Shown piece after piece: positions 1 through 32,170 of a DNA stretch of 32,170 nt. Source of the stretch: a virus; the IMG/VR virus record IMGVR_UViG_3300035688_000043, positions 1-32,170 of that record; one strand, written 5' to 3'. Both the position numbers and the translations under genes were made by a program. The notes beneath the pieces were generated by a model, which saw only the letters and a program-made list of their open reading frames with translations, was not told where the DNA came from and ran no database searches. Position 1 is the first letter of the stretch. Each line of letters begins with the position of its first letter.

Positions 1-27
1 GGTCGGCTGAAGTGCAGGAGGTAACCG

Positions 28-84
28 ATGGTGAACTATTTTTTGGGTGTGTCGGGGTCGGAAAATTATTTCCTGTTAAAATAA
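28..84 (+). CDS. Possible 18-residue leader peptide
   Basis: A very short frame begins at ATG 28 behind a strong Shine-Dalgarno sequence (AGGAGGT, 16-22) and reads MVNYFLGVSGSENYFLLK before TAA. Its codons run through the 5' arm of the large hairpin at 51-95, so ribosomes on it would open that hairpin. It ends about 30 bases before the methyltransferase gene. It could be a leader peptide, or a strong Shine-Dalgarno followed by chance codons. No family is recognised. Confidence 0.25.
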   Translation: MVNYFLGVSGSENYFLLK

Positions 85-95
85 TTTGCCCCGAC
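51..95. repeat. Large interrupted hairpin upstream of the methyltransferase gene
   Basis: Two nested stems are visible: GTCGGGG (51-57) with CCCCGAC (89-95), and AAATTATTT (63-71) with AAATAATTT (79-87) around the loop CCTGTTA. Neither side has a T-run, so it does not look like an intrinsic terminator. It may be an operator, a cruciform, or an RNA element in the leader of the gene at 115. Confidence 0.6.
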
Positions 96-114
96 GATAA
101 AGAGAATAAAAATT

Positions 115-1404
115 ATGGTTAAAATAAATATCAAACCCGACATTCAAGAAATAAGGGTGTCGGATATAAAACCTTTTGCCGGAAACCCTCGCGACATTAC
201 AACGGAAGCGCTTTCAGGTTTGCGTTCAAGTTTAGAAAAATTTGGATACGTTGACCTATTAATAGTCAATAAACGCAACATGGAATTGGTTGCCGGCCAC
301 CAGCGGCTTAAGGTTTTGCAGGCTGAGGGCGTAGAAACCGTGCTTTGTATTATGGTAGATATTGATGATTTGATGCAACAGACTATGAATATTACACTTA
401 ACAATCAAGCGATTGCTGGATATTGGACCCAAGCGCTCATTCCCATATTAGAGAAATTGCGCCAAGAAATACCGGAAGATTATCTAAATCTAAGATTTAA
501 GGAATTACGTGAAGAATGCCAGGACCTTGAAACTGAACAATTAGGCAATACTTTACCCGATGATATCCCAGAAGTGCCAAAAGTTGCAATCACTAAACCC
601 GGCGATTTATGGATATTAGGAGAGCATCGTTTGCTTTGCGGAAGTAGTACAAATAGTGCAGACGTCTGCAAGCTTATGGATAGCAATAAGGCGCAACTGA
701 TGGCTACGGATCCACCTTATCTTGTTGATTATACTGGCGATAACAGGCCTAAGGCTGGAAAAGATTGGTCTAATTTATACCATGAAGTGGATATCCCTGA
801 TGCATATATATTCTATAAGGATTTTTTGTCTATCGCATTAAAACATATTAAAAATAACTCTGCAATTTATATGTGGCATGCTTCTAAACGTATTGATGTT
901 ATTCAAAAAGTTTTTAATGAATTGACGATTTTAATTCATCAAATGATTATTTGGGTTAAGCCCTGTGCGATATTGACTTACTCAATATATCCATGGAGAC
1001 ATGAGCCTTGTATATTTGGGTGGTTACAAGGTAATAAGCCTAAAATTAAAGGTACGGCAAATAAAACTGGAACTGTTTGGGTAACTGGGTTATTGCGTAC
1101 CGGTGATCCGGAAAGTCCAGAATATTATAGTGACATCTGGGAAGTGGACTGGGAGGGTAAAAAAAGAAGTCCGGGGAAAGATCATCCTACTATAAAACCT
1201 ACAGAGATCTTTGCGATCCCCATGCGCGTGCATACAACTCCTGGGGATATCTGCTATGAGCCATTCAGCGGTTCAGGTAGCCAGATTATTGCAGCTGAAC
1301 GATTAAGCAGGCGTTGTTTTGCTATGGAATTAGAGCCGGTGTTTTGTGATGTAGCGATGTTTCGATGGGAACAATTTACCGGTAAGAAAGCCGAAAGGGG
1401 GTGA
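115..1404 (+). CDS. ParB-like nuclease domain / DNA adenine methyltransferase fusion
   Basis: This 429-residue protein joins a ParB/Srx-like N-terminal domain (about residues 10-100, GHQR motif at 61-64) to an amino-methyltransferase. The catalytic DPPY motif is at residues 199-202, and the SAM-binding FSGSGS motif lies C-terminal at 384-389. DPPY before FxGxG is the beta-class order seen in many phage and restriction-associated DNA methyltransferases acting on adenine or cytosine amino groups. The HPTIKP segment just before the SAM motif is also typical. Such ParB-methyltransferases are common beside phage terminase genes, where they are thought to modify phage DNA against host restriction. 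The target sequence cannot be read from the gene. No partner endonuclease is visible. The start has only a weak ribosome binding site, and the stop overlaps the strong site of the next gene. Confidence 0.88.
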   Translation: MVKINIKPDIQEIRVSDIKPFAGNPRDITTEALSGLRSSLEKFGYVDLLIVNKRNMELVAGHQRLKVLQAEGVETVLCIMVDIDDLMQQTMNITLNNQAIAGYWTQALIPILEKLRQEIPEDYLNLRFKELREECQDLETEQLGNTLPDDIPEVPKVAITKPGDLWILGEHRLLCGSSTNSADVCKLMDSNKAQLMATDPPYLVDYTGDNRPKAGKDWSNLYHEVDIPDAYIFYKDFLSIALKHIKNNSAIYMWHASKRIDVIQKVFNELTILIHQMIIWVKPCAILTYSIYPWRHEPCIFGWLQGNKPKIKGTANKTGTVWVTGLLRTGDPESPEYYSDIWEVDWEGKKRSPGKDHPTIKPTEIFAIPMRVHTTPGDICYEPFSGSGSQIIAAERLSRRCFAMELEPVFCDVAMFRWEQFTGKKAERG

Positions 1405-1408
1405 GAAA

Positions 1409-1621
1409 ATGAAAAAGATAGGCGATCACATTACCTATGTTGATCCTCGGGGCGTGGCGCACGAAGCATTGACGACTGCCGTTTGGAGTGAGACTTGTGT
1501 TAATTTGGTCTATGTCAGTCTTGATGCTAATGAGAAAGATGATTATGGTCAGCAGATAAAACGAGAAACATCTGTTGTTCATAAAAGCTTGCAGTCAGCT
1601 CCCGGTCAATATTGGGAGTAA
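1409..1621 (+). CDS. Small conserved phage protein, function unknown
   Basis: A 70-residue soluble protein starting at ATG 1409 behind a very strong Shine-Dalgarno (AAAGGGGGTG, 1394-1403) embedded in the stop region of the methyltransferase gene, so the two are probably co-translated. It begins MKKIGDHITYVDPRGVAHEA, a pattern I recall from short uncharacterised proteins near phage terminase genes. It has no membrane segment, signal peptide or cysteine motif. It is the last gene before the non-coding region upstream of the small terminase. Function is not known. Confidence 0.65.
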   Translation: MKKIGDHITYVDPRGVAHEALTTAVWSETCVNLVYVSLDANEKDDYGQQIKRETSVVHKSLQSAPGQYWE

Positions 1622-1820
1622 GTTCTGCAACCTGTCAGCAAACCGAATAGGGATGTATAATTGACAGGTAGAAGCATAATGTCTTTATAAATTAAACGGG
1701 CGGCCGGGCCCAATAATTAAACCGAGCCACCTACATGATTGTGGCATGTAGATTTTTCCAGCCGCTTTACGCTATACGAGCATTTTAAGCGGTCGTTTTT
1801 TATTTGTCAATGCCTATCAT
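1622..1820 (+). other. Non-coding gap upstream of terS; candidate cos/leader region
   Basis: This 199-base gap has no plausible gene. It holds an inverted repeat CCTGTCA (1631-1637) / TGACAGG (1662-1668), a GC-rich near-palindrome GGGCGGCCGGGCCC (about 1698-1711) in AT-rich surroundings, and two hairpins at 1731-1792. Lambda-type terminases of the gpA family cut at cos, which in lambda lies just upstream of the small terminase gene. Position and composition therefore make this the best cos candidate in the window. That is inference; no cleavage site can be proven here. Confidence 0.4.
1731..1801 (+). terminator. Double hairpin with T-run just before terS
   Basis: Hairpin 1 is CTACATG (1731-1737) / CATGTAG (1745-1751), followed by ATTTTTCC. 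Hairpin 2 is CCGCTT (1762-1767) / AAGCGG (1787-1792), followed by TCG and six T (1796-1801). The T-run ends 20 bases before the terS start. GCCAC (1726-1730) can instead pair with GTGGC (1741-1745), which excludes hairpin 1, so two folds compete. It could be a partial terminator or an RNA-processing leader. The same layout recurs at 7660-7730. Confidence 0.5.
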
Positions 1821-2492
1821 GTGGATATGGAAGAACGACCTAAATCCCAATTTAATCTTATTGAGATGGCCAAAAAGCGCAGACATCTGCATCTGGTTGA
1901 AAAACTTGCCAAAGGCAAATCTTTCACCCCTACCTTATCAAAATCAGAAATAAGAGAACTATCTAGTTATGAATTACCACCCGGTTCCCCGGCGGTTGTT
2001 GATACCCAGGAAAAAATAGCAAAAGCCTTTGGTATTGCAACCCGGACAGTTGAACGTTGGACAAGAGAAGGTATGCCGGTAACTCCTCAAGGGACCTATG
2101 ATCTTCTTGAAATCCGCGCCTGGCGAATCCTAAGGCACCAAAAAGGTAAAAAGGATAAAAAGAATACTATTGATTGGGATGAGCGTTATCGCGAATATAA
2201 AGCTAAAATGGCAGAGATAACCCTTAAAAAGACAATAGGGGAGCTTATTCCTAAGGATATAATAGAAAAGGAGCTTATTCAGATTAGTATAGGTGTTAAA
2301 CGTGCCCTTCTTGCGCTTCCCCGGCAAGTAGCGCCCCAGCTTGTGGGGCTTGAGGCCCGGCAGATAGATGCTTTGCTTACTAATCGTATTAAAGAAGCAA
2401 TACAGGCTATTGCTGATGGTAAATTTTTAGTTAAAAAAGTGAAAAATGATAAATCAGCCAGCTACATTAATAATCTGGACGCCTCGAGTTAG
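1821..2492 (+). CDS. Terminase small subunit
   Basis: This 223-residue protein has a helix-turn-helix at about residues 62-86 (EKIAKAFGIATRTVERWTRE), followed by a lysine-rich linker and a helical C-terminal half. It lies directly before a gpA-type large terminase and overlaps it by 47 bases, the usual arrangement for the DNA-recognition subunit of the packaging motor, which binds cos or pac and recruits the large subunit. The start is GTG 1821 or ATG 1827; neither has a clear ribosome binding site, and translation begins about 20 bases after a hairpin with a T-run. The family (Nu1/DUF1441-like) is assigned by position and motif, not by a search. Confidence 0.8.
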   Translation: MDMEERPKSQFNLIEMAKKRRHLHLVEKLAKGKSFTPTLSKSEIRELSSYELPPGSPAVVDTQEKIAKAFGIATRTVERWTREGMPVTPQGTYDLLEIRAWRILRHQKGKKDKKNTIDWDERYREYKAKMAEITLKKTIGELIPKDIIEKELIQISIGVKRALLALPRQVAPQLVGLEARQIDALLTNRIKEAIQAIADGKFLVKKVKNDKSASYINNLDASS

Positions 2493-4347
2493 TAATTCTT
2501 GGCAACTTCCCAATGAGTTAACAGTATCTCAATGGGCAGATAAATATCGCAAACTCGACCCAAAGATTGCACCTGAACCCGGGCAATGGCATACAGACCG
2601 TACTCCCTACCTACGAGGTATCATGGATGCTTTTAATAATCCCCTAGTAGAGAAAATCACCATTATGTCATCAACACAAATAGGTAAAACCGAAGGAATG
2701 TATAATATGCTTGCCTATGCGATAGACCAGGATCCGGCGCCGGCTTTAATGGTTAAGCCTCGTGAACAAGACGCAAAAATAGCTTCTAAAGATAGAATCC
2801 GGCCGATGATTGAGATTTCCAGCCAATTACAGAGACATCTTACTTCTGATTCCGATGATATGACAAGAATGGAATTCAAACTTGACCGGATGATAATCTA
2901 TTTCGCCGGCGCCAATAGCCCTGCAGCTCTTTCTTCAAAAGCAATAAGATATCTTTTTTTAGATGAAACCGATAAATATCCAAAATTCTCGGGGGAAGAG
3001 GCGGATCCTATAAAATTATCTACAGAACGTACTCATAATTACTGGAACCGTAAAATCGTGGCTTGCTCAACTCCCACTACCAAAAATGGCTATATTCATC
3101 GTGAATATGAACGCTCAGATAAACGTGGCTATTATGTTCCCTGTCCCCATTGTGGGGGTTACCAGGTATTGGATTTCGAACATGGTGTGAAGGTCCCTGA
3201 AAACGAACGCGACCCCGAACGGATCCGCCAAGAAAAGATTGCCTGGTATGAATGCGCCTATTGTAAAGGGAAAATAACCGACTTAATGAAACAAAACATG
3301 CTTCTACAAGGTATCTGGCTTCCTGAAGCTATTAAAGTTGATGCGAAAGGCCAGCTTCCTAAAAAATTAGATTTCCCACAGACCTCTCATGTCGGATTTC
3401 ACCTTAATGCCTTATATTCGCCCTGGCTGACATTTTCTGATGTTATAGCAGAATTTTTTGATTCGCATGACCGGCCGGAACTTCTGATGAATTTTGTTAA
3501 TAGCTGGCTGGCACAAATTTGGCAGGAAAGCATAGAACAAACAAAGCCCGAAAGGCTTAAACGGCTCTGTTCAAATTATGAGAGAGGCGTTGTTCCGGAT
3601 GGTGCAATCGTGCTTGTTGGAGGATGCGACACGCAGAAGGACTATTTTGTGATTACAGTACGGGCATTTGGCGTATATCCTGAATCATGGCTTATTTTAG
3701 AAGAGATAACAGATAAATGGGAAACGGTTATCGAAGTTCTATTTAATACATACTATCCTTCATTGATCCCGGGAATAGAACCTTTTGGGGTACGCTTAAG
3801 TTGTATTGATAGTGGATACCGGACCAGCGAGGTATATGATATCTGTCGGGAATATCGCCATCTTGCGCGGGCGATAAAAGGAAAAGACCAATTGACTGGT
3901 GTACCTTACAAGGTTAGCAATATTGATAAATACCCGGATAGTGGTAAACACATTCCGGGAGGATTACTTCTGTATTTATTGGATACAACTTATTTTAAAG
4001 ATAAAATCAGCCGCATGATACATGCCGAAGAGCCAATCTGTAAATGGCACTTACATAAAAATCCCTCTCCAGAATATTTAAATCAGTTTTGCGGTGAACA
4101 TAAAGTCTTAAAGCGGGACCGCAAAAAGGGCACTGCATACGAAATTTGGCAACCCAAGACAGCCCATACTAAAACGCATTTCTGGGATGCCGAAGTTTAT
4201 GCCATGGCCGCAGCCGAGATGCTACGTGTATATACCTTAAAGGAAGAAGATAAGCCAAGGCCGGTTTCATTTCAACCCCAGGAAGAAAAAGAACCAAAAA
4301 CTGGAAAATGGCTACAGAAGCGGGATAATTGGATAAGGCATGGGTGA
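2446..4347 (+). CDS. Terminase large subunit (lambda gpA family)
   Basis: This 633-residue packaging ATPase/nuclease has the hallmark opening of the gpA family (LTVSQWADKYRKL, then EPGQWHTDRTPY). Walker A is SSTQIGKT at about residues 75-82 and Walker B is LFLDE at 170-174. A four-cysteine zinc motif is at C233/C236 and C270/C273. The nuclease domain shows acidic residues expected at a two-metal site: D395 (GGCDTQKD), D455 (CIDSGY) and D581 (HFWDAEVYA). It powers DNA translocation into the prohead through the portal and cuts concatemers. Full length for the family. The ATG at 2446 lies inside the small subunit gene, which implies translational coupling. The C-terminus (GKWLQKRDNWIRHG) resembles the start of the next protein. 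Confidence 0.93.
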   Translation: MINQPATLIIWTPRVSNSWQLPNELTVSQWADKYRKLDPKIAPEPGQWHTDRTPYLRGIMDAFNNPLVEKITIMSSTQIGKTEGMYNMLAYAIDQDPAPALMVKPREQDAKIASKDRIRPMIEISSQLQRHLTSDSDDMTRMEFKLDRMIIYFAGANSPAALSSKAIRYLFLDETDKYPKFSGEEADPIKLSTERTHNYWNRKIVACSTPTTKNGYIHREYERSDKRGYYVPCPHCGGYQVLDFEHGVKVPENERDPERIRQEKIAWYECAYCKGKITDLMKQNMLLQGIWLPEAIKVDAKGQLPKKLDFPQTSHVGFHLNALYSPWLTFSDVIAEFFDSHDRPELLMNFVNSWLAQIWQESIEQTKPERLKRLCSNYERGVVPDGAIVLVGGCDTQKDYFVITVRAFGVYPESWLILEEITDKWETVIEVLFNTYYPSLIPGIEPFGVRLSCIDSGYRTSEVYDICREYRHLARAIKGKDQLTGVPYKVSNIDKYPDSGKHIPGGLLLYLLDTTYFKDKISRMIHAEEPICKWHLHKNPSPEYLNQFCGEHKVLKRDRKKGTAYEIWQPKTAHTKTHFWDAEVYAMAAAEMLRVYTLKEEDKPRPVSFQPQEEKEPKTGKWLQKRDNWIRHG

Positions 4348-4588
4348 GTGGATAAAAAAAAGAGAGGGATGGCTAGGACAGAATGTTAAAAGAGAACAAG
4401 TTACCCCTATTTTAGATCACCCGGAAGAAAATAAAGAAGTAAAACCAGTAAAAACCACAGTGATATTTATTAAACCCAAATGCCCTAAATGCGGGAATAA
4501 AAAATTACGATGTACTGGAATAGCCGGTAATGTCAGATATTTTAAATGTAAGTGTGGGCATAAATTTAAGGCAATAGAGCAAAATTAG
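4340..4588 (+). CDS. Small zinc-ribbon protein
   Basis: An 82-residue protein whose ATG overlaps the last 8 bases of the large terminase gene. The C-terminal half is a zinc ribbon with C48/C51 (CPKCGNKK), C58 and C70/C72 (KCKCGHKFK). The N-terminus, GEWIKKREGWLGQN, echoes the last residues of the terminase (GKWLQKRDNWIRHG). The zinc ribbon suggests nucleic-acid or protein binding; it might assist packaging or act as a late regulator, but nothing shows which. It is the last gene before the first direct repeat, and its final seven bases lie inside that repeat. Confidence 0.7.
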   Translation: MGEWIKKREGWLGQNVKREQVTPILDHPEENKEVKPVKTTVIFIKPKCPKCGNKKLRCTGIAGNVRYFKCKCGHKFKAIEQN

Positions 4589-4665
4589 CCCAAAAACTTT
4601 ATTCTACCCTGCTGAATAGGACTATTGACAAAATTACGGCTTGAATTTAATCTATATATAATGAT
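4582..4665 (+). repeat. Direct repeat copy 1 (~84 bp), left border of cassette
   Basis: This copy aligns with 7523-7606. The core of 33 bases from 4589 is identical in both copies (starting CCCAAAAACTTTATTC and ending CTGAATAGGA), as is a 19-base block ending TTAATCTATATAT. The middle differs at several bases. The two copies are 2941 bases apart and enclose the genes at 4661-7515. Confidence 0.85.
4625..4653 (+). promoter_or_regulatory. Candidate promoter in repeat copy 1
   Basis: TTGACA (4625-4630), a 17-base spacer and TAATCT (4648-4653) resemble a sigma-70 promoter; the -35 is perfect and the -10 is weak. Both hexamers and the spacing are kept in the second repeat copy. Transcription would begin near 4660, almost at the ATG of the next gene, which would make that message leaderless. 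Confidence 0.5.
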
Positions 4666-5410
4666 AAAAATTATTATAAACAGGGCACTCCATAGTGCCT
4701 ATTGCGCGGTTAAACGAAGGACTCGTCGAATAGCGATTACTTCGGCTGTGTTGTGCCTTGTACTATTCTTCGCCACGAATGGATGGGCGGCTTTCCCCAC
4801 AACAGGAATATTAGATAGTTTTGATAGAGCAAATGCTGGGTCTCTTGGTGCTGATTGGAACGAGGTAGTAGCAAGTTATTCGATAGTCTCTAATCAAGCG
4901 AGGGGTAATGCTGTAAGTAATTGGCAAATAGCAAATTATGTAGCCATTACTTATGATGCTGACTTTGAAGTCTATCTTACACTTAACACCCTATCTAATA
5001 CTAGCGGTAGTGGAGAAATATATGGTATTGATGCGAATGGGAATGGCTATGGTGTTTTATGGAATAATTATACCAACACTATGCAAATTAGTATACACAA
5101 TGGAAGTGATTGGGGAGAAGCTCTTGGGAGTGTAATATCTCAAACGATAAATAGTGGCAATAAAATAGGATTTTCTAAGGTCGGTTCTACCCTAACTGCT
5201 TATATTAACACGGGTGGTGGCTGGAGTGTAGTAGATACGGTAATAGATAACACTTATAATGTTTCTCCTATTTATCTTAGTATGGCTTGTTACCGTAGTT
5301 CTACTGAGGCTGATTACTATAACGACTTCGGCGGGGGGACGGCGGTGAGTGGTGACGTTTATTCCGGCCGCGGATTCGGCAGAGGAATCGGGAGAGGAAT
5401 AGGAAGATGA
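4661..5410 (+). CDS. Secreted LamG/concanavalin-like protein with Gly-Arg tail
   Basis: The likely start is ATG 4661 (249 residues); the frame is open back to a TTG at 4625, but that lies in the promoter-like repeat. The N-terminus has a basic stretch (KRRTRR) and a hydrophobic segment (IAITSAVLCLVLFFATNGWA) with a Sec-type cleavage site before AF. The rest looks like a concanavalin/LamG beta-sandwich (DSFDRANAGSLGADWN, later STLTAYINTGGGW), often used for sugar or surface binding. It ends in a repeated GRG(F/I)GRGIGR tail. No Shine-Dalgarno precedes it, which fits leaderless translation from the repeat promoter. The gene sits in the repeat-bounded cassette between terminase and portal, where a secreted protein is unexpected. 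Its role as a fibre, decoration or lysogen surface protein is open. Confidence 0.65.
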   Translation: MIKIIINRALHSAYCAVKRRTRRIAITSAVLCLVLFFATNGWAAFPTTGILDSFDRANAGSLGADWNEVVASYSIVSNQARGNAVSNWQIANYVAITYDADFEVYLTLNTLSNTSGSGEIYGIDANGNGYGVLWNNYTNTMQISIHNGSDWGEALGSVISQTINSGNKIGFSKVGSTLTAYINTGGGWSVVDTVIDNTYNVSPIYLSMACYRSSTEADYYNDFGGGTAVSGDVYSGRGFGRGIGRGIGR

Positions 5411-5657
5411 GAGTTTATCCAAGAGAAGATGGGACATTTATCTGAAACCTGGAGATTATGCTTTTGATAAGGATATAGGTTATTGGGTTGTAAGACCTCC
5501 AAAATCACAATGCCACACTGGGGGCATTCCAGACCATAGTGTTATTGAACATGACGATGGAACTATCACCGTATCCCCATCTATTTTATTAACTGGATTA
5601 ACTCCAGAAGAAAATTATCACGGATATCTTGAGCGCGGGATTTGGAGGGAATGTTAA
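5407..5657 (+). pseudogene. Frameshifted small phage protein (SPSI/WREC type)
   Basis: An ATG at 5407 overlaps the TGA of the upstream gene (ATGA) and reads MRVYPREDGTFI before a stop at 5443. The -1 frame, open from after the TAG at 5400, continues as WDIYLKPGDYAFDKD, then DGTITVSPSIL and YHGYLERGIWREC, ending at 5657. Joined by one frameshift near 5428-5436 the product would be about 83 residues. The SPSI and W-R-E-C features resemble small phage-encoded proteins (DUF6527-like); this is from memory. No canonical slippery heptamer is seen before the stop, so a mutation or sequencing error is more likely than programmed frameshifting. The next gene's Shine-Dalgarno lies in its end. Confidence 0.55.
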
Positions 5658-5658
5658 A

Positions 5659-7515
5659 ATGAAAAAAATTATAATTTTTACTCTTGGATTTATTTTATTA
5701 TTTTCAGGAATAGCACAGGCCCTTGAGTTAGTTAGACAAAAAAACGTTGCTACCTACATTGTGGTACCCCTCATAGATGCAGACGGTGATATCGTTACAG
5801 GAGCCGCAGGATTAGACAGTGAAAGAAATTATTGGGCAGACGGAAGCGCGCCCCAGACCACTTTTGCTGATTGCACTAATGAAGCCACTGAAATAGGCAC
5901 GACAGGCATTTATTATTTATCTTTAACGGCTGCGGAATTAAATTATCAATACGTAGCCATTCAAATCAAAACTTCTACCACTGGCGCAAAGACACAGCAT
6001 ATCCTTATCCGCACCACTATAGGTGCACCTGCCAATTTCGCCACAACCGACGACGGGGGGACGATAAACGTCACGGGGGGAGCAGTGGATACGGTTACGA
6101 CCACGACAACAGCGACGACAGCAACTAATCTAACCAACGCCCCGACGAATGGCGATTTGACCGCAACAATGAAAACTTCCGTAACTACGGCCGCCACGTC
6201 GTCAACTCCTGCATTATCGGCTGCCGGAATTGACGCTATCTGGGATGAAGCCGCAAGCGGACATACCACAACAGGGACATTCGGAAAATATCTTGATAAG
6301 CAATTGACTACTTTTAACGATATAACGGCTGCCTCTGTTTGGTCTGTTGCTACGCGGTTGCTTACGGCAGGGACTAACATTGCATTGGCGAAGGGAACTG
6401 GAGTCACCGGCTTCAACGATATCACAGCTGCGAATGTTTGGGATACCAATATCTCTGCTTATTCCGGCGCGGGATACGCTGGAACTTATTTAAAAGGTAT
6501 TTACGATAAATTACCTGCCGGCACGATAGGCACTTCTACCTATGCAGGCGGCGCAGTTGCATCGGTTAGCGGAAGCGTCGGTAGCATATCAGGAATTACA
6601 TTTCCGACTAACTTTGGAGTATTGTCAATTTCAGCCACAACCGGCCTTGTGGACATAACACAGACCGCCGCAGATAAAGTATGGGCTACTTCCGCAAGAG
6701 CTTTAACGGATAAATCCGGATTCAGTTTATCGCAGACATTCCCAGCTAATTTCTCTGCTTTATCTATTTCCTCTGGTGGCTTGGTAGACATATTGCAAAC
6801 CGCAGCGGATAAAGCATGGAGTACTACCGCAAGAACACTTACCGCAGGTACCAATATAGCTTTAGCAAAAGGCACCGGCGTAACCGGCTTTAATGACATA
6901 GCGGCTACCGACGTTTGGGCCGCAGCCACAAGGACACTTACCTCTGGCGGATATTCAGGACTTACAGCAACCGATATCGATAACGTCTGGGACGAATTGA
7001 TAACAGGGCACATAACCGGAAGCAGTTTCGCTAAATTATTCACGGATAATCTTAATGCTACTATTAGCAGCAGATCAAGCCATAGCGCCGCAGACGTGGC
7101 TACCCTAATACTTGCGACGCCGGCATATAAATTGGTTACTGATTCAAGCGGGCGAGTTACAGTCGGCAGCAATGCAGATAAAACAGGATATAGTATATCT
7201 GGCACTAAGACGACTTTAGATACTCTCAATGATATCACCGCAGCCGCTGTATGGACCGTAGTTAGTAGATCTTTAACTGATAAAGTAGATTTTGGATTAT
7301 CGAGCGTGGCCATTACAGCTATTTGGGATAAAAATATTTCAGGATATACGACCGATGGCCTTGCCGGATATTACCTTAAGAATGCAGGAGGCGGTTCATC
7401 GCCGGCAGAGATAGCTGATGCGGTATGGGATGAATTATTAGCAGGGCATATTACATCAGGAAGTACAGGTAAGAAACTTAATGATAGCCCGACACTTTAT
7501 GATGTAGGGCCATAA
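5659..7515 (+). CDS. Signal-peptide-bearing repetitive fibre-like protein
   Basis: ATG 5659 is the likely start (618 residues), 9 bases after GGAGGG (5644-5649); the frame extends upstream to a TTG at 5629 that would hide a clear signal peptide. MKKIIIFTLGFILLFSGIAQA is an ideal Sec signal. An N-terminal beta-domain follows (VATYIVVPLIDADGD to about residue 115), then a Thr/Ala-rich linker and an Ala/Thr/Ser/Gly-rich array with recurring FNDITAA-VW, AADK-W-TARTLT and VWDE--GH-T-G--GK-L units. The last unit type occurs three times (IWDEAASGH, VWDELITGH, VWDELLAGH) and is one I associate with phage fibre proteins. It is probably a trimeric fibre or surface protein. The cassette location and signal peptide are unusual for a virion protein. 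Codon use matches the neighbours. Confidence 0.65.
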   Translation: MKKIIIFTLGFILLFSGIAQALELVRQKNVATYIVVPLIDADGDIVTGAAGLDSERNYWADGSAPQTTFADCTNEATEIGTTGIYYLSLTAAELNYQYVAIQIKTSTTGAKTQHILIRTTIGAPANFATTDDGGTINVTGGAVDTVTTTTTATTATNLTNAPTNGDLTATMKTSVTTAATSSTPALSAAGIDAIWDEAASGHTTTGTFGKYLDKQLTTFNDITAASVWSVATRLLTAGTNIALAKGTGVTGFNDITAANVWDTNISAYSGAGYAGTYLKGIYDKLPAGTIGTSTYAGGAVASVSGSVGSISGITFPTNFGVLSISATTGLVDITQTAADKVWATSARALTDKSGFSLSQTFPANFSALSISSGGLVDILQTAADKAWSTTARTLTAGTNIALAKGTGVTGFNDIAATDVWAAATRTLTSGGYSGLTATDIDNVWDELITGHITGSSFAKLFTDNLNATISSRSSHSAADVATLILATPAYKLVTDSSGRVTVGSNADKTGYSISGTKTTLDTLNDITAAAVWTVVSRSLTDKVDFGLSSVAITAIWDKNISGYTTDGLAGYYLKNAGGGSSPAEIADAVWDELLAGHITSGSTGKKLNDSPTLYDVGP

Positions 7516-7522
7516 ACGGTCT

Positions 7523-7606
7523 AAATTAACCCAAAAACTTTATTCTACCCTGCTGAATAGGAGTATTGACAAGATATTGATTTGAATTTAATCTATATAT
7601 GATGAC
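7523..7606 (+). repeat. Direct repeat copy 2 (~84 bp), right border of cassette
   Basis: This is the second copy of the repeat at 4582-4665, starting just after the fibre-like gene. The 33-base core (7530-7562) is identical to copy 1, followed by the shared TATTGACAA and the 19-base AT-rich block. Recombination between the copies would remove 2941 bases and leave the zinc-ribbon gene next to the leader of the adaptor gene at 7744. Confidence 0.85.
7566..7594 (+). promoter_or_regulatory. Candidate promoter in repeat copy 2
   Basis: TTGACA (7566-7571), 17 bases, then TAATCT (7589-7594), identical in both hexamers and spacing to copy 1. It would drive the adaptor, portal and capsid genes. An ATG at 7602, at the same position as the start in copy 1, opens only a 10-codon frame (MTNIFKMQKT, stop 7632), perhaps a relic of the ancestral gene. 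Confidence 0.5.
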
Positions 7607-7659
7607 TAACATATTCAAAATGCAGAAAACCTAGAAGATAAAATAATTTAGATTAAGTC

Positions 7660-7730
7660 CGGGGACGCCTGGATTTTTCATGAGCGGCAGTTAAGGTGCC
7701 TTAACCATCTTACTGCCGCTCTGTTTTTTT
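7660..7730 (+). terminator. Double hairpin with T-run before the adaptor gene
   Basis: A small hairpin TCCGGG / CCTGGA (one G-T pair) around GACG is followed by TTTTT. Next comes a perfect 10 bp stem GAGCGGCAGT (7682-7691) / ACTGCCGCTC (7712-7721), with an inner TTAAG/CTTAA palindrome in its loop, then TG and seven T (7724-7730). Alone it would be called an intrinsic terminator, yet the next gene's ribosome binding site starts at once (GAGGG, 7731). It may limit or process readthrough from the promoter at 7566. The layout matches 1731-1801. Confidence 0.7.
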
Positions 7731-7743
7731 GAGGGAAAAAAAT

Positions 7744-8295
7744 ATGGCCGTAGAACGTGAAAACGCAGTAATAAATAATCAAATTACTTTAAGAAATAAT
7801 TTCCGCTTCACATCTACCAACGATCTCTTTGATCCCTACGCAATTTCAAAAGTAGAAATCCTGGATAGCGACGGTTCTACGGTATTACAGACATTAACCG
7901 GCGCAAGTATCGTTAAAGATTTTACCGGTAAATATCATGTTGTGGCAGCTGCTATCGCCACAGCTAAAACAATTTATGATAAATGGTATTTTACACCGGC
8001 ATCCGGGGCAACTGAAATCACCCGGACAAATATTTGTATCGTTTGGGAAACCGCCGCCGCGGCGGGAGAGGTCGTATTAGAGACTACAGACGCTGCCATG
8101 CTGACAGCGGTAAAACAAGCTATTGCCGCGCGCCTATCCGGCGGGGCAGTGCAGTCATACAGTATCGGCGGCCGCAACCTTCAATATTGCACGTTAGATG
8201 AACTCTGGAAATTAAGAAGAAACCTGGAAAAGAAAATTAATAATACCGCGGGAAGCGGAAGGACTTATGTAAAATTCATAAAAGCCGATGACTAA
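7744..8295 (+). CDS. Putative head-tail joining (gpW-like) protein with N-terminal beta domain
   Basis: ATG 7744 (183 residues) follows GAGGG at 7731-7735; the frame also reads from a TTG at 7729 that would overlap the T-run. The N-terminal ~115 residues look like an Ig-like or other beta domain. The C-terminal ~65 residues (YSIGGRNLQYCTLDELWKLR, then a charged helix) resemble gpW/DUF6148-type adaptors that sit between portal and stopper. It lies directly before the portal gene, overlapping by 8 bases, as gpW-like genes often do. The fusion of an extra N-terminal domain to a short gpW-like module is less usual. Confidence 0.6.
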   Translation: MAVERENAVINNQITLRNNFRFTSTNDLFDPYAISKVEILDSDGSTVLQTLTGASIVKDFTGKYHVVAAAIATAKTIYDKWYFTPASGATEITRTNICIVWETAAAAGEVVLETTDAAMLTAVKQAIAARLSGGAVQSYSIGGRNLQYCTLDELWKLRRNLEKKINNTAGSGRTYVKFIKADD

Positions 8296-9973
8296 CGCTA
8301 ACGAAACCAAAAAAACTTTTGCAGAACGGCTGTCAGAGAGAATAGACGGAATCTACGAAGTATTCTCTCCCGTAGCCGCGGCAAAAAGAAGATATTTCCG
8401 TTTCATCGCCAAGAATATGTTCGGCGCCTACCGTGGCGCGGAAGGCGGCCGGCTGCGCGGATCATGGATACCAGGGGGAGGATCAGCTGACGAAGACCTC
8501 TTGACAGACCTTTCCAAATTACGCGAAAAAAGCCGGGACCTGGTAAGAAATGATGGTATTGCCTCGGGGGCAATCAATACCATTATCACAAACATCATCG
8601 GCACCGGGATAAAGCCTCAAAGCAGGATCGATAGGGAAACCCTTAAGGTTGATGAAGATTATGCGGACCAGCTGCAACGCCAGATAGAAAAAATCTGGCA
8701 GCGTTGGGTTGCCTACGCCGACGCCGGAACCAGGAATAATTACTATGGCCTGGAGGAGCTTGCAGAGCGCCAGAGGTTCGTCAATGGCGAAGCCATAGTG
8801 ATTCCCTTGCGTATAACTAATAAGAAACGGCCTTACAGTTTTGCATTGCAGATCGTTGAATCAGATAGATTGGATACTCCCTCTGACATGGTTTCCAATA
8901 AAAGCATCCGTAAGGGCGTGGAAATCGGGGAATACGGCGAACCAATAGCATATTGGGTAAGAAAGACACATCCCGGCGATTATTTTTATAGCCGATATAC
9001 AAATAATAGCAGCAACAATTATATCCGATATCCCGCCTTGCGAGAAGATGAGGTAAAGAATTTTTATCATTTATATCATCTCCTGCGGCCCGGCCAGACG
9101 CGCGGGGAACCTTTCATGGCGCCGGTGATAAACCTATTCAAGGACCGTTTTGACTATATGGAAGCCGAACTCGTAGCTAACCGCGTAGCCGCGTGCTTTG
9201 CGGTATTTATAAAGAAAGAAAATGCGGCCGAACTTTCAATCGGAAGGTCAACCGTTGATAACACAACTCAAAAACGAATCGAAGAATTAAGCCCCGGATT
9301 ATTTGAATATCTTGAACCCGGGGAAGATATCTCGGCATTTAATCCGAACCGTCCGTCCGCGACATTCAATCCGTTTATGATACGCATATTAAGGGATATC
9401 GCATCCGGCCTGAACATTCCCTACGAAATACTGGCCAAGGACTTCTCCCAATCCAATTATTCAAACCTTCGCGGCGCTCTTCTTGAAGCAAGAAGATTTT
9501 TTATGATGCAGCAGCGTTTCATCGCGGATAATTTCGGCCAGCCAACCCTGGAATTGTTGATTGAGGAAGCATATCTAAAAGGCGAACTGCGGATCCTGGA
9601 TTTTTATACTAATAAGGAATCCTATGTAAAAACGCGCTGGATCTGTCCCGGCTGGCAATGGGTAGATCCCCAGAACGAAATAGAGGCCTCTACAAAAGCC
9701 GTAGACAATAATCTTTCCACGCTTTCGGAAGAAGTCGCATCCCAGGGATATGATTGGGAGGAAACCCTTGAACAGCGGGCCAGAGAACTGAGAAAGAAAA
9801 AAGACTTAGAGGAAAAATACGATATCAACATGACTCCTCAACCCGCGCAACCAAAGGCCGGCGACCCAAATAAAGATAAAAAACCCGGTGAACCAGCTCC
9901 CGGAAAAGAAAAAGATAAACCAGAAGGAACGCCGCCGGAAGAAGAATTGCCGGCAGAGGAAGCAAATGCATAA
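8288..9973 (+). CDS. Portal protein (lambda portal family)
   Basis: This 561-residue protein matches the lambda-type portal family in order and motifs: an N-terminal FSPVAAAKRRYFRF segment, LREKSRDLVRNDGIASGAIN, the GTGIKPQ loop and a conserved RLGQNIPYE-like region (IASGLNIPYEILAKDFSQ) followed by SNLRGALLEARR. It forms the dodecameric ring at the head vertex through which DNA enters and to which the tail attaches. The C-terminal ~45 residues are a low-complexity Pro/Lys/Glu tail. ATG 8288 lies within the end of the upstream gene, so translation is probably coupled. Length is normal for the family. Confidence 0.92.
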   Translation: MTNANETKKTFAERLSERIDGIYEVFSPVAAAKRRYFRFIAKNMFGAYRGAEGGRLRGSWIPGGGSADEDLLTDLSKLREKSRDLVRNDGIASGAINTIITNIIGTGIKPQSRIDRETLKVDEDYADQLQRQIEKIWQRWVAYADAGTRNNYYGLEELAERQRFVNGEAIVIPLRITNKKRPYSFALQIVESDRLDTPSDMVSNKSIRKGVEIGEYGEPIAYWVRKTHPGDYFYSRYTNNSSNNYIRYPALREDEVKNFYHLYHLLRPGQTRGEPFMAPVINLFKDRFDYMEAELVANRVAACFAVFIKKENAAELSIGRSTVDNTTQKRIEELSPGLFEYLEPGEDISAFNPNRPSATFNPFMIRILRDIASGLNIPYEILAKDFSQSNYSNLRGALLEARRFFMMQQRFIADNFGQPTLELLIEEAYLKGELRILDFYTNKESYVKTRWICPGWQWVDPQNEIEASTKAVDNNLSTLSEEVASQGYDWEETLEQRARELRKKKDLEEKYDINMTPQPAQPKAGDPNKDKKPGEPAPGKEKDKPEGTPPEEELPAEEANA

Positions 9974-10121
9974 AAAGACAACTAAATCTAAACAAGCAGA
10001 CTCCAATGGCCTGCTTATAGAATTGGCCGTCGTCCCCAAAGACGCAATGGTTAAACCCAAATCGATATTAATAAAAATAGAACGTAAAAGCATAGAAAGC
10101 ATAAGGAGGGCATTATCATGA
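9966..10121 (+). CDS. Small basic phage protein between portal and protease
   Basis: A 51-residue lysine-rich protein starting at ATG 9966, preceded by AGAGGAAG and overlapping the portal stop by 8 bases. Its own stop overlaps the next start (ATGA at 10118), and the end of the gene carries that gene's AAGGAGGG site. It has no cysteines or membrane segment; the middle reads GLLIELAVVPKDAMVKPKSI. The frame is open further upstream inside the portal gene, but those codons are a shadow. It may be a minor head component or exist mainly for translational coupling. Function unknown. Confidence 0.6.
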   Translation: MHKKTTKSKQADSNGLLIELAVVPKDAMVKPKSILIKIERKSIESIRRALS

Positions 10122-11272
10122 AAGAAAGAAAGCTGTTGAGGGCCGACATAGCCCGCGGGATAAATAAAGATAAAGGCGTGGACCGTAATCTTAAGCACGA
10201 TAAAGGAAAAGGCGTCATTTTCGGATACGCCGTCATCGCAAAGGGCCGGCTTAACGATGGGGATATCAGGGAATGGGAAATGGATGACATCTCCCTGGAC
10301 CAGGTTGTTGAATTTGGTAATCAAGCCAAAATGGGCCTAAAATCCCGCTTCGGCCATCCTAATATGAGCACCGAGGCATTAGGTACCTTTATCGGCCGGG
10401 CAAAGAACTTCCGGAAAGACGGCGATATCGTCCGCGCAGACCTCTTTATCGACGAGACAGCATATAAGACTCCCAACGGCGACCTGGCAACTTACGTCAT
10501 GGACCTTGCCGAAACCGACCCCGACGCCTTCGGCTCATCTCTCGTCTTCGACGCCAATTTTGAATACCGTCTTGAGAAAGACGGCACCAGGAAAAAAGAC
10601 GAAGCTGGAAATGACCTGCCTGCCTTAGTAAGATTCACTAAATTATTTGCCTCTGATGTGGTTGATGATCCGGCAACCACCAAAGGTATGTTTGGCCAAT
10701 TCTTTAACTCCAGCATAGAACTCTCGGCAAAGGCCACAGATTTTCTGGACAAACTTCTTAATAACCCCGATGCATTAGAAAAGGTAATTTCTTTTCTCAA
10801 CCGATATCGGGATAACCAAATAGAGGGTCCAATAAGGGATCCAAATAATAATAAACCAGCAATTATCCAAAAGGAGGGAAGTATGGAATTTAAAGACATC
10901 ACCTTAGAGATGCTAGGCAAGGAAAGGAAAGACCTGGTGGAGTCTATCACCAATGACGCCATCAAAGGCGAACGTACCCGCGTTCTGTCAATCATCAAGG
11001 CCGAGCACACGGAATTCCCCGGCATGAAGATGGAAGCGTTGACCGAGGAAACAGTGGAAAAAGGCAATACTTTGGACGCGGCATTATCTTCCATGCGCGC
11101 AAAGAGGCTCAAGGATTTGGAAGCAGAAGCAAACAAAGCACCCGGAGCGGATGGAGATTTTAACAAAACCGCGAAAACGCACCTTGAAAAAGCAACGGAA
11201 TACGCAAAAGAGCACAAATGCTCCATGACCGAGGCCTTAAGAGCAACAGCGGAGAAGAAAGTAAAGAAATAA
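10118..11272 (+). CDS. Prohead protease with C-terminal scaffold domain
   Basis: The 384-residue product begins with a self-cleaving prohead protease domain (about residues 30-215). FGHP at 78-81 supplies the candidate catalytic His80, and DAFGSSLVF (137-144) a candidate serine. NGDLATYVMDLAETDP just before it is typical of the family. The part from about residue 240 is charged and helical, as in capsid scaffolds. Lambda gpC/Nu3 has the same architecture. An in-frame ATG at 10883 with its own strong ribosome binding site would make the scaffold alone. It acts with the portal and the capsid protein at 11723 during prohead assembly. Which serine acts is not certain. Confidence 0.85.
   Translation: MKERKLLRADIARGINKDKGVDRNLKHDKGKGVIFGYAVIAKGRLNDGDIREWEMDDISLDQVVEFGNQAKMGLKSRFGHPNMSTEALGTFIGRAKNFRKDGDIVRADLFIDETAYKTPNGDLATYVMDLAETDPDAFGSSLVFDANFEYRLEKDGTRKKDEAGNDLPALVRFTKLFASDVVDDPATTKGMFGQFFNSSIELSAKATDFLDKLLNNPDALEKVISFLNRYRDNQIEGPIRDPNNNKPAIIQKEGSMEFKDITLEMLGKERKDLVESITNDAIKGERTRVLSIIKAEHTEFPGMKMEALTEETVEKGNTLDAALSSMRAKRLKDLEAEANKAPGADGDFNKTAKTHLEKATEYAKEHKCSMTEALRATAEKKVKK
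10883..11272 (+). CDS. Nested scaffold protein (internal start in protease gene)
   Basis: AAGGAGGG (10871-10878) lies 4 bases before ATG 10883, which is exactly in frame with the protease gene (codon 256). The product would be 129 residues starting MEFKDITLEMLGKERKD, highly charged and helical, with a C-terminal basic end (TAEKKVKK). Lambda makes its scaffold Nu3 this way from within gene C, and separate expression gives the excess of scaffold needed for prohead assembly. The ribosome binding site is as strong as those of the major structural genes. Confidence 0.75.
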   Translation: MEFKDITLEMLGKERKDLVESITNDAIKGERTRVLSIIKAEHTEFPGMKMEALTEETVEKGNTLDAALSSMRAKRLKDLEAEANKAPGADGDFNKTAKTHLEKATEYAKEHKCSMTEALRATAEKKVKK

Positions 11273-11301
11273 TAACCTTAACTAAAAGGAGGAGGTAAGA
11301 A

Positions 11302-11661
11302 ATGTATAACGATAACGGAATAAAGACATTTACGGCAGGAGAAGCATTGGAAAGGGCCCGCCGCGTCAAATTAAGTTCCGGTTACGGCGACCAGGTGGAA
11401 TATGCCGATGGCGCAGATGATTATATCGGCGTTACGCTTGAATCAGTTGCAAGCGGTGATCCAGTAGCGGTAAAGTTAAAAAGAGCATCCCAGGGCACAG
11501 TTGAAGTCGAAGCATCCGCGGCAATAAGTGCAGGAGACACAATCTACGGCGCAACTGACGGAAAAGTTTCTACATCTTCGACCGGCACGGATAAATTCGG
11601 CAAGGCATTGGAAGCAGCTTCCGGCAGCGGAGCAATCATCGAAGCGCTCATGGACGACTAA
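11302..11661 (+). CDS. Head decoration protein (DUF2190-like)
   Basis: A 119-residue Ala/Gly/Ser-rich protein behind a very strong Shine-Dalgarno (AAAAGGAGGAGGT). A small beta-rich fold with repeated G-D-x-I-Y-G and G-K-A-L-E-A-A patterns (SAGDTIYGATDGKV, DKFGKALEAASGSG) is typical of DUF2190 capsid cement or decoration proteins. These coat and stabilise the expanded capsid, and the gene is next to the capsid gene as expected. The ribosome binding region is nearly identical to that of the capsid gene, consistent with both products being made in bulk. Confidence 0.8.
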   Translation: MYNDNGIKTFTAGEALERARRVKLSSGYGDQVEYADGADDYIGVTLESVASGDPVAVKLKRASQGTVEVEASAAISAGDTIYGATDGKVSTSSTGTDKFGKALEAASGSGAIIEALMDD

Positions 11662-11722
11662 AAGAGAAATAATATTTTAAAAAAGTAACATAAATAATCA
11701 TAACCAAAAGGAGGAGGTAAAG

Positions 11723-12682
11723 ATGATTGAACAGAGTGGGACCAGGACAAATCCGCGCCTTGATCTTGGCGTGGCATTCATGGAATTCGTGGCAGCACAA
11801 AATTACTTCATCGGCATGCAACTATTGAGGCTTTTCAGGACACAGGTACAGAAAGGCGTATTTCCGGCTATCACGCGCGAATGCTTAACAAGAAACATAG
11901 ACACCAAGCGCGCGAAAAGAAGCGGATACAACCGTGAGGGGATCACCACGGAAGATAAAAGTTTTGCCTGCGAAGAGCAAGGCCTTGAAGGCGCCTTGGA
12001 TGACAGCGAAAGAGCATTATATGCTTCTGATTTTGACGCAGAACTTAATATCACCCTTCAAACCGGCCATCTGCTTTTGCTTGCACAGGAAGTAAGAATC
12101 GCCGCCGCGCTTTTTAACACCACAACCTGGACAGGATCCGCGTTATATACGGATAACTCTTCAGCACCTTGGGATGCAGCTGCAACCGATGTCGTAGCCC
12201 AGGTCAACGCGGCCAAAGAGAAAGTCCGCGCCAGTACCGGTATGAAGCCCAACGCTTTAATCTTCAGCGAAACAAACAAGAACAGGCTTCTAAGCAATAC
12301 CGATCTTAAGACCAGGATTCAGTATGTGGCCCGCCTCACAGAGCAGGAAATCTTAAACGCCCTGGCAGACATCTTTGGAGTTAAGTATGTTTTGATCGGC
12401 CAGGCAGTCAAGAATACGGCCAACAAAGGCAAAGATTTCACTGGTTCCGATATCTGGAGCGATGATTATGCAATGGTAGCGCTCATTGCCGAAAATGAAA
12501 ATAATCTCGCCGAGGCATGCGTCGGACGTTCGATGTTGTGGATTGGGGACAGCCCGGAAAATACCACAGTCGAGCAGTACCGGGAAGATCCAATCAGAAG
12601 CGATATTTTCCGCGTCCGTCAGAACGTTGATGAGCTGGTTATCGATAAGTATTTCGCTCATCTAATGAAGGTAGACGCCTAA
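11723..12682 (+). CDS. Major capsid protein
   Basis: A 319-residue protein with an HK97-fold-type composition, placed after protease/scaffold and decoration genes. The strong AAAAGGAGGAGGT site precedes ATG 11723. Diagnostic stretches are FPAITRECLTRNIDTKRAKR, SGYNREGITTEDKSFACEEQ, the MKPNALIFSETNKNRLLSN region and the C-terminal VRQNVDELVIDKYFAHL, patterns I recognise from capsid proteins of lambda/Mu-like siphoviruses. It forms the icosahedral shell. There is no obvious N-terminal delta domain, in keeping with a separate scaffold. A strong hairpin follows the gene. Confidence 0.85.
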   Translation: MIEQSGTRTNPRLDLGVAFMEFVAAQNYFIGMQLLRLFRTQVQKGVFPAITRECLTRNIDTKRAKRSGYNREGITTEDKSFACEEQGLEGALDDSERALYASDFDAELNITLQTGHLLLLAQEVRIAAALFNTTTWTGSALYTDNSSAPWDAAATDVVAQVNAAKEKVRASTGMKPNALIFSETNKNRLLSNTDLKTRIQYVARLTEQEILNALADIFGVKYVLIGQAVKNTANKGKDFTGSDIWSDDYAMVALIAENENNLAEACVGRSMLWIGDSPENTTVEQYREDPIRSDIFRVRQNVDELVIDKYFAHLMKVDA

Positions 12683-12699
12683 ACGAAATTAAAGAAGAT

Positions 12700-12740
12700 T
12701 TACCCGGGGCCTATTAAGGCCCCGGGTAACTTTGTTTATT
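12700..12740 (+). terminator. Strong hairpin after the capsid gene
   Basis: A perfect 12 bp stem TTACCCGGGGCC (12700-12711) / GGCCCCGGGTAA (12718-12729) with a six-base loop is followed by the T-rich CTTTGTTTATT. It ends just 11 bases before the next ATG (12741). It probably acts as a partial terminator or 3' stabiliser that leaves capsid mRNA more abundant than the connector and tail message. Confidence 0.75.
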
Positions 12741-13088
12741 ATGTCCTTTAAAGACGAGTTGAATAATGATGCCGTAAATGTCTTTTTAAACTCCAATGAA
12801 GGAGCAGAAGAAATTTCTTATACTCCTTACGGGGGCTCTCCTAAGATTATCAAGGCAATCGTAAACCGCCAAAGATTGAGTCCGGCGGGAGAGGATACCG
12901 GCCGCGCGCTACTGAACCAGGTTGAAATCATGATCGCCAATAAAGTGGACGGTGGAGTTATGTCAATAAATAAAGGCGGGGATACAGTTTCTCTGCCGGA
13001 ACGGGTTGGGGGAATAGCTATTGACTGGAATGTAGCGGATATCTTAGGCCAGGACGAAGGCATGTGGCATCTACTTCTTCAGAAATAA
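12741..13088 (+). CDS. Head-tail connector / stopper protein
   Basis: ATG 12741 (115 residues, MSFKDELNNDAVNVFLNSNE) is the natural start; a TTG at 12732 falls in the terminator tail. The small beta-rich protein, ending ADILGQDEGMWHLLLQK, fits head-completion proteins of the lambda gpFII/HK97 stopper type, which close the portal channel after packaging. It sits between the capsid gene and the tail completion gene, the usual place. There is no clear ribosome binding site, and the start is immediately after a strong hairpin. The assignment rests mainly on order and size. Confidence 0.65.
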   Translation: MSFKDELNNDAVNVFLNSNEGAEEISYTPYGGSPKIIKAIVNRQRLSPAGEDTGRALLNQVEIMIANKVDGGVMSINKGGDTVSLPERVGGIAIDWNVADILGQDEGMWHLLLQK

Positions 13089-13092
13089 TAAT

Positions 13093-13758
13093 ATGGCAAC
13101 CGAAAGACAACAAATAGACCCCGGTAGGTATTTAGACAAAGAAGGCATACGTATCGATGCCCGGCGCCTTGACCGTGCCCTAGAACAAGCTCCAGGGGTT
13201 TTAAAGATAGAGATTTTAGACGCCCTCGATCATATTCGCAAAGGTTTTTTTAAGGCCCTCTACGTCAATACCGGCCTAAAAGATAAACGTTTCATCGCCA
13301 CCAAGAAAGTAGGCATCGGCCGCCATATCCGCGTTTATCGCAATCCCGATAAAGGCGATATCCTGGACATGGAATTAGGAATTTTCACCCGTTCAAAAAT
13401 CACAGCCATGCAGGAAAGTGGTGGAACTGTCGGCGCAAAATCCGGCATGATGGCTATTCCCATAGGAAAGGCTTTAAGTTCAACCGGCCGCCTGCGCCGG
13501 GAATATTCAGTATTTGAAAATTACCGCAGGACATACATCCCCAGCAAAGTCAAAATCCCCGGATTATTTATGTATAGCAAGGGCGGCCAGACATTTTTAA
13601 TGAAGAAAGAAGGGGATAAGATGGAACCCTACTTTATATTAAAAAACCAAATCAGGATCCAGCCTCGCCTGCGCATGATAGATACCTGGGGACGGATGGA
13701 AGGTTATAGGATGGATGTATTTAATAAAAGCATCGATAAGGCATTGAATAAAATATGA
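13093..13758 (+). CDS. Minor tail / tail completion protein (gpZ-like)
   Basis: A 221-residue basic protein. After a short N-terminus it has a helical segment (RRLDRALEQAPGVLKIEILD) and a mixed alpha/beta body, as in prophage minor tail protein Z or HK97 gp10-type tail completion proteins. Those attach the tail to the head-tail connector. It lies 4 bases after the stopper gene, and its stop overlaps the next start (ATGA at 13755), so the connector genes form one translational unit. No catalytic motif is seen. Confidence 0.7.
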   Translation: MATERQQIDPGRYLDKEGIRIDARRLDRALEQAPGVLKIEILDALDHIRKGFFKALYVNTGLKDKRFIATKKVGIGRHIRVYRNPDKGDILDMELGIFTRSKITAMQESGGTVGAKSGMMAIPIGKALSSTGRLRREYSVFENYRRTYIPSKVKIPGLFMYSKGGQTFLMKKEGDKMEPYFILKNQIRIQPRLRMIDTWGRMEGYRMDVFNKSIDKALNKI

Positions 13759-14219
13759 GTATATCAAGGCGCGAACTTATATTAGCGAATATTGAAACCG
13801 TCCTAAATACTATCACGATACCAAACGGTTATGAGAATACCCTTGCGCGCGTGGAAAGGTGGAAACAACGCGGCAATTCTATCAAGGACATCCCCTGCGC
13901 CATCATCAGCGCCGGCAGAGAAGAAAAAGAAGCAACCCCCTATCCCCAGTCAACCGCCAAGTTAACCGTCTTTATAGATATCTGGACCCGGCAGGTCGAT
14001 ACAGACACCAGCAATACCGACACGCTTTTAGACAGCCTGCTTTTAGATATAGAGAAAGCAGTAATGCTCGATTACGCCCGCGGCGGTTATGCCGAAAACA
14101 CAGAGATCCGCGGCATTACGCCTTTCGAGACTATCGAAGGATCTCCCAGCTGCGGTTTAATGATAGAGTTGGAAATCACCTATAAGCATAAGCAAATGGA
14201 TCCGGCTTTGGCGACATAA
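13755..14219 (+). CDS. Tail terminator protein (gpU-like)
   Basis: A 154-residue protein starting at the ATGA overlap. The helix (RELILANIETVLNTI), the strand IPCAIISAGREE and the later TAKLTVFIDIWTRQVDTD pattern are typical of tail terminators (lambda gpU fold), a ring that stops tail-tube growth at the length set by the tape measure. Its place between the gpZ-like gene and the tail tube gene is canonical. The stop is followed by the strong ribosome binding site of the tail tube gene. Confidence 0.72.
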   Translation: MSISRRELILANIETVLNTITIPNGYENTLARVERWKQRGNSIKDIPCAIISAGREEKEATPYPQSTAKLTVFIDIWTRQVDTDTSNTDTLLDSLLLDIEKAVMLDYARGGYAENTEIRGITPFETIEGSPSCGLMIELEITYKHKQMDPALAT

Positions 14220-14245
14220 ATTAAAAACCTAAAAAGGAGGGTAAT

Positions 14246-15376
14246 ATGTTAGCTCAACGTGTACAAATGTCAGGAAAAATTGAAAACGAAGAAGGGACAT
14301 TGGAAATTCTGGCCGCTGCAGATGCCAAGACAATCGTCTATGGACCCAAATTTAAAAGCGACCCTGAGAAATACGAAAGCAACCCCGCGCGCCTATCCGG
14401 CGCCGCCCAGAAACAGTTCATCGGCAAAATCCCCGCTAATCTCTCTTTTCAGATCCAGATGCGCGGGTCCGGCATAGCCACCACAGATCCGGACTGGATC
14501 AAGTATTTAAGGCCCTGCGGATTTTCAACCGCGCTCCTTAAGTCCATCAACATCGGCGCCATCACTACCGGTCCCTTTCTGCATAATGAACTCATCACCG
14601 GCGGCACATCTAACGCCCAGGGCAGGGTTGTCTTTAAGACCGCAAACGGCGCAAGCAAAATTTATTATATCGCCGTAGGTACCGTTGAATTCCAAAGCGG
14701 CGAAGTAATCACCGGCGCCACATCCACGGCCCATGCCACCTCTTCCGCTGTACCGGCAAGCGCGGCCCGCGCCTACCGGCCCATTCTGGAAAATGTCCCC
14801 AGCATCAGCGAAGGCGTAAACCAGGACGGCTTTTTTGAACGTCTAAGAGGCGCCCGGGGAAATGCCAAATTTTCTATCTCTTCAGGCAAGCCCGGCTTAT
14901 TGGACTTTACTTTCCAGGGCGTAGATGCTGGCCACGCGGACGAAACATTCTTTGAAGACGTGGATTACGAAGAGACCGATCCGCCTATGTTCAAGGATGC
15001 AACAGTGCTTTTAGATAGTTACCAACCTAAACTACATAGCATTGAATTTGATTTAGCCACCAAGCTTACCCAGCGGGATGACCCGGTAGATGTGAATGGT
15101 CTGCTTTCTTACGCGTTAACCGGCCGGCTGATAACCGGGACATTGGTTCTTGAGATGGTATCGGCAGCGACGTATGATTTCCGCACCAAATTCCACGCCG
15201 GGATAGAGATAATCCTGGATATCTCCTGGGGTGCCTTTTGTCTCTATTTCCCCAAGGCGCAGATTCTTGATTTCGATAAAGGCGATAAGGATGGTTTGGC
15301 CACAATAACAATACAATTCCAGGCCAACGGCGACCTGGTTGAAAACGATGATTTTATTATGGTGCACGGATTATAA
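14246..15376 (+). CDS. Major tail tube protein
   Basis: This 376-residue protein starts at ATG 14246 behind AAAAAGGAGGGT. The long beta-rich chain, its position before the frameshifted chaperone pair and its strong ribosome binding site fit the major tail tube subunit. Residues about 110-175 look like an inserted module (ELITGGTSNAQGRVV, then a second copy-like EVITGATSTAHATS), so the protein is longer than simple tube proteins. A related TGGTS-A-GRV stretch occurs in the spike protein at 27619. The insertion probably decorates the tube surface. Confidence 0.75.
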   Translation: MLAQRVQMSGKIENEEGTLEILAAADAKTIVYGPKFKSDPEKYESNPARLSGAAQKQFIGKIPANLSFQIQMRGSGIATTDPDWIKYLRPCGFSTALLKSINIGAITTGPFLHNELITGGTSNAQGRVVFKTANGASKIYYIAVGTVEFQSGEVITGATSTAHATSSAVPASAARAYRPILENVPSISEGVNQDGFFERLRGARGNAKFSISSGKPGLLDFTFQGVDAGHADETFFEDVDYEETDPPMFKDATVLLDSYQPKLHSIEFDLATKLTQRDDPVDVNGLLSYALTGRLITGTLVLEMVSAATYDFRTKFHAGIEIILDISWGAFCLYFPKAQILDFDKGDKDGLATITIQFQANGDLVENDDFIMVHGL

Positions 15377-15388
15377 AAGGGAGGTCCA

Positions 15389-15817
15389 ATGTATACTGGA
15401 ATTAACATTAACGAAACCAAAAAGCACAGCTCTAAGAACGACCCGGATAAGGAGAACCCGACGATATTCCACCTTGGTGCATTAGACTCATTTGTTAAGG
15501 CCTATATCGAAGATAATAGTACAGAATTCGAGGCCAGTTCTTCCAATCCGGAAGAAGAAGCAAAAATAAAAATTCTTTTTGCCAAGCGCAACCTTTTAAT
15601 AGTTAAATTCGGCCTTAGGAAGATTGAGAATTTTGTGGATCCTGAAACAAAACGATCTACAACTTTTGAAGCTAAAAAGATGGTTATCTCAGGTATATCT
15701 TATCTTGCAATGCCAGATGAAAATATCGCAATGCTGGCCGAGGGCGCACTTATTGCCGAGCTAGCTAACGAGATATTAAAGCTTAATAGTTTAAGCCCCG
15801 AAGAAATAAAAAACTAA
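15389..15817 (+). CDS. Tail assembly chaperone G-like protein
   Basis: The 142-residue, acidic, helical product starts at ATG 15389 behind GGGAGGTCC. It lies between tail tube and tape measure, where lambda gene G encodes the chaperone that coats the tape measure and recruits tube subunits. The last sense codons (AAA AAC) followed by TAA form a slippery site, so a fraction of ribosomes should make the longer GT-like form. The assignment comes from position plus the frameshift signal. Confidence 0.8.
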   Translation: MYTGININETKKHSSKNDPDKENPTIFHLGALDSFVKAYIEDNSTEFEASSSNPEEEAKIKILFAKRNLLIVKFGLRKIENFVDPETKRSTTFEAKKMVISGISYLAMPDENIAMLAEGALIAELANEILKLNSLSPEEIKN

Positions 15818-16122
15818 AATTGGCAGTCCAGTTGCCGAAATTCAAGCTGGATTGCCAAACCTGCAACAAAACGCAGAAAAGAGAACGCGGATGCGTAAAA
15901 GACAGCGTAATACCGAATGCGTGGGAATTAGACGGGGGGAAATTCAGTAGATGCCCAAAGAAGCTAATTACAACGCAAAGTTATAAATATATCAGAGCCT
16001 ATAATTTTTATAAGGAAGCACATTTATTGCCTAACCCGGGGATATGGCAGGAGCAACCGTTGAAATTTATAGAAATAGTTGAGTTTATCGATGGAGTGGT
16101 AAGAGAAGGGGAGAAAGGATGA
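15389..16122 (+). CDS. Tail assembly chaperone GT-like protein, made by -1 frameshift
   Basis: A -1 slip on A AAA AAC (15808-15814) replaces the stop by CTA AAA TTG and continues in the next frame to 16122, giving about 244 residues. The T-like extension holds four cysteines (in its AVQLPKFKLDCQTC... part: CxxC, then GC and RCPKK), suggesting a zinc-binding knuckle. The frame has only a TTG (15820) and no ribosome binding site of its own, which further supports expression by frameshift. In lambda the GT form links the tape measure and tube subunits. Zinc-type T domains are known in some phages, but this one was not searched. Confidence 0.82.
15808..15858 (+). promoter_or_regulatory. Programmed -1 frameshift signal
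   Basis: Slippery heptamer A AAA AAC (15808-15814) in the correct frame is followed by a 5-base spacer that includes the TAA stop. Then comes a 12 bp stem, TTGGCAGTCCAG (15820-15831) with CTGGATTGCCAA (15847-15858), containing one G-U pair and a 15-base loop. All three elements of a classic -1 frameshift site are present at the expected spacing, in the tail chaperone position where such shifts are widely conserved. Confidence 0.9.
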
Positions 16123-16140
16123 AAAAAATCGATATGGAGA

Positions 16141-16674
16141 TTATTCAGATTTGTAACCCTTAATACGCATACATCTATTGAATTCTTCAGATTTTCTTCC
16201 CATCGTAGAACCCAAAATACCAAGCATCATGCCGGAACCGGAAGAAGCAGGAGTCTCAGCTACGTATTTACAATCTTCGATATCTTTTTGAGTTTGTTCG
16301 GGGGATTTTTGAGGATTATTCCACTTATAATTATAGGCAGTGGCACATCCCGATAAGAATATTATGGAAAATAAAATTAAAAGACATTTTGATGGTTTTC
16401 TTAAAGCGACAGTAATAAGGGATGCCATAACTATGGGGATACACCAGAAAGCAATACCAAACATAATTGTTGGAAAAACAACTTCAGAAAAAAAATCATT
16501 GCTATTAATGCATTCGAATAATATAGCTCTTTTTGCTTCCTGTTCCCCCGAAACTATTTTTAACTGCTCGTATGCTGTTTGGTATTCTATTCTCTGCTTA
16601 TCACAATTCCATATAAAAATAAGAGCCGTTATTAATATCGATAATATTGTCCAGATAATTAAGAATCTCTTCAT
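16141..16674 (-). CDS. Reverse-strand membrane protein with lipobox-like C-terminal part (moron)
   Basis: This is the only convincing minus-strand gene. On that strand AAGGAG and a 5-base spacer precede the ATG at 16674, giving 177 residues. Segment 1 (LIIWTILSILITALIFIW) and segment 2 (FPTIMFGIAFWCIPIVMASL) span the membrane. A third hydrophobic stretch ends in LSGC at residues 107-110 (lipobox-like), followed by a soluble tail with paired cysteines (EDCKYVAETP, FNRCMRIKGYKSE) of a kind seen in small phage/prophage lipoproteins. It resembles a fusion of a two-helix membrane protein and a lipoprotein. It splits the usual chaperone-tape measure pair. Morons like this are often expressed in lysogens for superinfection exclusion or envelope changes; that role is inferred. 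Confidence 0.7.
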   Translation of the reverse strand: MKRFLIIWTILSILITALIFIWNCDKQRIEYQTAYEQLKIVSGEQEAKRAILFECINSNDFFSEVVFPTIMFGIAFWCIPIVMASLITVALRKPSKCLLILFSIIFLSGCATAYNYKWNNPQKSPEQTQKDIEDCKYVAETPASSGSGMMLGILGSTMGRKSEEFNRCMRIKGYKSE

Positions 16675-16693
16675 GATATCTCCTTGGTTAAGA

Positions 16694-16722
16694 AGTTTAA
16701 CATATAATCTGGAGGTTGTCAA
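16694..16722 (-). promoter_or_regulatory. Promoter for the reverse-strand moron
   Basis: Read on the minus strand: TTGACA (16722-16717), a 17-base spacer and TAAACT (16699-16694), about 20 bases upstream of the moron start. The -35 is perfect and the -10 matches four of six. The promoter overlaps the GGAGG ribosome binding site and start codon of the tape measure gene, so leftward transcription in the lysogen would oppose the late message. Confidence 0.6.
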
Positions 16723-18179
16723 TGCCCTCTAATAAAGAAATAGAGATAACTTTAACACTTAAAGATGCGGCTACAAAAAAAATTCAAAGTTTTAGAAGCA
16801 GTGTAAAAGAATTTTCAAATGCTACAAAAGATAGTTTGGCGCCAATTTTAAATCTTAGGCAGGCGTGGCATAAATTTGGGCTAGCTTCTGCTTTTGTCGT
16901 TGCTGGTCTTACTGCTGCCGTATCCCAGGTAAATAAATTGCGCGAGGAAGTAAAACAATTTGACAATATTGCAATCAAAATGGGCATTTCTACTGAAACT
17001 CTATCAAGAAAAATATATGGATTTAATATTGCCACAATTAACGCAAGGATAGGAATGGGAGAATTCCAAGCCTATGGCGCTAATATAGAAAAAATCGTAA
17101 AAGGAGGCTCATCCGGTGGATTAAATATTTTAGGTTCTATAGCAAAATATTGGCGAGCTTATAATCTACGTCTAAATGCTGAAGAGGAAATGAGGGAAGT
17201 ACCTTCTTGGTCCCAAGCTCTTAAAGAAGCCGAGAGACAGAAACTCGCTGAAATTCAAACAAGGAAAGAAAGCGAGGCTTATAAGAAAGGGATCGTGGCA
17301 GAAACTATAGCCAAAACAAAACAATTAGAGTTATCCGAATATGAATATAAAAGATGGCTATTAGATCAGGAAGTAAAAAATTATGCTAATGTCGGAGTAG
17401 GCAAAATAAATCTTTCCTCATACGAAACTGTTGCAATAAAACGTCTTGAAGAAGATAAGACCTTAGAACTCAATAAACAACAGGCCGTAAGATTAAAATC
17501 CGAGGGAAAAACTATACAGGCTTTTATTCTTGAACAGAAGACTGCCAAGCAAGCATATATCCGCATCTGGGGGCCCGATAGTGAAACAACTAAAGCCTTT
17601 ATAGACGGCCAAAAGGTGCAACTCAAAGAAGCAAAACTTGCCTATTATGGCCTCAGAAGTGAAGCTATTATCTGGCGCGATTTAATGAAAGATTCTATTC
17701 AACAAACCTCACAATACTTTGGGAATGTTCTTTATAGTGGTATCAAAAATAAATTTTCCGACCTCAAAGATGTCGTGGCCAGCTTTGGTGATACTTTACT
17801 TCAAGCAATTACCCAAGCGGCAGCTGCCTGGGTAATGACTAAATCTTTTGGCTTTTTAGGCCTTACTTTCCATAAAGGCGGCATGGTTTACCATTCTAGT
17901 GGAATAATCCGTGCCCATTCCGGCCTTGCCCCCGATGAGGTCCCCCTTATTGCACAAACCGGTGAAGCAGTCCTTTCCCGCAGGGGAGTAGCGGCTGCCG
18001 GTGGGCCTGATGTCATCCGCCAGTTCAATACCGGCCGCGGAGGAGGAAATCAGACTATTAATTATTACAATACCATCATAGCGCCACCTGGGACTACCAA
18101 AGAGGAATTAGAAAGAATGCTTATAAATGCTTTAAATCGTAATCGACCCGTAAAATACGCCATAAAAAACAGGGTATAA
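16722..18179 (+). CDS. Tape measure protein (short)
   Basis: ATG 16722 (485 residues) follows GGAGG at 16711-16715; a TTG at 16716 is not needed. The N-terminus (EIEITLTLKDAATKKIQSFR) is typical for tape measures, with a hydrophobic stretch (FGLASAFVVAGLTAAVSQ) soon after. A long coiled-coil centre rich in Lys/Glu follows, then the family's C-terminal signature: FHKGGMVYHSSGIIRAHSGL, DEVPLIAQTGEAVLSRRGVA. It sets tail length and is threaded into the host at infection. By the usual ~0.15 nm per residue, the tail would be about 70 nm, rather short. Confidence 0.88.
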   Translation: MPSNKEIEITLTLKDAATKKIQSFRSSVKEFSNATKDSLAPILNLRQAWHKFGLASAFVVAGLTAAVSQVNKLREEVKQFDNIAIKMGISTETLSRKIYGFNIATINARIGMGEFQAYGANIEKIVKGGSSGGLNILGSIAKYWRAYNLRLNAEEEMREVPSWSQALKEAERQKLAEIQTRKESEAYKKGIVAETIAKTKQLELSEYEYKRWLLDQEVKNYANVGVGKINLSSYETVAIKRLEEDKTLELNKQQAVRLKSEGKTIQAFILEQKTAKQAYIRIWGPDSETTKAFIDGQKVQLKEAKLAYYGLRSEAIIWRDLMKDSIQQTSQYFGNVLYSGIKNKFSDLKDVVASFGDTLLQAITQAAAAWVMTKSFGFLGLTFHKGGMVYHSSGIIRAHSGLAPDEVPLIAQTGEAVLSRRGVAAAGGPDVIRQFNTGRGGGNQTINYYNTIIAPPGTTKEELERMLINALNRNRPVKYAIKNRV

Positions 18180-18181
18180 CT

Positions 18182-18775
18182 ATGAGTACTGAAATACTTT
18201 CTTTAATTCCCGAATTCGGATTAAGAGAAAAAATAAAATTTACCACCTTAATCTTTGAAGGCGATATCCCCGGGAAGGAACGCCGGCACAATAAAAGTGA
18301 ATCCGGTATACGTTCTCTTCTCCTTCAACTTAAAACTCAAACAGAAGCTGTCATGGATACCATCTGGGATTTTTATGTTGCCCGCAAAGGCGCTTACGAT
18401 ACCTTTTGGATAAAATTTCCTACATCTAAAAATAGTAAACGCCTTGCTGAATCCGTAGGGACTGGAGACGGAGCAGAAACTGTCTTTACATTGGATTGTT
18501 TTCCTATAGATACTTCTACTCTTAAAGTATATCTGGATGGAGTATTGCAAACGAGCGGATATACCGTAACAAATAACCTTACTACAGAAGCCGCCGAAGT
18601 CACCTTTACTAACCCTGTGGGAGACAATGTAGTCGTAACTGCCGATTATGAATATTATATCCAGGTCAGATTCGCAATTGATGAGTTGGATCGCGAACTA
18701 TTCGCTTATTTGTTATATAACACATCCCTGGAACTAATAGAAGTTCTTTGGGACATATATACACCGCCAAACTAA
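18182..18775 (+). CDS. Tail protein, DUF2460 family
   Basis: The 197-residue protein matches DUF2460: an N-terminal half ending in a conserved aromatic segment (ARKGAYDTFWIKFP), an inserted beta module (VGTGDGAETVFTLDCFP to VVTADYEYYIQVRF) and the closing RFAIDELDREL. DUF2460 proteins belong to the distal tail/baseplate of siphoviruses and gene transfer agents and always sit before the BR0599/gpL-like gene, as here. It follows the tape measure by two bases with only a weak ribosome binding site, so translation may be coupled. Confidence 0.82.
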   Translation: MSTEILSLIPEFGLREKIKFTTLIFEGDIPGKERRHNKSESGIRSLLLQLKTQTEAVMDTIWDFYVARKGAYDTFWIKFPTSKNSKRLAESVGTGDGAETVFTLDCFPIDTSTLKVYLDGVLQTSGYTVTNNLTTEAAEVTFTNPVGDNVVVTADYEYYIQVRFAIDELDRELFAYLLYNTSLELIEVLWDIYTPPN

Positions 18776-18776
18776 A

Positions 18777-19649
18777 ATGTTTAATTTAGCCGATATCTTT
18801 AAATCCGAAGCATTAAAACGTCAGAATTCTCCCCTCGAACTTTATGATATCTACCTTGGCGCCCAAGATGAATGCGACGTAAATACAAAATATTTCTGCT
18901 CCTGTCAGCGCAAAATCAATTTTTTTAATCTTGACGGAGACCCCGCAGTTTATCTATCCATACGCGGTAAACGCGCATCCATTCCCTACAGCAGTCAATT
19001 AGAAATAGAGGTCTTTGAGGCTGAATTCGACAATGTGGATGGCGCCTGGAATAACTGGTTATTAACCTATGATATTGTCGGCAAAAGAGTCATCATACGT
19101 AAAGTCTTCCGCAATCTTCTTTCTGATCCTACGCATGCAAAAATAATGTTTGACGGAGTCGTAAACGGTATAAACGAAATCACTGAAAAATCCATAAAAT
19201 TAGAATTTAAATCGAAGTTGCGTTCCTTAGACTTTCAGACCGGCCGGATGCAGCAACTCTATTGCAGTTATATCTTTGGGGATGAAGATTGCACAAAAAA
19301 TCCGGGCCTTATCACAGATCAGGCCATCGAAGCTGGAAGCAGCGCATCCTACATAATCGATTCTAACCGTACCGAAGCGGATGATTACTGGAAAGACGGG
19401 CTTATCATCTTTTTAGATGGAGATAATGCCGGCCAGGAGCGAATAGTAACAAGTTTTGTCTCGGCGGAACATAAAATGATCTTGGATTTCGCCTTACCTT
19501 ATACTCCTACCTCTGGAGATAAATATTCATTAGAAAGAGGTTGCGATAAATCCTTAACCGTATGCACCAATCGGCATAGCAACCAAGCAAATTTCGGAGG
19601 TTTTCCGCATATCCCTATGTTGATAAATCCGATAGCAAAGGAAGAATAA
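18777..19649 (+). CDS. Tail tip protein, BR0599/DUF2163 (gpL-like) with four conserved cysteines
   Basis: A 290-residue protein. The C-terminus GCDKSLTVCTNRHSNQANF followed by GGFPHIP is the signature of the BR0599 family, functional counterparts of lambda gpL. Cysteines are at 163, 172, 256 and 263. The 9- and 7-residue spacings within the pairs recall the four cysteines that hold an iron-sulfur cluster in lambda gpL (from memory). About 80 residues between the pairs form a beta module (SYIIDSNRTEADDYWKDGLI...). It caps the distal tail tube with the DUF2460 protein. Its stop overlaps the start of the next gene (TAATG). Confidence 0.82.
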   Translation: MFNLADIFKSEALKRQNSPLELYDIYLGAQDECDVNTKYFCSCQRKINFFNLDGDPAVYLSIRGKRASIPYSSQLEIEVFEAEFDNVDGAWNNWLLTYDIVGKRVIIRKVFRNLLSDPTHAKIMFDGVVNGINEITEKSIKLEFKSKLRSLDFQTGRMQQLYCSYIFGDEDCTKNPGLITDQAIEAGSSASYIIDSNRTEADDYWKDGLIIFLDGDNAGQERIVTSFVSAEHKMILDFALPYTPTSGDKYSLERGCDKSLTVCTNRHSNQANFGGFPHIPMLINPIAKEE

Positions 19650-22600
19650 TGCAAAAACAAGATATAGATTTATTAAATAAGCTTATCGGTATTCCCTGGA
19701 AGGAAGATGGCAGGGATTATTCTGGGGCTGACTGTGGCGGCCTTATGCAACTTTATTTTAATGCCAAAGGGATAAAAGGAGAAGCCCCTAAAATCAGCGA
19801 AGTAAAAAATTGGCCCCCTGAAAAAATAGTCCAAAAGCTTCGTGATCAAAGTGAAATAATCAATAATGCCATAGATATCAAACCGGAAGATATTCTGGTC
19901 TTTAATATAAATAATGAACTACATGTCGGTCTATATCTCGGCTACGGCAGAATGCTCCATGCGCGCGCAGGGCAAACCAGTAAAATCAGCCCCCTCAATA
20001 TATATTGGATAAAATATTTTACCTTTGCTATTCGTATAAAAGATGGACAGATTTTTATCCCACCTGCAGGCCCCCCGGTTGTAATAGGGGCATTAATAGC
20101 CGCCGGCATAGGCACCGGAGTAGGTTATATTACCGGAGGATGGCAGGGGGCTCTCTTGGGATTCGCCGGCGGGCTTCTTTTTGGCATAGGTGCTGCTTTC
20201 GTAGGAGCCGCTTTAGGAACAGCTTTACAAAGTCAATATAAAAAAGGCGGTAGTGCGAGTTCCATGAAATATCAATTCGGAGAATTGCAGACGTCTGCAA
20301 CAAATCAAATAGTTGTCCCCAGGATTTATGGCCCCATGCGTTTTGCCGGCAATATAGTAGCGCAAAATCCGATAGAAGGCGGGGAAGTAGTAGATATGAT
20401 TGTGGTTCTATGCGAAGGAGAGATAGAAAGCATAAGCAATGTGCTTTTGGATGGCGAGCCCATTGCAAATTTTCCTGGTTGTAGTTATATCGCTTTTCTC
20501 GGCACCCCTACTCAAAATGTCGAAACCGATAGTGGCATGGATCTCAATGGTGTCCAATATCGCAATTTAGCCTGCCTATATATTCATTTGGAGTCATCCG
20601 ATAAGCTTAAGGGTGGCCGCCCCAATATCATCTGTACAGTAGAAGGCCAAAAGGTGCAAACCTGGAACGGTTCTTCCTGGAGCAGTAGCAAAACTTATTC
20701 CACCAATCCTGTAGGCTGTATCAGAGATTATCTTATTACCCGGGTACAACGCGGCGGATGCGGATATTCTATAATTGATCTGCATAGCAACTCTTTTGGT
20801 GAAACTTACGATGATTGTAATGACTTGGTTGACAACGGAGCCGGTGGAACAGAAAAACGTTATGAAATATCTTATGCGATAGACCAGAAACGTGCAGCCA
20901 TAGATAACCTTTCGGAGATGCTTCTTTCTTTTGCCGGCACTCTCTTCCGCAGCGGCTCACAATTTAAACTCATTTGTGCCAAATCAAAATCAGCCGTAGC
21001 GTCAATAGAAGAAGCTGATATGAAAGATTTCCGTATCATCCTGAAAAAGCTTGATCAGAAATTTAACCGCCTCGGAATTGAATATATTGATCCTGATCAA
21101 GATGACGCAAAGATATTGGCCTGGGGAGCGGAAGATAAAGCCGATCAGGATCGCCGCGGCATCTTTGAGCAAGTCATTAATATCCCTTCTATAGAAAAAC
21201 GCACTCAGGCCCTAAGGCTGGCCAATCAATTCTTTTATGAACTTAAACTTTGTCCATTGGGAATGGAATTTTTCACATCCCTTAATGCCATATCCTGGGA
21301 ACTGGGGGATGTTGTCAATTTAACACATTCCAGAATGAACTGGACTAACAAATCCGTACTTATTCTTGGTATTGAAGAAACCGAAATGGAGACCTTCCGC
21401 ATTACTGTTCAAGAATATAATTCAACTATTTATAATGACCGTTATGGTGCCACGATTGAAACCTTTAAATATGGTACCCCGCCTAATCCCTATGCACCGG
21501 TAACCGAAATAAGCAATTTACAGATATCCGAAGGGGAATATTATCTTCATAAAGATGGTACCGTAGGATCTGATATCCTTATTAGCTGGAATGCTCCCTC
21601 AGATTCTAGCCGTATGTTTTTAAGTCATTACCAGATTGAACTTAAAAAAGCCGGAGGTGACTGGCATGTTGTAGGCACAACAACCGCTATTAATCATACA
21701 ATTTCTGGAATTCAAGATGAGATTACTTATCAAGTAAGAGTTAAAACCGTATCTATAAATCATATCGTTTCTGATGGAATTATTTCTTCTGAACTTACTA
21801 TCCTAGGTAAACTTAATCCCCCTGCTAATCCTACCGGTTTTGAAGTATATCAGCAGGGAAATCAATTAAGAATCAAATGCGATCCCTGCCCGGACGTGGA
21901 TTTCGCCTTCTTCCGCTTTAAAAAAGGTTCAGAATGGTCTACCGGAGATATCATAGCCGAGCGCGCCGACGTCACGGAATTTTCTTATCCCGTAGGGGAA
22001 ATAGGACTACAGACCTTTATGGTCAAGGCAGTAGATAGGTCCGGCATCGAAAGTAATGCTCCCGGAATAGACACTATTGATGTTGTCCCTCCCCCAGATA
22101 TGAACTTCGTCAACATCTTTGACCGCTGGGGCGTGCCTTTGGAATTTAAATTAAATAATCTTGAGCAGGTTCAGGCGAATTATCACAATTCCAGTTATGT
22201 CCGCCCCTGCCTGGCTCTTAAAACTGCCACCACCTGGGAAGAACGCGAAGCAGAGGCCAAGACCTGGGAGCAGCAGGAGGCAGACGGGGGACTTCTGCTC
22301 GACGGCAACGTGGAAACTTCCGGCTACGCTGAAATGATCCAACCCTACGATATCGGTACCATAATAGAATTTCAAATGGTGGTGGATGCAGATTATAAAA
22401 ATGTAACCGGTGGAACAGTCACTATCCAAGTCAGCTATAGCGAAGACGGAATAACTTATCCATCTTTTGCCGCCATAGACCCGACTATCACCTACCGCGC
22501 CCGGTACCTAAAATTCAAAATAATAATCGAAACGTCTGATGCCGCCTATAACGTATATCTTTATAACCTTTATATTTATATAAACGCTCCATCCGTAAAA

Positions 22601-22828
22601 AAATCGTGGTTTAAAGATGTCCTCATACCCATAGCCGGAAAAACATTAATCTTTGATGCCGGTTTTACCGTACCGCCCCGCATAACGCATAGCGTTGTAA
22701 ACGGAGTTATCGGCCTGGTGATTTTTAATAATAAGACCAAAGACCAGGTAAACGTTATGGTATATGACCCGGCTACCAAGGCAGCCATAGGGACCGCCGA
22801 AATAGATGCAGAGGCGATGAGTTATTAA
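19649..22828 (+). CDS. Fused NlpC/P60 peptidase - gpI-like - gpJ-like tail tip protein
   Basis: This 1059-residue protein joins parts that are usually separate. Residues 1-130 are an NlpC/P60 cysteine peptidase with Cys29 (SGADCGG), His92 (ELHVGLYLG) and possibly His104 (MLHARAG). Residues ~142-198 are a Gly/Ala-rich hydrophobic segment like lambda gpI. Residues ~200-610 match the gpJ-type tip core (QIVVPRIYGPMRFAGNIVA, VVLCEGEIESISNVLLDGE). Two fibronectin-III-like domains follow (~615-705, ~722-800), then a discoidin-like domain (~865-980) and a C-terminal domain. The peptidase could cut peptidoglycan during DNA entry, and the distal part contacts the host. Only the peptidase would be cytoplasmic-style; whether the chain is later cleaved is unknown. 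Confidence 0.85.
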   Translation: MQKQDIDLLNKLIGIPWKEDGRDYSGADCGGLMQLYFNAKGIKGEAPKISEVKNWPPEKIVQKLRDQSEIINNAIDIKPEDILVFNINNELHVGLYLGYGRMLHARAGQTSKISPLNIYWIKYFTFAIRIKDGQIFIPPAGPPVVIGALIAAGIGTGVGYITGGWQGALLGFAGGLLFGIGAAFVGAALGTALQSQYKKGGSASSMKYQFGELQTSATNQIVVPRIYGPMRFAGNIVAQNPIEGGEVVDMIVVLCEGEIESISNVLLDGEPIANFPGCSYIAFLGTPTQNVETDSGMDLNGVQYRNLACLYIHLESSDKLKGGRPNIICTVEGQKVQTWNGSSWSSSKTYSTNPVGCIRDYLITRVQRGGCGYSIIDLHSNSFGETYDDCNDLVDNGAGGTEKRYEISYAIDQKRAAIDNLSEMLLSFAGTLFRSGSQFKLICAKSKSAVASIEEADMKDFRIILKKLDQKFNRLGIEYIDPDQDDAKILAWGAEDKADQDRRGIFEQVINIPSIEKRTQALRLANQFFYELKLCPLGMEFFTSLNAISWELGDVVNLTHSRMNWTNKSVLILGIEETEMETFRITVQEYNSTIYNDRYGATIETFKYGTPPNPYAPVTEISNLQISEGEYYLHKDGTVGSDILISWNAPSDSSRMFLSHYQIELKKAGGDWHVVGTTTAINHTISGIQDEITYQVRVKTVSINHIVSDGIISSELTILGKLNPPANPTGFEVYQQGNQLRIKCDPCPDVDFAFFRFKKGSEWSTGDIIAERADVTEFSYPVGEIGLQTFMVKAVDRSGIESNAPGIDTIDVVPPPDMNFVNIFDRWGVPLEFKLNNLEQVQANYHNSSYVRPCLALKTATTWEEREAEAKTWEQQEADGGLLLDGNVETSGYAEMIQPYDIGTIIEFQMVVDADYKNVTGGTVTIQVSYSEDGITYPSFAAIDPTITYRARYLKFKIIIETSDAAYNVYLYNLYIYINAPSVKKSWFKDVLIPIAGKTLIFDAGFTVPPRITHSVVNGVIGLVIFNNKTKDQVNVMVYDPATKAAIGTAEIDAEAMSY

Positions 22829-22965
22829 TGAAAGGGTATTGTGCTACTTGCAAAAAGATAACTGATATCAATAATCCGCAATCCGTTAAATTACCCAATG
22901 CCAAACGTGTAACCAAAGGTAATTGTGCGGAATGCGGCACAGAAATCTGGAAAAAGGAGACCTAA
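22828..22965 (+). CDS. Small zinc ribbon protein, DUF5679-like
   Basis: A 45-residue protein starting in the TAATG overlap with the tip gene and ending in another TAATG overlap with the next. MKGYCATCKK and GNCAECGTEIWKK give C5/C8 and C33/C36, and the middle NNPQSVKLPNAKRVTKG fits DUF5679 closely. That family is made of tiny zinc ribbons, often in phages, with no known function. Its last codons carry the AAGGAG ribosome binding site of the following gene. Confidence 0.75.
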   Translation: MKGYCATCKKITDINNPQSVKLPNAKRVTKGNCAECGTEIWKKET

Positions 22966-23894
22966 TGGAAAGGCATATATACGACGAAAATCAACCTCAA
23001 GGCAGCATGAGTTTATTAAATTTAAGAAATGCCCTAAGGGGTCTTTTCCAGGGGGATTTAATGTCCTTACGACCCCGAGCTTCAATGATCCTAGATGATA
23101 TGGAATATTCAACCGACGCCCTGGCTCAGGCCGCATGGAGCGGAACAGGGGTAACCGTAACCAAATCCACCACTAAATATGAAGGCAATTATGCCCTACA
23201 ATGCGCCATTGATGGTACCGGCAATCGCAAAGTATTTAAGACTGAAACTCTGGACCTGTCTGCCTTTAAGCAAATCAAACTATGGGAAAGAGTAGATGTG
23301 GCTTCGTCAGGAATACAGCTCTATTTAAAAGATAGTGCCGGCAATGAAAGTTATTGGGATATTATTACCAGCGGCACGCCAAATGATTGGCAACAGGATA
23401 TCCTGGATTTAACTACTTCGGATTCCAACAATGGCACAGATGCCGATTTATCCGATATCGTAGAATGGGGTTTTCTGGGTTTGGATACCTCAAAAACATA
23501 TATCTTTGACGCTATAAAGACCGTTTGCGGTCTTAACGTCGCCGTCCAAGGAGCATTAATAGGATCCTTCTACCGCAATGTTTATCTTGGCCTAAATAAT
23601 ATGACCTTTGCCGGAGGTCCTGCGCCGGCAATAACCCCACCTGCATCTAACCCGCGCATTGATTTGCTGGTCCTAAATGCATCCAATGCCCTAGAATGGA
23701 TAACCGGTACAGAAGCCAGCTCACCCGCAGAGCCGGCATTCCCTACAGATAAAATCCCGATTTGCCTCATATATTGTAAGACTACCATGGCAAAAGTAGT
23801 GGACTATGAAGATAAAGACGCGAATCCGAATGAAGCATATATTTATAGAGATGTGCGGCCATTATTCTGTATACCGCAGATTACGATAAGTTAA
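22965..23894 (+). CDS. Tail fibre/baseplate protein with carbohydrate-binding-like domain
   Basis: ATG 22965 behind AAGGAG gives 309 residues; an upstream frame to 22923 is just the overlap with the zinc ribbon gene. Residues ~40-190 (ILDDMEYSTDALAQAAW ... YEGNYALQCAIDGTGN ... DWQQDILDL) look like a jelly-roll, carbohydrate-binding-module or galactose-binding-like domain. The C-terminal third (SNPRIDLLVLNASNALEWITG, then PAFPTDKIPICLIYCK) is a common end of phage tail proteins. It probably forms part of the tail tip decoration next to the gpJ-like protein and may bind host sugars. No enzymatic motif is seen. Confidence 0.65.
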   Translation: MERHIYDENQPQGSMSLLNLRNALRGLFQGDLMSLRPRASMILDDMEYSTDALAQAAWSGTGVTVTKSTTKYEGNYALQCAIDGTGNRKVFKTETLDLSAFKQIKLWERVDVASSGIQLYLKDSAGNESYWDIITSGTPNDWQQDILDLTTSDSNNGTDADLSDIVEWGFLGLDTSKTYIFDAIKTVCGLNVAVQGALIGSFYRNVYLGLNNMTFAGGPAPAITPPASNPRIDLLVLNASNALEWITGTEASSPAEPAFPTDKIPICLIYCKTTMAKVVDYEDKDANPNEAYIYRDVRPLFCIPQITIS

Positions 23895-23904
23895 GGAGGA
23901 TAGT

Positions 23905-24909
23905 ATGAGAAAATTTGCAATCTATTGTTTTATAGCTACATTTTTTATTAATTCTGTTTATGCCGCAGATAAAGCCATTGTATACGATGATACCAATAAA
24001 AAGATAAAAACAAGCCAACCATTGCCTGTTGCCCAAGGCGGTACCGGTTCAGCTACACAGAACTTTGTCGGACTCACCGGTGACCAGTCAATAGCTGGAG
24101 CCAAGACCTTTACTTCTATTCCAGTTTTGCCTGCATCTGACCCGACAACTGATAATCAGGCCGCCCGAAAAGCGTATGTAGATACGAAACCAGTTATAAA
24201 TACTTTAACCGAGAAAACAGCTCTCGTTGACAATGACTTGTTTATCATCGAAGACAGCGAAGCAAGCAACGCCAAAAAGAAAGTCAAAAAAAGTAATGTT
24301 TCTAGCATTAGGAATCAACTTTTTACATCATCAGGAATATTTACCGCACCAGCAGGAATAACTAAAGTTTATCTTTCTGGTTGCGCAGGGGGCGGTGGCG
24401 GTGGCGGTGCTTCATCTTTAGGTTCTGGTGGTGGTGGAGCAAGTGGCATGTCCGTAATAAAATATCCTTATACAGTAATACCAACAAGTGAATATACAGT
24501 TACTATCAATGGTGGTGGGGCAGGTGGAGTTAATGATTCATCAGGAAGCACAGGCGGAACTACAGTATTTGGGACATTAACTCTTTTAGGTGGCAATGGT
24601 GGAGATTATGGCAGTAGTGCTGCAGGTGGTTCAGCATTTACTCCTAATGGTATTAATGCTGTTGGCGGCACAGGTGGCATAGGTGGTAAGGATTGTGTAG
24701 CAAGCGGGGCAGGTGGGAATGGTTCTGGCACAGCAGGGGGCGGTGGCGGTGGCGGAAATCCATTTGGCATAGGTGGCGCAGGTGGAAATTCATCAACAGC
24801 AGGTAGTAACGGAACTGGATATGGTTCTGGTGGCGGTGGCGCAGGTGGTGGAACAAATTATAGGAATGGTGGAAATGGACAAGCAGGATTTATATTAGTG
24901 GAATGGTAA
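23905..24909 (+). CDS. Glycine-rich tail fibre/adhesin with signal peptide
   Basis: ATG 23905 follows AAGGAGGATAGT. MRKFAIYCFIATFFINSVYA is a Sec-type signal peptide with a cleavage site before ADKA. The next part (VAQGGTGSATQNFVGLTGDQ, then AARKAYVDTK) is typical of phage tail fibre shafts. After about residue 145, FTAPAGITKVYLSGCAG opens a glycine-rich domain with many G-runs, like the polyglycine receptor-binding adhesins of T-even phages (gp38 type) and the Gly_rich_2 family. It ends in GFILVEW. It is the probable receptor-binding fibre, yet a cleavable export signal on a virion fibre is unusual. 334 residues. Confidence 0.78.
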   Translation: MRKFAIYCFIATFFINSVYAADKAIVYDDTNKKIKTSQPLPVAQGGTGSATQNFVGLTGDQSIAGAKTFTSIPVLPASDPTTDNQAARKAYVDTKPVINTLTEKTALVDNDLFIIEDSEASNAKKKVKKSNVSSIRNQLFTSSGIFTAPAGITKVYLSGCAGGGGGGGASSLGSGGGGASGMSVIKYPYTVIPTSEYTVTINGGGAGGVNDSSGSTGGTTVFGTLTLLGGNGGDYGSSAAGGSAFTPNGINAVGGTGGIGGKDCVASGAGGNGSGTAGGGGGGGNPFGIGGAGGNSSTAGSNGTGYGSGGGGAGGGTNYRNGGNGQAGFILVEW

Positions 24910-24910
24910 A

Positions 24911-25414
24911 GTGAAACCAGAATATAAAATACAAATTAAGGCATTGTTTAAGCTCTTGTGGGTGGTAGGATTTGCCTTTCTCTATGCTCTTGGCGGTATT
25001 GAGCATAAAGAAATACGCCGATTTATCGCGCCTATCTGGCTCACTTCTGGAATGTATTTATTTAGCCGTGACTGGCGCGTATTTTTACAAGCGCCTCTAT
25101 TAATGGCAACTTTAAGTATGGGCTATGGCGCTGAGGCCTTTTGGGTAAAGGTAGGAAGACGTTTGCTCTTTGCCTTCGCGAATGCCATTACTGCGATAGT
25201 ACACATAAGAATTGATTTCCACGGTGCCGGATGGAATGAAGTTACATTAGACCGCAATTTCAAGATTTTATTCAATTTAAATTTAATCCTCTGCGCGGTT
25301 GTAATAATTACCTTAGGTGTCTTAAATCCCCTGCAAGCCAGGGCAGAGGAATTGATCATAGGTTTCATTATAGGATTGATCCCAATGTTCATGCCAAAAG
25401 ATAAAGACCAATGA
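24911..25414 (+). CDS. Polytopic membrane protein, function unknown
   Basis: A 167-residue protein, start GTG 24911 just after the adhesin stop, with no strong ribosome binding site. Hydrophobic segments lie near residues 10-28 (ALFKLLWVVGFAFLYALGG), 38-52, 60-75, 84-100, 122-138 (LNLILCAVVIITLGVL) and 146-160, so four or more membrane helices are likely. It is followed by an ATGA overlap with the next gene. A membrane protein among fibre genes could be a holin-like factor, a fibre-modifying membrane partner or an exclusion protein; nothing in the sequence decides. Confidence 0.55.
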   Translation: MKPEYKIQIKALFKLLWVVGFAFLYALGGIEHKEIRRFIAPIWLTSGMYLFSRDWRVFLQAPLLMATLSMGYGAEAFWVKVGRRLLFAFANAITAIVHIRIDFHGAGWNEVTLDRNFKILFNLNLILCAVVIITLGVLNPLQARAEELIIGFIIGLIPMFMPKDKDQ

Positions 25415-25845
25415 TAACTTTAATTAAAGGAAAATACTACACTTTTAAAGTTGGCTTCGGCAAAAGCAAGGTCGGCAAAGACGTCCAGTACCAGATCCTA
25501 AATTATGACCTTACTATAGAACAAGACTATACCGCATCCGGCGTCATGGAGCTGGGGGATGGAGAATATGGCGTCCGGCTTTCCTTTGATGAGGAATTTT
25601 CCGGCTATATCCGCTGGAAAGACGTCACAGATAATATCGTCGCCAGCGATCCTATTACTATTATAGAAGATTACGTCGCAAAGATATCCACTCTTTATAA
25701 AATCGATACCGGCCGCTGGAAGATACAAAACAACCAGATGATCTTTTACGATTCCGATGGCCTGACCGAATTGCTTAAATTCAATCTTAAGGACGAAAAC
25801 GCTAATCCCACTATGGTCAAGCCGTTTGAAAGGACCCCTGTATGA
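25411..25845 (+). CDS. Tail-associated protein, probably fibre or baseplate component
   Basis: A 144-residue beta-rich protein starting in the ATGA overlap at 25411. It begins MITLIKGKYYTFKVGFG and ends with a WKIQNNQMIFYDSDGLTELL segment followed by a hydrophilic tail ending FERTPV, an ending I recall from small phage tail proteins. It also overlaps the next start (ATGA at 25842). No signal peptide or cysteine motif. Its partners are presumably the fibres encoded on both sides. Function is not known. Confidence 0.6.
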   Translation: MITLIKGKYYTFKVGFGKSKVGKDVQYQILNYDLTIEQDYTASGVMELGDGEYGVRLSFDEEFSGYIRWKDVTDNIVASDPITIIEDYVAKISTLYKIDTGRWKIQNNQMIFYDSDGLTELLKFNLKDENANPTMVKPFERTPV

Positions 25846-25985
25846 TAATCTCCCGCGGCTTCATATACGGCACCATGGTATCGAAGGGCTACGGAAAGTT
25901 CGGTTTCGGCATGTATATAAAGATATTATCGGTAACCATTAGCGAGTTTATTAACCAGATAATTAATTGCGAGGATAGTATATGA
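25842..25985 (+). CDS. Very small protein in overlapping gene chain
   Basis: A 47-residue frame from ATG 25842 (ATGA overlap with the gene before) to TGA 25985. It starts MIISRGFIYGTMVSKGYGKF and ends CEDSI. Its last codons (GAGGATAGTATATGA) contain both a ribosome binding site and the start of the next gene, a design repeated at the end of the following gene. It is too short for a family call; the coupled arrangement argues that it is translated. Confidence 0.5.
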   Translation: MIISRGFIYGTMVSKGYGKFGFGMYIKILSVTISEFINQIINCEDSI

Positions 25986-26146
25986 GTTTCGTAAAAATCG
26001 TAAGCGTTACGGCAGGAGAATACATTCAGCAAGCCATCCGGGCTAGCGAGCATATATACAGCCAGATCATCCCCTCTGAACTAATCAAGGACATTATCCT
26101 TATAGAGCACATAACCCAATCGATTACCATGGAGGATAGTATATGA
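25982..26146 (+). CDS. Very small protein in overlapping gene chain
   Basis: A 54-residue frame from ATG 25982 to TGA 26146 (MSFVKIVSVTAGEYIQQAIR ... ITMEDSI). It overlaps both neighbours by four bases (ATGA) and ends in the same 15 bases, GAGGATAGTATATGA, as the gene before it. The shared ending suggests tandem duplication of a coupling module, or one gene's end being copied. Predicted mostly helical. Function unknown. Confidence 0.5.
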   Translation: MSFVKIVSVTAGEYIQQAIRASEHIYSQIIPSELIKDIILIEHITQSITMEDSI

Positions 26147-26433
26147 AATATGCCACCTCGAACAATCCAAAACTCGGAACCACCATCAACATCACTTGTA
26201 CCCCTGTCATCCCCGGGGGAGGCGCTCCTGACAGCGTTAAGATTACCATAAAAGATGGAGGCGGGACAGCAAGAATTACCGACACGGCTATGACAAATAA
26301 TGGAGACGGCACATACACGTACCTTTTCAAAAGCCTGACAAGTTATACCTCTGGGGTATTTAAGGCCACTATAACCGCCTTATCAGGGGATTATCCTGGG
26401 GTATCAGAAGTCAACTTTACTTTAGAGGCATGA
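26143..26433 (+). CDS. Small Ig-like beta-sandwich protein
   Basis: A 96-residue protein from ATG 26143 (ATGA overlap). The pattern SVKITIKDGGGTARITDTAM, then GDGTYTYLF and GVFKATITALSG, is that of a bacterial Ig-like (Big/filamin-like) domain, common in phage tail and capsid decoration. No signal peptide. It is followed by ATGATGA overlap with the next fibre gene. It probably decorates or extends the tail fibre complex. Confidence 0.65.
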   Translation: MKYATSNNPKLGTTINITCTPVIPGGGAPDSVKITIKDGGGTARITDTAMTNNGDGTYTYLFKSLTSYTSGVFKATITALSGDYPGVSEVNFTLEA

Positions 26434-27338
26434 TGAAAATAATAAAAGCATTTACTATTTTTGCGTTTCTATTATTAAGTACCTGTTTTGCTGCAGGCCC
26501 GATATATGATCAGGCCATAGATATCGAAAACACTCCTGCCGGCAACATCTCATCAACCAATGTCCAGGCTGCGGTAAACGAACTGGACAGCGAGAAACAG
26601 GCGGCAGGAAATTACTTCAATAAAACTTCCGATGATACCGACGACATCGCCGAAGGCTCGACCCATAAATTTGCCGACACCACAAAAGAGAACAACGGAC
26701 AGACTGCCTATGGCTGGGGCAATCACGCGGGACTATATTCTTTATTAAATCACAATCACGATTTAATTTATCTTAGTCTATCTGCTACCGCCGCCGATTC
26801 TGGTAAACTCAACGGACAATTAGCATCATATTATTTACATTCCGAAACTGACCCTACCTACACCTCTTGGTATAATTCGGGTTCGCCGATATTAACTACA
26901 TTAAAATATGTTGATGCCAATACCTATATCACCAGAGATGGCTCTAATAATTTATCCTTCACCGATGCCAATGCGGGAACAGTAACACTTACCTCATTAA
27001 AAAGTATGCGTAACATCTGGATTTCTGCCGCAACACAATCAGAAGGCAACCTCACGCTTTCGGATGGAACTAATTGGGCTACGCAGTATTCGTTTATTTC
27101 CTACATCAATGTGGTTTGTGCCTCAACAAATTGGTCTATGTGGCTTTGTGAAACTTCGGCATTTAATACTGGTCTTATTACTACCCGACAGATAGCATCC
27201 AATATAAACGGCAATGCGACTTTATATATCAATCAGGAATATAATTCCGATGGGAATAATGTTTATATTATCTATACTGATGTGGCAGGAACAGCGACAG
27301 CAAGTATTTTAATTTCGGGAGAGGCACGCAGGCACTAA
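26430..27338 (+). CDS. Tail fibre protein with signal peptide
   Basis: ATG 26430 (or 26433) gives 302 residues starting MMKIIKAFTIFAFLLLSTCFA, a Sec-type signal with a likely cleavage before AGPIYD. After it come collagen-free fibre motifs: NVQAAVNELDSEKQA, AYGWGNHAGLYSL, NHNHDLIYL and ATAADSGKLNGQLASYYLH; the AADS-KL-G--AS-Y pattern recurs widely in phage side fibres. The C-terminal part is a beta-rich tip (TLTSLKSMRNIWISAATQ...). It overlaps neighbours at both ends. As with the adhesin at 23905, the export signal is unexpected for a virion fibre. Confidence 0.75.
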   Translation: MMKIIKAFTIFAFLLLSTCFAAGPIYDQAIDIENTPAGNISSTNVQAAVNELDSEKQAAGNYFNKTSDDTDDIAEGSTHKFADTTKENNGQTAYGWGNHAGLYSLLNHNHDLIYLSLSATAADSGKLNGQLASYYLHSETDPTYTSWYNSGSPILTTLKYVDANTYITRDGSNNLSFTDANAGTVTLTSLKSMRNIWISAATQSEGNLTLSDGTNWATQYSFISYINVVCASTNWSMWLCETSAFNTGLITTRQIASNINGNATLYINQEYNSDGNNVYIIYTDVAGTATASILISGEARRH

Positions 27339-27628
27339 TGGAAATCTCAATCACTAATTTAATAGGAACAGTTACCAAACCTAACTATACCAAAAGCACC
27401 TTTAAGGTTTCTGACAGCCAGAAAGTTTATGATATAGTGCCAGAGAAACTTTTAGAAGAAATCTCCAAACTTAAAACCGACATTGAAACCGCCAGAAAAA
27501 CTGAAGTGCCGAAAAATATAGAGCGATTAAAACAGAGCGGGATTGCTAAAATGGAACATGATTTGTTTATTAAGAAACGCAATTTAATCAGATTGAACAA
27601 CAAATATCCTAACGCAAAATGGCTATAA
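27338..27628 (+). CDS. Small coiled-coil tail protein
   Basis: A 96-residue protein beginning in the TAATGG overlap. The N-terminal ~30 residues are beta (ITNLIGTVTKPNYTKSTFKV); the rest is a charged helix (KLLEEISKLKTDIETARKTE ... ERLKQSGIAKMEHDLFIKKR) likely to form a coiled coil. It overlaps the next gene by 10 bases. Placed between a fibre and a spike, it could be a fibre chaperone or adaptor. No family recognised. Confidence 0.5.
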   Translation: MEISITNLIGTVTKPNYTKSTFKVSDSQKVYDIVPEKLLEEISKLKTDIETARKTEVPKNIERLKQSGIAKMEHDLFIKKRNLIRLNNKYPNAKWL

Positions 27629-29157
27629 ATAATTACACTACATTTGAGGAATTAGCGTCTACTAACATTACATCAATAGATGTATATGACACCGTAACTG
27701 GCGGGACTTCTGGAGCGGTTGGCAGGGTTATTTTAAGTAAAGACGGAACAAATACCACGGGAACTGCGAGGGCAGGGACTGCTAATACAATCCAGTTAGC
27801 CGCCGATGCCCCGAATATAGGAGCAGGGATGCTCATACGGATTACTGGCGGGACTGGTTCGGGGCAGATAAGAAGAATAATCGCTTGGAATAATACGTCC
27901 AAGACAGCCACCGTAAATCCTAATTGGGCGACCAATCCAGATTCAACTTCCACTTATTCAGTAGAGGACAGATTAACGGTTGTATTGATTTCTGGGAACT
28001 TCACCGCAGGCGGAGAAAACATAACCAATCAGGACTCGGATTCCTGCACGATTACCCAGACAGAAACTGGGGCAAGTCTTCCGACTGTGGCTACCTACAT
28101 ATTAAAAAGCGGGGATGTAGTTATTGTAAGCGGCGACAATTCCGCTTCTACGGATATTTTTGAGGATATCAGGGCGGCTTCAGTAGCGGGTGGCTGGGGG
28201 ATACATAGTGCTTTAGATTCTTACACTACCCAACTTAATTGTCTGGTTTGGTTTGGTGGTAGAGGACAGACCGCCTCAACGATAATCAAGACACAAAACG
28301 AAAGAGTTAAGGTAATTGACGGAATAGTCAGCACGGGAAATGTTACCTATCCGAATACGGTTAGTGTCGGCAGCGGGACTTATAAAGGGAAATGCCAGAA
28401 CGGCTCGTATATTACAATTACTGGTGAGGTAGTTTTTGACTTAAATACCACCTTTAATTTTTATGCGGGGACATTTGAAGACCTTACTAATACTTATTCT
28501 GTTACTTTTAAGGGAACTTCCTATATATGTTCCGAAGCCAGATTTTCAAGCGTTTATTATGTTCAAAATTATGCGGGGGCAAGTTTTGATTATCCGATAT
28601 TTTTTGGCACTTTTCTTTTTCCAGCAGAATCCCCTGCCGAAGTTTCGGGAATGACAATTTATAATGCTGAATATTCAATATTTGTATTTAGTGCACGTGT
28701 TACTTCCACGGTTAAAAATATCACTTTTGTAAATTGCACTTATCCGCTTGGAGTAGTATTGGGCGGCGGCAACATTACTTTTATTGACTGCGTAGGGGAT
28801 TTTACCAGCATTTTTGTTTTATATGGGTCTGCAAAGGCTACTGTCCAGCAATCAGTTAATTTAAAATACATAGACAGGGCTAATGCTAATGTGCAAAATG
28901 TATCGTCAGTTTTGAAGGATAAGAACGGGACGCAGGCGTTTTCAGTGAGCAGTGCGGCAGACGGGACTATTACGGAGCAGTATGTTACCCGCTATCTTAA
29001 TGATAATAATTCATTGACAGATTATAACGACTTTATTTTATACTCAACGAAATCAGGATATATGAATGAGGTAAGAAAAATCACCATTTCAAAAGCGATT
29101 GACTGGACAATTAAACTTATTCATTCCCCTTACGCAAATATGGGAGTGGAGAATTAA
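27619..29157 (+). CDS. Tail spike-like beta-helix protein
   Basis: A 512-residue protein starting MAINNYTTFEELASTNITSI. Residues ~20-130 are a phage module (DTVTGGTSGAVGRVIL, ITGGTGSGQIRRIIAW) that also occurs in other tail proteins. The middle is strand-rich with short Asn/Thr/Gly turns (FTAGGENITNQDSDSC, STGNVTYPNTVSVGSGTYKG, VKNITFVNCTYPLG, GGGNITFIDCVGDF), typical of right-handed beta-helix spikes. The C-terminal part carries the linker VLKDKNGTQAFSVSSAADG. It is probably the host-recognition spike; no depolymerase active site can be named from sequence alone. No signal peptide. Confidence 0.7.
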   Translation: MAINNYTTFEELASTNITSIDVYDTVTGGTSGAVGRVILSKDGTNTTGTARAGTANTIQLAADAPNIGAGMLIRITGGTGSGQIRRIIAWNNTSKTATVNPNWATNPDSTSTYSVEDRLTVVLISGNFTAGGENITNQDSDSCTITQTETGASLPTVATYILKSGDVVIVSGDNSASTDIFEDIRAASVAGGWGIHSALDSYTTQLNCLVWFGGRGQTASTIIKTQNERVKVIDGIVSTGNVTYPNTVSVGSGTYKGKCQNGSYITITGEVVFDLNTTFNFYAGTFEDLTNTYSVTFKGTSYICSEARFSSVYYVQNYAGASFDYPIFFGTFLFPAESPAEVSGMTIYNAEYSIFVFSARVTSTVKNITFVNCTYPLGVVLGGGNITFIDCVGDFTSIFVLYGSAKATVQQSVNLKYIDRANANVQNVSSVLKDKNGTQAFSVSSAADGTITEQYVTRYLNDNNSLTDYNDFILYSTKSGYMNEVRKITISKAIDWTIKLIHSPYANMGVEN

Positions 29158-29177
29158 CTAACGGAAAGGAATAACCT

Positions 29178-29420
29178 ATGGACATCGCAGAAATAGGTAT
29201 AGCAGTATCGGTTTTGAGTGTATCAGTTGCGGTCATAAGACAGAGTTGGAATGGCAAAAAATCTAATAATAATTGTTATGTAAAAAGGGATGACTGCCAT
29301 ACTGCTATGGATAGTATAAACACACGCATTGATGATACAAGACAATCATTACATAAACGCATAGACGATATATGCGGGAAAATCGATACAGTAGTTACTT
29401 TAATCAAGAATGGAAAATAA
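29178..29420 (+). CDS. Small membrane protein with coiled coil (XhlA/holin-like)
   Basis: An 80-residue protein behind AAGGA at ATG 29178. A single hydrophobic helix at residues ~5-21 (EIGIAVSVLSVSVAVI) is followed by a basic NGKK loop and a charged helix (DSINTRIDDTRQSLHKRIDD) likely to form a coiled coil; cysteines 33, 40 and 65 are present. One-helix-plus-coil proteins of this size are found in lysis cassettes (XhlA-type). It is the first gene after the spike, where lysis genes usually begin. The next start (29410) lies inside its end. Confidence 0.55.
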   Translation: MDIAEIGIAVSVLSVSVAVIRQSWNGKKSNNNCYVKRDDCHTAMDSINTRIDDTRQSLHKRIDDICGKIDTVVTLIKNGK

Positions 29421-29577
29421 ATGCCCTGTCTGTCAATTTGCTTTAAGCCTAATCCATACGGTGATAAATACTCTGGTAGGCTATTGCCAAGAATGCAAGA
29501 AAGAATATTACCTTAAACCAGACAAAACTTGGGTAAACAGGGAAGAATATAGGAAATTTTGCAATGAATTTCATTAA
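29410..29577 (+). CDS. Small zinc-ribbon protein
   Basis: A 55-residue frame starting 11 bases before the end of the upstream gene. MENKCPVCQF and GYCQECKKEY give two CxxC pairs (C5/C8, C26/C29), with a further C51. The tail is basic and aromatic (WVNREEYRKFCNEFH). The layout is that of a rubredoxin-like zinc ribbon, like the DUF5679-type protein at 22828 but of different sequence. It ends in a TAATG overlap with the next frame. Function unknown. Confidence 0.6.
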   Translation: MENKCPVCQFALSLIHTVINTLVGYCQECKKEYYLKPDKTWVNREEYRKFCNEFH

Positions 29578-29753
29578 TGAATATAGACAGGGAGAACGAG
29601 CGGATATGGTGCCATATATACTTTTGCTGGGTTTGCGCGCGCACAGGGATTCTATTAATGGATATAGAAGGACAGGATAGATGCGACGTTCTCTGCCTCA
29701 AAGACAACGCTCACTTAGGATATGATACCGACTGGCCAGAACTATTCAGGTAA
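29577..29753 (+). CDS. Small cysteine-rich protein, uncertain
   Basis: A 58-residue frame starting in the TAATG overlap at 29577. It is rich in Cys, Trp and His (ERIWCHIYFCWVCARTG, then DRCDVLCLKDNAHLGYD), which could bind a metal, and ends DTDWPELFR. There is no ribosome binding site other than coupling to the gene before, and it overlaps the next frame by about 30 bases. It is kept because the cysteine pattern is unlikely by chance. Confidence 0.45.
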   Translation: MNIDRENERIWCHIYFCWVCARTGILLMDIEGQDRCDVLCLKDNAHLGYDTDWPELFR

Positions 29754-29946
29754 GGACCAGAAAGTCGGGCTTCAGATAAAATTGCATGAATATAAATTCC
29801 TGGCGCAAATATTCATCATACACAAGGATACTCTCTTTAGATTAAAAATTAATAATATTCTTAAAAAAGACCTGATCACTGACATAAAGAAAATAGAAAA
29901 TATATTAAAAAAATCAGAAATAGGTATCGTGCCGAAAGGAGGTTAA
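29722..29946 (+). CDS. Small basic helical protein, uncertain start
   Basis: A 74-residue frame, ATG 29722, overlapping the preceding one. The middle (QIKLHEYKFLAQIFIIHKDT) and the lysine/isoleucine-rich helix (INNILKKDLITDIKKIENIL) suggest an amphipathic helical protein. Its last codons carry the strong GAAAGGAGGTTA site of the next gene. The start is not well supported; a later start is possible but no better codon is seen. Function unknown. Confidence 0.4.
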   Translation: MIPTGQNYSGKDQKVGLQIKLHEYKFLAQIFIIHKDTLFRLKINNILKKDLITDIKKIENILKKSEIGIVPKGG

Positions 29947-29947
29947 T

Positions 29948-30271
29948 ATGAACTGGCAGGCAATTATCGCTTCCTCGGGAATTTTAGGTATCTATCTTAC
30001 CGCCAAAAGATGGTTTGCTGAAATAAACAAAATTCTCGATCCTTTGGTGCAGGAATGCGAGCAGCTGGCGCAGGATGGCGTAATAGACAAGAACGATCGC
30101 AAGAAGCTGGTATTAAGCGCTGTAGCTAATCTCGAGAAGCAGGGTAAGGTTAAACTGAACTTCATTACCCGGCTTATTGTAGTTAAAGTTGTAGATATTA
30201 TTGCTGCTAAATTGCCGGACTATAATATATCTAAGGAGGCCCGTGAGCTTCTCATTGGTAAAAAAGATTGA
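29948..30271 (+). CDS. Small holin-like membrane protein with charged helical domain
   Basis: ATG 29948 behind AAAGGAGGTTAAT; 107 residues. The N-terminus MNWQAIIASSGILGIYLTAKRWF is a single membrane helix, followed by a charged helical domain (LDPLVQECEQLAQDGVIDKN, KLVLSAVANLEKQGKVKLNF). The domain looks like those of phage LLH-type holins or packaging helpers, but no single motif is decisive. It sits in the cluster before the terminator, where lysis genes are expected. Its end overlaps the ribosome binding site of the next gene. Confidence 0.5.
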   Translation: MNWQAIIASSGILGIYLTAKRWFAEINKILDPLVQECEQLAQDGVIDKNDRKKLVLSAVANLEKQGKVKLNFITRLIVVKVVDIIAAKLPDYNISKEARELLIGKKD

Positions 30272-30407
30272 AGATTATTTTCTAAAAAAAGGTTTCTTCA
30301 TCCGGATTACTAAACCCTGGCCCGGGGAGGATAGGCTTGACAATCTTCCGCCGAAAGAGAAAAAAGAAGAAACGCCATTAAGGAAATGGCTAAACAAAGG
30401 AGGGTGA
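30243..30407 (+). CDS. Small basic protein, GTG start
   Basis: AAGGAGG (30233-30239) lies 3 bases before GTG 30243, giving 54 residues (MSFSLVKKIEDYFLKKGFFI ... LNKGG). The frame is open 14 codons upstream inside the previous gene, but the ribosome binding site argues for GTG. It overlaps the end of the preceding gene by 29 bases. Basic, Lys/Pro-rich, no membrane segment or cysteine. Its last codons supply the AAAGGAGGGTG site of the next gene. Unknown function. Confidence 0.5.
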   Translation: MSFSLVKKIEDYFLKKGFFIRITKPWPGEDRLDNLPPKEKKEETPLRKWLNKGG

Positions 30408-30408
30408 T

Positions 30409-30744
30409 ATGGGATTATTCAGCGCAATAGGAAACTGGATCAAATCTTTATTCAACAAATCAGGAGCATTCATCGCAAAAATGTGGATCTTAGCAAAACC
30501 CTTTTTACGGGAAGCATTAAGCAAGACAGCGCAAAATGTATGGGCATCTGCACAAAGCCTGTTTGTTGAGGCGGCCCTATATGTGGCAAAACAAGGATTA
30601 CCTAATGATGAGGCGAAGCGGAATGCATTTAAGACCTATATGGAATCGAAAGCCAAAGAACAAATCAGCCAGCTTAAAGATTCGGAATTTAATCTGCTGC
30701 GCGAAACGGCGGTTGCTATTGTAAAAAAAGCTGCATCGGTATAG
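30409..30744 (+). CDS. Amphipathic helical protein, possible membrane-active factor
   Basis: A 111-residue protein behind AAAGGAGGGTGAT. The first ~45 residues (GLFSAIGNWIKSLFNKSGAF, then AKMWILAKPFLREALSK) are amphipathic and basic, like peripheral or pore-forming membrane helices. The rest is a helical domain (SAQSLFVEAALYVAKQGLPN, then KEQISQLKDSEFNLL). It is the last gene of the late operon and is closed by a strong terminator. A role in lysis or membrane attack is possible but unproven; no endolysin is found next to it. Confidence 0.5.
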   Translation: MGLFSAIGNWIKSLFNKSGAFIAKMWILAKPFLREALSKTAQNVWASAQSLFVEAALYVAKQGLPNDEAKRNAFKTYMESKAKEQISQLKDSEFNLLRETAVAIVKKAASV

Positions 30745-30757
30745 AGATAAGCAATAA

Positions 30758-30794
30758 AAAAGCCCTAATAATGTAAAATTTATTGGGGCTTTTC
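30758..30794 (+). terminator. Strong terminator ending the late operon
   Basis: A 14 bp stem, AAAAGCCCTAATAA (30758-30771) with TTATTGGGGCTTTT (30780-30793), has one G-U pair and an 8-base loop. It is flanked by an A-run upstream and a T-run downstream, so it could work in both directions. It separates the late genes from the regulator-integrase module. Confidence 0.85.
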
Positions 30795-30838
30795 ATTTAC
30801 CCTACCTTAACCCGCCTTTATTATAATATAAAAAATAC

Positions 30839-30882
30839 TTGAAAAATCAGTATCTTTGTGGTATCTTTATAGTATCTTTGTA
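30839..30882 (+). promoter_or_regulatory. Promoter with three tandem 11 bp operator-like repeats
   Basis: Three adjacent 11-base units (GTATCTTTGTG 30850-30860, GTATCTTTATA 30861-30871, GTATCTTTGTA 30872-30882) and the start of a fourth (GTAACT) lie upstream of the ribbon-helix-helix gene. TTGAAA (30839-30844), 17 bases and TATCTT (30862-30867, inside the second unit) form a candidate promoter. One helical turn per repeat is what a tandem-binding ribbon-helix-helix repressor would need, so autoregulation is likely. Confidence 0.65.
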
Positions 30883-30908
30883 GTAACTATTAGAAGGAGG
30901 GGGAAAAT

Positions 30909-31079
30909 ATGGAAAAAAAGGTGGTGAAATACACAGAACCGATGCTTGTCAGGCTATCAAAACCCCAGTATAAAGAACTTCAAAAGGAATGTAAAAAGCT
31001 GGTGATGAATGAAGCTGTCTATGGGAGGAAGGCAATAATTTTATGCTTAAAAAAACATTTAATTACTAATAACCATTGA
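30909..31079 (+). CDS. Small ribbon-helix-helix type DNA-binding protein
   Basis: ATG 30909 behind AGAAGGAGGGGGAAA; 56 residues. TEPMLVRLSKPQYKELQKEC followed by a second helix (VYGRKAIILCLKKHL) fits the Arc/MetJ-type ribbon-helix-helix fold, with MLVRLS as the DNA-contacting strand. It lies upstream of the integrase on the same strand and downstream of the 11 bp repeats. It may repress its own promoter and so control integrase expression, or act as an excisionase-like factor. No toxin gene is beside it, so an antitoxin role is less likely. Confidence 0.65.
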   Translation: MEKKVVKYTEPMLVRLSKPQYKELQKECKKLVMNEAVYGRKAIILCLKKHLITNNH

Positions 31080-31120
31080 AGGGTCGGGAAATAATAAGGA
31101 GGAGAAAGGTAGAATTAAAA

Positions 31121-32047
31121 ATGAATACCGAATATCTGCTTTCTGAAATGACAGAATTTAAGAAATTCCTGAAATATGAAAAACAACTATCAGATTTAAC
31201 CGTTCAAAAATATTTAGTTTCTATAACAAGATTAAAAGATTTTTTTGAAGGAAATTTGTTTCTTAATAAACCCCTATCCGATGCTACGAGAGAAGATATC
31301 AGCAGCTTTTTAGCCTATTTAAGAGAACATTATTTAAATAAGACTACTATCGCGCATTACATCGTTGGATTAAGGACATTCTACAGCTGGGCTATGTATA
31401 CTTATAAAAAAGATAATCTATTCGCGATCAATTTCCTTCTGCGCAATATAATAAAAATAAAACAAGAAAAAAATATACCTTTTGTGCCGAATAAAGAAGA
31501 TATCAATAAACTAAGGGATACCTTAAGAGCTTATAAAGAATTACAATCTTATAATAAAAATTCTTTTTCATATAAGAAGACAATTCTTGCTTATGCGATT
31601 TTTGAACTTCTTATTACTACGGGGATGCGCTCCAAGGAATTAAGAAGCTTAAGAAAAAAGGATATCGATTTAGAAGGTAGAACAATATTGATTAAATTCG
31701 GAAAGGGAGGTTATCAAAGAATAAGTTTATTTGGTAATTCTGCTTATGATGCTTTGCAGGAATATTTTGCGGCGAATAATTTCTATTCCGATGATTCGAT
31801 ATTCCCAATACGGCAGGGAAATGTATTGCATTACATGATAAAACGTTGGGCTAGACGCGCCCAGATAAACCCAAGAATACATATCCACGCGTTTAGACAT
31901 TATTTCATAACCGAATCACAGAGGCTGGGAGTTCCCATCGAAATAGTGGCGGATCAGGTCGGCCATCAGAACTTGAATACAACCCGGCATTACACCCACT
32001 TTACGGCTAGTTTCTTAAAAGAAAAATATGAGGGAATAAATATTTAA
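31121..32047 (+). CDS. Tyrosine recombinase (phage integrase, XerC/D-like)
   Basis: ATG 31121 gives 308 residues; AAAGGT lies about 10 bases upstream, and a TTG at 31076 would add an unlikely basic extension. The N-terminal SAM-like core-binding domain (FLKYEKQLSDLTVQKYLVSI) is followed by the catalytic domain with Arg170 (TTGMRSKELR), Lys195 (KFGKGGYQR), His256/Arg259 (HAFRH), His282 (GHQNLNTT) and nucleophile Tyr291 (RHYTHF). All catalytic residues are present. It would integrate and excise the element at an attachment site that is not recognisable here. It ends before a host- or phage-like promoter. Confidence 0.93.
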   Translation: MNTEYLLSEMTEFKKFLKYEKQLSDLTVQKYLVSITRLKDFFEGNLFLNKPLSDATREDISSFLAYLREHYLNKTTIAHYIVGLRTFYSWAMYTYKKDNLFAINFLLRNIIKIKQEKNIPFVPNKEDINKLRDTLRAYKELQSYNKNSFSYKKTILAYAIFELLITTGMRSKELRSLRKKDIDLEGRTILIKFGKGGYQRISLFGNSAYDALQEYFAANNFYSDDSIFPIRQGNVLHYMIKRWARRAQINPRIHIHAFRHYFITESQRLGVPIEIVADQVGHQNLNTTRHYTHFTASFLKEKYEGINI

Positions 32048-32055
32048 AAAAAGCC

Positions 32056-32083
32056 TTGACAAAAAAATTCTTTCTGTTATATT
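32056..32083 (+). promoter_or_regulatory. Promoter downstream of integrase
   Basis: TTGACA (32056-32061), a 16-base spacer and TATATT (32078-32083) form a good sigma-70-type promoter. It drives a gene starting beyond the window: a structured leader (32101-32160) ends with AGGAGGATAGA. The gene may belong to the element or to the host. Confidence 0.7.
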
Positions 32084-32104
32084 GAATTCTAATAAAAGTT
32101 GATC

Positions 32105-32160
32105 CCTCCTGGTTGTCCTGTTTAATCCCTTGACTATAAGAGATTTTATAGTCGAGGAGG
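32105..32160 (+). promoter_or_regulatory. Structured 5' leader with possible anti-Shine-Dalgarno
   Basis: GACTATAA (32132-32139) pairs with TTATAGTC (32146-32153) around a 6-base loop, directly followed by GAGGAGG. CCTCCT (32105-32110) is the exact complement of AGGAGG (32155-32160) and could bury it. Two pairings thus bracket the ribosome binding site, as in translational switches. The first codon lies outside the window. Confidence 0.45.
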
Positions 32161-32170
32161 ATAGACAATA

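Follow-up and report, generated by a model that had tools for sequence, protein, structure and literature searches.

Results

The DNA analysed here, a virus record of 32,170 bases that we refer to as the window, carries a lambda-like late module. Its genes run in the order methylase, TerS, TerL, zinc-ribbon protein, head-tail adaptor (W), portal, capsid, tube, tape measure, J and fibres, and an integrase forms the right end (Table 1). TerL relatives are present in 19 of 384 Omnitrophota genomes, the nearest relative of the window (G118) shares 71%, 79% and 76% identity with it in TerL, portal and capsid, respectively, and the GTDB contig collection yielded a single confirmed match, to a contig titled Omnitrophica bacterium. 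Judging from these relatives, whose own host assignments rest on genome bins and most of whose contigs are fragments, the host phylum of the window is very likely Omnitrophota. No relatives of J were found in viral contigs. In the Omnitrophica relative, an inserted glycosyltransferase-like gene (L045, 11551-12750) separates portal from the head gene that follows it, a similar gene occupies the same place in G132 and G135, and the minus strand of the window holds an ORF with several hydrophobic segments and seven cysteines (16141-16722) that overlaps a doubtful plus-strand ORF (16340-16732).

Table 1. Positions of the features discussed, in the window unless a genome or locus is named (SP, signal peptide).
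Feature	Position	Strand	Remarks
Left 90-bp direct repeat copy	4582..4671	+	ends over A start codon
Protein A, 249 aa	4661..5410	+	SP about 4661-4789 (aa 1-43); C-terminal tail YSGRGFGRGIGRGIGR
Protein B, 618 aa	5659..7515	+	SP 5659-5721 (aa 1-21); N-terminal beta-rich domain, then repeats
Right direct repeat copy	7523..7612	+	87% identical to left copy
Terminator-like hairpin and seven T	7682..7731	+	between B and W; fold -24.8 kcal/mol for 7676-7735
Head-tail adaptor W (aa 115-171) with extra N-terminal domain of ~114 aa	7744..8295	+	phrog_118, phrog_5774; profile match to R4C adaptor
Protein C, tail fibre (by homology), 334 aa	23905..24909	+	SP 23905-23964 (aa 1-20); glycine-rich C-terminal domain
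Small protein before D	26143..26433	+	gene overlaps D; weak Ig-like similarity
Protein D, weakly fibre-like, 302 aa	26430..27338	+	SP about 26430-26492; second ATG at 26433
SP-bearing homologues of A-D			A and B in G216, G081, L209 and others; C in G001/G137; D in G118
Sequon-rich SP proteins of the T7-like G001 phage	L062 1241-4210; L061 321-1507		mostly N-X-T
Secreted tail-fibre-type domain proteins of Omnitrophota genomes	L206 1087-2178; L203 955-1989; L204 541-2088		fetched flanking genes not phage-like

A preliminary description of this DNA held that four fibre-like products begin with Sec signal peptides (SPs), and all four open reading frames were found where it had placed them (A at 4661, B at 5659, C at 23905 and D at 26430). 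Gene starts and SPs were called with simple scripts, the SP score being a home-made one that reads n-, h- and c-regions and was calibrated on 11 E. coli signal peptides (3.9-8.0). On this scale B scores 8.0, C 6.0, D 5.0 and A 3.9, and a score of at least 5 is reached by just 1.5% of 404 six-frame start codons, which serves as the null rate. The predicted cuts fall between MIKIIINRALHSAYCAVKRRTRRIAITSAVLCLVLFFATNGWA and AFP in A, MKKIIIFTLGFILLFSGIAQA and LEL in B, MRKFAIYCFIATFFINSVYA and ADK in C, and MMKIIKAFTIFAFLLLSTCFA and AGP in D. By the same score, B, C and D follow the Sec/signal peptidase I pattern of a basic n-region, an uncharged hydrophobic core and small residues at -3 and -1, as does A, but with an unusually long n-region. 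Taken alone, A is the weakest of the four, having this long n-region and no Shine-Dalgarno sequence; its homologues have ordinary signal peptides. For each of A-D, other phages or prophages, mostly of Omnitrophota, encode an SP-bearing homologue, which in our reading is stronger evidence than any score. The earlier observation that other structural genes lack such signals also stands, as portal, MCP, tube, TMP, J and the spike at 27619 score below zero or yield no candidate at their called starts; the only other called window gene that comes near is g24911 (score 4.3), which has further hydrophobic segments. Mature A-D contain few cysteines, disulfides having been considered as a reason for export, and reading of A-D revealed no lipobox, LPXTG motif, beta-barrel or other known anchor.

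B is the clearest of the four cases. It matches no significant domain family in family and profile searches, PHROG included, and has no match among 50,697 deposited phage genomes. The B domain was readable at 84 loci in viral contigs, some of them near-copies; at 68 the protein starts directly at the domain (e.g. MASTDARPVPRKNVAYRV), and at 16 an SP precedes it. Proteins of the SP-less class (L036-L043, L214, L221-L288) thus have the same N-terminal beta-rich domain as B and differ in lacking the leader. In a tree of 78 B domains, 14 SP-bearing proteins and a single SP-less one (L214) form one group with 100% SH-aLRT support. Eight B homologues, window B included, have an A-x-A-type cut at the border of the mature protein, and in the four closest B proteins the leader is 25-50% identical as against 61-78% for the first 110 mature residues. 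Window B lacks a C-terminal motif common to the other B proteins. One Omnitrophota genome encodes a B-like protein with no signal peptide (L082 403-2958, G043:C10), so the SP trait is not universal in this phylum; it may also reach beyond it, since L215, L218-L220 and L275 have no assigned host.

Protein A has a weak match to the virion structural family phrog_2804 (3.8e-6), and its G216 homologue is a concanavalin A-like lectin (Laminin_G_3, 1.1e-11), by way of which A is predicted to be lectin-like; its own predicted structure (pLDDT 37) is too poor for use. The tail YSGRGxGRGxGRGxxR of A is common to SP-bearing proteins of G216, G081, L209, L210, L212 and L291, with one substitution in L209, and in these same six A and B both carry SPs and their genes overlap. 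In L214, B starts at the first mature residue and the two preceding ORFs, one of them with the tail of A, are likewise SP-less, and more distant phages, too, have an SP-less protein encoded before B, in several cases lectin-like by eye. A and B are thus alike in having or lacking SPs, as expected if both act in one compartment. In relatives, there is overlap or direct contact among the SP genes and between them and W, the arrangement expected of genes expressed together late. Between A and B of the window lies an ORF broken by a frameshift (5407-5657), which begins MRVYPREDGTFI and whose other frame ends at a stop immediately ahead of B; G216 and G081, in which the A and B genes overlap, have no such ORF.

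That A and B sit in a repeat-bounded cassette was likewise part of the preliminary description, and the two 90-bp direct repeat copies confirm it. A survey of related phages strengthened the SP case through the homologues that it turned up, and it shows the cassette to be a mobile module. A single origin of the cassette on the TerL tree was rejected (p-AU 1.2e-5, on a tree with long branches). The repeat contains no sigma-70 promoter that we could find, the region having no excess of promoter-like sites over chance. An element of 75-81 bp that includes the hairpin (window 7661-7741) recurs with 75-84% conservation in G022, where it immediately precedes W, and in G216, where it precedes the cassette; its side relative to the cassette thus varies between phages. 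A moron is expected to have a promoter and a terminator of its own; the unit has a terminator-like hairpin and no promoter-like site better than chance, and its genes are coupled to W in relatives.

SP-bearing B proteins are encoded directly upstream of a head-tail adaptor gene in unrelated phages, with adaptors of the W, gp11-like, Ad1 and phrog_442 types. In W-type phages this adaptor is phrog_118/5774. The corresponding G001 protein matches tail family phrog_394 (1e-45, aa 111-306), is gp11-like by position and has ~110 extra N-terminal residues; Ad1 of G146 (phrog_477, weak) has about 98 extra residues, and the phrog_442 adaptor of L218 and L219 has no evident extension. W is 163-247 aa long in 11 of 11 W-phages with a visible SP cassette (the window, G002, G003, G216, G081, G161, L209, L210, L212, L216 and L291), as against 43-87 aa from the first ATG/GTG, and no more than 110 aa between stop codons, in each of the 25 that lack the cassette, W being uncertain in one of these rows (G092). 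G118, the closest relative, has neither cassette nor W extension. On the TerL tree (30 rows), the cassette trait changes three times and W equally often; because the rows are related a simple exact test would mislead, and independent contrasts number just 2-3, so that a sign test could not reach significance.

In its W-like tube domain, W has a profile hit to the R4C adaptor (8gtd_M, E 6.7e-4). The extension, ~110 extra residues predicted to be beta-rich, is modelled with pLDDT below 50 and gave no significant fold match; the W structure being of low confidence, the evidence for the R4C link is the sequence profile match of the W part. In the adaptor of roseophage R4C (PDB 8gtd), an Ig-like domain touches the capsid and is proposed to steady that contact (PMC10276861). 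Window W shares the tube domain and has its extra N-terminal beta-rich domain where R4C has the Ig-like one, but no exported partner has been described for R4C, and its Ig-like domain has not been proposed as a fibre carrier. We propose that the W extension is a docking point for A and B; given the capsid contact in R4C it may have another role, and the seemingly extension-less adaptor of L218 and L219 is a point against docking through it.

The label 'fibre-like' fits the four proteins unequally. C matches phrog_863 over most of its length (7e-34, aa 45-334) and Gly_rich_2 (1.5e-8), and its assignment as a tail fibre by homology is well supported. D is weakly fibre-like, with a weak match to phrog_10485 (5.5e-5) and 42% identity to an SP-bearing G118 protein, and the label is less well supported than for C in the case of A, with its lectin-like homologue, and of B, a repeat protein with an N-terminal beta-rich domain. 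The small protein encoded before D matches Big_3_5 (0.023) and Invasin_D3 (0.011), both below curated cut-offs. Signals of this kind are indeed unusual for fibres: among the 32 relatives of C with a readable start (SP-less C family, L002-L034), which have the same fibre domain, 31 lack an SP, and the one that carries it is L013, from phage G001. The Omnitrophota genome G137 contains this phage as a prophage, its proteins being essentially 100% identical to those of G001. In the window, fibre C and the genes that follow it are separated by a gene for a membrane protein (24911-25414), which has a 30% identical homologue in the G146 fibre region.

In G001/G137, the five SP proteins contain 52 N-X-S/T sequons (44 of them N-X-T) versus 23 reversed motifs and 21 N-X-X-S/T motifs, with shuffle z-scores of 6.7, 5.0, 3.1, 2.4 and 0.5, and the 38 SP-less proteins contain 57 versus 60 and 54, respectively. 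Host G137 has a gene for an oligosaccharyltransferase of the STT3 type (113 bits), and sequons are also frequent in some of its pilin-like proteins, although the host-wide signal in secreted proteins is weak (ratio 1.19). For the G001 phage, translocation and N-glycosylation offer the best explanation of the enrichment in SP proteins. Neither the window proteins nor most other phages examined are enriched in sequons, so that N-glycosylation, considered as a general reason for export, was kept for G001/G137 only; STT3 found no match in G118 or G081.

Discussion

The SP-bearing group in the B tree, the matching presence or absence of SPs on A and B, the adjacency to adaptor genes, the co-variation of W and the sequon enrichment in a phage whose host encodes STT3 all make these signal peptides look functional, and we consider it highly probable that the leaders of A-D work for export. 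The preliminary description was thus right that the signals are real; between the two roles that it offered, late attachment to virions or surface proteins of the lysogen, sequence alone does not separate. Adaptor adjacency and the co-varying W extension favour virion attachment, and the lack of a recognised outer-membrane anchor weakens a version with stably surface-held proteins.

What happens in the living cell, namely whether and when the proteins are exported and how they join the virion, we infer from this evidence as follows. A-D would be structural-type phage proteins whose Sec signal peptides lead to export and processing, and they would therefore fold in the periplasm, N-glycosylated in some hosts, apart from the virions assembling in the cytoplasm. 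Upon lysis, the periplasmic fibres would meet finished particles: A and B would attach as a pair to the neck, for which the N-terminal domain added to W is the probable docking site, and C and D would go to the tail. We regard this explanation as a whole, in which exported fibres join the neck and tail after lysis, as evenly poised between right and wrong. The terminator-like hairpin that parts B from W in the window is a point against it, as are the small number of independent contrasts behind the W co-variation, the lack of sequon enrichment in the window proteins and the C-terminal motif missing from window B. Its more specific form, that Omnitrophota tailed phages make part of their virion in the periplasm and that a mobile, Sec-exported lectin/fibre module, in one lineage probably N-glycosylated, docks post-lysis on the neck via a domain added to the head-tail adaptor, is put forward tentatively, at rather less than even confidence.

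Phage genes for exported envelope proteins have precedent in lambda Lom and Bor, lom lying within the tail gene region, although these are an outer-membrane protein and a lipoprotein, not fibre-domain proteins, and are not known to be tied to a head-tail adaptor. The exported proteins may instead have no place in the virion. Made by the lysogen or the infected cell from moron-like genes that draw on fibre domains, they could serve as adhesins, either held at the surface or released, as receptor maskers or in superinfection exclusion. In favour of this, repeats flank the window cassette, the terminator-like hairpin after it leaves room for a separately controlled, moron-like unit, and Omnitrophota chromosomes (G351, G112, G069) encode secreted proteins that, like A-D, combine a signal peptide with fibre-type or glycine-rich domains but that, as far as the fetched flanks show, lie outside recognisable phage modules. 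PblA and PblB of Streptococcus mitis phage SM1 are tail proteins that also act as adhesins at the host surface (PMC7600539, PMC3675006); in this Gram-positive host they are freed by the phage holin and lysin and then bind wall choline (PMC7600539). Their release by phage lysis involves no Sec leader, whereas A-D carry one and a surface role for them is hypothetical. Against an adhesin function stand the absence of any known anchor on reading A-D, the conserved head-tail adaptor neighbourhood with its co-varying W extension, and the close coupling to structural genes in relatives, and we rate this, the main alternative, as less likely than virion attachment but still serious. Adhesion and virion attachment would not be exclusive, as PblA and PblB do both.

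A different alternative is that the hydrophobic N-termini are retained, as an oligomerisation or membrane-contact element of a virion protein assembled in the cytoplasm. Processing is here predicted from sequence, and fibres often have functional N-terminal attachment segments; however, the complete n/h/c pattern, with an A-x-A-like site where the leader meets the domain, recurs in many divergent proteins and on unrelated partners, and in G001 the sequon enrichment is restricted to SP proteins, which together make retention improbable. Least likely is an artefact of wrong starts or chance hydrophobic stretches, which could point to the low-scoring start of A and its missing Shine-Dalgarno sequence. 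The null rate and the many phages with homologous signal peptides rule it out as a general account, and for B it is refuted.

Exported fibre-like proteins tied to neck genes and joining the virion after lysis thus remain our preferred reading. As far as we know, the assembly of tailed phages is regarded as an entirely cytoplasmic process, and a literature search, mostly of openly accessible papers, found no paper on signal peptides of tailed-phage fibres. The recurrence of the same SP-labelled proteins in unrelated Omnitrophota viruses suggests an unrecorded way of making, and perhaps of late-mounting, fibres. With such an exported set tied to neck genes, virion making would gain a step of export and, in one lineage, possibly one of periplasmic glycosylation. 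For a phylum of which very few members are in culture, the set also provides ways to test how phage and host make contact.
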